DNA from: Kutzneria sp. 744
GTDB taxonomy: Bacteria > Actinomycetota > Actinomycetes > Mycobacteriales > Pseudonocardiaceae
Length of the DNA: 53,424 nucleotides
Direction of reading: 5' to 3'
Assembly: GCF_000568255.1 (NCBI RefSeq)
Contig: NZ_KK037166.1
Span: forward strand, 10,578,272-10,631,695
Within the stretch, counting starts at the first letter, position 1. Every line of letters begins with the position of its first letter. The notes beneath the pieces were generated by a model. That model did not search any database. It was not told the origin of the DNA and was given only the letters and a program-made list of their open reading frames with translations. This document shows positions 1 to 53,424 of this stretch, one piece after another. The position numbers were made by a program, and so were the translations under genes.

Positions 1-740
1 CCGAGCACTTCGTGCCCGCCGGGTTCCGGCCGGAGGCGATGCTCGTGGTGTACGGGTTGGCTGAGGCGACGCTGGCCGTGACGTTCCCCGAGTTGGGCAC
101 GCGGCCAGTCGTCGACTGGGTTGATCGGGCGGCGCTCACCGGCGACCGGCGTGCCAGGCCGGTCGCCGCCGGTGCCCCCGGCGCGCGCGGCGTTGTCGCG
201 CTCGGCAGCCCGGTGAAGGGACTCGATGTGCGCATCGCCGATCCGGACGACTGCCGACCGCTCGGCGAGCGGAGCCTCGGCGAGGTGCAGGTGCGTGGGC
301 GCTCGGTGACCACGGGCTATCTCGGCGCGACCGTGCAACCCTTCTCCGCCGACGGCTGGCTGCGCACCGGGGACCTGGGCTACTTTGCCGGCGGGCAACT
401 GTACGTGACCGGTCGCAGCAAGGAGATGCTGATCGTCCGGGGCGGCAACTTCTATCCCGAGGACATCGAAGCTGCGGCGCGCACCGATCCCGGCGTGCAC
501 CGCAGACGTTGTGTCGCCTTCGTCAGCGACGACGATGGTGACGGGATCATTGTGCTCGTCGCGGAGTCCCTAGTGGACTCCGGGGTGGAGCGGGACGAGC
601 TGACCGGCCGGCTGCGCGAGCGGGTCAAGGCCGTCACCGGCCTCGACCGGCTGCGGGTTGTGCTGGTCGGTCCGCACGCCATTCCACGTACCAGCAGCGG
701 AAAACTCCAGCGGATCGCGTCGCGGACCGCGTTCACCTGA
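1..740 (+). CDS. Fatty-acyl-AMP ligase, C-terminal part (runs in from the left edge)
   Basis: The reading frame is open from base 3, so the start lies outside the window; about 245 residues remain. It shows the adenylate-forming enzyme core: YGLAEATLAV near the beginning, the ATP-ribose-binding Asp in LRTGDLGYF, the hinge GRSKEMLI, and the C-terminal catalytic Lys in SSGKLQR. The YGLAEATLAV wording is typical of fatty-acyl-AMP ligases (FAAL/FadD32 type), which activate fatty acids as acyl-adenylates and load them on carrier proteins rather than CoA. It probably belongs to a lipid or natural-product locus to the left. The following gene was destroyed by an insertion element. Confidence 0.85.
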   Translation, partial: EHFVPAGFRPEAMLVVYGLAEATLAVTFPELGTRPVVDWVDRAALTGDRRARPVAAGAPGARGVVALGSPVKGLDVRIADPDDCRPLGERSLGEVQVRGRSVTTGYLGATVQPFSADGWLRTGDLGYFAGGQLYVTGRSKEMLIVRGGNFYPEDIEAAARTDPGVHRRRCVAFVSDDDGDGIIVLVAESLVDSGVERDELTGRLRERVKAVTGLDRLRVVLVGPHAIPRTSSGKLQRIASRTAFT

Positions 741-770
741 CGCCGGGAGAACTGTGCATACTTTTGAGGT

Positions 771-824
771 TTCAAGCAATACGAGCGCAATCACTGGCAG
801 CTCAAGGACATCGACTTCGGCACG
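771..824 (+). pseudogene. Short remnant, possibly of a ferritin-like/diiron oxidase gene
   Basis: Eighteen codons in one plus-strand frame read FKQYERNHWQLKDIDFGT and then stop abruptly at the edge of a transposase remnant. The wording (YER, HW, DIDF) resembles the N-terminal part of ferritin-like diiron proteins, but there is no start codon and an in-frame stop lies just upstream. I read it as the stub of a gene that followed the acyl-AMP ligase and was lost when the insertion sequence arrived. The family assignment rests only on this short stretch. Confidence 0.25.
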
Positions 825-1453
825 GGTGCGCGCCGATCTCGTTGCGCTTGACGACTTCGATGTCGATGCCCCGCAGTGCGCCGTGGATGGCCAGGTCGTG
901 GGTGAACCCGGCATCCACCCACGCCCGGGTCACCGTCGGGGTGTGCTCGACGACCTTGTCCAGCAACCGGACGCCGATCACGTTGTCGGTGACCGACGCC
1001 GCGGTCACGACCACCGCGATGATCACCCCCGAGCGCGTCCACGGCCGGGTCTTCTTGCCGGCGTCCTTGCCGGTCGTGGCGGCCGGGACATGGTTCGCGG
1101 CGCGGATCGACTGGGTGTCCAGCACGATCGGGCTCGGGTCCTCGCCCCCGCCCGGCCTGCTCGCGGACCTGACAGCGCAGCAGATCGTGGATGGCCTGGT
1201 CGGTGCCGTCGTCACGCCATAACGCGAAGTAGTAGTACGTCGCCGACTTCGGCGGCAGGTCGTGCGGTAGATACGCCCACTGACACCCGGTCCGGTTCTG
1301 GTAGAAGATCGCGTTCACGATCTCCCGCAGCTCGTAGCGGCCCTGATGCCCCGACACCGACGGATGCCGCACCTTCCACGCGTCCAGGAACGGGCCGACC
1401 AACGCCCACTGCTGGTCAGAGAGATCGCTGGGATACGCCTTGCGTTCGCCCAT
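825..1453 (-). pseudogene. IS5-family transposase, frameshifted and truncated
   Basis: Translation from the ATG at 1453 begins MGERKAYPSDLSDQQW and continues with GCQWAYLPHDLPP, the typical N-terminal domain of IS5/IS427-type transposases. The frame then breaks at a C5 run (1145-1149 on the plus strand) and the protein continues in another frame with VLDTQSIRAA, containing the first catalytic Asp, and later WVDAGFTHD with the second. Sense is lost after VVKRNEIGA near 830, before the third catalytic residue. Joining the frames needs +1 (or deletion of one G), whereas this group is known for -1 slippage, so mutation is more likely than programmed frameshifting. Confidence 0.75.
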
Positions 1454-1575
1454 GGCCAGCCTCTACGCGGCCGAGAACCGGACGGCCTCATCACCAGCCC
1501 GAACACCACGCCATCGTGTGACGACGAACTACAAGAAACTCACAAACCGCCCTCTAAGAGCTGTCTCGTAACCCG
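825..1575. mobile_element. Decayed IS5-family insertion sequence
   Basis: The segment is defined by the transposase remnant on the minus strand and by abrupt loss of other coding sense at about 825. The right end probably lies near 1555-1575, where CTCTAAGAGCTGTCTCGTAA resembles the terminal repeats of actinobacterial IS5 elements. I could not find a matching left inverted repeat, and the transposase lacks its C-terminus, so the element looks truncated on the left and immobile. Boundaries are approximate. Confidence 0.6.
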
Positions 1576-1608
1576 GTGACGGGTGTCTCCGGGTGATCGC
1601 ATGTGGGA

Positions 1609-3549
1609 TTACGCGCTCAGGTGGCGGCCGTCGACCGTGTCCTGGTAGCCGGCCGCCTGCGTCCGGTACAGGTCGTGGTAGCGGCTGCCCGGGCCGAGGG
1701 CCATCAGCTCGTCGTGGGTGCCCTGGGCGATGATCCGGCCGCCGTCGAAGACGTAGATCCGGTCGCACATCCGTACCGACGCCATCCGGTGCGTGATCAG
1801 CACGCAGGTGGTTCGCTCGTCCAACTCGGCCAGCGTGCGGTAGATGCGGCCCTCGGCAATCGCGTCCAGGCTCGCGGTCGGCTCGTCGGCGATGAGTAGA
1901 TCGGCCTTGCGGTAGAGGGCGCGAGCGATGGCGACCCGCTGCTGCTGTCCGCCGGACAGCCGGGTGCCGCGGACGAATTGCTTGGACAGCATGGTTTCCC
2001 AGCCGTAGGGGACCGCGGCGGCGACGTCGTCGGCGCCGGCCGAGATAGCGGCCGCCAGCAGCGCCGCGTCGCCGGGATCCTCACGGTCCGGGCGGCCGAG
2101 GCGGATGTTGGCGGCCAGGCTGACCGGCCAGTGGATCGAGTCCTGCATGACGATCGCGACGCCGGTGTGCACCGAGTCCGGGTCGACCTGGGCGAGGTCC
2201 ATGCCGTCGCGGGTGACCCGGCCGCCGGTGGGCTCGTAGAGGCCGGCGAGCAGCTTGGCGGCGGTGGTCTTGCCGGAGCCGTTGAGGCCGGCGAAGGCGA
2301 CCTTCTCGCCGCACCGGAGGGTGAAGCTGACCTCGTGCAGCACGGGGTCGGCCGAGCCGGGGTAGGTGAAGCTCACCTGGTGGAAGGCGTAGCTGTGCGG
2401 CCGACTCGGGGCGAGCACGGGACGCGGCGGCCGGACCCGCGCGGCGCAGTCGCGCAGGAACGCCCGGAACGCGTTGACGTACAAGGATTCCTCATACAGG
2501 CGGTTCACCGCGAGCACGACGTCGGCCAGCCGGGCCCGACCGGTCTGGATCGCGATCAGGGCGCTGCCGGCCACCGGCAGCGGCACTCGGCCGGTCACGA
2601 CGAACATCGCCAGCATCGCGTAGGCGATCGCGAGCCCGGTGCCGCCGGCGGCCCGTCCGACCAGCCGGTTGCGCGCCTGGCGGCCGGCGAGCGCGAGCTC
2701 CTCCTCCTGGAGGATGTCGCCGAAGGCGGAGATGTCCTTCTGCAGCACCGGTTGCGCTTGGTAGGCGCGGATCTCGGGCGCGGCGATCTCGTTGTCGGCG
2801 AGGCGTTCGATCAGCCAGCGCCGGCGGCGGATGGGGGACAGGCGGCGCATCATGTCGTACAGGGCGCGGGAGTTGGTCAGCGCCGCCCACGAATCGGGGA
2901 TCACCGAGATGATCAGCGGCGGCAGCAGCAGCGGGTCGAGCAGCGCCAGGGTCGCGGCGGTGGCGGCCAGGCCGGTCAGCGAGCCGACGGCGGTGACCAT
3001 CCGGGACCACGCGCCGTCGACGTGCATGCTCGTCGACTGGGAGGCCAGTTCGCGGGCGTTGTACCAGTCGGGGTTGTCGTACGCCGACAGCGGCACCGTC
3101 ACCGAGACGCGGAACACCTCTTCCTCGCACGTGCGGCGCATCAGCACGCCGATCACCTCGGTGCCGTACTGGCTGATGGCATCGGCCGACCGCTGCACCG
3201 CGAGCGCCGCCACCACAACGAGGATCGCCGGCAGCGCGGCGAGAAACCGTTGCGGCGTGGGTCCTTCGGTCACCAGCTGGCGCAGTACCGACGCCGTCGA
3301 ATACAGGCCGAATCCCGATGCCACGCCCGCGGCGGCCGTGGTCGTCACGACGAGCACCACCAGCGCCGGCCGCCGCGCCCATGCCAGGCCGACGAGGTAG
3401 CGGGCGGTGTCTGGCAGCCGCAATGCCATCCGCCACAACGAGGTGTTCCGGGCCTGCTCCTCGAAATCCGCCGATCGCCACGGGGGAGTGACCAGTTCGT
3501 TCTCCGTGCCGGCAAAAGGATCGCCCTTACGCGCGCGTCGTCCCGCCAC
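1609..3549 (-). CDS. ABC exporter, fused membrane and ATPase domains
   Basis: A 646-residue half-transporter of the ABC exporter type. An N-terminal membrane domain (about residues 50-330, several hydrophobic segments) is followed by a nucleotide-binding domain with Walker A GLNGSGKTT, signature LSGGQQQR, Walker B LLIADEPT and H-loop ITHR, all intact. It should act as a homodimer or pair with a partner not seen here. The extended N-terminus and the lack of partner genes leave the substrate unknown; similar proteins accompany lanthipeptide and lipid loci. The start at 3549 gives the full family length of about 600-650. It stands alone, divergent from the glycosidase genes. Confidence 0.85.
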   Translation of the reverse strand: MAGRRARKGDPFAGTENELVTPPWRSADFEEQARNTSLWRMALRLPDTARYLVGLAWARRPALVVLVVTTTAAAGVASGFGLYSTASVLRQLVTEGPTPQRFLAALPAILVVVAALAVQRSADAISQYGTEVIGVLMRRTCEEEVFRVSVTVPLSAYDNPDWYNARELASQSTSMHVDGAWSRMVTAVGSLTGLAATAATLALLDPLLLPPLIISVIPDSWAALTNSRALYDMMRRLSPIRRRRWLIERLADNEIAAPEIRAYQAQPVLQKDISAFGDILQEEELALAGRQARNRLVGRAAGGTGLAIAYAMLAMFVVTGRVPLPVAGSALIAIQTGRARLADVVLAVNRLYEESLYVNAFRAFLRDCAARVRPPRPVLAPSRPHSYAFHQVSFTYPGSADPVLHEVSFTLRCGEKVAFAGLNGSGKTTAAKLLAGLYEPTGGRVTRDGMDLAQVDPDSVHTGVAIVMQDSIHWPVSLAANIRLGRPDREDPGDAALLAAAISAGADDVAAAVPYGWETMLSKQFVRGTRLSGGQQQRVAIARALYRKADLLIADEPTASLDAIAEGRIYRTLAELDERTTCVLITHRMASVRMCDRIYVFDGGRIIAQGTHDELMALGPGSRYHDLYRTQAAGYQDTVDGRHLSA

Positions 3550-3761
3550 ATGCCCTCCCCTTGTGCGCCGGTGAAGCCTTCATAGCGAACCGCGGGCGGA
3601 TCGAACAGGCGTTCGCCGGGATGTCACCGGGATAGGTCATCGCCTCCGTCTCCGAGTCCCGGAAATCAGGGGCCCGCAGACCCGACTATCGGACCTTGCC
3701 CGTTGTCGCGGCGTACGGGCAGAATCCCGCACGCCTTGCACCTGTGACGGGAGCGACAACG

Positions 3762-6551
3762 ATGTCAAGACGTCGGCTGGGACTTGCTGCCGGCCTGGTG
3801 CTGGCCATGCTGCTCACCGCGACCCCGGCGCTGGCGGCGCCGCTGGTGGCCGATCCCGCAGCGTTGGTGGATCCATTCGTCGGGACCGGCAGCGGCGGCG
3901 CGGTGGTGGGTGACGTCGACACCTTCCCGGGCGCCTCGACGCCGTTCGGGATGACGCAGTTCAGCCCGGACACGACGAGCCGGCCGGCGGGCGGCGGGTA
4001 CTCGTCGGCCGACAACCAGATCACCGGGCTGAGCCTGACCCATCTGTCCGGCGCGGGCTGCGCTGTGGCGGGCGATATCCCGTTCCTACCGCTGGTGGGG
4101 GCAATACCGAGCTCGCCGGACGGTGCCAGCGCGCCGTTCAGCCACGCCACCGAGCAGGCGAGCCCCGGCAGCTACGCCGTGACGCTGGGGCAGGTCCGCA
4201 CGGAGCTGACGGCGACGGATCGCACGGGGCTGGCGCGGCTCACCTACCCGCGGACGGCGCAGGCCCAGCTGCTGGTGAAGGTGGCCAACAGCCAGAACGG
4301 TTCGGCCAACGCCACCTTCCACACCATCGGCGACCGCCAGATCGCCGGCTCGGTCAGCAGCGGCCACTTCTGCGGCCAGCCGAATTCGTACACGGTGTAC
4401 TTCGCCGCCAAGTTCGACCGCGCCTTCACGTCGTCGGGCACCTGGGGCGGTGGCACGGCCGACGCGGTGTCGGCGCACGCCCGCCAGGTGCCGGTGCCCA
4501 AGCAGTCGCACACCACCCAGGGCAGCGGCGTGGTGGCCGGCGGTTATCTCACCTTCGACACCACGGCCGTCCCGGTGATCGGCATGCAGGTGGCGATCTC
4601 GTACGTCAGCGAGGACGGTGCACGGGCCAACCTCAGGGCCGAGGATGCCGGATTCGCCTTCGACCGCACGGCGAAGGCCGCCCGCGGCGCGTGGAACGAC
4701 CAACTCGGCAAGATCCAGGCGCGCGGCGGAACGCCGGCCGAGCAGCGCACCTTCTACACAGCGCTCTACCACTCCTTGTTGCACCCCAGCCTGTTCAGCG
4801 ATGCTGACGGCAGGTACCCCGGCTTCGACGGCAAGCTGCACGCCGTTCCACGCGGCCATGCCCAGTACACGGACTTCTCCGGCTGGGACGTCTACCGCTC
4901 GCAGATCCCGCTGATCGCGCTGCTGGATCCCATGCAGGCCAGCGACATGGCGACGTCGCTGCTCAACGCCGGCGACCAGATGGGCTGGCTGCCGAAATGG
5001 CCGGTCGCCAATGGGGAATCCGGTGTCATGAACGGGGATCCGGCCGATGCGATCCTTGCCGGGGCGTGGGCGTTCGGCGCGCACGGCTTCGACGCGCGGC
5101 ACGCCGTCGACGAGATGGTGCACGGCGCCAAGGGCAGCGGCGCTCCCGGACAGGGTTGGTACATGGAACGCCCGTCCAACGCGGGATACCTGGCAAAGGG
5201 CTACGTGCCGAACATGCAGGCGGACTCGATCTCGCCGGTGCCCAACGGCGCGTCGGAGACGCTCGAGTACGCGCTCGGCGACTTTGCCGTCTCGCGGCTC
5301 GCGGGCGCCGTCGGCCGTGACGACATCGCCGGCGCGTTCACCAAGAGCTCGCAGAACTGGGCCAACCTGTTCGACGCCGCCACCGGCTATATTCGGCCCC
5401 GCGACGGTGACGGGGCCTTCCCGCCCGGCGATCCGCTGGCCATGGGCGGCGGGTTCGGCCAGACCGGGTTCCAGGAGGGCAACGCCGCTCAGTACACCTG
5501 GATGGTGCCGCAGAACCTGGCCGCGCTGATCGCCGGCATGGGTGGCCGGGATGCCGCCCGCGCGCGGCTGGACCAGTTCTTCGGGCAGCTCAACGCCGGC
5601 CCGAACCAACCGAACGAGTGGGCCGGCAACGAGCCCAACCTGGATACCCCCTGGGTGTATGACAGCGTGGGTGCGCCCTGGCAGACGCAGACGACCGTGC
5701 GCGCGATCATGGCGCAGCTGTACGGGCCGACGCCCGGCGGCGAGCCGGGCAACGACGACCTCGGCGCGCTGTCGTCCTGGTACGTGTGGGCGGCGATGGG
5801 GATCTACCCGCAGACGCCGGGCGTGCCGATGCTGGTGCTGGGCACGCCGCTGTTCGACCACGTCACCGTGACGGCCGGCAACGGGCGTCGCATCGAGATC
5901 ACCGCGCCGGGGGCGGGCGACGGCAACCCGTACGTGCGGAGCCTGCGGGTCGACGGCCGTCCGAGCACGCACACGTGGCTGATGCTCGCCGACCACCCGG
6001 GCACGACCCGGCTCGACTTCACCGTTGGCGCGCAACCGAACCGCGGCTGGGGAACCGGCGCGACCGACGCGCCGCCGTCGTTCGGCAGCGGGCCCGTCAC
6101 CTTCCCGCCGACCACCCGAGCGCAGGTGCGCACCGATCCGGCGCAGATCCGTCTCGCGCCCGGCACCAACGCCACGGTGAACGTCCTCGTGGACAACTCC
6201 CTCGGCAGCCAGCCGGCCACCGTGACGTGGACGGCGTCGTCGCCGAACAGCGGCATCACCTTCGGGCCGCCGACCGGCACCGCGACGGTGGCGGCCGGGG
6301 CGAGCACATCAACGCCGCTGACCGTGAGCGCGAGTCCGCAGGCCACCGCCGGCTTCTACGCCGTCACCATCGCGGCGAAGGCCAGCAACGGCGCGGTGAT
6401 CGCCAAGAGCCAGATCCTGGTCACGTTGGCCAGCCCCGGGCCAGACCATCCCCACCGCCTACGTGTCGAACTACTCCGACAACACCGTCACGCCGGTGGA
6501 CCGCGCCAACGGCACCGCCGGCCCGGTGATCCCGGTCGGCAGCGGCCCTGA
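3762..6551 (+). CDS. Secreted GH92-family alpha-mannosidase (frame breaks near its C-terminus)
   Basis: Starting at ATG 3762 (GGGAG upstream) the protein has a Sec signal peptide ending in ATPALAAP. It then shows the glycoside hydrolase 92 pattern: FVGTGSGG and FPGASTPFGMTQFSP near the N-terminus, SGWDVYRSQ, GNEPNLDTPWVY and GNDDLGALSSWYVWAAMG. GH92 enzymes are calcium-dependent exo-alpha-mannosidases, usually alpha-1,2. A beta-sandwich region (about residues 790-890) follows. Sense is lost after SQILVTLAS at about 6437: the remaining codons to 6551 are a shadow of the beta-propeller encoded one frame over. The original protein was most likely one fusion of about 1,185 residues; a one-base indel or sequencing error in CCCCGGGCC separates the parts. 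Confidence 0.88.
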   Translation: MSRRRLGLAAGLVLAMLLTATPALAAPLVADPAALVDPFVGTGSGGAVVGDVDTFPGASTPFGMTQFSPDTTSRPAGGGYSSADNQITGLSLTHLSGAGCAVAGDIPFLPLVGAIPSSPDGASAPFSHATEQASPGSYAVTLGQVRTELTATDRTGLARLTYPRTAQAQLLVKVANSQNGSANATFHTIGDRQIAGSVSSGHFCGQPNSYTVYFAAKFDRAFTSSGTWGGGTADAVSAHARQVPVPKQSHTTQGSGVVAGGYLTFDTTAVPVIGMQVAISYVSEDGARANLRAEDAGFAFDRTAKAARGAWNDQLGKIQARGGTPAEQRTFYTALYHSLLHPSLFSDADGRYPGFDGKLHAVPRGHAQYTDFSGWDVYRSQIPLIALLDPMQASDMATSLLNAGDQMGWLPKWPVANGESGVMNGDPADAILAGAWAFGAHGFDARHAVDEMVHGAKGSGAPGQGWYMERPSNAGYLAKGYVPNMQADSISPVPNGASETLEYALGDFAVSRLAGAVGRDDIAGAFTKSSQNWANLFDAATGYIRPRDGDGAFPPGDPLAMGGGFGQTGFQEGNAAQYTWMVPQNLAALIAGMGGRDAARARLDQFFGQLNAGPNQPNEWAGNEPNLDTPWVYDSVGAPWQTQTTVRAIMAQLYGPTPGGEPGNDDLGALSSWYVWAAMGIYPQTPGVPMLVLGTPLFDHVTVTAGNGRRIEITAPGAGDGNPYVRSLRVDGRPSTHTWLMLADHPGTTRLDFTVGAQPNRGWGTGATDAPPSFGSGPVTFPPTTRAQVRTDPAQIRLAPGTNATVNVLVDNSLGSQPATVTWTASSPNSGITFGPPTGTATVAAGASTSTPLTVSASPQATAGFYAVTIAAKASNGAVIAKSQILVTLASPGPDHPHRLRVELLRQHRHAGGPRQRHRRPGDPGRQRP

Positions 6552-7317
6552 CGGCGTCGTGGTCACGCCGAACGGCGCGGAGGTCTACGTCGCCAACAAC
6601 AACAGCAACACCGTGTCGGTGATCTCCACCGCGGACAACAAGGTGATCGCCACGATCCCAGTCGGCTCGGTGGCCGCCGACCCGGCGGTGACGCCGGACG
6701 GCACGACCGTGTGGGTCAGCAACTTCGGCGACGGCACGGTGCAGCCCATCGACGTTGCGACGCACACCGCGGGCACGCCGATCAAGGTCGGCGCCAACCC
6801 CGAACGGTTGGCGATGTCCCCGGACGGCAAGGACCTCTGGGTCGCCAACCAGGGCTCAGGCACCGCCAGCGAGATCGACACCGCCAGCCGCGCCGTGGTG
6901 CGCCAGGTCGCCGTCGGAGCGCAGCCGTTCGGTGTCGCGGTCGGTGCCCACGGCACGGCGTACATCGGGAATGCCGGCGGCAACTCGGTGTCGGTCATCG
7001 ACGCGACCGGCGTCGCCGCCACCATCGCGCTGGGCAGCTCGCCGGCCGGGATCTCGCTGTCGCCGGACGGCAGCCGGCTCTACGTGACGGCGGCCAGCGG
7101 CGGTGTGCTGCCGGTCAACACCGCCACCAACGCCGTCGGTCCGCTGATCGCCACCGGCGCCGGGCCGTATGCCGCGGCGTTCACCTCCGACGGGGCGACG
7201 GCGTGGATCGTCGACTCGGGTTCCAACGACGTCCGGCCGATCACCGTCGCCACCGGCGCCGTCGGCCCCGCCGTGACGGTCGGCACCGTGCCGGACGGTA
7301 TCGCGCTCACCCCGTGA
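6463..7317 (+). CDS. YVTN-type beta-propeller, probably the C-terminal part of the GH92 protein
   Basis: About six repeats of the form (A)YVxNxxxNTVSVID ... VGxxPxGVAVTPDG run through the whole frame, the hallmark of YVTN/YncE-like beta-propellers (seven blades when the part before 6463 is included). The nominal start is a GTG inside a blade, and coding sense extends upstream to about 6440, directly abutting the out-of-frame end of the GH92 coding region. I therefore treat it as the second half of a frameshifted GH92-propeller fusion and not as an independent gene. In such a fusion the propeller would be a binding or anchoring module. It ends 15 bases before the next gene. Confidence 0.8.
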   Translation: MSNYSDNTVTPVDRANGTAGPVIPVGSGPDGVVVTPNGAEVYVANNNSNTVSVISTADNKVIATIPVGSVAADPAVTPDGTTVWVSNFGDGTVQPIDVATHTAGTPIKVGANPERLAMSPDGKDLWVANQGSGTASEIDTASRAVVRQVAVGAQPFGVAVGAHGTAYIGNAGGNSVSVIDATGVAATIALGSSPAGISLSPDGSRLYVTAASGGVLPVNTATNAVGPLIATGAGPYAAAFTSDGATAWIVDSGSNDVRPITVATGAVGPAVTVGTVPDGIALTP

Positions 7318-7332
7318 GAAGGGACAGCCAGC

Positions 7333-8646
7333 ATGTCCGAGCTCGCCCGCCGTCAGTTCCTCGGCGCCGCAACACTGTTGGGCGCCAGCGCCGCCGTGCC
7401 CGCGGTGGCCGAGGCCGCGCCGGACAGCCGATCCCGGAGGGTGCGGTTCGGGCTGAACTACACACCCAGTAAGAACTGGTGGTACTGCTGGTCGGACTGG
7501 GACGCGCAGTCGATCCGGGCCGACCTGGCCGACATCAGGGCGCTGGGCATGGACCACATCCGGATCATGGGTCTGTGGCCCGAACTCCAGCCGAACGCCA
7601 CCTTCGTCCGCCCGGAGATGGTGAACCGGGTGCGCGAGCTGCTCGACCTGGCCGGTGAGCGGCACCTGGACGTCGAGGTGACGGTGCTCAACGGCGCGGT
7701 CAGCGGATTCCTGTTCGTGCCGCCGTGGATGATCAACAACGGCACCGGCAAGGTGGCGAACTTCTTCACCGACCAGGACACGCTCGCCGCCACCCAGCGG
7801 CTGTTCGCCGCGCTGGGCAGGGGAATCGGCCGGCACCCGCGGTTCCTCGGCTTCGACCTGTCCAACGAGATCTACTGGTTCGCGCAGCCGCTCGGCATCG
7901 ACGTCGCGCCGGCCGTCGGCGACGGCTGGCTGCGCACCATGTTCGCGGACGCCGAGGCGGCCGCCCCCGGCCGGCTGCACGTCGCCGGCATCGACCACTT
8001 CCCGTGGCTCAACGACGACTACTTCAGCCGGGACGCGCTCGGCAGCACGGGTTCGGTCAGCGCCAACCACACCTGGGCCGGCTGGGTCGACATCTTCAGC
8101 ACCTACGGGCCGATGTCCACGCCGTCGCTGCACTACTCGGAGTACTTCATCGAGCTGATCAAGGCGTTCCACACCGATCCGCGCCGGCAGGTGTGGATCG
8201 AGGAGACCGGCATCTCGTCGGTGTGGATGGACCCCGAGCTCATTCCGCGGTGGACGGAGCAGTCGATCCGGAACATGGTCAGCTGCGAGGACCTGTGGGG
8301 CGTGACCTGGTGGTGCTCGCACGAGGTCAACCGCGGGCTGACCGGCTTCAACCCGCTCGAGTACGACCTCGGCGTCTACACCAACGACCGCCGGCTCAAG
8401 CCGATCGGCGCGACCATCGCCGACCTGGTCCGGGAGTACGACCGCAACCCGCCCAAGCCCATCCACCGGTCGGCGGCGCTGGTGCTGCCGGACGGCATGG
8501 TGCCGTCGATCCCGTTCTTCGAGCCCTTCATGCGCCTGATCGACAAGGGTGTGCGGCCCGCCGTGGTGAAGGCGAGCCGCGCCACCGACAAGGCCTATCT
8601 GGAGGCGCGGGGCATCGACAAGCTGATCCAGCTCGACGAGGTGTGA
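7333..8646 (+). CDS. Tat-exported GH5-like glycoside hydrolase
   Basis: A 437-residue protein that starts at ATG 7333 with AAGGGA upstream. The leader carries a twin-arginine motif (ARRQFLGAA) and an Ala-rich cleavage region near residue 30. The body is a TIM-barrel clan-A glycosidase: FDLSNEIYW holds the Asn-Glu acid/base pair and VWIEETGIS the likely nucleophile Glu, the GH5/clan GH-A arrangement. Its place between a GH92 mannosidase and a GH31 glycosidase suggests a mannan or glycan degradation set; beta-mannanase or glucanase activity is plausible, but the subfamily cannot be fixed by eye. Confidence 0.8.
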   Translation: MSELARRQFLGAATLLGASAAVPAVAEAAPDSRSRRVRFGLNYTPSKNWWYCWSDWDAQSIRADLADIRALGMDHIRIMGLWPELQPNATFVRPEMVNRVRELLDLAGERHLDVEVTVLNGAVSGFLFVPPWMINNGTGKVANFFTDQDTLAATQRLFAALGRGIGRHPRFLGFDLSNEIYWFAQPLGIDVAPAVGDGWLRTMFADAEAAAPGRLHVAGIDHFPWLNDDYFSRDALGSTGSVSANHTWAGWVDIFSTYGPMSTPSLHYSEYFIELIKAFHTDPRRQVWIEETGISSVWMDPELIPRWTEQSIRNMVSCEDLWGVTWWCSHEVNRGLTGFNPLEYDLGVYTNDRRLKPIGATIADLVREYDRNPPKPIHRSAALVLPDGMVPSIPFFEPFMRLIDKGVRPAVVKASRATDKAYLEARGIDKLIQLDEV

Positions 8647-8775
8647 TCGATCGGGCGAACCGGGCACACGGCGGCGCCGCGCCGGAGTTGTCACTGCGCC
8701 GGTGGTGTGAACCCGCTGGCGTCAATCGTACCGGCCGGTAGCCTGGGCGGCCGTCAACGAGGATTGGACGGTCCG

Positions 8776-11700
8776 ATGAGCCGACGACTCCGGTGGGCCG
8801 TCATGCCCGTCGCCTTGGCGTCAGCCGCGGTCTTCGCGCCCGCGCTCGTGCCCACGGCGGCCGCCGCGACCAGCGTCGTGACCGACGGGAACGCGCGGTT
8901 CACGGTCGAGTCGCCGACCCTGATCCGGGTCGAGTACGCCGGCGACAGTGGCTTCGAGGACCGTCCGACCTTCACCGCGGTCAACCGCTCGATGCCGACG
9001 CCGGCGTACACGACGTCGGTGTCGGGCGGCTATCGGATCATCCAGACCGCCTCGGTGACGCTGCGGTACCGGGAGAACTCGGGACCGTTCACGCCGGCCA
9101 ACCTCAGCGTCGACCTGACGGCCGGATCGCAGGCCGCCACGGCGCATCCCAGCTTCCCGGGCACCTGCTCGTACGGCTCGGGCTGCGAGGCTGAGGGGCT
9201 CACACTCGGCGGCAGCGCCGCCATTGCCACCGACCACAGCGGATACACCGGCAGCGGCTTCGTGGCCGGCTTCACCGGGGCGGGCGCGAAGATCGGCTGG
9301 CAGGAGTCCGCGCCGCCGTCGGCCGGGCAGTACGCCGTGCAGATCCGCTACGCCAACGCGACCGGCGGCGACGGTAAGAGCGTTACCCGCACCGTCAGTC
9401 TGACCACCGGCAGCGGCACGCAGCAGGTGAGCCTGCCCGTCACAGCCAACTGGGACACGTGGGCAGTCGCGACCGCCACCGTGAGCCTGCCCGCCGGCGG
9501 TGCGCCGATGTCGATCTCCTGTGGCAGCGGCGATTCCTGCAACGTGAACGTCGATTCCGTTGCGGTGACGCCGATCGGCGCCGCGTATCCGACGCCGGTG
9601 TCCACTCCGGACAACAATCTCGGCGGTTATCGGCGTGGCCTGGACGGTCAGAGCGGCCCGGCGGCGATGGCCGACGGCCTGCTCTCCCGCGACGGCTGGT
9701 ATCTGTTGGACGACACGGGTTCCTCGATCCTCAACGCCGACGGCACGCTCACGCCGCGGCCGTCGCACAGCGTGCTGCCGTACCAGGACGGCTACTTCTT
9801 CGGCTACGGCCACAACTACAAGCAGGGCCTCAAGGATCTGCACGACCTGACCGGCCCGTCGCCGCTGCTGCCCCGCGAGGCCTTCGGCGTCTGGTACAGC
9901 CGGTACTACCCGTACACCGCGTCCGACTACGAGAACACGCTGATTCCGGCGTTCCGGGCCAACCGGACGCCGATCGACAGCCTGGTCGCCGACACCGACT
10001 GGAAGTCGCCCAACGCCTGGGACGGCTGGGAGTTCAACCCGAGTTTGTTCCCCGATCCCAAGGGATTCTTCAGCTGGGCGACGTCGCAGGACCTGGTGAC
10101 GTCCTTCAACATCCACCCGAGCATCGCGCCGAGCGACCCCCAGTACGCGGCGACGCTCGCGACGGCCGGCACGCTGGCCGACAGCAGCTGCTACAGCATC
10201 GGCGCCTGCAAGATCTTCAACTTCCTGGATCCGGCGCAGCTCAAGGCGTACATCAATCTGCACAGCACGTTGGAGCAGCAGGGGCAGCCGGTGTGGTGGT
10301 TGGACCAGTCCAACGGAGAGGGTGGCACGCCCACCAACGCCGGGGTGACGCCCGACAGCTGGATCAACGCGCAGTACAAGGCGCACGCGGACGTGATCGG
10401 CAGCCGCGGGTACGTTCTGGGCCGGATCGGCGGCAACGGCAACGACTACTCGGTGTTCACGCCGTCGCCCTACGGCGCGTGGGCCGAACACCGCTCGGCC
10501 GTGCACTTCACCGGCGACACCACGCCGACGTGGGCGATGCTTGCCTTCGAGTCGCAGTTCACCGCCCGCGAGGGTAGCGGCATCGGTGAACCCTATGTGT
10601 CCCATGACATCGGCGGCTTCTATCAGAACTCCGCGAACGCCTCCAACGGGCACGATGACGAGGACCTGTACGCCCGCTGGGTGCAGCTGGCCACGTTCCA
10701 GCCGATCCTGCGTCTGCACTCCGACCACGGCGATCGGATGCCGTGGAACTACAGTGCTGGCACGGCCGCCGCGACCGAGAAGTTCCTGCGGCTGCGGGAA
10801 TCCCTGGTGCCGTACACGTACACACTGGCCCGGCAGGCCGTCGACACCGGTGTACCGATCGTGCGCGGCCTGTACCTGAACTACCCCGAGTACAACGAGG
10901 CGTACAGCTATGCGGGGGAGTACACCTACGGCGACGACGTGCTGGTCGCCCCGGTCACCACCCCCGGCACGGGCTCGGTGAGTTCCACCGTATGGTTCCC
11001 GCCGGGCACGTGGACCGACTACTTCACCGGCCGCACGTACACGGGACCGGGCACCGCGCAGGTCGCCACCACGTTGGACACCATGCCGGTGTTCCTGCGC
11101 TCCGGCGGGATCATGACCACTCGCACCGACTACGTCGACTCCGCCAACCAGAGCCCGATGACCCAGGTCAGCGTGGACGTCGCGGCCGGCGGCGACGGGT
11201 CGTTCTCCCTCTACGAGGACGCCGGCCAGGGCAACGGATACCAGTCCGGACAGTCGGCGACGACCGCGATCAGCTACGCGGAAGCGTCGCACACCGTGAC
11301 CATCGGCGCGCGGCAGGGCACGTATCCGGGGGCGGTGGCGAACCGGACCTGGACCGTCAAGATCCACAACCTGTACGCCGCCCCGTCGAAGGTCACCGTC
11401 AACGGCACTGCCGCGTCCGTGAGCTACGACGCCGGCACCCGCACCGCCACCGTACAGACCGGGTCGCTGGCGACGTCGTCGGCGGTGACCGTCACCTACA
11501 CGCCTGCCGCACCCACCGGCCCCATCACCTCCGCGCTGGCGGGCAAATGCGTGGACGTCAACAATGCCAGCACCGCCAACGGGACCGCCGTGCAGCTGTG
11601 GGATTGCAACGGCACCAACGCTCAGCAGTGGACCGTCGGCACCGACGGCACGCTTCAGGCGCTCGGCAAGTGCTTGGACGTCAACAACGCCGGCACCGCC

Positions 11701-11895
11701 AACGGCACCACGGTGCAGTTGTGGGACTGCAACGGAACCGGGGCCCAGCAATGGCAGCAGGGGGCCAACACCTCCTTGGTCAACCCGGAGTCCGGGCGGT
11801 GCCTCGACGACCCCAATGCCGCCACCACCAATGGGACACAGCTACAGATCTACGACTGCAACGCGACCAATGTCCAGCGGTGGACCGTGCCCTGA
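8776..11895 (+). CDS. Secreted GH31 glycosidase with ricin-type lectin domain
   Basis: I chose ATG 8776 because a Sec signal peptide follows directly (cleavage near VPTAAAAT). The order is: GH31 N-terminal beta domain, an inserted CBM35/CBM6-like module (about residues 120-270), the GH31 barrel with WWLDQSNG, a glycine-rich DIGGFYQN and LRLHSDHGDR, a proximal beta domain, and a C-terminal ricin B-lectin (about 910-1039) with repeated GKCLDVNNA...VQLWDCNGT...QQW. GH31 members are alpha-glucosidases, alpha-xylosidases or related retaining enzymes; the lectin would target polysaccharide. It closes the three-gene glycosidase run. Confidence 0.88.
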   Translation: MSRRLRWAVMPVALASAAVFAPALVPTAAAATSVVTDGNARFTVESPTLIRVEYAGDSGFEDRPTFTAVNRSMPTPAYTTSVSGGYRIIQTASVTLRYRENSGPFTPANLSVDLTAGSQAATAHPSFPGTCSYGSGCEAEGLTLGGSAAIATDHSGYTGSGFVAGFTGAGAKIGWQESAPPSAGQYAVQIRYANATGGDGKSVTRTVSLTTGSGTQQVSLPVTANWDTWAVATATVSLPAGGAPMSISCGSGDSCNVNVDSVAVTPIGAAYPTPVSTPDNNLGGYRRGLDGQSGPAAMADGLLSRDGWYLLDDTGSSILNADGTLTPRPSHSVLPYQDGYFFGYGHNYKQGLKDLHDLTGPSPLLPREAFGVWYSRYYPYTASDYENTLIPAFRANRTPIDSLVADTDWKSPNAWDGWEFNPSLFPDPKGFFSWATSQDLVTSFNIHPSIAPSDPQYAATLATAGTLADSSCYSIGACKIFNFLDPAQLKAYINLHSTLEQQGQPVWWLDQSNGEGGTPTNAGVTPDSWINAQYKAHADVIGSRGYVLGRIGGNGNDYSVFTPSPYGAWAEHRSAVHFTGDTTPTWAMLAFESQFTAREGSGIGEPYVSHDIGGFYQNSANASNGHDDEDLYARWVQLATFQPILRLHSDHGDRMPWNYSAGTAAATEKFLRLRESLVPYTYTLARQAVDTGVPIVRGLYLNYPEYNEAYSYAGEYTYGDDVLVAPVTTPGTGSVSSTVWFPPGTWTDYFTGRTYTGPGTAQVATTLDTMPVFLRSGGIMTTRTDYVDSANQSPMTQVSVDVAAGGDGSFSLYEDAGQGNGYQSGQSATTAISYAEASHTVTIGARQGTYPGAVANRTWTVKIHNLYAAPSKVTVNGTAASVSYDAGTRTATVQTGSLATSSAVTVTYTPAAPTGPITSALAGKCVDVNNASTANGTAVQLWDCNGTNAQQWTVGTDGTLQALGKCLDVNNAGTANGTTVQLWDCNGTGAQQWQQGANTSLVNPESGRCLDDPNAATTNGTQLQIYDCNATNVQRWTVP

Positions 11896-12050
11896 CGGGC
11901 CGAGCGCGGCGGCTGGCGAAACGGCGACCGCGTTACGCCCCCGGGTGTCGATATGCCGCGCAGCCCTGTCCAGGCATCTCGCGCGAATGCGATCGCGGAA
12001 CGCTGGGTGGGCAGCATCCGCCCCTGACAATCGCCGGGACGACGGGAGGT

Positions 12051-12081
12051 GGCCGTTTCCCACCCCGCGCGGGAAACGGCC
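12051..12081. terminator. Stem-loop between convergent genes
   Basis: GGCCGTTTCCC (12051-12061) pairs perfectly with GGGAAACGGCC (12071-12081) across a 9-base loop. It lies between the end of the GH31 gene and the end of the minus-strand secreted protein gene, so it fits a bidirectional terminator. There is no T-tract, as is usual in actinomycetes. Confidence 0.7.
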
Positions 12082-12091
12082 GTTCAGCCGA

Positions 12092-12517
12092 TCAGCTGAC
12101 GTTCGGGCACTCGTCGTCGGCCGGCAGGTTGCCGTACTTGCCGCCGACCAGGTACGCGGCGCTGACCCACAGGGGCTTGCTGTCATCCGGGCTGATCCGC
12201 ACCCAGATGTAATTGATGACGCCGTTCACCGTGACGCTGTCGCCGACCGTCCAGCAGTAGCCGTTGACGAGAATGCCGGGCTTCAGCACGCCGGCGAGCC
12301 GGCAGGCGGTGGACGGGCACTTCTCGCGTTCTTCGTCGTCGTGCCAGGCCAGCACCTTCGTGTATTCCACGGTGCCATGCGGTGCTGCCTTGCCGGCCGC
12401 GGCTCTGGCCGGGGCGGTCGCGGCGGCGGCCGGGGTGGCCGCGGTCGCGGTGGCCACCCCTCCCAGCAGCATCGCGAACACCAGGCCGAGGGCGGCGGTG
12501 ATCCGGACGATCGTCAT
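12092..12517 (-). CDS. Small secreted protein, SH3-like
   Basis: From ATG 12517 (AGGAAGGACT upstream on the minus strand) the 141-residue product has a clear Sec signal peptide, MTIVRITAALGLVFAMLLGG, and an Ala-rich linker. The mature part has paired cysteines (EKCPSTAC, GYCWTVGD, DECPNVS) and strand-rich wording (VNGVINYIWVRI, KPLWVSAAYL) typical of bacterial SH3-like extracellular domains. Function unknown; a cell-wall or peptide-binding role is common for such proteins. Its promoter, leader and first 104 codons are copied in the adjacent tandem duplication. Confidence 0.75.
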   Translation of the reverse strand: MTIVRITAALGLVFAMLLGGVATATAATPAAAATAPARAAAGKAAPHGTVEYTKVLAWHDDEEREKCPSTACRLAGVLKPGILVNGYCWTVGDSVTVNGVINYIWVRISPDDSKPLWVSAAYLVGGKYGNLPADDECPNVS

Positions 12518-13224
12518 GGGAGTCCTTCCTCGTGGTTGTCGATCACCAGGCATGACGACCAACAAGGCAAGACAGTTGCCGAAGGGTCACGCTGGTTGAT
12601 CCCAGCAACCTGTTGGCGCGCGACACGTCCGAGGGGCCATGGGCCGGACTAACAGAGCAGTGCTCGTCTTCGTGATGGTGGCGATGTGACCGCGTCGTTG
12701 GATTGAGCTGTTTGAGATGTAATTGATGACGCCGTTCACCGTGACGCTGTCGCCGACCGTCCAGCAGTAGCCGTTGACGAGAATGCCGGGCTTCAGCACG
12801 CCGGCGAGCCGGCAGGCGGTGGACGGGCACTTCTCGCGTTCTTCGTCGTCGTGCCAGGCCAGCACCTTCGTGTATTCCACGGTGCCATGCGGTGCTGCCT
12901 TGCCGGCCGCGGCTCTGGCCGGGGCGGTCGCGGCGGCGGCCGGGGTGGCCGCGGTCGCGGTGGCCACCCCTCCCAGCAGCATCGCGAACACCAGGCCGAG
13001 GGCGGCGGTGATCCGGACGATCGTCATGGGAGTCCTTCCTCGTGGTTGTCGATCACCAGGCATGACGACCAACAAGGCAAGACAGTTGCCGAAGGGTCAC
13101 GCTGGTTGATCCCAGCAACCTGTTGGCGCGCGACACGTCCGAGGGGCCATGGGCCGGACTAACAGAGCAGTGCTCGTCTTCGTGATGGTGGCGATGTGAC
13201 CGCGTCGTTGGATTGAGCTGTTTG
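12205..13224. repeat. Perfect 510-bp tandem duplication
   Basis: Copy 1 is 12205-12714 and copy 2 is 12715-13224; corresponding bases are separated by exactly 510 and I saw no mismatch. The unit holds the 5' two-thirds of the small secreted protein gene (minus strand) and about 190 bases of its upstream region. The lack of divergence points to a recent event or an assembly artefact. Confidence 0.9.
12587..13027 (-). pseudogene. Truncated second copy of the small secreted protein gene
   Basis: The first 104 residues from ATG 13027 (signal peptide, linker and core up to GVINYI) are identical to the intact gene downstream. At the duplication junction (12715) the frame runs into the copied upstream DNA and adds about 42 unrelated residues before a stop at 12587. 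The missing third includes the last Cys-containing strand, so the product is probably non-functional, although promoter and RBS are intact and it could still be secreted. Confidence 0.75.
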
Positions 13225-13247
13225 GGTGGTGAACACTGTTCACCACC
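13225..13247. promoter_or_regulatory. 23-bp perfect palindrome, TetR-type operator candidate
   Basis: GGTGGTGAACA-C-TGTTCACCACC is perfectly symmetric around one base. The core GTGAACACTGTTCAC resembles operators of TetR-family repressors. It begins directly at the outer end of the second duplication copy, about 200 bases upstream of the minus-strand start at 13027. No TetR gene is in the window. Confidence 0.5.
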
Positions 13248-13762
13248 AGATCGTCACCACCTGGTTCCCGGCTGGACAGTGCAGCGGCTGGATGGGGTCC
13301 GCCCTCCTGGGTGGGATTGCGGGTAGTGGGGCTGGCTTGTACCCATACCGGATCACGACACCGGGGACGCAGCGGCCCAGTCACTGTGACAGCACTCGAC
13401 ACGACCGCCCTCGACCAATCCGCGCGGGATCCGGTCTCGTGGCGGAAAGCTCCACCAGCACCGGGCTCGCGACACGGCACCCGCACCGAGTGGGGCAATA
13501 ATGCCGCCCCACGCCGGAACAGATCGACGCCGAACACCAGATGGTCACCGGCCAGATCTACCGCGGAGGCACCAAGCGCGACAGCAAGGACTTCTTTGCA
13601 GGAGCCACAAATTCACAGTGCGCGGCTCCTGGCAGCCCAACACCGTCGCCCCCGGTCGGGACCCGCGCGACTCCTTGACCAGCGCGAGCGACGCTCACCC
13701 GGGCTGAGGTTCAGACCGGCGAGCCGCAGACCGGCTGCCTTGTGGGGGACGCGCGCTCGGAA
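13248..13762. other. About 500 bases without an intact gene
   Basis: No frame is convincing end to end. One short plus-strand stretch near 13512-13600 reads EQIDAEHQMVTGQIYRGG and KRDSKDFFAG before losing sense, and looks like the remnant of a coding region I cannot name. Otherwise I see nothing here. Confidence 0.4.
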
Positions 13763-14291
13763 TTAGCCGTCGAAGCCGTATTCGGTGAGATCCACGCGGA
13801 GCGCCACGGTAGGCGCACTCCAGCGCTCCACCAGGACGCCCAGCAGGTCCCACTGCTCAGTCGGCGTCATCCCGCGAACAGCCGCCGTCGCCCCGCGAAA
13901 CCCGCACTCCTGCCAGGCTTCGGCCAGCTGCGGAAACTGCGCGGCGACGTCGGTGTTCAGCAGGGGCCGTAAGCGGGATGCCCCCTGCGACCGCGCGACG
14001 CTTCTGGTCAGCTTCGCGGCAGCGGCTTCGCACGCAGCGAGCAGGTGGACGATGTGGATCGGCGCGTCCCGGTCGTCCTCCAGCAACACCCGACCCTGCG
14101 CACGGAGATCACCCTCGATGCCGGATTGCGGCGTACAGGAGTCGCGCCAGCGGCGCCGGGTCGACGGGCCGGTAGCCGCCTTCGTCGTCGGAAAACTCCG
14201 ACGCACTGACCCACAGCAAGTCGCCGAGAATCCCGGGCACGCCAGGGGTGCGTTCAAAGTCGGCCATGGCGTGGATGGTGGCAGCGCGCAT
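13763..14291 (-). pseudogene. Frameshifted hypothetical protein gene
   Basis: Two minus-strand frames join into one sensible protein of about 175 residues. From about 14264 it reads MADFERTPGVPGILGDLLW and YRPVDPAPLARLLYAAIR; near 14115 the frame breaks. It then continues with GDLRAQGRVLLEDDRDAPIH, PLLNTDVAAQFPQLAEAW and VALRVDLTEYGFDG to the stop at 13763. I do not recognise the family; it looks like a small cytoplasmic actinobacterial protein. One missing or extra base separates the halves, so it is either a recent pseudogene or a sequencing error. Confidence 0.55.
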
Positions 14292-14626
14292 GCCATGGTC
14301 GCAGCGCCCGTCTCGGTGGTGGCGCGGGGCCGTCCAGGTGATGCCCCGATGAGTCGCCCCTCGACGACGCCATCATCGGACTCGGCATGGTTCATTTTAG
14401 TGCGCACGGCGATCCGGCGGAGCGTTACTACGGTGGGCCTGTACGCCGGAGCGCGAGTTAACGTGTAGCTGATCCTTACTTGCACCAGCTAGTCTCACGG
14501 CTCGGACCATCGAGGACACATACCCCCGAGCTCGGATCCGCAGATCTCCGCCCAGTACGCGATCAAGTGGTGGCGGCGATCCTGACCAACAACAGGACGC
14601 CCACAAGAGGGGAAAGGACGCTTAAT

Positions 14627-15601
14627 GAGCTGATCTCACCGATATCAGGCTGACGGGCATGCGGAACGGGCCTGACCTGCGTGAAGACGGGCGTGGAGTC
14701 CTTGGTAGAAGAACGCTCGCCAAAGACGCTCCACGCAACCAAGGACCCCACGTGATTGCCTATCGTGCCATCCTCGACGTGCCCCGTGCACTCGCCCAGC
14801 ACCTCGGCCGACTCCTGTACACACAGCGGCGTGAACGCGGCACTCCGCGCCGCAGCAGAGCCCTGACCTGCTTCGGACAGGCGGTGTTCGCGCTGCGCTG
14901 GTTCCGCGAGGGCCGCGACGTCCCCGCGCTCGCACGCGACCACGGCATCTCCCGCGCCACCGGCTACCGCTACCTGGCCGAGGCGATCGACGTGCTGGCC
15001 ACGCAGGCACCGGACCTGCACGATGTGCTCCGCAAGGCCCAACAGGACGGGGTGACGCACCTGATCCTGGACGGCAAGCTGTTCGCCACCGACCGGCTGA
15101 GCGAGCAGACCACCAGCGTCAAGGGCGAGCAGATCGACGCCTGGTACTCCGGCAAGCACCGTGAACCCGGCGGCAACGTCCAAGCCCTGATGGAACCTGA
15201 CGGCTTCCCGCTGTGGGTCAGCGAGGTCGAGCCAGGCTCCACCCACGACATCACCGCGGCCCGCGCCCACGTGCTCGGCGCCTTGTACTGGGCCGCATCC
15301 CAACTCAACCTGCCCACGCTGGCCGACAGCGGCTACGACGGCGCCGGGATCGGCGTGCTCACCCCGGTCAAACAACCCGGCAACGGACGGGCCCTTGACG
15401 TGGACACGCGTGCCTACAACGCGCTGCTCCGCGGTCTGCGGTGCCTGGGAGAGCGCGGGTTCGCACTGCTGACCGGCCGCTGGCGATCGTTGCGCCACAT
15501 CACCGCCAGCCCTCGCCGGATCGGAGACATCGTCAAAGCCGCACTCGTGCTCACCCATTTCGAACACGGCCGGCTCACATGACATCCGTTGAGATCAACT
15601 C
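14627..15601. mobile_element. Complete IS5-family insertion sequence with target duplication
   Basis: The 975-bp element has terminal inverted repeats GAGCTGATCTCACCGATATC (left, from 14627) and, read inward from the right, GAGTTGATCTCAACGGATGTC. It is flanked by a 3-bp direct repeat AAT (14624-14626 and 15602-15604), as expected for IS5-family transposition. It contains one intact transposase. Removing the element and one AAT restores GGGGAAAGGACGCTTAATGAG, i.e. an RBS followed by the methyltransferase ATG. Confidence 0.85.
14752..15582 (+). CDS. IS5-family DDE transposase
   Basis: The GTG start at 14752 gives 276 residues, VIAYRAILDVPRALAQHL onward. It has an N-terminal helix-turn-helix (GISRATGYRYLAEAIDVL) and the DDE nuclease fold: LILDGKLFATDR with the first Asp, TLADSGYDGAG with the second, and a C-terminal region (RWRSLRHITASPRRI) where the third acidic residue is not obvious. 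It fits the IS112/IS1373-like actinobacterial group. An inverted repeat, GTGGAGTCCTTGGT (14693-14706) against ACCAAGGACCCCAC (14738-14751), lies directly before the start and could form a hairpin that hides the initiation region. Such hairpins protect transposase genes from read-through translation in other IS families. Confidence 0.85.
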   Translation: MIAYRAILDVPRALAQHLGRLLYTQRRERGTPRRSRALTCFGQAVFALRWFREGRDVPALARDHGISRATGYRYLAEAIDVLATQAPDLHDVLRKAQQDGVTHLILDGKLFATDRLSEQTTSVKGEQIDAWYSGKHREPGGNVQALMEPDGFPLWVSEVEPGSTHDITAARAHVLGALYWAASQLNLPTLADSGYDGAGIGVLTPVKQPGNGRALDVDTRAYNALLRGLRCLGERGFALLTGRWRSLRHITASPRRIGDIVKAALVLTHFEHGRLT

Positions 15602-15602
15602 A

Positions 15603-16355
15603 ATGAGTGAAGCGTTCTACTCGCACGCGAGGCTGTACGACCTGATGTTCCCAGGCGGCGAGCCTGCAGTCGACTTCTACAGGACCAGTGCCGATCGGCA
15701 GGGCGGGCGCGTACTGGAACTCGGGTGCGGCACCGGACACAAGCTGATCCCCATCGCGTCCGCCGGGCATCCGTGCGTCGGCCTGGATTTCTCGCCGGAC
15801 ATGCTGGCTGAAGCTCAGCGTAAGGCGAACGAGCGCGGTGTGGCGGTGGAGTGGATGCAAGGCGACATGCGGGCCTTCGACCTGGGCCGCACGTTCGACT
15901 TCGTGTTCATCGCAGCCAATTCTCTCCTGCATCTGCATGAGGCTGAGGACCTGGTGAGCTGCTTCCGGTCGGTTCGACAACACCTGGCGCCCGGAGCTCG
16001 GTTTGTCTTCGATGTCTTCAACCCGAGCGTGCGCCTGCTTGCCGAAGCCGATGGCGTGCGGCGCACCCGGGAGTCCTTGGCGTTCATGGATCCCGACCGT
16101 GGCAACGTCAGCGTCGATGTCGCTGAGATCTACGATGCGCATGCGCAAGTCACACGCGGGACGTGGCACCTGTCGGCTGAATCTGATCCCGACTTCGTCA
16201 TCGCACCGCTCGAGATCAGGAGCATCTTCCCGCAGGAACTGCCGCTGCTCGTCTCGCTCGGCGGCCTTCGGCTCGTCGAGCGCTTCGGGGACTGGTCCGG
16301 TCGGCCATTTGCCGGGGATACGCCGCTTCAACTCTGTATCTGCGAGTCCGCGTGA
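15603..16355 (+). CDS. Class I SAM-dependent methyltransferase
   Basis: The ATG at 15603 lies inside the target duplication of the preceding IS, and the protein (250 residues) starts MSEAFYSHARLYDLMFPGGE. Motif I is VLELGCGTGHKL (residues 37-48), followed by VGLDFSPDML and WMQGDMRAFDL for adenosine contacts, and FDFVFIAANSLLHL as the post-motif strand. It is a small-molecule methyltransferase of the Methyltransf_25/11 type; substrate unknown. The original RBS (GGGGAAAGGAC, about 14611-14620) is now 975 bp away, so expression depends on read-through from the IS or on an internal signal. Methyltransferases can act on arsenic, but nothing here shows arsenical-binding cysteines. Confidence 0.8.
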   Translation: MSEAFYSHARLYDLMFPGGEPAVDFYRTSADRQGGRVLELGCGTGHKLIPIASAGHPCVGLDFSPDMLAEAQRKANERGVAVEWMQGDMRAFDLGRTFDFVFIAANSLLHLHEAEDLVSCFRSVRQHLAPGARFVFDVFNPSVRLLAEADGVRRTRESLAFMDPDRGNVSVDVAEIYDAHAQVTRGTWHLSAESDPDFVIAPLEIRSIFPQELPLLVSLGGLRLVERFGDWSGRPFAGDTPLQLCICESA

Positions 16356-16370
16356 TTGACCTGAGCTGCC

Positions 16371-16652
16371 TCAGGTTAGTGCGCGCCTGCGCGGTGGATG
16401 CTCTGCGGCCTCGCCTGGACTGCGGAAGGACGCAGTCACGGCGTCAAGGTCGACCACGCTGGCATCCGTCATGACCGTCCCTCCGTCGGTCGAGAGTAGT
16501 TGCTGGCCAGACAAACAGAGTCGCAGCGGGAAGCTGAGTTGCAATGGTGCCACGCAGTAGGCGATGGAAACACCACTCGGATAACCCAATCGCAGGCGTA
16601 CCAACTGCTCGCTTGTCTCAACCAGATGGCGGATCCGCCACTGATCCGCCAT
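16371..16652 (-). CDS. Hypothetical protein of 93 residues, doubtful
   Basis: The frame reads MADQWRIRHLVETSEQLVRL and later YCVAPLQLSFPLRLCLSGQQ, with plausible beta-strand patterning but no family I recognise. Its start codon lies inside a perfect 14-bp inverted repeat. It may be the truncated end of an older gene in this region of decayed genes. Confidence 0.3.
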   Translation of the reverse strand: MADQWRIRHLVETSEQLVRLRLGYPSGVSIAYCVAPLQLSFPLRLCLSGQQLLSTDGGTVMTDASVVDLDAVTASFRSPGEAAEHPPRRRALT

Positions 16653-16656
16653 CTGG
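16622..16656. repeat. Perfect inverted repeat, stem of 14 bp
   Basis: CCAGATGGCGGATC (16622-16635) pairs with GATCCGCCATCTGG (16643-16656) around a 7-base loop. It could be a terminator for the leftward region or part of a decayed mobile end. No T-tract follows. Confidence 0.5.
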
Positions 16657-16929
16657 AGTGAGAATCCGCCGTCGAATTTGAGACGCTACAAGCCGCTGTA
16701 GGGTCTCTCCGCTCGGGACATGTCGATCTTGCGCGACCTGGGCGTTCTCCGTTGTCTCACAGCGATATCATCATGATCAATCTCAAACTCTTGACATTTC
16801 CTCGGCTGGTGAGCACGACAGCTGCGGTGAGCTGGCAGCATCGGCCAGTCCCGCCGCCTGCCCGATCGTCCTCATCGCGGCATGAGAGTGCGTTGCGGGC
16901 TGGCCACTTCAGGTAAAAATTCTTTCGGT

Positions 16930-17213
16930 CACTAGCGTGCGGCGCGTTCATGGATACAAGCGGGCAGCTTGGAGCGATGATGCTGGTGTGTCGCGCCGCG
17001 GGGACCGGCGAGGCCAGTTTTGCCAGCTGGCCGTTGGCGCCCAGTGCCCTGTCGATCGCTGCCGCGATCTCCGGGCTGGGCACGCTGCGGTCGTGTTCGA
17101 GATTTGCTGAGATACCCCCGGCTCAGGTTCGACTCTTCGCACAGTTTCGCCAGGGACTTGTTCTGCGCATCGCGCAGTGTGCGCATGCGCTGCCCGAACG
17201 TCTGCCCATTCGC
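16930..17213 (-). pseudogene. XRE-family regulator, frameshifted
   Basis: The minus strand encodes GQTFGQRMRTLRDAQNKSLA and LCEESNLSRGYLS, a classic Cro/C1-type helix-turn-helix. The frame then changes near 17105 and the sense continues as VPSPEIAAAIDRALGANGQL before fading at about 16930. Full-length relatives have a helix-turn-helix followed by a larger domain, so the gene is both frameshifted and truncated. No target can be proposed. Confidence 0.6.
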
Positions 17214-17360
17214 AGCCGCAGCCGCGTGGGGTTGAGCCCGTCGCGCACGGGCGGCGGACGCGGCGGCACGCCGGTCACGGTAGCGGCACACGGTAGCGCA
17301 GCGGGGATCCGGCGCCTGGGACACTGGACCCCCGACCACCCGCGAGACCAGGAGTGCACT

Positions 17361-18403
17361 GTGCAGCAGGGAACCGTCCGCTGGTACGACCTCGAGCGCG
17401 GCTTCGGCTTCCTCGCCCCCGACGACGGCAGCGCCGACATCTTCGTGCACGTCTCGCAGGTGCAGGGCGAGGGCGCGGCCCGGGCGCTGCGCGAGGGCCA
17501 GACGGTGGAGTTCGAGCCCGGTGAGGGACCCCGCGGTCCGCAGGCGCTGCACGTCGCCGTCACCGGGGACGTCGCGCCCGACGCGACCCTGGGCGTGCTC
17601 GCCACCGTCTCCTGGTACGAGCCGGCCAAGGGCTACGGGTTCGCCGCGCCGGACGGCGGGGGTGCGGAGGTGTTCGTGCACTCCTCCGCCATCGTCACCG
17701 GGGGCGTCCTCGCGGCCGGGCAGCGGGTGGCCTTCGTCGTCACCGCCGGAGAGAAGGGGCCGCAGGCCCAGCACCTAGTGCCGCTGAGCTTCGACGCCGG
17801 GGTCCGCAGAGCCCCCCTGGTCGCGCCCGGCGACGGCGCCGACGGCTCCGTCCTGTGGTTCGACGAGGAGAAGTCGTTTCGGCTTCGTGGGCCGCCGACG
17901 ACGGGTCGGGTGACGTCTTTCCTGCGCGTCGCAATGGATCGTATGTACCGTAGACGCATCACCCCTGCCTAGAATAGCGATGGATCGTTCAGACGTCGAG
18001 GATTCCGCGTCGGCCTCAGACGTATTTTTTGGGCCTGGATATAGTCACGAAAGTAATTAACACGGGTTCAGCATCCGAACCATCTCTGCTTGCGGTCGAT
18101 TGTGACAAGACTAGCATATGCATGATGCGCTCCGCAGAGGTTCTGCCAGGGGTTTGAAGCTATCTACAAGAAAACGGGCTGGGAGTATACCGCGTGAGTT
18201 GTGCCGAGAGACTTATGGCCTGGGGAGAATCACTATGGCGGCAAACCAGTGCTGTCTGGTCCTGAGCTTTCCATGTGCCCTACCGAGTAAATAAACGCCC
18301 GGGCAACAGCTCCCGGTCTCTTGTGGTGGCCGGTGAGCGGGTGCGCTTCCGCATCCGGCAGAGCGACCGGGGCCCGCAGGCCGACGCCGTCGAGCACGCC
18401 TGA
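17361..18403 (+). pseudogene. Triple cold-shock-domain protein gene, broken in its third domain
   Basis: From GTG 17361 (CCAGGAG upstream) the product starts VQQGTVRWYDLERGFGFLAP. It has two intact cold-shock domains: GFGFLAPDDG with DIFVHVSQV (residues 1-65) and GYGFAAPDGG with EVFVHSSAI (about 75-140). A third begins GSVLWFDEEKSF but is frameshifted at a TTT near 17878. The frame runs out at 17972. The expected C-terminus, VVAGERVRFRIRQSDRGPQA ending in EHA, reappears at 18321-18403 after a foreign AT-richer stretch. The original protein bound single-stranded RNA/DNA; the present gene would give only the first two domains. Confidence 0.65.
17935..18318. other. AT-richer inserted segment without genes
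   Basis: About 380 bases of visibly lower GC (runs such as CGTATTTTTTGG and AAGTAATTAACACGG) separate the two pieces of the cold-shock gene. I found no ORF, no clear terminal repeats and no convincing target duplication, so its nature is open: MITE-like element, foreign fragment or assembly join. Confidence 0.45.
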
Positions 18404-18418
18404 CCGTCCGGGACGGTC

Positions 18419-18660
18419 CTACGACGCCTCGAAGCGGGCGACGTAGCGGCGCTGCCACGGCGTCTCGACCGCCCGGCGGTCGTAGCGCGCCCGCACGTAC
18501 GCGACCGCCTCGGCGGCCGGCACCCTGTCCAGGACGGCCAGGCACGCCAGCGCGGTGCCGGTGCGACCGCGACCCCCGCCGCAGGCGAGTTCCACCTGCT
18601 CGTCGCGCGCGAGCGCGGGGACGACACCGGGAAGTCCAGCCCGGGCACCGACGACACCTC
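18419..18660 (-). pseudogene. Dual-specificity/tyrosine phosphatase remnant
   Basis: The minus strand reads EQVELACGGGRGRTGTALAC, the CX5R phosphatase P-loop (CGGGRGR), then CLAVLDRVPAAEAVAYVRARY and WQRRYVARFEAS to the stop at 18419, which is the normal C-terminal third of small actinobacterial protein phosphatases. Upstream of the P-loop the general-acid loop and N-terminus are scrambled, with sense passing into another frame near 18630. The remainder cannot make a full enzyme. Confidence 0.6.
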
Positions 18661-19040
18661 GAAGCACGCCCCCCGAGGTGGACAGGCTACTTTCCCAGCT
18701 GCATAAGAAGAATCGGGAAGCCGGTTCCCTCCGCGAACGTGTCGCCAAGGCCGAATCCGCCGCCGCCACGACCACGGGATTCACGCGGTAGGCGTGACGG
18801 GGCTGCTACGAGTCCCTAATTGAGGGTTCCCGGCGGCTGGACACCTCGTTGCCGGCGTCGAACGGGTGTGCGACCGCGCGGGCTAAACTGCGGGAATGCA
18901 GGGCGGGATGGGTGCATCGGCCGGCAAACAAGATCAATCCCAGTCGAATGGCCCTGGCCAACCAGGTGCCAAGATCATTGAGAAAGGGCCGCCGAAATCG
19001 GGACCCTACAAGAGGCGCTGGCACCGAGCCCATGCCGGCC
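18661..19040. other. No intact gene
   Basis: A short plus-strand stretch near 18675-18790 reads as a charged helix (RLLSQLHKKNREAGSLRERV) and stops at 18791; it may be the tail of a lost coiled-coil protein. I can support nothing else here. Confidence 0.35.
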
Positions 19041-19965
19041 TCACCGGAAATCCCGTGAGGTCCCGGGAACCCGCATGTCCAAGTGCCGCAACTGGTCCGC
19101 GCGCAGACTGATGACCTCGCCGACCTTCTCCAGCACGCCGCGGATGAGCATGGCGTTGCTGCTGTGGGCGATGTGGCGATATCGCCGCCACACCCCTTGG
19201 GTACACACGACGTTGAGCATGCCGGTCTCGTCTTCAAGGTTGAGGAAGGTGATGCCGCCGGCCGTCGCCGGCTTCTGTCGGTGGGTGACCGCGCCACCCA
19301 CCACCACACGTTCTCCATGCTCCAGTGTGGACAGGCGTGTGATCGGGACGACTCCGAGCTTGTCCAGGCGTGGCCGGAGGAACTGGATCGGTGGCTGTCG
19401 GGAGAGATCCCGGTCGCCCACACGTCGGCGACGGCGGTTTCGATCTTGTCCATGCCGGGCAGCGTCGGTGCGTCCGTGCCCATGGTGGTCCCTGGCAACC
19501 GGTCCGGCCGATCCCGGGCTGCGGCGCCCGCTGCCCACAACGCCTGCCGCCGGTCCATGCCGAATCCGGCGAATGCCCCCGCGGTGGCCAACGCCTCCAG
19601 CTGGGGCGTGGTCATTCGCATGCGCCGGGCGAGATCGACCATGCTCGTGTACGGCCCGTTCGTGTCGCGTTCGGCGACGACGCGGTCGGCGAGGTCGGCG
19701 CCGATGGCGCGGATCGCGCCGATCCCCAGGCGTACCGCCCTCACGTCGCGGGCAGCGTCAATTGGTTCGAGGGTGGCATGAGCCAGGCTCATGTTGATGT
19801 CGACGCTGCGGACGGTGACGCCGTGCCGGCGGGCGTCGGCGACCAGTGACTGCGGGGAGTAGAAGCCCATCGGCTGCGCTCGCAGCAGCGCCGCGCAGAA
19901 CGCGCCCGGGTAGTACTGCTTGACCCATGCCGAGGCGTAGACCAACACCGCGAATGACAGCGTCG
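19041..19965 (-). pseudogene. dnaE2: Error-prone DNA polymerase DnaE2, C-terminal remnant
   Basis: Minus-strand sense begins near 19965 with SFAVLVYASAWVKQYYPGAF and CAALLRAQPMGFYSPQSLV, diagnostic of the DnaE/DnaE2 polymerase thumb and fingers. It continues through a helix-hairpin-helix region (LEALATAGAFAGFG), breaks frame near 19400, and resumes with HGERVVVGGAVTHRQKPATA and TFLNLEDETGMLNVVCTQGV, the OB-fold of DnaE2, to the stop at 19041. The N-terminal two-thirds with the catalytic Asp residues is absent. DnaE2 normally does lesion bypass with ImuA/ImuB; this copy is dead. Confidence 0.8.
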
Positions 19966-20224
19966 ACCAGCACGACGACGTCCGCGCCGACCAGGAACCT
20001 TTCCCAGACCACCTCCACGAGACCATCGTGGCTGCTCAGCGGGATCTCGCCACTCGACACCATCGGGCGGTCACCCGTCGTCGTGACATCGTCCACCGGC
20101 CGTGATCGGCGAGGATGAGGGCAGGCACAGGGACCGGGGAGGATTCGGCATGGCGGCGACCATGGTGGTGACGGCGGAGACCTCGAACGGTCCGGCGTGT
20201 CAGCTGTGGCGTCGGGAAACCTGA

Positions 20225-20671
20225 CTAGTTCAGTAACTTCGCCTTCGCCTGGGCGAATTCGTCAGGTGACAATGCGCCGGCGTCGCGAAGTTGCGCGAGC
20301 TTCACGAGTTCGTCCGCGAGGGTGGTTGGCGCTGTGTCCCGCGGTGCTCCCGCGTGCTGAGGGACGTTGCCACGGAACGATGGATGCGCTCGAATCCAGG
20401 CCTCGATTTTCTCCGCGGTCCCGTGGTTGATTGCGCAGCTGGCGAGCTCTGTCCCGCCGCCTTGCAAGATCAACACCTGCTGGAAGGCACTCGCGCCGTT
20501 CTTCTTGTCCTGCCGAGTTGCCTTGCGGACCGAGAAGCCGGTCACGTCGGCGATGTTGATCTTGAAGGCTGGCAGCAGCTTGCCGGTCTGTCGGTATTCG
20601 ATGATGCCGTCGCCGTAGTCGATGATGCTCCCGCTGCCGAATCCCAGGCCGTGACTCTGTCCTCCCGCCAT
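20225..20671 (-). CDS. SHOCT-domain protein of unknown function
   Basis: The ATG at 20671 gives 148 residues. The N-terminal 95 residues (GSGSIIDYGDGIIEYRQTGK, VTGFSVRKATRQD, LQGGGTELASCAI) form a strand-rich PH-like/DUF4429-type region. After a linker, the C-terminus LADELVKLAQLRDAGALSPD followed by EFAQAKAKLL is a SHOCT (short C-terminal oligomerisation) domain. These proteins are common in actinomycetes, without a known activity. It is the last intact gene before the arsenic island and shares no obvious link with it. Confidence 0.75.
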   Translation of the reverse strand: MAGGQSHGLGFGSGSIIDYGDGIIEYRQTGKLLPAFKINIADVTGFSVRKATRQDKKNGASAFQQVLILQGGGTELASCAINHGTAEKIEAWIRAHPSFRGNVPQHAGAPRDTAPTTLADELVKLAQLRDAGALSPDEFAQAKAKLLN

Positions 20672-20915
20672 TGACGGTCTCCGTTCTCGATCAGCTTGGC
20701 TCCGATAGCTGACCATCGCGGAGACAGGCCCATCGGTTACTCGGCAGGCTCAAGCCGTGTGTAGACCTTCCGGGGCAGGGTGCCGTCGCGCCGGACTTTG
20801 ACGAGATTGGCGAACACCACGATGACTTCCGACCGTGCCTGGCGAGCTTTCGACGACGCCGCAGGAACTGGCCGACAGCACCGACGGGGGGACTGTGTGG
20901 ACGCCGAGCCTTCGT
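20672..20915. other. Intergenic, with a gene-tail remnant
   Basis: On the minus strand at about 20734-20835 a short frame reads EVIVVFANLVKVRRDGTLPR and KVYTRLEPAE, then stops. It looks like the last 30 or so residues of a lost protein and has no start. Nothing else is evident. Confidence 0.3.
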
Positions 20916-21290
20916 TCAGGAGCAGCCGACGACGGCGGGGACGCCGGGGACCGCGAGGATCGCGGACAGGCGGCCGAGGTTCTCGGTGCGGGGGCGGTAG
21001 TAGACCCAGGTGCCGCGGCGGTCGGAGTCGACGAGGTCGGCCTCACGGAGCACCTTGAGGTGGTAGGAGATCGTGGGCGCGGAAAGGTCGAAGGAGCTCG
21101 ACAGGTCGCACACGCAGCACTCGTCCTGGGACGAGGCGATCAGCGAGAGGATCCGGAGCCGGATCGGGTCGCCGAGGGCCTTGAACATCTTGGCCATGTC
21201 GACCGCCTGCTCGGGCTGCAGGGGCGCGGTCATCACCGGCGCGCAGCACGGCTCGGCCTGGTGCACCTCGACCGTGGTCCTCTTCGCCAT
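20916..21290 (-). CDS. arsR: ArsR-family metalloregulator with CC motifs
   Basis: A 124-residue winged-helix repressor from ATG 21290. DNA-binding helices are in APTISYHLKVLREADLVDSD, and the metal site in helix alpha-3 is SQDECCVCDLSS, a doubled version of the ELCVCDL arsenite/antimonite site of classical ArsR. A second pair (EPCCAPV, residues 13-19) sits in the N-terminal arm. In ArsR proteins As(III) bound by such thiols releases the operator. The gene is divergent from the flavoprotein at 21444, so it probably controls both from the shared 150-bp spacer. The Cys enrichment matches the CC theme of the island. Confidence 0.9.
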   Translation of the reverse strand: MAKRTTVEVHQAEPCCAPVMTAPLQPEQAVDMAKMFKALGDPIRLRILSLIASSQDECCVCDLSSSFDLSAPTISYHLKVLREADLVDSDRRGTWVYYRPRTENLGRLSAILAVPGVPAVVGCS

Positions 21291-21443
21291 GGCCCTATTT
21301 TTACATCCATCGAATCCACCTGCAAGCAACGTGCCGGCCGGGGGTGGTGTCCGGCTCGCGTGGACGTCCACGGTGGCGGCTCGACAGTGCCGAGGGTAGT
21401 CGATACGGTGAATGGATCGATCGCCATCGATATGGGAGGGCTC
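21291..21443. promoter_or_regulatory. Divergent promoter region, ArsR operator candidates
   Basis: The spacer between arsR (left) and the flavoprotein (right) has an AT-rich patch, TTTTTACATCCATCGAATCC (about 21299-21318), next to the arsR start. Near the other gene lies AATGGATCGATCGCCATCGA. Both hold TCGAAT/ATCGAT words shared with other putative ArsR sites at 32150, 39088 and 50162. GGGAGGG (21434-21440) is the RBS for ATG 21444. Confidence 0.5.
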
Positions 21444-22778
21444 ATGCCCGGCGAGCTGCCTGTGGTTGTCATCGGCGCGGGCCCGGTCGGCCTGGCGGCG
21501 GCCGCGCACCTGACACAACATGAGATCCCCGTGGTCGTTCTCGAGGCTGGCGACCGGGCTGGAACGGCCGTTGCCCAATGGAACCATGTGCGGCTCTTCT
21601 CGGCCTGGTCCGAGCTGATCGATCCTGCGGCGGAGAAGCTGCTGGACGCGGCGGGCTGGCAGCGGCCTGCACCGACGGCGTACCCGTCGGGTGCCGACTG
21701 GGTCGACGACTATCTCGCACCGCTGGCGGCAGCGCTGAAGGACCGGATCCGGTACGGGGTACGCGTCACCGGTGTCGCCCGGCGAGGCCGGGACCGGGTG
21801 GTGGACGCGGGCCGGGAGACCGAGCCGATCACCGTGCATGCGGACACGCAGGCGGGCGAGGAGAGGTTCTCGGCGCGGGCGGTGATCGACGCGTCCGGCA
21901 CGTGGATGTCGCCGAACCCGCTCGGCGGTGACGGCCTGCCCGCGATGGGGGAGCGGGCCCACGCGGACCGGATCGCCTACCGGGTCCCGAATCTCGCCGA
22001 CGCGGAGGTCCGTGCCCGCTACGCGGGGCGACGAATCGCGATCGCCGGCAGCGGGCACTCGGCGCTGACCGCGATTGTCGCGCTGGTCGATGTGGCCAAG
22101 GAGCATCCAGGGACGGAGATCCTCTGGCTGCTGCGCCGTGGTGCGGTCGGTGCGGTGTTCGGCGGCGGCGACGCGGACCAGCTTCCGGCCCGTGGCGCGC
22201 TGGGCCAGCGGGCGAAGGCGGCAGCCGAGGCCGGACATGTGCGGACTGTCACCGGCTTCCGGACCTCGGACGTGACTACGACGGCGGACGGCCGACTCGT
22301 GCTCGAATCCTTCGACGGTCATCAGCTGGAGCCCGTCGACGAGATCGTTGTGCTCACCGGCTTCCGGCCTGATCTGTCGACGCTGTCCGAGGTTCGCCTC
22401 GATCTCGATCCGGTCCTGGAAGCGCCGCGCCGGCTGGCGCCGCTGATCGACCCGAACGTGCATTCCTGCGGAACCGTCTACCCGCATGGCGTCGCCGAGC
22501 TCACGCAACCGGAGCCGAACGTCTACGTCGTCGGGATGAAGAGCTACGGCCGGGCGACGACCTTCCTTGCGATGACGGGCTACGAACAGGTGCGCAGCAT
22601 CGTCGCCGAGCTGGCCGGCGATCACGAGGCAGCGGCACGGGTCGAACTGACGTTGCCGGAAACCGGAGTCTGCGGCGGAGCCGGCGTCTTCGACGATCCC
22701 GCCGAGTCGGCGGGCGGTGGTTGCTGCGCGCCCGCCGGGCCGCAACTCGTGCAGATCGGGTTCCCTGAGCGCAGTTGA
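21444..22778 (+). CDS. FAD/NAD(P)-dependent oxidoreductase with a GGGCC tail, arsenic-linked
   Basis: A 444-residue flavoprotein. The FAD-binding Rossmann motif is VVVIGAGPVGLAAAAHL (residues 6-22), the NADPH motif IAIAGSGHSALTAIVAL (about 194-210), and VLTGFRPD is the C-terminal FAD contact. The start ATG 21444 sits 3 bases after GGGAGGG. Near the end, ESAGGGCCAPAGP adds a Cys pair on a flexible tail. Such proteins are found in actinobacterial ars operons as thioredoxin-reductase-like or monooxygenase-like partners of ArsR; their reaction is not settled. A close paralogue starts at 53016 at the other end of the island, also divergent from an arsR gene. A role in redox cycling of (organo)arsenicals is inferred. 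Confidence 0.8.
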   Translation: MPGELPVVVIGAGPVGLAAAAHLTQHEIPVVVLEAGDRAGTAVAQWNHVRLFSAWSELIDPAAEKLLDAAGWQRPAPTAYPSGADWVDDYLAPLAAALKDRIRYGVRVTGVARRGRDRVVDAGRETEPITVHADTQAGEERFSARAVIDASGTWMSPNPLGGDGLPAMGERAHADRIAYRVPNLADAEVRARYAGRRIAIAGSGHSALTAIVALVDVAKEHPGTEILWLLRRGAVGAVFGGGDADQLPARGALGQRAKAAAEAGHVRTVTGFRTSDVTTTADGRLVLESFDGHQLEPVDEIVVLTGFRPDLSTLSEVRLDLDPVLEAPRRLAPLIDPNVHSCGTVYPHGVAELTQPEPNVYVVGMKSYGRATTFLAMTGYEQVRSIVAELAGDHEAAARVELTLPETGVCGGAGVFDDPAESAGGGCCAPAGPQLVQIGFPERS

Positions 22779-22784
22779 CATGCC

Positions 22785-22822
22785 ATGTGGTGACGCTCAA
22801 GAAGCCGAGCGTCACCACATGA
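22785..22822. terminator. Bidirectional terminator
   Basis: CATGTGGTGACGCTC (22785-22799) pairs perfectly with GAGCGTCACCACATG (22808-22822) over an 8-base loop. It lies between the convergent flavoprotein and arsR genes and should stop transcription from both sides. Confidence 0.8.
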
Positions 22823-22825
22823 ACG

Positions 22826-23164
22826 TCAGGTGAACAGTTCGCGCAGCGCCTGCCAGCGTTCGGGGACGAGCCGGAAGTATGCCCAGTTTCCGCGACGCTC
22901 CCGCGTCAGCACACCGGCATCGGTCAGGATCTTGAGGTGGTGGCTGACCGTGGGCTGGCTCAACCCCAGCGGATCGATGAGGTCGCAGACGCACGCCTCG
23001 CCGTCCGGCGCCGCGTGGATGATGCTGAGGAGCTGGAGCCGGGCCGGGTCGGCCACGGCCTTGAGCAGCTTGGCCAGCCGCTCGGCCTCGGGTCGGTCCA
23101 ACGGTTCCGTGGTCAGCCGCACACAGTCCTCGGCGACCGTGGTGACCGTCAGAGTCCGCTTCAT
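22826..23164 (-). CDS. arsR: ArsR-family metalloregulator
   Basis: A 112-residue winged-helix repressor from ATG 23164. The recognition region is LSQPTVSHHLKILTDAGVLT and the sensing motif is GEACVCDLIDPL, with the CxC pair of As(III)-responsive ArsR proteins; an extra Cys is in AEDCVRL near residue 13. It starts only 38 bases after the stop of the molybdopterin oxidoreductase on the same strand, so the two probably form one transcript. A direct operator was not found in that short gap. Confidence 0.88.
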   Translation of the reverse strand: MKRTLTVTTVAEDCVRLTTEPLDRPEAERLAKLLKAVADPARLQLLSIIHAAPDGEACVCDLIDPLGLSQPTVSHHLKILTDAGVLTRERRGNWAYFRLVPERWQALRELFT

Positions 23165-23202
23165 GCCCCCACGGTACGCAACCACGACCGCAGGGGCCAT
23201 CT

Positions 23203-25704
23203 TCACGGCGCCTTCCGGACGCGGCAAGCGAAGCACTTGTACGCCTGCTGGCCGGACAGGTTGTCGTAGAACCCGTCGTCGACAAGGGTGTTGGCCGCCT
23301 CGTAGCGAGGATCCCCGAACTGGTCACCGACCTGTTGCGCGGGGCCGAACGTGTTGGGCACGAAGATGGTGTCCTTGCGGATGTCCGGCCAGTACAGCGC
23401 GGTGCCGGTGACCTGGCCGCGTGGGCTCTCCACGAGGATCGTGTCGCGGTCGGCGATGCCGTAGCGCTTGGCCGTGTCGGGGTGGATCTGCACCAGGCGG
23501 ATCCCGTTGAGCTGCTCGCCGGTCGGCGTCCAGTGCGTGACCGACGCGAAGTGCACCACGCTCGGCCGGCCGGTCGTCCCCATCAGCGGGAAGTCGTGGT
23601 GCACCGAGCCGTCACCGACGACGCCGAGGCGGACCGGATGGGTGGCGGCCTGAGGATTGATCGGGTTGGTCACGAAACCGGACTCGTAGGCGATCGTCGG
23701 GTTCGCGCCCGTGACCTCGGGGTGGGTGTAGAAGATCGGCAGCGCCCGGTGCCCGGCCGTGGCCAGCTGTCGGTCCAGATCCTGGGTGAAGATCTCGATC
23801 TTGCCGCTCGGCGTCAGGAACCGCTTGCCCTTGGCGCCGAGGGACTCGGCCGCCTGGTACCAGGACGGGTGATCCTGGTAGAGGGCGCTGACGCCGGGAT
23901 GGGTGACGGTCGGACAGGGCCACCGCAAGGGCTCCACCCGCGAAGCCAGGCGCTGCTTCGTCATTCCGCCGACGCCGGGGGTGTTGGCGACGAACTCCGC
24001 CCACAGGTTGCTGTAGTCCTTCCAGGACTGCGGGAAGGCGTCGGTCCAGTAGGACGGCGGGTTGTGCTTGTCGTTACGGGCCAGGGCGGCGGCCAGGTCG
24101 ATCCAGATCTCCCAGTCAGGCCTGGATTCTCCGACTCTCGGCACGACCTGTTGTTGCCAACGGATCGCCCGGTCGTCGCGTCGCATGTAGACGCCGTCTA
24201 GCTCCAGTCCACTGCACACCGGGAGGATCACGTCGGCGTAGTAGGCGGCCTCCTCCATGAACAGTCCGGTGTAGACGTAGAAGTCGAGTTCACGGAACGC
24301 GGCCCGGACCTTGTTCGTGTTGGCGGAGGAGATCAGGGGATTGCCCTCGGTGATGACTGCTTCGAGCTTGTAGGGCCGCCCGGTGAGCACGGATTCGGCG
24401 AAGTAGTCGGGGCCGACGGGCAGCGCCTGCGACAGTGGGGGAGTGGGGACGGTGAGCGGCGGCAGGTGGAGGTCGCCCGGCCAGGTGTTGTGCATGAAGT
24501 TGCAGCCGCCGCCGAGCCGGCCGATGTTGCCCGTCACCGCGGCGATGAAGGCCAGGACGCGGTACGTGTCGAAGGCGCCGAGCTGGTGGGAGACACCGGC
24601 GTTGCAGAAGATGGCCGCGGGCTTGGCGGCCGCGTAGTCCTCGGCGATCCGTTGGATCGTCGAGGCCGGCACGCCAGTGACCCCGGCGGCCCACTGCACC
24701 GTGTAGCCGGCGTGCACGAGATGGTCCTTGAGCTCGTCGAAGCCGAGCACCCACCTGCGGACGAAGTCCTTGTCGTAGCGCCCGGTGGTGATGATGTGGT
24801 GCAGGATGCCGAGTGCGAGCGCCAGGTCGGTGTGCGGCTTGATGTCGACCCACTCGTCGGCCATCGCCCCGGTCGGTGTCTTGCGGGGATCGACGACCAC
24901 GAGCCTCGCGCCGGTGCGCTCCCGGCCCCGCAGCAGGTAGTCGAAGGTGACCGGATGCGTCTCGGCCTGGTTCGTGCCGAGGAACAGGAAGTACTTGGCG
25001 GAGCCGAGATCGTCCTTGCCGGTGGCGCCGTCGGTGCCGTAGCCGTTGGTGAAGTTCCCGATGCCGAAGGTCGCCTTGAGCGCGTTGGCCCCCGCGTCGT
25101 TGCAGACCGGTCCGACGTCGGTGTTGTTGGGGCTGCCCAAAAGGGCGAACAGACGGGCGACGAGCGAGCCGACGCCGCGGGGGAGACGGCCGGTGGTCCG
25201 GTTCGCGATCGCCGCGACCCTGCCGGCGTCGCGGAGTTGCAGCATTCGCTTGGCGATCACATCGAGCGCCTGGTCCCAGGTCGCCGGCTCGAAGGTCGAG
25301 TCGGTCGAGCCCTTGGCGCCGCCGGTCCGGATCAGCGGAGTTCGCAGCCGTAAGGGGTTGTAGACGAGCTCGGCCATCATCGGCGCCTTCACGCAGATGT
25401 TGCCGCGCTGCACGGGGTCCTGTTGCTCGCCCTGGACGGAGATGATCCGTTCCGCCCGCAGGCCCACATGCAGCCGGCAGTTGGCGTTGCAGAACTGGCA
25501 CGCCGTGGCGATCGTGGTGTCCGGCTGTAGCGCCGCCGAGTCGGCGGTGAAGTTCAGCTCGCCACCGGGCGGCGCGGTCGCGGAATCCGCTGCTGGCAGA
25601 GAGTCCGCCTGGGCGACACCCGGCTGGCCTACGAGCATGGCCGCGCTGGTCAGTCCCGCGCCCTGGACGAATCCTCGTCTGGACATGCTTTTGCCGTCGC
25701 TCAT
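23203..25704 (-). CDS. Tat-exported molybdopterin oxidoreductase (DMSO-reductase family), possibly arsenite/arsenate active
   Basis: An 833-residue enzyme with twin-arginine leader SRRGFVQGAG. The 4Fe-4S site is C-X2-C-X3-C-X27-C (C69, C72, C76, C104), and the likely Mo ligand is Cys in DVGPVCNDAG. Conserved bis-MGD contacts (LFLGTNQAETHP, VVVDPRKTPTG, and a C-terminal dinucleotide-binding domain) fill the rest. It belongs with the Nap/Arr/Arx/Psr branch of the DMSO-reductase family; a Cys ligand argues against the classical AioA arsenite oxidase, which has none. A CFACRV pair ends the protein. No Fe-S or heme partner subunit is adjacent. Its place between two arsR genes suggests arsenite oxidation or arsenate reduction outside the membrane; nitrate or other oxyanions remain possible. 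Confidence 0.8.
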   Translation of the reverse strand: MSDGKSMSRRGFVQGAGLTSAAMLVGQPGVAQADSLPAADSATAPPGGELNFTADSAALQPDTTIATACQFCNANCRLHVGLRAERIISVQGEQQDPVQRGNICVKAPMMAELVYNPLRLRTPLIRTGGAKGSTDSTFEPATWDQALDVIAKRMLQLRDAGRVAAIANRTTGRLPRGVGSLVARLFALLGSPNNTDVGPVCNDAGANALKATFGIGNFTNGYGTDGATGKDDLGSAKYFLFLGTNQAETHPVTFDYLLRGRERTGARLVVVDPRKTPTGAMADEWVDIKPHTDLALALGILHHIITTGRYDKDFVRRWVLGFDELKDHLVHAGYTVQWAAGVTGVPASTIQRIAEDYAAAKPAAIFCNAGVSHQLGAFDTYRVLAFIAAVTGNIGRLGGGCNFMHNTWPGDLHLPPLTVPTPPLSQALPVGPDYFAESVLTGRPYKLEAVITEGNPLISSANTNKVRAAFRELDFYVYTGLFMEEAAYYADVILPVCSGLELDGVYMRRDDRAIRWQQQVVPRVGESRPDWEIWIDLAAALARNDKHNPPSYWTDAFPQSWKDYSNLWAEFVANTPGVGGMTKQRLASRVEPLRWPCPTVTHPGVSALYQDHPSWYQAAESLGAKGKRFLTPSGKIEIFTQDLDRQLATAGHRALPIFYTHPEVTGANPTIAYESGFVTNPINPQAATHPVRLGVVGDGSVHHDFPLMGTTGRPSVVHFASVTHWTPTGEQLNGIRLVQIHPDTAKRYGIADRDTILVESPRGQVTGTALYWPDIRKDTIFVPNTFGPAQQVGDQFGDPRYEAANTLVDDGFYDNLSGQQAYKCFACRVRKAP

Positions 25705-25788
25705 GGATCATCTCCCGGATGGGAAAGGGTAGCCGGATCCGGCAGGGCGGAGAGGCTCGGCCTGGCGGTCCGTTACTGGCGGAACGGG

Positions 25789-26928
25789 CTAGATCTGTCC
25801 ACTGTGTACTGAAGTTCGGATCGGACGTTGACCCGTGTTCGACCGAACCGCGGTGCCGATGTGCGACTGGTGTTCGTGGCTTGATCCGGAAACCCTGTCG
25901 GCGCAACACTTCTCATGTCGGACCGCCCGAGGCGGCCGTTCCGATGTGCACTGGCACGGGTCGAGCCAGCCCCGATCGACCGCATTCGCGCCGGCCTCGA
26001 AGCGACTGCGGGCGTCGAGCCGGCACATGAGATCCGCGACCATGCGCCGGGTCGTGCGCAGGCCGATGCCGAGCTTCTTGGACACGGCCTCGTCCGTCAA
26101 CCCTTGGCCCAATAGGCGCAGCAGCTCCCGTTCCATGTTGGTCGGACCGTCGTCGTGCACGTCGCGGGCATCGCCGAGCGGCGCCGCCGAGGACCAGATC
26201 TTCTCGAACAAGGCCACCAATGCGGTGACCACGCCGGGGCCGGTGACCTCGAAGGCGCTGGCGTGTTCCGGATCGGAGTCGGCCGGCAGCAAGGCCGTTC
26301 GACGGTCGAACACGACCAGCCAGGTCGGAAGAGTCGGCGCGGTGCGGACTTCCCCGCCCAGGTCGCCGATGCGCTTGGCGTAGCCCGTGGCGCACCGGTC
26401 ATTCCGGGCACTGTCGAGCAGGACGGTCCAGACCGACGCGCCGTTGTGCAGCAGCTCCTGGTCCAGGACCTCACGCTCGGAGAGGTGCTGTGGAGTACCT
26501 GTCGGTAGCAGCGACAGGCACTCGATTCGGGACTGACGGGCAAGCAACTCCTGGCGGCCCTGTATCGAGTCGAATCCGTCCAGGCGCTCCCATTCACTGC
26601 ACCGTCGAGCGCCCCGGAGTTGGTCGTAGTCAGCCGTCAGCCGGCTCACGGCGGCCCGGGTCTCGGCGTACTCCCGCTGTTTTCGGGCGAGTTCGTCACC
26701 CTGTCGTTGCAGCAGCGACTGAAGCGCCGTCGGCGAGCTCCCTGGCACGAGCGTGCCGGATTCCAAGCGTAGCAAGCACAAGTTCACCAGTTGCTCGACG
26801 CTCGCCCATACGACGTCGCACGGGAGCGCCAGCCGCTCGGCCACTTCCGTGGCGTTGTGGGCATCTCCGGCCAGCACCGTTTTGTAGACGGCGTGTGCGG
26901 CGTCATCCAGCCCGAGGGCTTCAGTCAT
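25789..26928 (-). CDS. TrmB-like/LuxR-type transcriptional regulator with Cys/His tail
   Basis: From ATG 26926-26928 the product has 379 residues. It begins with a TrmB-like winged-helix region (ATEVAERLALPCDVVWASVE), then a coiled segment (KQREYAETRAAVSRL), a phospholipase-D-like ligand domain (about 110-245) and a LuxR-type helix-turn-helix (LLGQGLTDEAVSKKLGIGLR). This layout is typical of pathway-specific actinomycete regulators. After the helix-turn-helix an unusual tail of about 65 residues carries CQC and HEKCCADR followed by a His-rich patch, which could sense metal or arsenical. It is divergent from the arsenoenolpyruvate-synthase-like gene with a palindrome in between, so it probably controls the biosynthetic operon. 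Confidence 0.8.
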   Translation of the reverse strand: MTEALGLDDAAHAVYKTVLAGDAHNATEVAERLALPCDVVWASVEQLVNLCLLRLESGTLVPGSSPTALQSLLQRQGDELARKQREYAETRAAVSRLTADYDQLRGARRCSEWERLDGFDSIQGRQELLARQSRIECLSLLPTGTPQHLSEREVLDQELLHNGASVWTVLLDSARNDRCATGYAKRIGDLGGEVRTAPTLPTWLVVFDRRTALLPADSDPEHASAFEVTGPGVVTALVALFEKIWSSAAPLGDARDVHDDGPTNMERELLRLLGQGLTDEAVSKKLGIGLRTTRRMVADLMCRLDARSRFEAGANAVDRGWLDPCQCTSERPPRAVRHEKCCADRVSGSSHEHQSHIGTAVRSNTGQRPIRTSVHSGQI

Positions 26929-27037
26929 CAGTCCCCCACCCTGCCCCGCTACCCGTCCCCACAGGTCCCCATCACTACATTGAGAGTCGTCAATATAGCC
27001 GCGGTTGCCGCCGGCGTACAGGTTCCGTTCGTGCACT

Positions 27038-27063
27038 CTGCCGGGCAGCATGCTGCCCGGCAG
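27038..27063. promoter_or_regulatory. 26-bp perfect palindrome in the divergent promoter
   Basis: CTGCCGGGCAGCA-TGCTGCCCGGCAG is fully symmetric without a spacer. It lies 135 bp before the biosynthetic operon start (27198) and 110 bp before the regulator start (26928). The absence of a T-tract and the divergent position favour an operator for the LuxR-type regulator over a terminator. Confidence 0.55.
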
Positions 27064-27197
27064 CTTCCTGCCTCGCATATCCCTTGGCACGCAATGCATC
27101 TCGGCAGCACGCTGTGGGCCGCTGAACCGTCCATCGGACCGTGACTCCTGCTGTGGAGGCCGCCGGCGGAGATCACGACAACCTCGAAGGGACTGCC

Positions 27198-28523
27198 ATG
27201 AGCGCAGCTTTGCTGGACGCGCGTCTCGAAGCCGACGAGCTCACGATCCGCACACTCGCCGACTTCTCGGGCGTGGTCCGGGTGCTCGGCTCGAAGAGCT
27301 ACTCGAACCGCTACCTGGCAATCGCGTCTCTGTCCGGCGAGCCCACGACGATCGACGGAGCCCTGGTCTCCGACGACACCGTGTACCTGGCGCGGGCCAT
27401 CGAGCAGTTCGGCCACGCAAGGGTCACGATCGATGCGCCGAACGCGCGCTTCGAGGTGATCCCGACGGGGCAACCGATGCGGGCCCCGGAGGACGAGATC
27501 TACGTTGGCGCGGCGGGAACTCCGATCCGGTTCCTGATCTCGATGGCCGGCCACGCCAAGGGGATCAGCACGATAACCGGAACCAAGCGGATGCAGGAGC
27601 GTCCGATGGGGTCCCTTTTGGACGCCCTTCCGGCGCTGGGTGTAGACGCGGTCAGCGTTCGGGGCAATGGCTGCCCGCCGATTCAGGTGAAGGGCGGTGA
27701 CTTCCGGGGCGGGGCCACGCGTATCAGCGGCGCGGTCAGCAGCCAGTTCACCTCCAGCCTGCTGATCAACGCGATCCGCGCGCAGCAGGACGTCGAGGTG
27801 ACCATCATCGACGACCTGATCTCCAAGCCCTACGTGAACATGACGATCGCGGCGCTCGCCGAGATGGGTGTGCGTGTCGAGCGCGACGGCTTCACCCGCT
27901 TCGTCGTCCCGGCCGGTCAGAAGGTCCGCGGCGGCCAGGTCACCGTCGAGCCCGACGCCTCCGGCATGTCCTACTTCCTCGCCGTGGCGGCGGTTCTCGG
28001 CGGGCAGGTCACCATTCCGGGCATCGGCTCCGGGTCGCACCAGGGCGACGTCGGACTGGTCGACGCGCTGGTCAAGATGGGCTGCACCGCCGACGTCACC
28101 GAGAACTCGATCACGATCACCGGCGGCGAGCTGCACGGCATCGACATCGACATGGAGAGCATGCCGGACGTCGTGCCGACGCTCGCCGTGGTCGCGGCCT
28201 TCGCCAAGGGCACCACCCACATCAGCAACATCGCCAGCCTGCGGATCAAGGAGTGCGACCGCATCGCGGCCGTCACGGCCGAGCTGCGGAAGATGGGCAT
28301 CACCGTCGAGGAGCACCCGGACGCCCTGACCATCACCGGCGGCACACCGCACGGCGCGGTCATCGACACCTACGACGACCACCGGATCGCCATGTGCTTC
28401 GCAATCGCCGGACTGCGCACCGACGGCGTCGTGATCAAGGACCCGGGCTGCGTCGCCAAGTCCTTCCCGACGTTCTGGCAGACGCTGGACACTCTCTTCT
28501 CGGACGGCAAGAGCACCCGATGA
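27198..28523 (+). CDS. AroA (EPSP synthase)-like enzyme, probable arsenoenolpyruvate synthase
   Basis: A 441-residue member of the enolpyruvyl transferase family, starting at ATG 27198 after GAAGGGA. Hallmarks are kept: GSKSYSNR (K33, R38), AAGTPIRF (104-112, in place of NAGTAMR), RMQERPMG (131-138), SSQF (181-184), the catalytic Asp in MPDVVPT (D324), IKECDR (350-355), DDHRIAMCF (393-401) and a C-terminal Lys (K421). A shikimate enzyme is unlikely here because no aro genes are near and an iPGM-like gene is coupled to it by an ATGA overlap. An AroA paralogue beside a mutase and a CTP-synthase-like gene is the signature of the arseno-organic pathway proposed for streptomycetes, in which arsenic is joined to PEP. 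The arsenic substrate is inferred from context. Confidence 0.82.
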
Positions 28524-30349
28524 GCGCCTCCGCACGAGGAATCCTGCTGGTCCTCGACGGCTGGGGCGAGGCTCCGGCCGGCGAGGGCAACGCGATCGCC
28601 GCGGCGAAGACGCCGTATCTGGACCGACTGCGCGAGACGTGTCCGGCCCGCTTGGTCGAGGCGTCCGGCACTGCGGTGGGCCTGTTGGCCGGAGTCGTCG
28701 GCAACTCGGAGATCGGGCACATGGTCATCGGCGCCGGCAAGCCGGTGCCGTACGACAGCGTGCTGGTGCAGGAGCAGATCGACAACGGCGGCCTGCGCAC
28801 GAACGGTCTGCTCGCCGACATGTGCGCCCGGCTGGCCGAGCAGGACAAGGCGCTGCACCTGATCGGGCTGTGTTCGGACGGGATGATCCACGCCAATGTC
28901 GAGCACCTGCGGGAGATCCTGCTGGCGGTGGCAGCGCACGGCGTCTCCAAGGTGTGGCTGCACGCGATCACCGACGGCCGCGATGTGGCCGACGGCAGCG
29001 CCGCGGGCTACCTCGACCAGGTCGAGAAGTACACCGCCGAGGCCGGTGTCGGCCGGCTGGCCAGCGTGGTCGGCCGTGGCTACGCACTCGACAAGGCCGG
29101 CAATCTGGCCCTGACGAAGGAAGCGGGACTGGTGATCGCCGACGGCGTCGGCCGGCCGGTGCCGCGAGCCCAGGACGCCCTGGGACAGGGCAAGAGCGAC
29201 GAGTGGGTCGAGCCGTGCGTCGTGGCCGAGGCCCAGCAGGCCATCGGCGTAGGCGACGGCATCCTGTTCACGAATTTCCGCAGCGACCGGATCCAGCAGC
29301 TGGCCGACTTCCTTGTCGAGCATCTCGCCGACCGCGAGGTCACGGTGCGCAGCCTGGCCCAGTACGACACCAGGGCGGAGATTCCACCACTGGTGGGACG
29401 GGCCCGCACCGGCGGTGGCCTGGCCGAGGAGCTGGAACGGCACGGACTGCGCTCGGTCCGCATCGCGGAGACCGAGAAGTTCGAGCACGTCACCTACTAC
29501 GTCAACGGCCGGGACTCGGCGTCCAGGCCGGTCGAGCAGCACGTCCGGATCACCGCCGAAAGCCCTGCGGACTACCGCAAGCGGCCGGAGATGAACCTGG
29601 ACCTTGTGGTCGCCGCGGTCGTCGAACACGCGCGCCGGGACGAAGTCGATCTGGTAGTGGCCAACCTGGCCAACATCGACGTGGTCGGCCACACCGGCGA
29701 CTACGACGCGACCGTGCTGGCCACCGAGCACACCGACCGGGCGGTCGAGCAGATCTGCACGGCGGCCGCCGAAGCCGGGCGGTGGGTGGTGCTCGTCGGC
29801 GACCACGGCAACGCCGAGCAGATGATCACCAAGGACGTCGCCAAACGGCCATATGGCGGCCACACCACCAACCCCGTGCCGGCGGTGCTCGTGCCGGCGT
29901 CCGGCCAGGAGGTCACGGCCGCGGAGACGGCCGGCACGCTCGCCGACATCGCTCCCACGCTGCTGAACCTGCTCGGCTTGGCGGTGGGGGAGGAGATGAC
30001 CGGCCGGCCCCTGTGGGACTCGGCCGCCCATGTCCACTGTGGATCGTCCGGCACTGTGCTCCTGACCGCGGCTTTCGGTGAAGGTTCCACCATCAGGCCG
30101 GTGGACGTCGGTGCCGGTCTGCACGCGGTGCTGCGGACCAGCGAAGACGGTGCCAGTCACGTGCTGTGTGTGCACAACGGCAAACAGGAACCGGCCGTGT
30201 TCGTGCCCGGTGAGCATCTGCCCGGTGACACCAATGACCAGCTCGTATTCGTACACGGCGAGACCGTCACCCGAGCCCGCGGCGAAGACATCGAGTGCGT
30301 GCTCGAACCCGGCCGCCACGTGTGGCTCGGCCGAGCCGGCAAACAATGA
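28520..30349 (+). CDS. Phosphoglycerate-mutase-like enzyme with extra domain, probable arsonopyruvate-forming mutase
   Basis: Residues 1-500 follow cofactor-independent phosphoglycerate mutase of the alkaline phosphatase superfamily: metal ligand D13 in VLDGWG, nucleophile S63 in [31 protein letters not shown], and a second metal set in [10 protein letters not shown] and [12 protein letters not shown]. The usual substrate-binding stretch YYAMDRDxRWER is replaced by [14 protein letters not shown], which suggests a changed substrate. The protein has 609 residues against about 510 for the family; the last 100 form a beta-sandwich-like extension resembling the C-terminal domain of alpha-amylases. 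Translational coupling (ATGA) to the AroA-like gene supports a joint two-step conversion, arsenoenolpyruvate to arsonopyruvate in the published proposal. Confidence 0.8.
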
Positions 30350-30362
30350 GAGAGGACAGGCC

Positions 30363-31055
30363 ATGACCACGCGCCCCCGCCTGGCGCTCGTGGGTGACCA
30401 CAGCTCCACAGTGCATGCGCACGCACGGCTCGACGCCCTGGCTCCACATCTGGGTGTGCACGTCGACTGGGTGGCGAGCGACGCCGTCTGCGAGTCGATC
30501 GCCGACTACGACGGAATTTGGGTCGTGCCGGGATCGCCGTACGCGGACAAGGAAGCGGTGCTGTTCGCCATCCAGACGGCGCGGCTGCGCGGAATCCCTT
30601 ACCTCGGCACCTGCGGCGGTTTCCAGCACGCGCTGATCGAGTACGGCCGCCACGAGCTCGGCTTCACCGACGCCGACGACGTGCAGTACGACGCCGACGC
30701 GCCGACGGCGTTCATCACCCCGCTGGCGTGCTCGCTCGTCGGCGAGACCGCGCCGCTGCACCTGACCACGGGCAGCCGCCTCGCGTCGGTGTACGGCGAC
30801 TGCGAGAGCACGGTCGAGACCTATCACTGCAAGTACGGGCTCAACCCCGAGTACATCGACGCCATCGTGCACAGCCCGATGCAGATCACCGGCTGGGACG
30901 TGGAGAAGGCGCCGCGCGCAGTCGAGCTGCCCGACCACCCCTTCTTCATCGGCACCTTGTTCCAGCCGGAGTTGTCGTCCACGCCGTCGGCGGTGCACCC
31001 GCTGATCGACGCGTTCGTCGGCGCCGTGATCCAGAGAGCAGAACAGACCAGCTAA
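30363..31055 (+). CDS. CTP-synthase-related class I amidotransferase-like protein lacking the catalytic His
   Basis: A 230-residue stand-alone glutamine-amidotransferase fold, similar to the C-terminal domain of CTP synthase. The nucleophile elbow is YLGTCGGFQHA with C84, and VVPGSPYADKE forms the oxyanion strand. The triad His is missing: the family's QFHPE reads LFQPE (Q201, E203). NCBI-style naming for such proteins is CTP synthase C-terminal region-related (seleno)protein. Without His, ammonia release from Gln is doubtful; a thiol-based binding or transfer role using C84 is possible. The gene follows the mutase by 13 bases (GAGAGGACAGG as RBS), so it should act with the C-As bond-forming pair. 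Confidence 0.75.
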   Translation: MTTRPRLALVGDHSSTVHAHARLDALAPHLGVHVDWVASDAVCESIADYDGIWVVPGSPYADKEAVLFAIQTARLRGIPYLGTCGGFQHALIEYGRHELGFTDADDVQYDADAPTAFITPLACSLVGETAPLHLTTGSRLASVYGDCESTVETYHCKYGLNPEYIDAIVHSPMQITGWDVEKAPRAVELPDHPFFIGTLFQPELSSTPSAVHPLIDAFVGAVIQRAEQTS

Positions 31056-31081
31056 TCAGGCGAATCCGTTGGGAGAACCAC

Positions 31082-32137
31082 ATGGAAGTACTGGTGTTGG
31101 TGCTCGTGCTGGCACTGGCTGCGGCCAACGGTGCGAACGACGTTCCGAAGGGCGTGGCCACGCTGGCTGCGGCCGGTGTGACGAAGCTGCGCACCGCGAT
31201 CATCTGGGGCACGGTCACCACGGCGCTCGGGTGCCTGGTCTCGCTGACGTTCGCTGCGAAGCTCACCGCACTGTTCTCGAACGGCATCGTCTCCGCGAAG
31301 CCGACCGCCGGCTTCGCGGTGGCGGTGCTGATCGGAACGGCGGCGTGGGTGGCGTTGGCGACGTGGCGCAAGCTGCCCGTGTCGACCACGCACGCGCTGG
31401 TCGGCTCGCTGCTCGGCGCGGGGCTGGTGTTCGCGAGCAGCTCGCTGCACTGGGACGTGCTGCTGAACAAGGTCGTCGGCCCGCTGCTGCTGAGCGTGCT
31501 GGCCGCCTATGTCATCTCGGCGATCGTGTCCTACGGCAGCCGGGTCCTCGCGGGGCGGACCCTGGCCAAGGAAGTCGCCCAGGTGGCACTGCACGGCGAG
31601 TCGACCACCGAGCAGATGAGCGGCAGCGACACCAAGGTGTCCGCGCCGAGCGGTGTCGTGGCGCGCAGGCCGCGAAGCCTGACGGCGATCACCGGCGTGC
31701 ACTGGATGACCAGCGGATTCACCAGTTTCGCGCGGGGCATGAACGACGCGCCGAAGATCGTGGCCGTCGGGTCGTTCGCCCTGGTCGGCGGCATGACGCC
31801 GACGACCCTGCTGTTCGCGGTGACCGCGGTCATGGCGATCGGCGGCCTGCTTGGCGGCGCCCGTGTCGCCAGCTGCATGTGCTGCTGCGTCACGAAGATG
31901 TCGCACGTGAACGGGTTCGCCGCGAACCTCACCACCGCGGCGCTGGTCGGGCTCGGCGCGTTCCAGGGGCTGCCGATGTCGACCACCCACGTGTCGGTCG
32001 GCGCCATCGCCGGCACCGTCGGCCGGGACCTGCACCTCATCCAGCGCAAGACGATCCGGGACTTCGTGATCGCCTGGCTGGTGACTCCGCCTTTTGCCGC
32101 AGTGGTGGCCGCGGGGGCGTACCTGCTGGTGCGCTGA
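31082..32137 (+). CDS. PiT-family transporter with a CMCCC motif
   Basis: A 351-residue membrane protein with both inverted signature repeats of PiT phosphate permeases: NGANDVPKG (residues 16-24) and RGMNDAPKI (218-226), and two STTH motifs (PVSTTHALVG, PMSTTHVSVG). PiT proteins move phosphate, and often arsenate, with protons or sodium. After the seventh or eighth hydrophobic segment a Cys cluster, CMCCC (C265, C267-C269), precedes TKMSHVNGFAAN, a place where ordinary PiT proteins have no cysteines. The gene ends the first operon segment. Import of arsenate as precursor, or handling of a thiol-bound arsenical, are both inferred. Confidence 0.82.
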   Translation: MEVLVLVLVLALAAANGANDVPKGVATLAAAGVTKLRTAIIWGTVTTALGCLVSLTFAAKLTALFSNGIVSAKPTAGFAVAVLIGTAAWVALATWRKLPVSTTHALVGSLLGAGLVFASSSLHWDVLLNKVVGPLLLSVLAAYVISAIVSYGSRVLAGRTLAKEVAQVALHGESTTEQMSGSDTKVSAPSGVVARRPRSLTAITGVHWMTSGFTSFARGMNDAPKIVAVGSFALVGGMTPTTLLFAVTAVMAIGGLLGGARVASCMCCCVTKMSHVNGFAANLTTAALVGLGAFQGLPMSTTHVSVGAIAGTVGRDLHLIQRKTIRDFVIAWLVTPPFAAVVAAGAYLLVR

Positions 32138-32141
32138 GCTG

Positions 32142-32203
32142 TTGACAGTCCCTGCTTGATTCGATAGTCCTTTAAACAAGGATTTTTCGAATCAAGCAGG
32201 GAG
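32142..32203 (+). promoter_or_regulatory. Promoter with a 15-bp inverted repeat, ArsR-type operator
   Basis: TTGACA (32142-32147) is followed after 17 bases by TAGTCC (32165-32170). A perfect inverted repeat, CCCTGCTTGATTCGA (32150-32164) and TCGAATCAAGCAGGG (32187-32201), brackets the -10 box, with an inner TCCTT/AAGGA pair. The right arm overlaps the RBS (AGGGAG) of the small CCGEP protein, so a bound repressor or an RNA hairpin would block expression. TCGAATCAAG recurs near 39108. Confidence 0.7.
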
Positions 32204-32214
32204 CGCTGACCACC

Positions 32215-32382
32215 ATGAACACTCAGGAGAACACCGAGCAGCCGACCGGCGGTTTCGTCACGGACCCGACCGAGGCGAGCGCCAGCACGACCGGCGGTTG
32301 CTGCGGCGAGCCGGCAGACGCCACCGGATCGGTTCCCGGCGGACAGGGCGGCGGTTGCTGCGGCGAGCCGTCCGCCAGCTGA
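32215..32382 (+). CDS. 55-residue Cys-rich mini-protein with two GGCCGEP motifs
   Basis: The ATG at 32215 follows AGGGAG. The product begins MNTQENTEQPTGGFVTDPTE, is rich in Thr, Ser and Gly, has no hydrophobic core, and carries GGCCGEP twice (residues 27-33 and 46-52), ending SAS. It is expressed from its own ArsR-type promoter at the head of the ligase segment. I recognise no family. The vicinal Cys pairs suggest binding of As(III) or a soft metal; it could be a buffer, a carrier on which the product is built, or a ribosomal precursor. Codon use matches the neighbours, and the reading frame is closed and well spaced from the next gene. Confidence 0.75.
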   Translation: MNTQENTEQPTGGFVTDPTEASASTTGGCCGEPADATGSVPGGQGGGCCGEPSAS

Positions 32383-32409
32383 TGCCGGACACCATTACAG
32401 GGGGGTGAC

Positions 32410-33057
32410 ATGACGGAGACAGCCGAGACCGCCACCGACGGCGGCCTCGCCGACCTGGCCGACCGGTTCGACCAGGACCGCGCCATGGCCACCCTCACGG
32501 CGCTGTGCGCCGAGGACCTGGCCGGTCGTGGACTCGGCTCGCCAGGCCACGACCTGGCGAGCCGCTGGCTGGTCGCTCACCTGACCTCGATCGGGCTCGA
32601 TCCGCGATCGGACACCTTCGAGGTTCCCGAGGTGTTCCGGCTGGCGGAGGCGCCGTCGGTGACGGTCGATGGCGGCCCGCTCGCCGGGGAGCTCGAACAC
32701 CGCCGCGACTACGCGGAACACCCCCGCTCGGCCCGGATGGACGCACCGGCCGCCGGGACCGCGGTCCGCTGGGACGGCACTCCGGTGGCGGGGGCGTGGG
32801 CCGTCCTGGAGCGTGTTCCGCAGGGCACGGCGTTCGTCGAACTCGTCGACCAGGTCCGTGCCGCCGGCGGCGTCGGCCTGCTCACGCCCCAGGATCCGGA
32901 CGGCTCCGGATTCCTGACCAAGCGGACCGTCGGCGCGGGCGTGGTCCAGCTGCCGGTCGTCGCCGTGCGCAGCGACCTGCTCAAGCAGCTGGCCGGATCC
33001 ACCGTCACGGCATACGTGCCGCTCGTCCGGGCTGCGGCGACCGGTGCATATCCATAA
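32410..33057 (+). pseudogene. M28-type aminopeptidase, N-terminal half (split gene)
   Basis: After GGGGGGTGAC the ATG at 32410 opens a peptidase of the M28 family: a prodomain (RAMATLTALCAEDLAGRGLG and HDLASRWLVAHLTSIGL), then a protease-associated region (WAVLERVPQGTAFVELVDQV, GVGLLTPQDPDG, VVQLPVVAVR). It stops at 33057, before any zinc ligand. The catalytic half is encoded from 33159 in another frame. The break coincides with about 110 bases of AT-richer sequence. In the cluster an M28 enzyme would trim a peptide or amino-acyl conjugate. It is either a recent pseudogene or an artefact of assembly. Confidence 0.7.
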
Positions 33058-33158
33058 ATCATCATGCCCTCATCAGGAACGTGCTGAGTTTTATGCAGAA
33101 TTTAGTCCGCGATTAAGCTTGTCGGTATGAAGCTTACTGCCTAGAGCGGTGTACCTCA

Positions 33159-33722
33159 GTGATAGTGTCGATGCACACAGGACCTCACTTCGACTGCGCC
33201 GGCGACAACGCGAGCGGGGTCGCCGTGCTGTGCGAGGTCGCCCGTGTGCTGGTCGAAACGGGAAAGACGTTGGCTCGACCGGTGTTGTTCGCCGTGCTGG
33301 ACGCGGAGGAGCACGGTGCGCTCGGCTCCCGGCACCATGCCCGGCAACTGGCCGGCGAAGGCTGGCGGCCCGAGGTGCTCAACGTGGACATGGCCGGAAA
33401 GTTCAACGGGACCGTCGCCGTCGAACTCGGCCCCGACACGCGACCGATCATCGACGCGCTCGACCGCGCGGGCCGGCTGCTCCGGATCCCGCTCGCGGCC
33501 GGTCAGGTGGCCTCCGACAACCGGCAGTACGCCGGCGTTGGCATGCCTGCCGCCGGCATCGGGCTCGGGGCCGCGCACTACCACTCACCCCTGGATTCGC
33601 TGGACCGGATTGACCCGGAGGCGGTCCGCAAGGCCGGCCGGCTGTTGCTGGTCACCATCGCCCACCTGGCCGCGCGGACGAGCAGAGCCGGGAATGACAA
33701 CGAGAACATCGGCAAGGAGTAA
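33159..33722 (+). pseudogene. M28-type aminopeptidase, C-terminal catalytic half (split gene)
   Basis: The frame from GTG 33159 reads VIVSMHTGPHFDCAGDNASG, holding the first zinc ligands (His and the bridging Asp of DNASG). It continues with AVLDAEEHGALGSRHHA (the EE catalytic base and ligand), VLNVDMAGKFNG (Asp) and GLGAAHYHSPLDSLDRID (final His), so all M28 zinc ligands are kept. Without the N-terminal half it lacks the prodomain and central strand order, but a GTG start with a weak upstream signal might still give a product of 187 residues. It ends two bases before the CMD-like gene, so both belong to one operon. Confidence 0.7.
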
Positions 33723-33724
33723 GC

Positions 33725-34078
33725 ATGGCCACCGCAGCGCCGTCCGTGTCCGCCCAGCTCATCCAGCTGTCCCCGGACATCCGTGACAGCCACAGCACGT
33801 TCACCGCCGGCTACCAGGACTTCTTCAACGCGGTCTTCAACGCCTCGGCCCTGGACCCGAAGACCCGCGCGGCGGTCGCGCTCGGAGCCGCCCTGGTGCA
33901 GGGGCGTGAGGAGACGGTGCGCTCGTTCCTGGCCGCGGCCAAGCAGCTCGGGCTGAAGAACGAGGAGATCGCCCAGGTCGCCGGCATCGTCGAGGCCCTG
34001 AAGGTGGAGGCCGTGCAGCGCCCCGCCACGACCGCGGCCGCCGCCCCGGCGGCCAAGAAGGCCAACGCCTGCTGCTGA
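33725..34078 (+). CDS. CMD/AhpD-like protein without the redox pair, ending in Cys-Cys
   Basis: A 117-residue helical protein with the carboxymuconolactone decarboxylase fold: LDPKTRAAVALGAALVQGRE, TVRSFLAAAKQLGLKNEEIA and QVAGIVEALKVEAV. AhpD-type members carry CxxCxxxH where this protein has GREETVRSF, so the thiol redox activity is gone. After an Ala/Pro linker the chain ends KKANACC, placing two adjacent cysteines at the extreme C-terminus. The start ATG 33725 follows GGCAAGGAGTAA. It could be a scaffold or carrier holding an arsenical on its tail (inference). It directly precedes the first ATP-grasp gene. Confidence 0.8.
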   Translation: MATAAPSVSAQLIQLSPDIRDSHSTFTAGYQDFFNAVFNASALDPKTRAAVALGAALVQGREETVRSFLAAAKQLGLKNEEIAQVAGIVEALKVEAVQRPATTAAAAPAAKKANACC

Positions 34079-34106
34079 CCAACGCGCCTTCGAGAAAGGG
34101 ACGCCG

Positions 34107-35375
34107 GTGGCTGACAACGGCCTCACCCCGGCGAGGACGGTCGTCCTCATCGGTGGACGGGCGCAACGCGAATTCGATGTGCTGCGCGAACTCGGTTATC
34201 AGATCCTCAACGTCGACAGCCGGATCCCGCTGCACTGCATGATGTGGTCCGACGTCCCGCTCGACGCCGACGTGGACGACTGGGAGCAGGTGGCCAAGGC
34301 CGTCCGGGAGCAGCTCGACGACCAGCCGCCGGCTGCGGTGCTGACGCACGTCGAGCCGCGCATCCCGCTCATGGCCTACCTGTCCGAGCAGTTGCTGTCC
34401 GAGCACCGCGGGCTGACGGTGGCCACGGCGCTCAACTGCCGCGACAAGTGGCGGACCCGCAGCGGCCTCGCCGAAGCGGGATTGCCGGTGCCCGGGTTCG
34501 AACTCGTCGAGGACGTGGCCAGCGCGGTGCGGGCAGCCGAGGTGATCGGTTTCCCGGTCGTGGTCAAGCCGCGAGACGGCGCCGGCGCATTCGGCGTCAG
34601 GCGATGTGCCTCCGGGGACGAGGTCCGCGTCGCGGTCCAGAGCCTGCTCGATGATCCCGGACCGGGATCGCTCGCCGGTGTGCTGGTGGAGGAGTACATC
34701 GACGGGCCCGAGTTCGCGGTGCAGACGCTGACTCGTGACGGCGACACCGAGATCCTCAGCGTGTTCAGCCAGCACATGACCGAGCCGCCCGTGTTCGTCG
34801 AACTGAGCTACGAACATCCTTGTGGCCTGGACGAAGCTCGGCTCGCGGAGCTCAAGGCCCTGATGTCGTCGGTGCTGGACGTGCTCGGCCTGCGCGACTG
34901 GGTGAGCCATACCCAGGTTCGCTTGGGCAGCAACGGATTCAGCGTGGTCGAGGTCAACGCGCGCCGCCCTGGCGGTCGGTTGGTGGACATGACCACGGCA
35001 GTGTCCGGAGTGGACATGGTAGAGGCGGTGTCCCGCCTGGCGCTCGGCCTCCCGCCGACCGTCGGCGAGGTGCGGGCCAGCCACGCGCGGTACTCCAGCA
35101 TCGTGTTCGAGGAGGCCGGCACGCTGCTGTACAACACGCCGACCGCGGACCTCGACGCGATCGTGGAGCTTGAGGTCCCGTCCGGCGAGGCGGTGGAGGC
35201 CGTCGACCATCCCGAAGGCGGCGTCTACGGCCGGATCGTCGTGTTCGGCGAGTCCCCGGAGGAACTGGGGCGGACGGAACGGCAGATCCGGGATGCCCTG
35301 GCGTTGCAGGTGATTGCGTCGGACGACGTCGCGCCGAGCACGGCGGACAGTCGCGAGTTCAAGTCGTGCTGCTGA
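34107..35375 (+). CDS. ATP-grasp ligase 1, ending in Cys-Cys
   Basis: A 422-residue carboxylate-amine/thiol ligase of the ATP-grasp superfamily, starting at GTG 34107 after GAGAAAGGGA. A preATP-grasp Rossmann domain (TVVLIGGRAQREFDVLRELG) is followed by DKWRTRSGLAEAGLPVPGFE, ATP-binding FPVVVKPRDGAGAFGVRR and VLVEEYIDGPEFAVQTL, and the metal-binding VVEVNARRPGGRL. A C-terminal domain (about 310-405, with GGVYGRIVVFG) is like that of L-amino-acid ligases and carnosine synthase. The protein ends SREFKSCC. Such enzymes join carboxylates as acyl phosphates to amines, thus making dipeptides or amino-acyl carriers. Two relatives follow, so stepwise peptide assembly is likely. Confidence 0.85.
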   Translation: MADNGLTPARTVVLIGGRAQREFDVLRELGYQILNVDSRIPLHCMMWSDVPLDADVDDWEQVAKAVREQLDDQPPAAVLTHVEPRIPLMAYLSEQLLSEHRGLTVATALNCRDKWRTRSGLAEAGLPVPGFELVEDVASAVRAAEVIGFPVVVKPRDGAGAFGVRRCASGDEVRVAVQSLLDDPGPGSLAGVLVEEYIDGPEFAVQTLTRDGDTEILSVFSQHMTEPPVFVELSYEHPCGLDEARLAELKALMSSVLDVLGLRDWVSHTQVRLGSNGFSVVEVNARRPGGRLVDMTTAVSGVDMVEAVSRLALGLPPTVGEVRASHARYSSIVFEEAGTLLYNTPTADLDAIVELEVPSGEAVEAVDHPEGGVYGRIVVFGESPEELGRTERQIRDALALQVIASDDVAPSTADSREFKSCC

Positions 35376-35385
35376 GGTGGCTGAG

Positions 35386-36513
35386 ATGACCATGGCGAGT
35401 GTCGTCGCCGACACGGCGGACGGATACCGCGTCGATCTCGCGCGGGGAGTCGGCGAGATCGACCGGGAGGCGTGGAACGCGGTTGTGCTCGGCGGCGGCG
35501 GCAGTGTCTTCCACTCGTGGGAATGGCTCGCGGCGTTCGAGGAGGCGCCGCCGGGCGACTTCGAGCCGGCGCACCTGGTCGCGTACTCGGGCAGCCGGCT
35601 GGTGGGGATCTGCCCCGCGTACCTGGTGCACAGCTGTCCGCGGCTGGACTACCTCTGGTCGTTGAGCGGGATCTCGCCGGGCGGCCCGGTGCTGCTCGGA
35701 CACAGCCTGGCGGCCTTCTCGGGCGGACCGCTCGCCCTCGCCGAGCACGGTGACGTGATCGAGCTTCTCGTCGACCGGATGCAGTTGTCCGCCGACCAAC
35801 TCGGCGCCTGGGCGTGGGGATTCGCCAACCTCCCGCGCGGACCGCTGGTCGGGCGACTGCTCGGCGCCGGACATGCGGTCGCCCAGGTGACCAGCGCGCA
35901 CCGCTTGGAGACTCGCTATCGGTCCGCACAGGACTACTGGGCGACGCTCCCGGCCAAGCGGCGGCGCAAGCTGCTGCGCGAGCGTCGTGTCCGGCTGGAG
36001 CACGTCACTGTCACGGACGGCATGCCGGACACGGACACCTTGGTGCACTTGGTGCATACGCTGCTCACGGATCGCAGCACCCCGGTGGACGTGCTGCCGA
36101 GCTCGTTCCTGGAGTCGGTACGACGGCATCTCGCGCCGTTCGAGCGTGGTGTGATCGCGACGGACCACGACGGCGCCACCGTCGCGGTGTTCGCCGGCTG
36201 GGAGTTCGGCGGCGAGTGGTCGGCCTGGATCGCCGGCCTCGACACGGGTGTGCTCAGCTCCTTCGAGCCCTACCACCCGATGCTGGCCCACATCGTCGAG
36301 TCGGCCATCGACTCGGGCACCACCGTGGTGAACCTCGGTCGTGCGAACGCCATGCAGAAACGGCGTTATGGAGCCGAAGGCGTTCCGCTGTACCTCACAC
36401 TTCAGGCGTCCGACCCGCGGCAGGCGGCGACCCTCCATGCCGCGTGCCTGCGGATCGAGGACGCCGTCCGTGGCACCGACGATGTCGTCGGTGTGGTTCG
36501 GCGGTGCTGCTGA
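35386..36513 (+). CDS. FemAB/GNAT-like acyl(aminoacyl)transferase 1, ending in Cys-Cys
   Basis: A 375-residue protein of the FemAB-like (peptidoglycan-bridge/BioF2-like) GNAT group. The N-terminal half has FHSWEWLAAFEEAPPGDFEP and HLVAYSGSRLVGICPAYL; the C-terminal GNAT half has AKRRRKLLRERRVRLEHVTV, GVIATDHDGATVAVFAGWEF, SSFEPYHPMLAHIVESAID and NLGRANAMQKRRYGAEGVP. FemX-type enzymes move amino acids from aminoacyl-tRNA to peptides, and relatives use acyl donors. ATG 35386 follows GAGGTGGCTGAG, ten bases after the ATP-grasp stop. The end VVRRCC repeats the cluster's tail. A related gene lies at 47464. A role in extending a peptide is inferred. Confidence 0.75.
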   Translation: MTMASVVADTADGYRVDLARGVGEIDREAWNAVVLGGGGSVFHSWEWLAAFEEAPPGDFEPAHLVAYSGSRLVGICPAYLVHSCPRLDYLWSLSGISPGGPVLLGHSLAAFSGGPLALAEHGDVIELLVDRMQLSADQLGAWAWGFANLPRGPLVGRLLGAGHAVAQVTSAHRLETRYRSAQDYWATLPAKRRRKLLRERRVRLEHVTVTDGMPDTDTLVHLVHTLLTDRSTPVDVLPSSFLESVRRHLAPFERGVIATDHDGATVAVFAGWEFGGEWSAWIAGLDTGVLSSFEPYHPMLAHIVESAIDSGTTVVNLGRANAMQKRRYGAEGVPLYLTLQASDPRQAATLHAACLRIEDAVRGTDDVVGVVRRCC

Positions 36514-37700
36514 TGTCCATACTGAGCCCGGACTTCCGGCAGAGCGTGGCGTGCATCTCGGGCCGCCGCGTCGTCGACGTGCTTGCCGACATGGGCGTGC
36601 GCACCGTGCTGCTGGGCGACCCGACGCCGCTGGATCTGGCGTGCGTCGCGGACGTGCCCCTCGACATCGACCTAGGCGACTGGAACGCCACGGAGTCGGC
36701 GCTGGGCCTCTTGCACGGCGTGCACCCGCTTGACGCCGTTTTCAGCGTCTACGACGCCTATCTGCCCGTCGCGAGCTACCTCGCCGCCCGTCTCGGCGTG
36801 CGAGGGCTCGCGCTCGGCGCAGCCATCAACTGCAGCGACAAGGCCCGCATGCGACTGGCGCTGGCCGGCGCCGGCGTCGCCGTGCCCGACTTCGTCACCG
36901 CGGCAGAGCCCGCCGACGTGGAGTACGCGGCACGGCGGCTCGGCCTGCCGGTAGTGGTGAAGAAGACGACCGACGCGCGCGGACGCGGCACGCTGCTGTG
37001 CCGGAGCCTGGGCGAAGCCGAGGAAGCGGCCCATGTTCTCGGGCCGGGACCGTTGTTGGTGGAGCGGTTCGTCGACGGACCGGAGTTCGCGGTGCAGACC
37101 ATCACGGCGGACGGCGCCACCGAGATCGTCAACGTCCTCGCCCAACAGGTCGGGCCTGGACCGAGAATGGCCGAGGTCGGCTACGACTTCCCGAGCGGCC
37201 TCGGCGATGACGGCGACGGCCGGCTCGGGACGTTCGCCGCCGATGCCCTGCGGGCGCTGGGATTCGACGACGGCATCGCCCACCTGCAGGTGCGGCTCGG
37301 GCCGCTCGGCCCGGTCCTGATCAACGTCGCGGCCCGGCCGCCCGGTGGGCAGCTGTGCGCGCTCACCGAGCAGGTTTCGGGCATCGACATGACTCGCGCG
37401 GCCGCAGAGGTTGCCCTCGGGCGCGTGGTCACGCGGAAACCCGGCGCTGCGTCACGCGCGCTCTATCGGTGCGTCGCGTTCGACCACGGCGGCATCGTGG
37501 ACTACGACCGTACGGCCCTGGAAACCCCCGGAGTCTGGCTCGACATCGACCCGGGGGACCGGGTCCGGCCGGCGACGGACCCCCAGGGCGGCAGCTACGG
37601 CCGCATCGTCGTCTACGGCGACGACGCGGACCGACTGCGCGCGGACTACCTCGACATCCTCGACTCGCTCCGACCCCGGGTTCACCCGGACAACTCCTGA
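36513..37700 (+). CDS. ATP-grasp ligase 2
   Basis: A 395-residue relative of ligase 1, starting at ATG 36513 in a TGATG overlap with the transferase stop. It keeps the same order: SDKARMRLALAGAGVAVPDF, LPVVVKKTTDARGRGTLLC, LLVERFVDGPEFAVQTIT, LINVAARPPGGQL and the C-terminal GGSYGRIVVYGD. NVAARPPGG replaces NARRPGG, so one metal-ligand neighbour differs from the other two copies. It is the only ATP-grasp of the three without a C-terminal CC; it ends VHPDNS. Specificity should differ from its neighbours; its tight coupling implies fixed stoichiometry with them. Confidence 0.82.
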   Translation: MSILSPDFRQSVACISGRRVVDVLADMGVRTVLLGDPTPLDLACVADVPLDIDLGDWNATESALGLLHGVHPLDAVFSVYDAYLPVASYLAARLGVRGLALGAAINCSDKARMRLALAGAGVAVPDFVTAAEPADVEYAARRLGLPVVVKKTTDARGRGTLLCRSLGEAEEAAHVLGPGPLLVERFVDGPEFAVQTITADGATEIVNVLAQQVGPGPRMAEVGYDFPSGLGDDGDGRLGTFAADALRALGFDDGIAHLQVRLGPLGPVLINVAARPPGGQLCALTEQVSGIDMTRAAAEVALGRVVTRKPGAASRALYRCVAFDHGGIVDYDRTALETPGVWLDIDPGDRVRPATDPQGGSYGRIVVYGDDADRLRADYLDILDSLRPRVHPDNS

Positions 37701-37732
37701 CCCGGACAACTTCCAGATGGTGGGTGACATTG

Positions 37733-38980
37733 GTGCCAACCAGGGTGCTCGTGCTGAGCGGGCAACGAACACTGCGGATCCTCAAGGAACAGACCGATTA
37801 CGAGGTAGGCTTCGTCGACGAGGGGATGAGCATCGAGCAGCTGATGCTGGCCGACATCCCGCTCGATGTGGACCTGGACGACTGGGACTCGGTCGTCGCC
37901 CACGTCGAGCAGCTGCACGCGACACAGCCCTTCGACGCGGTGGTGACCGGCGTCGAACGGCTGGTGCCGCTGGCCGGGCGGCTGCGGGCGAAGTTGGGCC
38001 TGGCAACGGGTATCACCGAGGAGGCGGCTCTCAACTGCAACGACAAGGCCGCCACGCACCGGCTACTGGCCGCGGCCGGAGTGCCTGTAGCCGTCAATCG
38101 GGTGGTCGACACGCCAGCGTTGGGCGTCGCGGCTGCCGAGGACATCGGGCTGCCGGTCGTGGTCAAGCCGAGGAGCGCGTCGAGCGCCGCCGGCCTGATG
38201 TACTGCGAGACCGGCGCCGAGGTGGCCGACGCGGTGACCGACATCCTGACCGACGGCTGGGACTCCGCGCTGATCGAGGAATTCCTCACCGGACCGGAGT
38301 TCGGCGTCTTCGCCAGCCGGGTGAACGGCCGGACGACGGTCCTGTTCATCGTCGACGGCGAGGTCGGGCCGCCGCCGAAGTTCGTCAAGCTCGGCGGTGT
38401 CTTCCCGTCCCGGCTGCCGGCGGACCGCCTCGCTGAGATCGAGCTGTTGTCCGACAAGGCCTTGACCGCGGTGGGGCTGGACAATTGGGTCGCCTCGTTA
38501 CAGTTCATGCTCACCGCGGACGGTTTCCGGGCGGGTGAGATCAACCCCCGCGTCTCCGGCGGCCAGGGCGTGGAGCTCATCGCCGCGGTGTCCGGCTACG
38601 AGCCGAGCATCGTCGCAGTCGACGCTGCCCTTGGCCGACAACCCGAACGCAGCACGCCCAAGGCGGCGACGGGGCTCTACCGGAGCATCGTCTTCGACGA
38701 GGGCGGATCGCTCGACTACCGAACCGAGGCGCTGCAAGGGATCCATGGTCTTGAAGCGCACTATCCGCCCCTCGTGGAGCTGGATGTCCGGCCGGGTGAA
38801 GCGGTGCTGCCGATCAACCATGCGCGCGGCGGTGCGTTCGGCCGGATCGTGCTGGCCGGCGACGACCTCGAACAGCTGGAACGGGACTACGAGCGGATCC
38901 TCGCCGCGCTGGGCATGACCGTCCGGTCGGAAGCCGAGCCCGAAGCGACGGTCGAGCGCAAGCACACCTCGTGCTGCTAG
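37733..38980 (+). CDS. ATP-grasp ligase 3, ending in Cys-Cys
   Basis: About 415 residues. The start is uncertain: GTG 37733 is favoured by GGTGGG 9-14 bases upstream, while GTG 37724 and TTG 37730 are alternatives. Motifs: VLVLSGQRTLRILKEQTDYE, NDKAATHRLLAAAGVPVAVN, LPVVVKPRSASSAAGLMYC, ALIEEFLTGPEFGVFASRV, AGEINPRVSGGQGVEL and GGAFGRIVLAGDDLEQLE. EINPRVSGG replaces the NARRPGG of ligase 1, another sign of separate substrate choice. The chain ends VERKHTSCC, followed by TAG. It closes the ligase segment, before a new ArsR-type promoter. Confidence 0.82.
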   Translation: MPTRVLVLSGQRTLRILKEQTDYEVGFVDEGMSIEQLMLADIPLDVDLDDWDSVVAHVEQLHATQPFDAVVTGVERLVPLAGRLRAKLGLATGITEEAALNCNDKAATHRLLAAAGVPVAVNRVVDTPALGVAAAEDIGLPVVVKPRSASSAAGLMYCETGAEVADAVTDILTDGWDSALIEEFLTGPEFGVFASRVNGRTTVLFIVDGEVGPPPKFVKLGGVFPSRLPADRLAEIELLSDKALTAVGLDNWVASLQFMLTADGFRAGEINPRVSGGQGVELIAAVSGYEPSIVAVDAALGRQPERSTPKAATGLYRSIVFDEGGSLDYRTEALQGIHGLEAHYPPLVELDVRPGEAVLPINHARGGAFGRIVLAGDDLEQLERDYERILAALGMTVRSEAEPEATVERKHTSCC

Positions 38981-39063
38981 TCCGTCCGGGCGAGGGGCCG
39001 ACCGGCGGATCGTCGCGCTGAGCTGCGTATTCCCTGTCCGGCAAGGATTTTCGGGACTTCGGG

Positions 39064-39126
39064 TTGACGACCAACCGCGACAACTGCTTCGATACTTTTG
39101 AAGTTATCGAATCAAGGAGGAGGTGA
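39064..39126 (+). promoter_or_regulatory. Promoter, ArsR-type operator and very strong RBS
   Basis: TTGACG (39064-39069) is a -35 candidate. TTCGATA (39088-39094) and TATCGAA (39105-39111) form an inverted repeat around a CTTTTGAAGT core, covering the expected -10 region. AAGGAGGAGGTGA (39114-39126) is close to a perfect anti-16S match and precedes the 34-residue Cys-rich protein. TCGAATCAAG is shared with the site at 32187. Confidence 0.7.
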
Positions 39127-39128
39127 AC

Positions 39129-39233
39129 ATGGCTGACGACATGATCGGCTCCGGTTGCTGCGAGACCAGCGGCAAGGAGGACGTCGCGGAGGACGGCACC
39201 GAGTGCGGGTGCGCGTGCGCCTGCTGCGACTAG
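39129..39233 (+). CDS. 34-residue Cys-rich mini-protein
   Basis: ATG 39129 lies three bases after AGGAGGAGGTGA, the best RBS in the window. The product begins MADDMIGSGCCETSGK, is acidic in the middle, and ends ECGCACACCD, with seven cysteines in 34 residues (10, 11, 26, 28, 30, 32, 33). The CxCxCxCC block recalls metallothioneins, but the chain is shorter than known bacterial ones, and I find no family. Expression from an ArsR-type promoter at the head of the exporter segment suggests a highly made arsenic-binding carrier, or a ribosomal precursor for export by the following ABC pair (inference). Confidence 0.72.
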   Translation: MADDMIGSGCCETSGKEDVAEDGTECGCACACCD

Positions 39234-39320
39234 CACCCAGTCACAAAGCGGTCCGCGCTCGCGGTGAGCGCGGCCGTGACTTGTCCGGCGGACCACGGCA
39301 CACGAAGAAGGGGGCTCGAC

Positions 39321-41012
39321 GTGAAAGAGTCGCTGCGCGCGCTGCGTTTCATCTACAGCTATCCGCTGCGCTACCGCAGCGCCATGACGATCGCCACCAC
39401 CATCATGTTCCTCGGCCTGCTCGGCAACATCGCGATCCCGCTGCTGATGCGCGTCGCGATCAACGTCGGTGTGCTCGGCGGGGACCCCCAACTCCTGCTC
39501 GTCATCGCGGTGCTCGTGCTCGCCGCGGGCGTGGTCACGACCGCCTTGCTGCACCTGGGAAAGCGCATCCGGTTCACGGTCGCCAGCAAGGCGGTCAACG
39601 ACCTGCGGCACGACCTGTTCGGCAAGCTCACGCACCTGGGCCCCGGCGAGACGGCCGAGGCGTCCGGCGGTCGTGCGCTGACGCGCCTGGTCTCCGACGC
39701 CGTCGCGGTCCGTGGCCTCACCAACGGCGGTCTGCTGGAACTGCTCATCCAGATCCTGGTCACCTTGACGATGCTGGTCGCCGCGCTCGTCATCGACTGG
39801 CGCACCACGCTGTTCGCGGTGATCCCGATGGTTCCCGTGCTCGCGGTCAACCTCACGGTCCAGCTGCAGCTGCAGAAGTCCTTCGTGGAACTCAAGGGGC
39901 AGTTCACCAAGATGCTCGCCGGCGTCGGCGAGTCGCTGGCCAACATCAACGTGGTCAAGTCCTTCGGCCGGGAGAACGCCGCCTCCGGACGTCTGCACAA
40001 GATCAATGAGGAGCACTCGGCGCGCGACGGCCAGATGAAGCGGACCTACAGCCGCTGGGAGGCGATCCTCAACGTCGTCGGCGGCCTGCCGACACCCATC
40101 GCGCTCTGGATCGGCGGCACCGCCGTCGTCAACGGCAGGCTGACCGTCGGCGACCTCGTCGCCGTCGTCGCGCTGATCATGATGTTCCAGATGAGCATGC
40201 ACATGCTGGCCATGCACATCAACGGCGCGTTCCGTTCCAAGGTCACCGCCCAGCGGCTGCTCAACGTCATCGACACCGCCGACGTCGTGACCGAGGCCGC
40301 ACACACCCGATCGATGCCGGCCCTCACCGGCGCCCTCCGCGCCGAAGGCCTGATCGTCGACATCGGGAGCAAGCGGGTGCTCGACGGCGTCGGCATCGAG
40401 GTCGCGGCCGGCGAGAGCGTCGCCGTCTTCGGACCTACCGGAAGCGGGAAGTCCACACTGCTGCACGCGCTGGCGCGGCTTCGCGACCCGGACGGCGGCG
40501 TTGTCACCTACGACGGGATCGACGTCCGCGAGTTCGCCCCGGCGGAGATCCGCCAGCACGTGGTGTGCCTGCCCCAGCGGCAGTGGATCTTCGAGGGGAC
40601 GCTGGCGGAGAACATCGCGTTCGCCCGGCCGTCCGCCACCGACGCGGACATCGCCCGCGCGGCCGAGGCCGCCGGCCTGAGCCACATTCCGCTCACGCGG
40701 CGGTTCGGCGCGAGCACGATGGACCTGTCCGCCGGCGAACGCCAGCGCATCGGGCTGGCCCGAGTCCTGCTCGTCGATCCGGACATCCTGCTGCTCGACA
40801 ATCCGACGGCCAACCTCGATGCGGAGACCGAAGCGGCGCTGCTCGACACGATCGTCCGCGTGCGCCGCGGCCGGACTCTGGTGATCGCCACCCAGCAGTT
40901 GGCCGTGGGCCGACACGTCGACCGCGTGATCACGCTCGGGGCCGTCCCGGACGCCGACGACCGCTCGCTGGCCCACGCCGGCACGACCGAGAAAGGCCAG
41001 GCCGGTGAGTGA
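39321..41012 (+). CDS. ABC exporter subunit A, with degenerate ATPase site
   Basis: A 563-residue membrane-ATPase half from GTG 39321 (GAAGAAGGGGG upstream). Six hydrophobic segments fill residues 15-290. The ATPase domain has Walker A GPTGSGKST and signature LSAGERQR. The catalytic Glu after Walker B is Asn (LLLDNPTANLD) and the H-loop His is Gln (VIATQQ). Such losses mark the non-catalytic half of heterodimeric ABC exporters like TM287/288 or BmrC/D. Its partner follows in an eight-base overlap with intact motifs. The pair should export the island's product or a thiol-arsenic conjugate. Confidence 0.88.
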   Translation: MKESLRALRFIYSYPLRYRSAMTIATTIMFLGLLGNIAIPLLMRVAINVGVLGGDPQLLLVIAVLVLAAGVVTTALLHLGKRIRFTVASKAVNDLRHDLFGKLTHLGPGETAEASGGRALTRLVSDAVAVRGLTNGGLLELLIQILVTLTMLVAALVIDWRTTLFAVIPMVPVLAVNLTVQLQLQKSFVELKGQFTKMLAGVGESLANINVVKSFGRENAASGRLHKINEEHSARDGQMKRTYSRWEAILNVVGGLPTPIALWIGGTAVVNGRLTVGDLVAVVALIMMFQMSMHMLAMHINGAFRSKVTAQRLLNVIDTADVVTEAAHTRSMPALTGALRAEGLIVDIGSKRVLDGVGIEVAAGESVAVFGPTGSGKSTLLHALARLRDPDGGVVTYDGIDVREFAPAEIRQHVVCLPQRQWIFEGTLAENIAFARPSATDADIARAAEAAGLSHIPLTRRFGASTMDLSAGERQRIGLARVLLVDPDILLLDNPTANLDAETEAALLDTIVRVRRGRTLVIATQQLAVGRHVDRVITLGAVPDADDRSLAHAGTTEKGQAGE

Positions 41013-42927
41013 ATCGACCGAGGCCGTCGAGGACTTCGACGACCGGACGGCGCGAAAGACGTTGTGGCGCGCGGTCCGTCGCAGCCTGCCCTTCCTCAAG
41101 CCACACGCGGGCCTGATGACGCTGGCCACCACGATGGCCATCCTCAACTCCATCACCACCATCGCCGTGATGTACACCGTCATGGCGGGCATCGGGCACA
41201 TCGTCATCGGCGACCTCGACGCGATCAGCGGCACCGCCGTCAATCTGGTCGCGCTGGTCGTTCTGGAGAACGTCATCCGGATCATCTACAACTCCGCGAT
41301 CATCAAGGTCAACGAGCGCCTCACCGTCACGATCCGCAACGCCCTGGTGGTGCGCCTGCACAACGTGCAGCTGTCCGGCCATGTGGCACAGGCCAGCGGC
41401 GAGTGGGTCACCAAGGTCCTGTTCGAGGCCGACCGGTTCCGACGGTTCCTGAGCAAGTCCGTCATGGAGATCGTCAACAGCGTCGCCTGGTTCATCGCCT
41501 TCGCCGTCTTCCTGCTGGCGCTGAGCCCGGCGGTCGCCCTGCCGACGCTGATCGCGATCCCGCTCATGGTGTACGTGGCCATCTGGTGGACGCGCCGGCT
41601 GCGGCCCGACACCCGCCAGCAGCGCGCCGAGTGGGACCAGATGGTCGGCTACCTCAACCAGCGCATCGACGGCCTGGCCGACATCAGGGCCTTCGGCCAG
41701 GAGAAGGCGGTCCTGGCCGACCTGGACGAGAAGTCCGAGCAGTACAGCGTCGTGCACAACCGGTTGTCCCGCAAGAGGTTGTGGTTGTCCTCGCACCTGG
41801 GCGTCAGCGTCCACATCGCACTGGCCCTGCTGATCTTCTTCGGCGGCCTGCAGATCATCGCCGGCAACCAGCTCGGGTCCGGGTTCTTCTTCCAGCTGGC
41901 CTCCGGCATGATGCCGATGACCTGGATGTTGTTGGGCACCAACACGATGATGGCGTCGATGGGCATGGCTCAGGGCGCCGCGCTGGCCGCCGGCACGCTC
42001 GCCGCGTTCGCGCTGTTCGTCAAGCGCATGCTGAACCCGGTCCGGGACCTCGCGCACCAGCTGGGTGAGACCTCCGACGTGGCGGTGTCGGCGAAGCGGA
42101 TCCTTGAGGTGCTCGACCTGCCCGAGGAAGCCGACGGCGGTGAGACGCTGCCCGAGGTTCAGGGCGATCTCGCCGTGGAGCACGTCAGCTTCGCCTACCC
42201 CGGCGGCGAGGAAGTGCTGCACGACGTGTCCCTGCACGCCAGCCCCGGAGCCCACATCGGCATCGTCGGCACGAGCGGCGCCGGCAAGAGCACGTTGATG
42301 CAGCTGCTGGTCCGGCTCTACACACCCTCCTCGGGCACGATCAGCATCGACGGCCATGACCTCGCAGGGCTGAGCCGCTCATCGGTGCGTACCCAGGTCC
42401 TGCTCGTGACGCAGGAGGCGCAGCTGTTCGACGGCACGGTCGCGGAGAACATCCGCTTCGGCCGGCCCGACGCCACCGACGAGGAAGTCGTCGAAGCGAC
42501 CAAGGCCATCGGCGCCGACGAGGTCATCGCCGGACTGCGTGACGGATACCAGACCCGCGTCGGCGAACGCGGTGCCCGGCTGTCGGTGGGGGAGCGCCAA
42601 CTCATCGCACTCGCCCGCGGCATGCTCGCGGACCCCCGCGTGATCATCCTCGACGAAGCGGTCTCCAGCGTCGACCCGGCGCGCCAACGCATCGTGCTGG
42701 CCGCGATCCGCCGCCTGCTGGCCGGCCGCACCGCCGTCGTGGTGGCGCACTGGCTGGCGCTGGTGGAGGACCTGGACCAGGTCTTCGTCATCGAGGACGG
42801 CCGGATCGTGGAGTCCGGCGCTCCCGTGGAGCTGCTCACGGCCGGCGGCAGGCTCGCCGAGCTGTGCCAGGTGCAGGAAGGCCAGGCGACTGGCGACAAC
42901 ACCGGAAGGGACAACATCAATGTCTAG
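41005..42927 (+). CDS. ABC exporter subunit B, catalytically intact
   Basis: A 640-residue partner of subunit A, starting at GTG 41005 within the end of that gene. An N-terminal extension precedes six membrane segments (about residues 35-330). The ATPase domain carries Walker A GTSGAGKST, signature LSVGERQL, Walker B VIILDEAVSS with the catalytic Glu, and H-loop VVAHW. Together with the degenerate subunit A this gives one working ATP site, as in heterodimeric exporters. The stop overlaps the start of the following CCG-repeat protein by eight bases, so exporter and mini-protein are made together. Confidence 0.88.
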   Translation: MSESTEAVEDFDDRTARKTLWRAVRRSLPFLKPHAGLMTLATTMAILNSITTIAVMYTVMAGIGHIVIGDLDAISGTAVNLVALVVLENVIRIIYNSAIIKVNERLTVTIRNALVVRLHNVQLSGHVAQASGEWVTKVLFEADRFRRFLSKSVMEIVNSVAWFIAFAVFLLALSPAVALPTLIAIPLMVYVAIWWTRRLRPDTRQQRAEWDQMVGYLNQRIDGLADIRAFGQEKAVLADLDEKSEQYSVVHNRLSRKRLWLSSHLGVSVHIALALLIFFGGLQIIAGNQLGSGFFFQLASGMMPMTWMLLGTNTMMASMGMAQGAALAAGTLAAFALFVKRMLNPVRDLAHQLGETSDVAVSAKRILEVLDLPEEADGGETLPEVQGDLAVEHVSFAYPGGEEVLHDVSLHASPGAHIGIVGTSGAGKSTLMQLLVRLYTPSSGTISIDGHDLAGLSRSSVRTQVLLVTQEAQLFDGTVAENIRFGRPDATDEEVVEATKAIGADEVIAGLRDGYQTRVGERGARLSVGERQLIALARGMLADPRVIILDEAVSSVDPARQRIVLAAIRRLLAGRTAVVVAHWLALVEDLDQVFVIEDGRIVESGAPVELLTAGGRLAELCQVQEGQATGDNTGRDNINV

Positions 42928-43147
42928 CGAGACGCAGGTGGGCGACCTGTTCTGGGCCGCGTCCAACGCCCAGCAGCTGCCCGTCGTCCAGCAGGAGGCC
43001 AAGAGCTCCTGCTGCGGCCCCAAGCCGGCCGCCAGCACGGAGAAGGCGGCCGCCCCGGCCGCGTCGTCCTGCTGCGGGCCGAAGCCCGCGGCGACCACCG
43101 AGGAGCCCGTCGAGGCGACGGCCAAGAAGAGCTCCTGCTGCGGCTGA
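42920..43147 (+). CDS. 75-residue mini-protein with three SSCCG repeats
   Basis: ATG 42920 lies inside the end of the exporter gene. After a short N-terminal part (MSSETQVGDLFWAASNAQQL) the chain is a low-complexity Ala/Pro/Lys/Glu linker with three SSCCG units (residues 29-33, 49-53, 71-75); the first two are followed by PKPAA. It looks like beads on a string, each bead a vicinal dithiol, ending at the last CCG. There is no signal peptide and no family I know. Multivalent As(III) or Cu(I) binding, or a scaffold for product assembly, would fit; coupling to the ABC pair suggests delivery to the exporter (inference). Confidence 0.78.
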   Translation: MSSETQVGDLFWAASNAQQLPVVQQEAKSSCCGPKPAASTEKAAAPAASSCCGPKPAATTEEPVEATAKKSSCCG

Positions 43148-43181
43148 CCCGACACCGCCGACCACGAACGAAGGTGAACCG

Positions 43182-43604
43182 ATGACCAGGGCGCGAACGG
43201 CCGCACTCGTACCGGCGGCCGCGCTCCTCGTCGCCGTCCTGGCCGGCTGCGGGCAGGGTGCGGCCAGCCAGGAGCCCACGAAGACGTGCACGGACAGCAA
43301 GGCCAGCAGTGGGTTGACGATCACGTTGGCGGCGCCCTGCCCGATCAGAGGTGGTGAGTCCGCGACCGCGCACATCACGGTCAAGGACTCCAGCGGCACC
43401 GCGGTCAAGAACGCGACGGTCAAGCTGACCACCGACATGCCGGCGATGAACATGCACGGTGGCGACCAGACCGCCACGGCCAGCGGCGACGGTTACGACT
43501 CGAAGATCGTGCTGGGCATGGGCGGCGACTGGAACGTCACGGTCCAGGTCAGCGGTGGATCGACCTCGTCGGCCAGCGCGCAGTTCACGCTCTCGGCGAA
43601 GTGA
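43182..43604 (+). CDS. Lipoprotein with YtkA/FixH-like domain, probable metal binder
   Basis: A 140-residue lipoprotein from ATG 43182 (GAAGGTGAAC upstream). The lipobox is LAGC (C23). The mature part is an Ig-like YtkA/FixH fold (GLTITLAAPCPIRGGESATA, VKNATVKLTTDMPAMNMHGG, YDSKIVLGMGGDWNVTVQV), where MPAMNMHGG supplies Met and His as in periplasmic copper-binding domains. Two cysteines (KTCTD, APCPI) may form a disulfide. Anchored outside the membrane, it may pass copper to or from the CopA/YcnI/CopD set downstream. Confidence 0.8.
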   Translation: MTRARTAALVPAAALLVAVLAGCGQGAASQEPTKTCTDSKASSGLTITLAAPCPIRGGESATAHITVKDSSGTAVKNATVKLTTDMPAMNMHGGDQTATASGDGYDSKIVLGMGGDWNVTVQVSGGSTSSASAQFTLSAK

Positions 43605-43613
43605 GGGGGTGTC

Positions 43614-44804
43614 ATGATCAGCCGGCGGGCGGCGGGCCTTCCGCTGTCGAGCACCGCGACTCTGGACGCGCACGTCAAGAAGCTGGCCGCGGAGGGCGTC
43701 GACGTCATCAACCTCACCGGCGGTGAGCTGGACTTCCCGACGCCCGATGTCGCCTGCCGGGGCGGCATTGACGCCATCACGAGCGGATTCACCCGCTACA
43801 CGGCGGTGTCCGGGATCGCTCCGCTGCGACAGGCCATCGCCGAGCGCCTGACCGAGAAATGGCGGTGTCCTTACGAGGGCGACGACGTGGTCGTGACCAA
43901 CGGGGCGAAACAGGCCCTGGCCAATGCCTTCGCCGTGCTGCTCGATCCCGGTGACGAGGTGATCCTGCAGGCGCCGCACTGGGTCAGCTTCCCGCACATG
44001 ATCTCCCTCGCCGGCGGTGTTCCGATCGTCGTGGAGACCGACGCCGGGACGGGGTTCAAGTTCGACCGTGACGCGATAGTGGACCGGATCACGGTGCGCA
44101 CCAAGGCATTGCTGATCAACAGTCCGTCCAATCCGACCGGTGTCGTCTATAGCCGGGCCGAGCTGACGGCGCTGGCCGAGTTGGCCGCCGAGTACAACCT
44201 GGCCATCGTCAGCGACGAGATCTACAGCGACCTCGTGTACGGCGGGGTGGAGTTCACCAGCGTGGCCTCGCTCGGCGCGGACACGCGATCCCGGACCATC
44301 ACGGTCGGCGGCTTCTCCAAGACCTTCGCCATGACCGGCTGGCGGGTCGGCTTCGCCGCCGGACCGCGCCCTGTCATCGCCGCGATGTCGGCGTTGCAGG
44401 GGCACACGACCTCGGCCCCGTCGTCGATCTCCCAGCGCGCCGCGCTCGCCGCGCTGGTGGACGAGCCGATCCAGGAGTTGGCGGACCGCAAAGCCGAGCT
44501 GGAGCGGCGCCGGCGGCTCACCTGTGACGGACTGGCCGATCTCCCAGGACTCCGGCTGGCGGTCGAGCCGGAGGGCGCGTTCTTCGCCTTGGTCGACGTC
44601 AGCGGAACCTATGGCCGCCAACACGACGGCGTGGAGATCAAGGACGCGGCGACGTTCGCCGAACGCCTGCTGCACGAGGTCCAGGTCGCCGTCATGCCCG
44701 GCGCCGACTTCGGCGTTCCCGACCACATCCGGATCTCCTACGCGGTCGGCGCGGCGGAGATCACCGAGGCATTCCGCAGGATCCGAGCCTTCCTGACCAC
44801 GTAG
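43614..44804 (+). CDS. PLP-dependent class I/II aminotransferase
   Basis: A 396-residue fold-type I aminotransferase like AspB/AspC-type enzymes, from ATG 43614 after GAGGGGGTGTC. It contains NLTGGELDFPTPD, TNGAKQALANAFAVLLDPGD, the cofactor-binding NSPSNPTGVVYS, IVSDEIYSDLVYGG, the PLP lysine in VGGFSKTFAMTGWRVGFAAG, and the substrate Arg near HIRISYAVG. In the arsenic pathway it is the obvious candidate to convert arsonopyruvate into 3-arsonoalanine, an amino acid usable by ATP-grasp ligases. That assignment is inference; ordinary aspartate or alanine aminotransferase activity is not excluded, but the placement in the island argues for a dedicated role. Confidence 0.85.
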   Translation: MISRRAAGLPLSSTATLDAHVKKLAAEGVDVINLTGGELDFPTPDVACRGGIDAITSGFTRYTAVSGIAPLRQAIAERLTEKWRCPYEGDDVVVTNGAKQALANAFAVLLDPGDEVILQAPHWVSFPHMISLAGGVPIVVETDAGTGFKFDRDAIVDRITVRTKALLINSPSNPTGVVYSRAELTALAELAAEYNLAIVSDEIYSDLVYGGVEFTSVASLGADTRSRTITVGGFSKTFAMTGWRVGFAAGPRPVIAAMSALQGHTTSAPSSISQRAALAALVDEPIQELADRKAELERRRRLTCDGLADLPGLRLAVEPEGAFFALVDVSGTYGRQHDGVEIKDAATFAERLLHEVQVAVMPGADFGVPDHIRISYAVGAAEITEAFRRIRAFLTT

Positions 44805-44819
44805 CTGAAAGAGGACCCG

Positions 44820-45038
44820 ATGAGCACGACGACCTACTCCGTCCTGGGCATGACCTGCGGCGGCTGCGCCAAGCGCGTGCGCACGGCGATCGAGACGGAC
44901 CTGCCGGGCCTGTCCGAGATCCTCGTCGACCCGAAGGCCAACGAGGTCCGGATCACCGCGGATGCCCCGGTTTCCGAGGACGCCCTCAAGGCGGCCGTGG
45001 AGAAGACCGGTTATGAGTTCGCCGGAGCGGTGGCGTGA
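44820..45038 (+). CDS. copZ: CopZ-like copper chaperone (HMA domain)
   Basis: A 72-residue heavy-metal-associated domain: TYSVLGMTCGGCAKRVRTAI contains the MxCxxC metal site, followed by the ferredoxin-like beta-alpha-beta pattern and KTGYEF. It would deliver Cu(I) to the HMA domain of the ATPase downstream. It ends in a GTGA overlap with a tiny membrane protein gene. RBS AAAGAGGA precedes ATG 44820. Confidence 0.9.
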   Translation: MSTTTYSVLGMTCGGCAKRVRTAIETDLPGLSEILVDPKANEVRITADAPVSEDALKAAVEKTGYEFAGAVA

Positions 45039-45133
45039 CGGCCGGACTGCGGCTGGGGGCCTTCGCGGTCCTGCTGGTCGTCATCTTCACGATCGCGTAC
45101 GTCGTGGGCACGCACATCGCCCCGCAGTGGTGA
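45035..45133 (+). CDS. 32-residue single-span membrane protein
   Basis: GTG 45035 overlaps the copZ stop (GTGA). The product VTAGLRLGAFAVLLVVIFTI then AYVVGTHIAPQW is one transmembrane helix with short ends, including a His near the C-terminus. Small one-helix proteins often sit between copZ and copA in actinobacteria, perhaps as ATPase modulators; its function is not established. Confidence 0.65.
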   Translation: MTAGLRLGAFAVLLVVIFTIAYVVGTHIAPQW

Positions 45134-45157
45134 ACCGTCCATAGGGAGTGAGGGGAA

Positions 45158-47467
45158 ATGTCGGTACCGACGGCGATGCCGAAGGCGGTGGTCACCCTTG
45201 ACATCGGCGGCATGACCTGCGGGTCGTGCTCGGCTCGCATCGAACGCAAGCTCAACCGCATGGACGGCGTCGAGGCCGAGGTCAACTTCGCCACGGAGCA
45301 GGCCCGCGTCTCCTTCGACGTCGGCGTGACGGTCGACGACCTGATCGCCACCGTCGAAGCCGCCGGATATACGGCGGCCTTGCCGGTGCCCGAGCCGTCC
45401 GGGACGGACGAGCCGAAGCGCGATGCGGCCGAGGACGAGCTGAGCGCCATGCGCCGCCGGATCCTGGCGTGCACCGCACTGGCGATCCCCGTAGTCGCGA
45501 TGGCGATGATCACCCCCTTGCAGTTCACCAACTGGCAGTGGCTCTCGCTGACCCTGGCGGCGCCGGTCGCGACCTGGGGAGCGTGGCCGTTCCACGTCGC
45601 GGCCTGGAAGAACCTCAAGCACGCCACCGGCACCATGGACACGCTCATCTCCCTCGGAGTGATCGCCGCCTTCGGCTGGTCGCTCTACACCCTGTTCTTC
45701 GGCTTCGCCGGCCTGCCCGGTATGCGCATGCCGTTCCTGATGGTGCCGACGAGCGGCCAGGGTCTGCACCATATCTACTTGGAAGTGGCCACCAGCCTGA
45801 CCGTGTTCATCCTTGCCGGCCGCTACGCCGAGCACCGGGCCAAGCGCCGCGCCGGCACCGCGTTGCGGGCCCTGCTCGAACTCGGTGCGAAGGACGTGAC
45901 GGTGCTGCGCGGCGGGGCCGAGGCGACTGTGCCGATCGGTCAGCTCCGCGTCGGTGACCAGTTCGTCGTCCGGCCCGGCGAGAAGATCGCCACCGACGGC
46001 GTTGTCGTGGACGGGAGCTCCGCCGTCGACGCGTCGATGCTCACCGGCGAAAGCGTCCCCGTGGAGGTGACCGCGGGCGATCCGGTCACCGGCGCGACCG
46101 TGAACGCCAACAGGCGCCTCGTCGTGCGCGCCCTGCGGGTCGGGGCCGACACCCAGCTCGCCCACATCACCCGGCTGGTGACCGAGGCGCAGACCGGCAA
46201 GGCGCCGGTGCAGCGGCTGGCCGACCGGGTCGCCGCCGTCTTCGTCCCGGTCGTGATCGCCCTCGCGGTGGCGGCATTCGGCTTCTGGCTGGGCAACGGC
46301 GCCGACATCGCCGCCTCCCTCACCGCCGGTGTCGCGGTCCTGGTCGTCGCCTGTCCGTGCTCCCTCGGACTGGCCACACCGACTGCGCTCCTGGTCGGCA
46401 CCGGTCGCGGCGCGCAGCTGGGCATCCTGATCCGGGGCCCGGAGATCCTGGAGTCGACCAAGAAGATCGACACCGTCGTGTTGGACAAGACCGGCACAGT
46501 CACCACCGGCAAGATGACCCTGGTCGAGGTGGTGCCCGCGAACGGCGTCGAGACCGAGGACGTGCTGCGGCTGGCCGGCGCCCTGGAGAACGCGTCCGAG
46601 CATCCGATCGCGGCCGCGATCGCGAGTGCTGCGCGCGAGAAGTTCGGCACGCTGGAGACCGTCACGGCCTTCGAGGGCACGGCCGGGCTCGGCGTCACGG
46701 GCGAGGTGGACGGCAAGGCGGTGCTCATCGGCCGGTCCAGCTGGCTGGCCGAGCGGCTGTCCGTGCCCGAGGAACTGGCTCAGCCGCTGACGGACGCCGA
46801 GCGTCGCGGCCAGACCCCGGTGTCGATCGGATGGGACGGTCGGATCCGAGGAATCCTCACTGTCGCCGACACGACCAAGCCCACCAGCGCCGAGGCGGTC
46901 GCGCACCTCCGGCGGCTTGGGCTGCGCCCAGTTCTGCTGACCGGGGACAATGCCCGTGCCGCTCGGACGATCGCGGCGCAGGTCGGCATAGAGGACGTGG
47001 AGGCCGAGGTGCTGCCGGCCGACAAGGTGGCGGTGATCCGGAGGCTCCAGCAGGAAGGCCGTTCGGTCGCCATGGTCGGCGACGGCGTCAACGACGCGGC
47101 CGCGCTCGCGCAGGCCGATCTGGGCATCGCGATGGGTACCGGCACCGACGCCGCGATCGAGGCCAGCGACATCACGCTCGTGCGCGGCGATCTGCGCGAC
47201 GCCGCCGACGCCGTCCGCCTATCACGGCGGACTCTCGGCACGATTCGCGGCAACCTGTTCTGGGCCTTCGCCTACAACGTCGCCGGCATTCCGCTCGCCG
47301 CCGCCGGTGTGCTCAACCCGATGATCGCCGGCGCGGCCATGGCGCTGTCCAGTCTGTTCGTGCTGTCCAACAGCCTGCGCCTACGCGGATTCCGGGCCAG
47401 CCAGAGCACGTTCTCCGGCGATCCGGTGAACGCGGAGGTCGGCGCGCGCGAGATGTCTCCGGTATGA
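45158..47467 (+). CDS. copA: Copper-exporting P1B-type ATPase
   Basis: A 769-residue P1B-1 ATPase. The N-terminal HMA domain has [16 protein letters not shown]. After two early helices come the actuator TGES ([12 protein letters not shown]), the metal-site CPC in [17 protein letters not shown], the phosphorylated Asp in [11 protein letters not shown], the HP locus in [13 protein letters not shown], and the hinge [20 protein letters not shown]. These features specify Cu(I) efflux. It begins 24 bases after the small membrane protein and ends in an ATGA overlap with a FemAB-like gene, which ties copper handling to the unusual transferase. Confidence 0.93.
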
Positions 47468-48390
47468 GAACCGTGGCATTGGGACTGCCGGTCGCCGTTG
47501 TCGACGTCGCTGAGGCGCTCAACGGCGACTGGCGGGCCCACCGGCACTCCGTCGACGTAGTCCGCGTGCAGGACCCGCCGCCGCTGCTGTGGGATTCCCT
47601 TGCGGCCGCCGGCTTCCGGCCCAAGCCTCAGGTCGTGACCTGGCGTGCCGCAACGGCTTCGGACGAGGAGCAGTTCCTGTCCGGCCTGGCTCGTAAGGAC
47701 AAGCAGAACATCCGCATCGCCCGACGGCGGGCGCGGGCCGACGGCCTGACCATCACGGTCCGCCCGGTCGACGCCGGGTTGATGGACGCCTTCCTGCCGC
47801 TGTACGAGGCGCAGGTAGCCCGCATGGTGCACGGCTGGTCGGTCGCCACCGAGCACCGCGACCGGGTGCTGGCCGAGGCCGATGACTACTTCGCCGTGTG
47901 CGCCTGGGACGGCGACATCCTGGTTGGAGCGAGCATCAACCAGCAGTCGCGAGAACGGGACGAGGTCAGGGCGCGGTTCTCCGCCGTCGTAGCCGACCAG
48001 CGCCAGGCCAGCCTGACCCGCGTGCTCTACCTGGAGGTCGTGCGGGAGGCCCGGGAACGCGGCTTTGCCATGGTGAGCCTGGGCAGCGATCCCAACCTCT
48101 ACGGGCACCTGGTCAAGCCGGGGCTGTTCAGCTTCAAGAGCCGGCTCGGGTTCGTGCCGGTCCCGTCGCACCTGGTGGATCCCGACTCCGGATCGGACCA
48201 GGCCGACCGAGTCGTCGGGTTCGACGCGATCACCGATCCGTCCTTCGTGCTCTCGTACGCGCAGGGCGTTCGCGGGCCAAGTCTTGCCCTGGACCTGTAC
48301 ACCACCAAGCCCGGCATCGATCTGCGTCCGTACACAGTGGACCATCTCGCCGACGTCCGTGTGCACCAGCTGGAAGGAGACCGGCCATGA
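47464..48390 (+). CDS. FemAB/GNAT-like acyl(aminoacyl)transferase 2
   Basis: The ATG at 47464 overlaps the copA stop. The 308-residue product resembles the C-terminal half of FemAB/BioF2-like GNAT transferases: [78 protein letters not shown] and [16 protein letters not shown]. It is shorter than transferase 1 and lacks a CC tail. It sits inside a copper gene set, with ATGA overlaps on both sides, where no transferase would be expected. It may add a residue to a copper- or arsenic-binding peptide (inference). Confidence 0.72.
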
Positions 48391-49127
48391 GGCTCGCGGG
48401 CAGGATCGGCGGCGTGGCCACCGGCATCCTCGTGCTGGCGTTGTCGGCGGCCGGCGTCGCGTCCGCGCACGTGACGGCGGTCAGCCCGGACAAGACGGTC
48501 AAGGGTGGCGACGCCGTGATCACCTTCCGGGTGCCGGACGAGGACGACGCGGCCAGGACGACGAAGTTCACCGTCACCTTCCCCGCCTCGGCGCCGGTGC
48601 TCGACGCCGACACCACCCCGGTGCCGGGCTGGACGGCCGAGGTCGCCACCAAGGAGTTGGACAAGCCACTGCAGGTGGGCGACCTCACGGTCAAGGAGGT
48701 CGTCAGCTCGGTCACCTGGACCGCGCAGGACGGGACCGGCATCGCGCCGGGCCAATTCCAGCAGTTCAGCATCGCGGTCGAGGGGTTGCCGAGCAACGTC
48801 GACCAACTCGTCATGCCGGCCACGCAGACCTACGACAGCGGCAAGGTCGTCAACTGGGGCGACCAGCCGCCGGCACCCGGTGCGCAGGAGCCCGAGCACC
48901 CGGCACCGCATCTGACGCTGGCCGCCGATGCGGCGCCGGCTGCGGCGGTGACGACGCCCATGGTCATGACCAGCCAGGACGACGGCGCACGCTGGCTGGG
49001 CGGCGGGGCCTTGCTCCTGGCCGCCCTCGCGCTCGGGGTCGGCATCGGAGCGTTGCTGCGCCGCCGGCCCAAACCGGCCGCCGGCTTCGTCGACGACGAA
49101 GAGCCGGTCGAAGCCGTGAAGTCGTGA
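48387..49127 (+). CDS. ycnI: YcnI-like copper-binding membrane protein (DUF1775)
   Basis: A 246-residue protein whose signal peptide ends ASAHV, leaving His as the mature N-terminus; this His and conserved Trp and Asp residues of DUF1775/YcnI domains bind Cu(II). Core: HVTAVSPDKTVKGGDAVITF, VPGWTAEV, VTWTAQDGTGIAPGQFQQF and VVNWGDQPPAPG. A C-terminal transmembrane helix (GGGALLLAALALGVGIGALL) with a basic and then acidic tail anchors it. It overlaps both neighbours by ATGA/GTGA, forming a copper unit with CopD. Confidence 0.88.
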   Translation: MRLAGRIGGVATGILVLALSAAGVASAHVTAVSPDKTVKGGDAVITFRVPDEDDAARTTKFTVTFPASAPVLDADTTPVPGWTAEVATKELDKPLQVGDLTVKEVVSSVTWTAQDGTGIAPGQFQQFSIAVEGLPSNVDQLVMPATQTYDSGKVVNWGDQPPAPGAQEPEHPAPHLTLAADAAPAAAVTTPMVMTSQDDGARWLGGGALLLAALALGVGIGALLRRRPKPAAGFVDDEEPVEAVKS

Positions 49128-50158
49128 CGACCGCCCACGCGACCCGCGCCGCGACAACCCGGTCGGCCACCGGGCTCGTCGCGGTGGTCGCCGTGGGCGG
49201 GATCGTTGGTGTAACGGCAGGTCTGGCCCTGTCCGCGACCGCGGCGGTCGCGGTTCCCGGGCTCGTCCAGCCGTCGGCGGTGGTTGCCATCGCGCTGCCG
49301 CTGGCGAGGCTGGCGCTCGACATCGCCGCCCTGGTCACCGCCGGGGCCTCGCTCGCACCGGTGTTGTTGGGATGCCGTCATTCCGACGCGCTGGCTGAGC
49401 TGGCGTTGGCCAGACGCGTTGCGGTGCTGGGGTCCTTGGCGTGGGCGCTGGCCGCTGTCGCCACGCTGGTCCTGCAAGCGGCAAATGCGGATCCAGGGGC
49501 CGGCCTCGGGGCGGTGATCGGTTACGCGGCGGCGGTTCCTTCGGCGATGGCCTTGGTCGTGGTGTTCGTCGGGGCCTTGGTCGGTCTGGTGGTCAATGCC
49601 GCTGCGCTGCGGGATCCGTTGGCGGTGCGGCGTGGGTGGGCCGTCGCGGTCGTGGTCGCCACGATGCTGCCGCTGCCGCCCAGCGGCCATACCAGCGACG
49701 AGACCGGAGCGCCCCGCGTGCTCGGGACCGTGACGATCGAGCTGCATGTGCTCGCGGCGATGGCGTGGACCGGTGGCCTGCTGGCCGTGATCGCGTTGTT
49801 GGGGATGCGGCGGGCGTTGCTCGCCCAGGCGTTGCCCCGGTTCTCGCAGTTGGCAACGGTGTGTGTGTTCACTACCGCTGCCACGGGATTGCTGTCCGGG
49901 CTGACGCGGTTGGCGCTGACACCCGGCTTGCAGTGGTATTCGGCGCTGTTCACCACGGACTACGGCCACCTGCTGATCGGCAAGGGCATCTGCGTGCTGG
50001 TGGTCGGTCTGCTCGGGGCCCACATCCGGTTCCGGCTGCTGCCGCGGATCTCGTCGGTCAGCCGGCCTCTGGTGCTGCGCTGGGTGGTCTGGGAGTTGAT
50101 GGTGATGGGCGCGGCCTTCGGTCTGGCCGCTGTGCTGGTCGGGAGCCCGGTCGCCTAG
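49124..50158 (+). CDS. copD: CopD/YcnJ-like copper transport membrane protein
   Basis: A 344-residue polytopic protein from GTG 49124, with about eight transmembrane segments. The last third carries the CopD domain: VTIELHVLAAMAWTGGLLAV, YSALFTTDYGHLLIGKGICV and LRWVVWELMVMG, with His and Asp residues in membrane positions typical of CopD. CopD/YcnJ proteins import copper or relay it from periplasmic binders such as YcnI. The pairing suggests that the island both removes (CopA) and acquires (YcnI/CopD) copper. Confidence 0.85.
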   Translation: MTTAHATRAATTRSATGLVAVVAVGGIVGVTAGLALSATAAVAVPGLVQPSAVVAIALPLARLALDIAALVTAGASLAPVLLGCRHSDALAELALARRVAVLGSLAWALAAVATLVLQAANADPGAGLGAVIGYAAAVPSAMALVVVFVGALVGLVVNAAALRDPLAVRRGWAVAVVVATMLPLPPSGHTSDETGAPRVLGTVTIELHVLAAMAWTGGLLAVIALLGMRRALLAQALPRFSQLATVCVFTTAATGLLSGLTRLALTPGLQWYSALFTTDYGHLLIGKGICVLVVGLLGAHIRFRLLPRISSVSRPLVLRWVVWELMVMGAAFGLAAVLVGSPVA

Positions 50159-50161
50159 TCC

Positions 50162-50191
50162 ATCGATGTTTGTCGATTCAACGGGTAGACT
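50162..50191 (+). promoter_or_regulatory. Promoter/operator upstream of arsR
   Basis: ATCGA (50162-50166) and TCGAT (50173-50177) form a short inverted repeat in ATCGATGTTTGTCGATTCAA, followed by TAGACT (50186-50191) as a -10 candidate. TCGATTCAA resembles the shared word at 32187 and 39108, so autoregulation by ArsR is likely. Confidence 0.5.
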
Positions 50192-50226
50192 GGCGAATCG
50201 GCTCACGTCTGAGGGGTGATGGTCCG

Positions 50227-50598
50227 ATGGCCACCAGTGGGCGAACCGACGTCGCGCCGGTTCGGGCAGTGCGAACGCTCGAGTCGGACGAGCACGCCGC
50301 GCAGCTGTTCAAGGCGCTGGCGGACCCGGTCCGCATCCGCCTGGTCCGGCTGGTCCGCACCGCCGCGAACGGCGAGGAGTGCTTCTGCGGCCTGTCCACC
50401 GAGTTCGACATGCCGCAGCCGAGCCTGAGCCACCACCTGAGCGTCCTGGTGAAGGCCGGGGTTCTGTCCCGGGAGCGGCGCGGCACGTGGAGCTGGTATC
50501 GGGTGTGCCCGGAGGCCTGGCAGGCATTGAGCGCGATCCTCGAACCCGGTGGCCTGCTCGTCCGCCGGCCGGCCACCGAACCCGACAGCTGCCGGTGA
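50227..50598 (+). CDS. arsR: ArsR-family metalloregulator
   Basis: A 123-residue winged-helix repressor from ATG 50227 (GAGGGGTG upstream). The sensing helix reads NGEECFCGLSTEFDMP, with a CxC pair, and the DNA-reading helix is MPQPSLSHHLSVLVKAGVLS. A further Cys in YRVCPEAW and one in the C-terminal PDSCR could complete a three-thiol As(III) site. It is the last plus-strand gene of the main run and converges with the minus-strand ArsO-like gene. Confidence 0.88.
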   Translation: MATSGRTDVAPVRAVRTLESDEHAAQLFKALADPVRIRLVRLVRTAANGEECFCGLSTEFDMPQPSLSHHLSVLVKAGVLSRERRGTWSWYRVCPEAWQALSAILEPGGLLVRRPATEPDSCR

Positions 50599-50617
50599 CC
50601 CTTTTGTTGCAACGAGT

Positions 50618-51682
50618 TCATCCTCGGCGTGTGCCGGCCACCGCCCGCAACTCGGTCACCAGCTGTTTCGCGGTGCGACCGGCCCCGACCAAGGTGGCTG
50701 AGGCGGTGCCGGTCCAGTTGCCGTAGCCGAGCAGCCGAATGCGACCGTCGTCGACGGCCTCGGTCTCCCGGGTGGCGATGTGTCCGTCGACCCGGCCCAA
50801 TCCCAGCGGGGCGAGGTGGGACAACGACGGGCGGAAACCGGTGCACCAGATGACCGTGTCAGCGGGCTCCGTGCGGCCGTCCGGCCAGGCGATGCCGGAC
50901 GTCGTCAGCCGGCTGAACATCCGCTGTGCCACCAACGAACCTCGGTCCCGGGCGGCTCGGACCGGTGGCACGACCACGATGTCGCCCAGTCCGGCCACGC
51001 CGGCGGCCGGCACGCCGTTGCGGCGGGCGAGAAGTTGTTGCGTCGCCACGTCGAACAGGACTCGGCCGTCGACATCGTCGGGCAGAAACCGTGGCGGGTA
51101 CTGCGTTACCCAGATGGTGTCCGCGACCGTCGAGACCTCGGCCAGGATCTGTGCGGCGGAGTTTCCGCCGCCCACAACGACAACGCGCTGCCCGGCGAAC
51201 TCTTCCGGCCCGCGATAGGAGACGGTGTGGAGCTGTCGGCCGGCGAAGACCTGCTGTCCGGGGTAGTGCGGCACGTACGGCCGGGACCAGGTGCCGGTCG
51301 CGCTGATCACCGTCCGCGCGGACCAGTCCCCGCGATCCGTCTCGACGAGAATCTCCTTGTCCACAGCGCGAACGCCGACAGCACGCACACCGCGATGCAC
51401 TGGCAGCTGGTAACGCCGCTCGTACTCCCGCAGGTAGCCCACCACGTGGTCCGCGGTGGGAAAGGGTTCTCCCGGCTGCGGCGGCATCGGCCAGCCCGGC
51501 AGGGAGCTGTACTTGGCGGGGGAGAACAGGCGCAGCGAAGGCCAGCCATGCTGCCAGGCCCCGCCACCGTCCGGCTGATCGTCCACAATGGCGAAATCGA
51601 CGCCCGCCCGCCGCAGGTAGAAGCCCGCCGCCAGACCTGCCTGCCCGCCACCGATGACGAGGACGTCGACCCGGTCCGTCAC
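50618..51682 (-). CDS. ArsO-like flavin-dependent monooxygenase/oxidoreductase
   Basis: A 354-residue flavoprotein: VLVIGGGQAGLAAGFYL (FAD site, residues 8-24), the FMO-like loop SLRLFSPAKYSSLPG, ATGTWSRPYVPHYPG, the NADPH motif VVVVGGGNSAAQILAE (about 165-180) and VIWCTGFRP. This matches the flavin monooxygenase-like proteins called ArsO in ars operons, whose exact substrate is not settled. Its start overlaps the stop of the upstream arsR by four bases, so the two are co-transcribed. Oxidation of trivalent organoarsenicals is a reasonable guess. Confidence 0.82.
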   Translation of the reverse strand: MTDRVDVLVIGGGQAGLAAGFYLRRAGVDFAIVDDQPDGGGAWQHGWPSLRLFSPAKYSSLPGWPMPPQPGEPFPTADHVVGYLREYERRYQLPVHRGVRAVGVRAVDKEILVETDRGDWSARTVISATGTWSRPYVPHYPGQQVFAGRQLHTVSYRGPEEFAGQRVVVVGGGNSAAQILAEVSTVADTIWVTQYPPRFLPDDVDGRVLFDVATQQLLARRNGVPAAGVAGLGDIVVVPPVRAARDRGSLVAQRMFSRLTTSGIAWPDGRTEPADTVIWCTGFRPSLSHLAPLGLGRVDGHIATRETEAVDDGRIRLLGYGNWTGTASATLVGAGRTAKQLVTELRAVAGTRRG

Positions 51683-52020
51683 ACAGACTCCTTTGGCGCA
51701 AGGGCGATCGACAGCCGGGCGAGCGACGCCGGCACCACCCAGTGGTGAATTCGATTGCCGTCGCGCGTAGTGCCGACGAGGCCGGCCGCGCGCAGCACCT
51801 TGAGATGGTGAGAGATCGTCGGCCCGGTCAGGTCGAACTCCGAGCTCAGGTCGTAAACACAGGCCTGGCCGCCCGGGTGCGTCGCGATCAGGCTCAACAA
51901 CCGCAGTCGCACCGGATCGGCGATCGCGCGCAGCACGTGCGCCAGCTCTTCGGCCTCCGCCGTGGACAAGGCGGTCTCAGTCACCGAGGCGAGGGACGCT
52001 GGCTCCGCTGGCATGCGCAC
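51679..52020 (-). CDS. arsR: ArsR-family metalloregulator
   Basis: A 113-residue winged-helix repressor from ATG 52020. The sensing motif is GGQACVYDLSSEF, with a single Cys where the others have CxC, so As(III) binding may need other ligands or may be weaker. The recognition helix is LTGPTISHHLKVLRAAGLVG. It heads a two-gene operon with the ArsO-like flavoprotein. Confidence 0.87.
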   Translation of the reverse strand: MRMPAEPASLASVTETALSTAEAEELAHVLRAIADPVRLRLLSLIATHPGGQACVYDLSSEFDLTGPTISHHLKVLRAAGLVGTTRDGNRIHHWVVPASLARLSIALAPKESV

Positions 52021-52038
52021 ATATTGACATTCTTCGAT
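52021..52038 (-). promoter_or_regulatory. ArsR-type operator candidate
   Basis: Directly upstream of the arsR start, the plus strand reads ATATTGACATTCTTCGAT. TTGACA-N4-TCGAT patterns are common in actinobacterial ArsR sites. No longer dyad was found. Confidence 0.4.
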
Positions 52039-52071
52039 CCAGGCGGCCAGGGTGTGAACGGGTGTCGTCCG

Positions 52072-52917
52072 CTACTCCGCCGGCGTTGCCGTGCGGCGTT
52101 CCAGGAAGACCGTGTCGCGCCAGCGGCCGTGGTGCTGGGCGATGCGTTCCCGCACGCCGATCGTGCGGAATCCGGATTGGCGGTGCAGGGCGAGGCTGGC
52201 CTTGTTCTCGGGGAAGATCGAGGTCTGCAACGTCCACAGCCCGGTGTCGTCGGCGGCGCAGACCTGCTGGCGCAGCAACGCTTTTCCGACGCCGCGGCCG
52301 CGAAATCCGTCGCCCACGTACACGGAAGTCTCGGCGACGCCGGCGTAGCAGTCGCGTGTCGAGACCGCTGTGGCCGCGGCCCAGCCCGCGACCTGGCCGT
52401 CGACCTCGGCCACCCAGCGGTGGTCGCGCAGCCAGTGCTGCTCCAGGTAGTCCTGAGCGGGGACTTCGGTCTCGAACGTGGCGTTGCCGGTGGCGATGCC
52501 CTCGCCGTAGATGCGCAGCACCGTCGGCCAGTCCTCCTTGCGCAGCGCGCGAACCACGACGTCCGCCGGGGCTTCCGGGCAGCACGGCTGCGCCGACAGC
52601 ATGCCCATCACCGCGTCGGCCGCCTGCGGCAGGCCGGTGCAGCACGCCTCGTTCACGGTGACCACCGTCGCGGTGCCGCGCTTCTGCACCAGGACGAAGC
52701 CCACCTTCGTCAGCCACTGCACGTGGTGGGAGCACGTCGACTGGCCGATGCCGAGCAGTGAGGTCAGCTCGCCGACGGTCAGGCCGTCCGGTGACGTCGC
52801 CACCGCGTGCAGCAGGCGGACCCGCGTGGGCTCGGCCAGGCAGCCGAACCAGTGTGCGTAGGTCTCAGCCTCGCCGGGGTCGAGCAGGCGGCGCTGCTCC
52901 TCGTGCGTTGTCGTCAC
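52072..52917 (-). CDS. ArsR-ArsN fusion: metalloregulator plus GNAT acetyltransferase
   Basis: A 281-residue two-domain protein. Residues 1-105 are an ArsR-type winged helix (LGIGQSTCSHHVQWLTKVGF) with thiols in NEACCTGL and QPCCPEAP rather than the CVCDL motif. Residues 115-275 are a phosphinothricin-acetyltransferase-like GNAT: VRALRKEDWPTVLRIYGEGI, ATFETEVPA, TSVYVGDGFRGRGVGKALL with the acetyl-CoA loop, and NKASLALHRQSGFRTIGV. ArsN1-type enzymes acetylate the amino group of arsinothricin and so detoxify it. A product-resistance gene of this kind fits an island that makes an amino-acid arsenical. It is divergent from the flavoprotein at 53016. Confidence 0.85.
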   Translation of the reverse strand: MTTTHEEQRRLLDPGEAETYAHWFGCLAEPTRVRLLHAVATSPDGLTVGELTSLLGIGQSTCSHHVQWLTKVGFVLVQKRGTATVVTVNEACCTGLPQAADAVMGMLSAQPCCPEAPADVVVRALRKEDWPTVLRIYGEGIATGNATFETEVPAQDYLEQHWLRDHRWVAEVDGQVAGWAAATAVSTRDCYAGVAETSVYVGDGFRGRGVGKALLRQQVCAADDTGLWTLQTSIFPENKASLALHRQSGFRTIGVRERIAQHHGRWRDTVFLERRTATPAE

Positions 52918-52956
52918 CCGTCCAGTATCTATCCAGATCGATGGTTGCGTCCATCT

Positions 52957-52972
52957 ATCTATCCGGATAGAT
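52957..52972. promoter_or_regulatory. 16-bp palindrome in a divergent promoter
   Basis: ATCTATCCGGATAGAT is perfectly symmetric and sits midway between the ArsR-ArsN start (52917) and the flavoprotein start (53016). A related half-site, GTATCTATCCAGATCGAT, lies at 52926-52943. The fusion protein itself is the likely ligand-responsive repressor. Confidence 0.6.
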
Positions 52973-53015
52973 TGAAGACCGTTGGATCGACGAGCATCGA
53001 TACAAGGAGTTCGGG

Positions 53016-53424
53016 ATGAGCGAGTTGCCCGTTGTTGTGGTCGGCGCCGGCCCGGTGGGCCTGGCCGCGGCGGCGCACCTGACCGAACGAGGTCTCACGC
53101 CGCTGGTGCTGGAGGCTGGCCCGAGCGCCGGACACGCGGTGGCGCAGTGGAACCACGTGCGCCTGTTCTCGTCGTGGTCGGAGCTGGTCGACCCGGCGGC
53201 CGGGCGGCTGCTGGAGCCGACGGGCTGGCAGCGACCAGCCGACAAGGAGTACCCAACCGGCGCGGAGTGGGCGAACCAGTACCTGCGCCCCCTGGCCGAC
53301 GCGCTCGGCGACCGGGTGCGGCTCGGCGCTCGGGTGGTCGGCGTGGCGCGACGGGGCCGTGACCGCGTCGTCGACGCCGGTCGGGACGCCGAGCCGCTGA
53401 CCGTGCACGTCGAGACGGAGAAGG
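53016..53424 (+). CDS. FAD/NAD(P)-dependent oxidoreductase, N-terminal part (runs off the right edge)
   Basis: ATG 53016 follows AAGGAG. The 136 visible residues contain VVVVGAGPVGLAAAAHLTE (FAD site), VAQWNHVRLFSSWSELVDPA and VVGVARRGRDRVVDAGRD, nearly the same words as the flavoprotein at 21444, so the two are close paralogues. Both are divergent from an ArsR-type regulator. The remainder, including the NADPH domain and any Cys tail, is outside the window. Confidence 0.85.
   Translation, partial: MSELPVVVVGAGPVGLAAAAHLTERGLTPLVLEAGPSAGHAVAQWNHVRLFSSWSELVDPAAGRLLEPTGWQRPADKEYPTGAEWANQYLRPLADALGDRVRLGARVVGVARRGRDRVVDAGRDAEPLTVHVETEK

Follow-up and report, generated by a model that had tools for sequence, protein, structure and literature searches.

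The locus described here is a gene cluster whose probable function is to convert arsenate to an arsenic-containing amino acid and to build small peptides from it. We read it, with reasonable though not high confidence, as making a peptide-like organoarsenical from the trunk of the bisenarsan pathway, in a process in which dithiol arms would hold the trivalent arsenical. The pathway is known for few bacterial organoarsenic natural products and, in the available part of a review, bisenarsan is the sole product described for the SAM-independent route to C-As bonds (PMC12159101). The locus would add a transamination branch to this route, and possibly a family of arsenic-containing peptides, and it offers named genes, four carrier genomes and a clear prediction, arsonoalanine. 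It also has unusual features that were absent from the first-pass annotation of this DNA, namely a dithiol repeat peptide, Cys-Cys tails and copper genes, all kept in four genomes.

A gene block conserved in four genomes

Within the window (the whole analysed stretch of 53,424 nucleotides), an 18-gene block at about 25.8-48.4 kb has an order and orientation common to the window and three Streptomyces genomes (4/4 clusters). Domains were scanned in 30 window sequences spanning 20919-52917, and the comparison set consisted of 25 distinct actinomycete aroA-iPGM loci, read within flanks of mostly 10 kb per side. The features are the following:

20916..21290, minus strand: regulator of the ArsR family; its best match, at 66-67% identity, immediately precedes luxR-aroA in the 3 Streptomyces clusters
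25789..27099, minus strand: LuxR-type regulator, divergent from aroA; weak GerE match (E 6e-4); conserved in 4/4 clusters
27198..28523, plus strand: AroA-like (BsnM-like) enolpyruvyl transferase, proposed arsenoenolpyruvate synthase; Pfam EPSP_synthase E 6e-114
28520..30349, plus strand: iPGM-like (BsnN-like) mutase, proposed to form arsonopyruvate; Ser and metal-site motifs present
30363..31055, plus strand: CTP-synthase glutaminase-like protein, glutaminase-like half only; NF004836 255 bits (cut-off 260)
31082..32137, plus strand: PiT-type phosphate/arsenate permease; absent from the other 3 clusters, present in loci L029 and L030
32410..33722, strand not assigned: M28 peptidase gene, interrupted in the window (pieces 32410-33057 and about 33117-33722)
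33725..34078, plus strand: CMD/AhpD-fold protein, ending in AKKANACC
34107..35375, plus strand: ATP-grasp ligase 1, L-amino-acid-ligase type, ending in SREFKSCC
35386..36513, plus strand: FemX-like aminoacyl transferase Fem1, ending in RRCC
36504..37700, plus strand: ATP-grasp ligase 2, lacking a CC tail
37724..38980, plus strand: ATP-grasp ligase 3, ending in HTSCC; start approximate
39321..41012, plus strand: ABC exporter half 1; start approximate
41005..42927, plus strand: ABC exporter half 2; 3' end overlaps the start of the SSCCG-repeat peptide gene
42920..43147, plus strand: SSCCG-repeat peptide of 75 aa; FW-containing conserved N-terminus, then two SSCCGPKPAA repeats and a terminal KKSSCCG
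43182..43604, plus strand: YtkA-like putative lipoprotein
43614..44804, plus strand: class I/II aminotransferase, proposed arsonopyruvate transaminase; in one clade with the other cluster aminotransferases
44820..45038, plus strand: HMA copper-chaperone-like protein
45158..47467, plus strand: Cu(I)-type P1B ATPase; CPC, AYN and MxxSS, which we take to be the motifs of this type
47479..48390, plus strand: second FemAB-like transferase, final gene of the conserved block; start approximate
52072-52917: ArsN-type domain fused to an ArsR domain (140 bits, cut-off 170), outside the conserved block

The single aminotransferase, the three ATP-grasp proteins, the two Acetyltransf_6/FemAB-like proteins and the two-gene ABC exporter of the first-pass annotation were all found in the window. 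Its gene list had nevertheless omitted the PiT-type transporter, the interrupted M28 gene, the CC-tailed CMD protein, the SSCCG-repeat peptide, YtkA, the HMA protein and the Cu(I)-type ATPase, and the ArsN-type acetyltransferase that it counted in the cluster is present as an ArsR-fused domain that scores under the cut-off and lies outside the conserved block. The M28 gene is a single long open frame in genomes G970 and G273; given its interruption in the window, the pathway may be impaired or may do without it.

The proposed trunk to arsonopyruvate and transamination branch

The coupling of the AroA-like and iPGM-like genes is seen as an ATGA overlap, with the CTP-synthase-like gene in third place. 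The earlier suggestion to place the AroA-like protein in a tree gave an answer in favour of the first-pass annotation, and the refuting outcome that it had named, a branching with primary-metabolism EPSP synthases, did not arise: in a quick IQ-TREE run (SH-aLRT supports, no bootstrap) it falls inside a specialised actinomycete clade of 26 rows, two of them identical (SH-aLRT 99), its nearest rows being the three other cluster owners (SH-aLRT 99), and the housekeeping AroA of its own genome is placed far away. The iPGM-like gene adjoins aroA in 25/25 loci. Among 29 iPGM-like sequences scanned, the GNSE serine motif was found in 28 (the miss being a partial match in L053), DHGN in all 29, D-x-x-GH in 26 and H-x-x-NPVP as written in 21, and the four motifs are all present in the 4 ATP-grasp clusters. 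The C-terminal extension of the iPGM-like protein is homologous to a separate small ORF of sister loci. As for the CTP-synthase-like protein, the Cys is kept and a Gln stands in 19/19 homologues examined at what we assume to be the position of the usual catalytic His.

The proposed trunk from arsenate to arsonopyruvate is well supported by comparison of the loci. By analogy with BsnM the AroA-like enzyme would convert arsenate to arsenoenolpyruvate, and the iPGM-like enzyme, like BsnN, would rearrange this to arsonopyruvate. The next step divides the loci: 14 of the 25 (bisenarsan-like) have a phosphonopyruvate-decarboxylase gene, the other 11, the window included, have an aminotransferase of one clade, and within the flanks read no locus has both. 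The 11 aminotransferases form a single clade (SH-aLRT 98), and the next best aminotransferase of the window's genome is only 39% identical to the cluster enzyme. A tblastn search with the L014 protein found no phosphonopyruvate decarboxylase (bsnJ in the bisenarsan cluster) in the 4 ATP-grasp clusters, and in the window's genome no protein passed the TIGR03297 cut-off, the best of the weaker matches reaching 46 bits; this bears out the reported lack of an arsonopyruvate decarboxylase, and that of a polyketide synthase agrees with the scan, in which no such domain appeared among the 30 window sequences.

The alternation supports a step from arsonopyruvate to arsonoalanine in the window cluster, and we regard this transamination branch as well supported by the gene comparisons. 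The dedicated aminotransferase would replace the decarboxylase of bisenarsan-type loci and draw the unfavourable rearrangement onward. On the AroA tree, two changes suffice for the split between aminotransferase and decarboxylase, and among the seven fused-array enzymes of the sister loci (see below) five share 74-97% identity, so that few independent events underlie these patterns.

Proposed peptide assembly and the Cys-Cys arms

The peptide-like arsenical with which the first-pass annotation ended its pathway is plausible, the trunk and transamination being the parts that the AroA tree, the alternation and the aminotransferase clade uphold, and the peptide being suggested by enzyme families and fold. 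The nearest solved relatives of the ATP-grasp proteins are L-amino-acid ligases, followed by D-Ala-D-Ala ligases and purine-pathway ATP-grasp enzymes; the predicted model of ATP-grasp 1 is nearest to the L-amino-acid ligase BL00235 (Foldseek E 1.5e-27), and that of Fem1 is nearest to FemX (E 1e-10), which points to a FemX-like fold. The three ligases and the two FemX/FemAB-like enzymes would attach amino acids, and the ABC pair would export the product.

Four of the 19 block genes of the window (ATP-grasp 1, ATP-grasp 3, Fem1 and the CMD protein) encode a C-terminal Cys-Cys, an end that each keeps in 4/4 genomes and that was found in 0/349 genes of 20 other stretches of the same genome. The tails of Fem1 and ATP-grasp 1 have low confidence in both models (pLDDT <50). 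Moreover, a small SSCCG-repeat protein with 3-4 Cys-Cys pairs lies inside the block in 4/4 genomes; it matched no Pfam family at E 0.01 and no NCBIfam family at E 0.1, and no metallothionein, ArsD or HMA match was obtained. The seven aminotransferase-only sister loci, which amount to about three lineages, all have a FemAB-like enzyme with 5-9 CC pairs (7/7). It is only remotely like Fem1 (22%, E 0.003), and neither the 14 decarboxylase loci nor the 4 clusters gave a homologue of it at E 1e-10.

We read these tails and arrays as flexible dithiol arms that would hold trivalent organoarsenicals during assembly, and the separate SSCCG-repeat peptide may be an arsenic holder as well. The arsenic would probably be trivalent while assembly proceeds, and the dithiolate could be handed between active sites by the tails and the repeat peptide; no As(V) to As(III) reductase was identified for the proposed pathway. 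The C-terminal Cys pair of MerA for mercury and the metallochaperone ArsD, in which flexible vicinal thiols supply the active site with a soft metal or metalloid, are comparable, but the SSCCG peptide has no detected sequence relation to them. More tentatively, and rather against the odds, the system could follow a carrier-protein logic for arsenic, in which amino acids are added to an intermediate tethered as an As(III) dithiolate to the SSCCG protein and to the tails of the ligases and transferase, as carrier proteins hold thioesters and LysW holds amino groups, with a similar array built into the FemAB-like enzyme of sister clusters. Other arsenic-locus proteins, an ArsI-like enzyme among them, have CC tails as well, and the tails are therefore not specific to this pathway. 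Cys pairs also bind copper and further soft metals, and copper could be what the Cu(I)-type ATPase, HMA protein and YtkA of the conserved block point to.

Alternative explanations

The SSCCG-repeat protein could instead be a RiPP precursor, with an FW-containing N-terminal leader and tandem cores; the ATP-grasp and FemAB-like enzymes would modify it, M28 would cut it and the ABC pair would export it, the arsenical being a side chain or a bound atom. Its conserved N-terminus, near-identical repeats with 3-4 CC pairs and variable linkers would suit such a precursor, as would the overlap of its gene with that of the exporter and its co-occurrence with the ATP-grasp genes: ATP-grasp 1 was detected in 3 of 392 Streptomyces genomes (seed G273 being one), and a profile of the peptide, run on an equally large Streptomyces draw, matched the same three. 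We nevertheless hold this to be improbable, because sequence places the ATP-grasp proteins closest to free L-amino-acid ligases, and fold does the same for ATP-grasp 1. Graspetide ligases are related to RimK-type ligases; the latter appear lower among the PDB matches listed, in which no entry is named a graspetide ligase. In addition, the M28 gene is interrupted in the window, the CCGPKP form is missing from the fused array of L022, and a tether, rather than a product, is the better fit to arrays that are part of an enzyme in seven sister loci and to single tails on four window enzymes. A resistance island for both arsenic and copper seems to us about as improbable; the peptide would then act as a sponge in the manner of a metallothionein, and the enzymes would serve only to detoxify arsenate by turning it into a small arsenical for export. 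In favour of this reading, the region holds the Cu(I)-type ATPase, HMA protein and YtkA, kept in four genomes, as well as YcnI and CopD, and near the pair there are four ArsR genes, an ArsO over the cut-off and the ArsN-like domain, followed just past the window by ACR3 (over the cut-off) and an ArsC-like protein (under it). However, three ligases and two FemAB-like enzymes in an order kept in the window genome and three Streptomyces exceed the needs of detoxification, and the flanking resistance genes differ among the four clusters while the core is constant.

A pair acting on phosphate, which would yield phosphonoalanine peptides with no PEP mutase involved, is very improbable. The EPSP-synthase residues checked are mostly unchanged within the AroA-like clade, so the acceptor substrate cannot be read from them, and phosphate-type transporters lie close by, but ars genes surround the loci and, by established thiol chemistry, cysteine pairs suit As(III) rather than phosphonates. 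The closest biochemical parallel, in the part of the source available, is indeed phosphonoalamide (PMC11867202), yet bsnM, bsnN and bsnJ are needed for an arsenical in S. lividans, according to the available part of PMC12159101. It is scarcely credible that the AroA-like protein merely duplicates the housekeeping EPSP synthase in a coincidental neighbourhood: it does score over the TIGR01356 aroA cut-off, but the tree sets it apart from actinomycete housekeeping AroA and already disfavours this, its iPGM neighbour is constant and the genome has another AroA, 37% identical to it.

Relation to known systems

With the bisenarsan (bsn) cluster of Streptomyces lividans/coelicolor the locus shares the AroA-like and iPGM-like pair and genes for arsenic regulation and resistance. 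In the AroA tree, from which the S. lividans protein itself is absent, an unresolved fork (SH-aLRT 89) joins the window group to decarboxylase loci taken as bsn-like (L014-L021, L027, L028). It differs in having, instead of a decarboxylase and a polyketide synthase, the aminotransferase, three ATP-grasp and two FemAB-like enzymes, the SSCCG peptide, CC tails and copper genes. The families of the arsinothricin cluster (arsQML), radical SAM and SAM methyltransferase, were not found among the 30 window sequences scanned, nor was PEP mutase (PepM). The phosphonoalamide pathway (PnaA aminotransferase, PnaB/PnaC ATP-grasp ligases, PepM), as far as the available part of PMC11867202 describes it, shows the same logic with phosphorus, an unfavourable element-carbon mutase step being pulled by transamination and followed by ATP-grasp peptide ligation. 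The window likewise has an aminotransferase and L-amino-acid-type ATP-grasp ligases, but is expected to use arsenic and adds FemAB-like enzymes and putative dithiol arms.

The aminotransferase-type loci L012, L022-L026 and L029 share the aminotransferase clade, a LuxR-type regulator, the CTP-synthase-like gene and a FemAB-like enzyme; they differ in that ATP-grasp genes and a free SSCCG peptide were not found and the CC arrays are part of the FemAB-like enzyme. Proteins of arsenic/organometal metabolism ending in Cys-Cys-COOH or a double selenocysteine (SaoC, ArsM_AhpD_UU), named in selenoprotein surveys (PMC13188914, available in part), share the vicinal Cys/Sec pair and, in one case, an AhpD-type domain; as far as that source goes, the window differs in having cysteine only, on ligases and a transferase, and a stand-alone repeat peptide. 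Such Cys-Cys arms, which are free in one type of cluster and enzyme-fused in the other, would be a new way to handle a toxic metalloid in biosynthesis, and they provide a searchable signature for further such clusters.

Conserved block and its distribution

The genome of Kutzneria sp. 744 is a single contig of 11.65 Mb, and gene calls and domain scans located in the window all of the genes that the first-pass annotation had listed for a candidate arsenical cluster. Eighteen genes, collinear and equally oriented, are shared by the window and three Streptomyces genomes (G273, which is Streptomyces sp. CB00316, G885, and G970), and the Streptomyces proteins are about 43% to 78% identical to those of the window.

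Gene order of the conserved block
luxR, aroA, iPGM, ctpS, M28, CMD, ATP-grasp 1, Fem1, ATP-grasp 2, ATP-grasp 3
continued: two ABC halves, SSCCG peptide, YtkA, aminotransferase, HMA, Cu ATPase, Fem2

A PiT gene is an extra of the window when compared to the three Streptomyces clusters, and the flanking resistance genes vary among all four. At E 1e-60, ATP-grasp 1 was found in 3 of 392 Streptomyces genomes (the seed G273 included); among 249 family members and 394 class members the single genome carrying it was each time Kutzneria's own. All three sets are draws from larger groups. The ATP-grasp cluster type is thus rare, yet a second genus, Streptomyces, has it in intact form.

G970 and G273 have the M28 peptidase gene as a single long reading frame; in the window it is interrupted at 33058-33165 by ∼100 bases with stops and a GC content of 45% (vs. 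about 70% on either side). The luxR-aroA gaps of the three Streptomyces clusters share a near-palindrome around GTTGCC-GGCAAC, a possible operator, and none was seen in the corresponding gap of the window.

AroA-like, iPGM-like, and CTP-synthase-like proteins

An ATGA overlap joins the aroA-like and iPGM-like genes in the window. For comparison, we took the best 80 of 567 relatives' loci, of which 21 are actinomycete (L013-L033, L013 being G273) and the other 59 were checked for partner genes only; among 81 plasmid records just the best, the sole one more than 60% identical, was examined at the cluster level (L012). Next to aroA, the iPGM-like gene is present at each of 25 distinct actinomycete loci, mostly from those best 80: L012, L014-L033, and the four clusters. 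A rapid maximum-likelihood analysis of 55 rows puts the AroA-like protein inside a 26-row actinomycete clade (SH-aLRT 99), within which those of the four cluster owners form one group (SH-aLRT 99); the clade includes two identical rows, L003 (from G012, a genome of the window's family group) and L030 ('Pseudonocardiaceae bacterium YIM PH 21723'), the former counted in this tree only, and BsnM of S. lividans itself is absent from the tree. In the same tree, the housekeeping copy of the window genome groups with those of other actinomycetes. Thus, the tree check that the first-pass annotation had called for came out in its favour, the protein branching apart from housekeeping EPSP synthases with an iPGM-like gene adjacent throughout the clade loci. 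This tree and the second AroA copy in the genome make a spare housekeeping EPSP synthase very unlikely. Of 21 EPSP-synthase positions checked (numbered as in the E. coli protein), only 94 and 336 vary across the 26 clade rows, so that these positions do not show which acceptor the AroA-like protein takes.

At 30025-30349 of the window, the iPGM-like protein has a C-terminal domain of ∼100 residues, the counterpart of which in L012, L019, L022, and L029 is encoded by its own small gene after iPGM. The CTP-synthase-like protein is a glutaminase-like domain alone (NF004836, 255 bits vs. a cut-off of 260). All 19 homologs keep GTCGG and all 19 present FQPEL, with Gln at what is presumably the place of the catalytic His, which speaks against a glutamine-amidotransferase role.

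The trunk of the cluster is of the bsnMN type, and from the published bsn work the AroA-like and iPGM-like enzymes would be expected to yield arsonopyruvate. The features proper to the bisenarsan cluster, a decarboxylase and a polyketide synthase, were not found among the window sequences searched; their lack makes a bisenarsan cluster less probable, not the making of arsonopyruvate.

Decarboxylase or aminotransferase branch

According to a review (PMC12159101), bsnM, bsnN, and bsnJ are each required for the bisenarsan product, and arsonopyruvate is the proposed substrate of the decarboxylase. By tblastn, a phosphonopyruvate decarboxylase gene is present in 14 of the 25 loci (mostly from the best 80 of 567 relatives), that of L031 being a partial match at the locus end; the L014 protein reaches 355 bits with TIGR03297 (cut-off 312), and tblastn with it found no counterpart in the four ATP-grasp clusters. 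The remaining 11 loci (L012, L022-L026, L029, and the four clusters) contain a related aminotransferase and, within the flanks examined, no locus has both genes or neither. This split requires just two changes on the AroA tree, and the independent evidence from the alternation is therefore modest. All 11 aminotransferases share a single clade (SH-aLRT 98), into which three duplicate fragments (L115, L118, and L119) also fall; as these were left unlabelled, the label count of that tree is 4 changes. The next best aminotransferase of the window genome is 39% identical, and that of a Kangiellaceae locus (L073) lies outside the clade.

In the phosphonoalamide pathway (PMC11867202), a transaminase acts on phosphonopyruvate at the corresponding step, and the peptide is formed by a pair of ATP-grasp ligases. 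The aminotransferase of the window would likewise convert arsonopyruvate into arsonoalanine, which the ATP-grasp and FemX-like enzymes may ligate into a peptide, and the ABC pair could export the product. Arsonopyruvate to arsonoalanine to a peptide, as originally proposed for this cluster, is the simplest reading. Arsinothricin-type radical SAM chemistry was also considered and rejected, with no such gene among the scanned window sequences.

We did not find in searches of the open-licence literature the combination of three ligases, FemX-like enzymes, and dithiol arms on a bsnMN trunk, and 'arsonoalanine' matched no paper there. As the bisenarsan review reports widely varying bsnMN neighbourhoods (PMC12159101), an earlier mention of this cluster type is possible.

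Ligases and Fem1

Among solved structures, the closest match by sequence for both ATP-grasp 1 and ATP-grasp 2 is the L-amino-acid ligase BL00235; for ATP-grasp 3 it is 4dim (named phosphoribosylglycinamide synthetase), with BL00235 second. The model of ATP-grasp 1 (mean pLDDT 83.7) is also nearest to BL00235 (Foldseek E 1.5e-27 and 4e-27 for its two chains), followed by 4dim, BacD, and RizA. As profile A2 of Fem1 had no matches among the sequences of solved structures, this protein was modelled and searched by fold; its model (mean pLDDT 73.7) is nearest to Weissella FemX (Foldseek E 1e-10, TM 0.55), FemX being a transferase that uses aminoacyl-tRNA.

SSCCG peptide and Cys-Cys ends

At 42920-43147 we found a 75-residue protein, absent from the first-pass annotation, with a conserved N-terminus, SSCCGPKPAA repeats, and a KKSSCCG end. 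Its counterparts have the same design, with 4 (G970), 4 (G273, missed by simple gene calling and found by other searches including the profile), and 3 (G885) Cys-Cys pairs, and a profile of the four sequences matched, over 392 Streptomyces genomes, just the three owners of the ATP-grasp genes. Furthermore, CMD, ATP-grasp 1, Fem1, and ATP-grasp 3 each have a Cys-Cys C-terminus in all four genomes; in the same comparison there is none on ATP-grasp 2, Fem2, or the aminotransferase. Such ends are present on 4 of 19 block genes vs. 0 of 349 closed genes in 20 control stretches of 20 kb elsewhere in the window genome (Fisher 5e-6), and none of the 362 genes called in these stretches has at least two pairs. 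In the predicted models, the tails of Fem1 (365-375) and ATP-grasp 1 (411-422) have pLDDT <50. We propose that the Cys-Cys arms could hold trivalent arsenic.

Of the 402 genes called in L012-L033, 23 also have Cys-Cys terminally or a few residues before the end, ArsI-like and flavoprotein genes included, so the trait extends to other arsenic neighbourhoods. Most strikingly, all seven aminotransferase loci without ATP-grasp genes encode a FemAB-like enzyme with 5-9 pairs: an array at the N-terminus, two pairs inside the protein, and a CCG at its end.

FemAB-like proteins with a fused Cys-Cys array (one homologous family)
L012:16533-18002
L022:6409-8010
L023-L026
L029:6704-8089

These are mutually homologous (51-97% identity to the L022 protein, the one analysed with Pfam, by homology to which the other six were placed) and represent about three lineages, L022-L026 being close kin; at E 1e-10 neither the decarboxylase loci nor the four clusters yielded a homolog. 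One cluster type thus has its Cys-Cys repeats on a free peptide, the other as part of a transferase. The best NCBIfam match of CMD is an arsenite-methyltransferase/AhpD double selenoprotein (E 4e-12; at 46 bits, well short of the cut-off of 510), and in a recent review a Cys-Cys-COOH selenoprotein is listed with proteins that have, for the most part, been linked to metal/metalloid resistance (PMC13188914). At 52072-52917 of the window, an ArsR and an ArsN1-type acetyltransferase are fused, with two Cys-Cys pairs between them and near full-length homologs in L030 and L033.

Loci outside actinomycetes

Among the best 80 of 567 relatives, the planctomycete-labelled MAGs L046 (3983-12720) and L047 (5834-12744) contain aroA-iPGM and, some kb away, a decarboxylase over cut-off, and the Rhodospirillales (alphaproteobacterial) MAG L053 (1006-8354) has the pair with a decarboxylase nearby (tblastn), which suggests a bisenarsan trunk outside actinomycetes. 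In the Kangiellaceae MAG L073 (1346-11365), from the same 80, there are in a row a permease nearest to SaoE (below its cut-off), an 82-residue CCG-ending protein, aroA, pst-like genes (assigned by reading of translations), iPGM, an ATP-grasp gene, and an aminotransferase; this locus could be the counterpart of the cluster in gammaproteobacteria. The route may extend beyond actinomycetes.

Molybdopterin oxidoreductase and copper genes

A molybdopterin oxidoreductase is encoded near the block (23203-25704), with 66-75% identical copies in many aroA-iPGM loci (mostly among the best 80 of 567); no family match over cut-off names its substrate, and arsenite oxidation is possible. Inside the conserved block of all four genomes (44820-47467 in the window) there are also genes for a copper chaperone-like protein and a Cu(I)-type P-ATPase, which were not found in the flanks examined of the other aroA-iPGM loci, mostly from the best 80 of 567. 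The P-ATPase of the block carries Cu(I) motifs.
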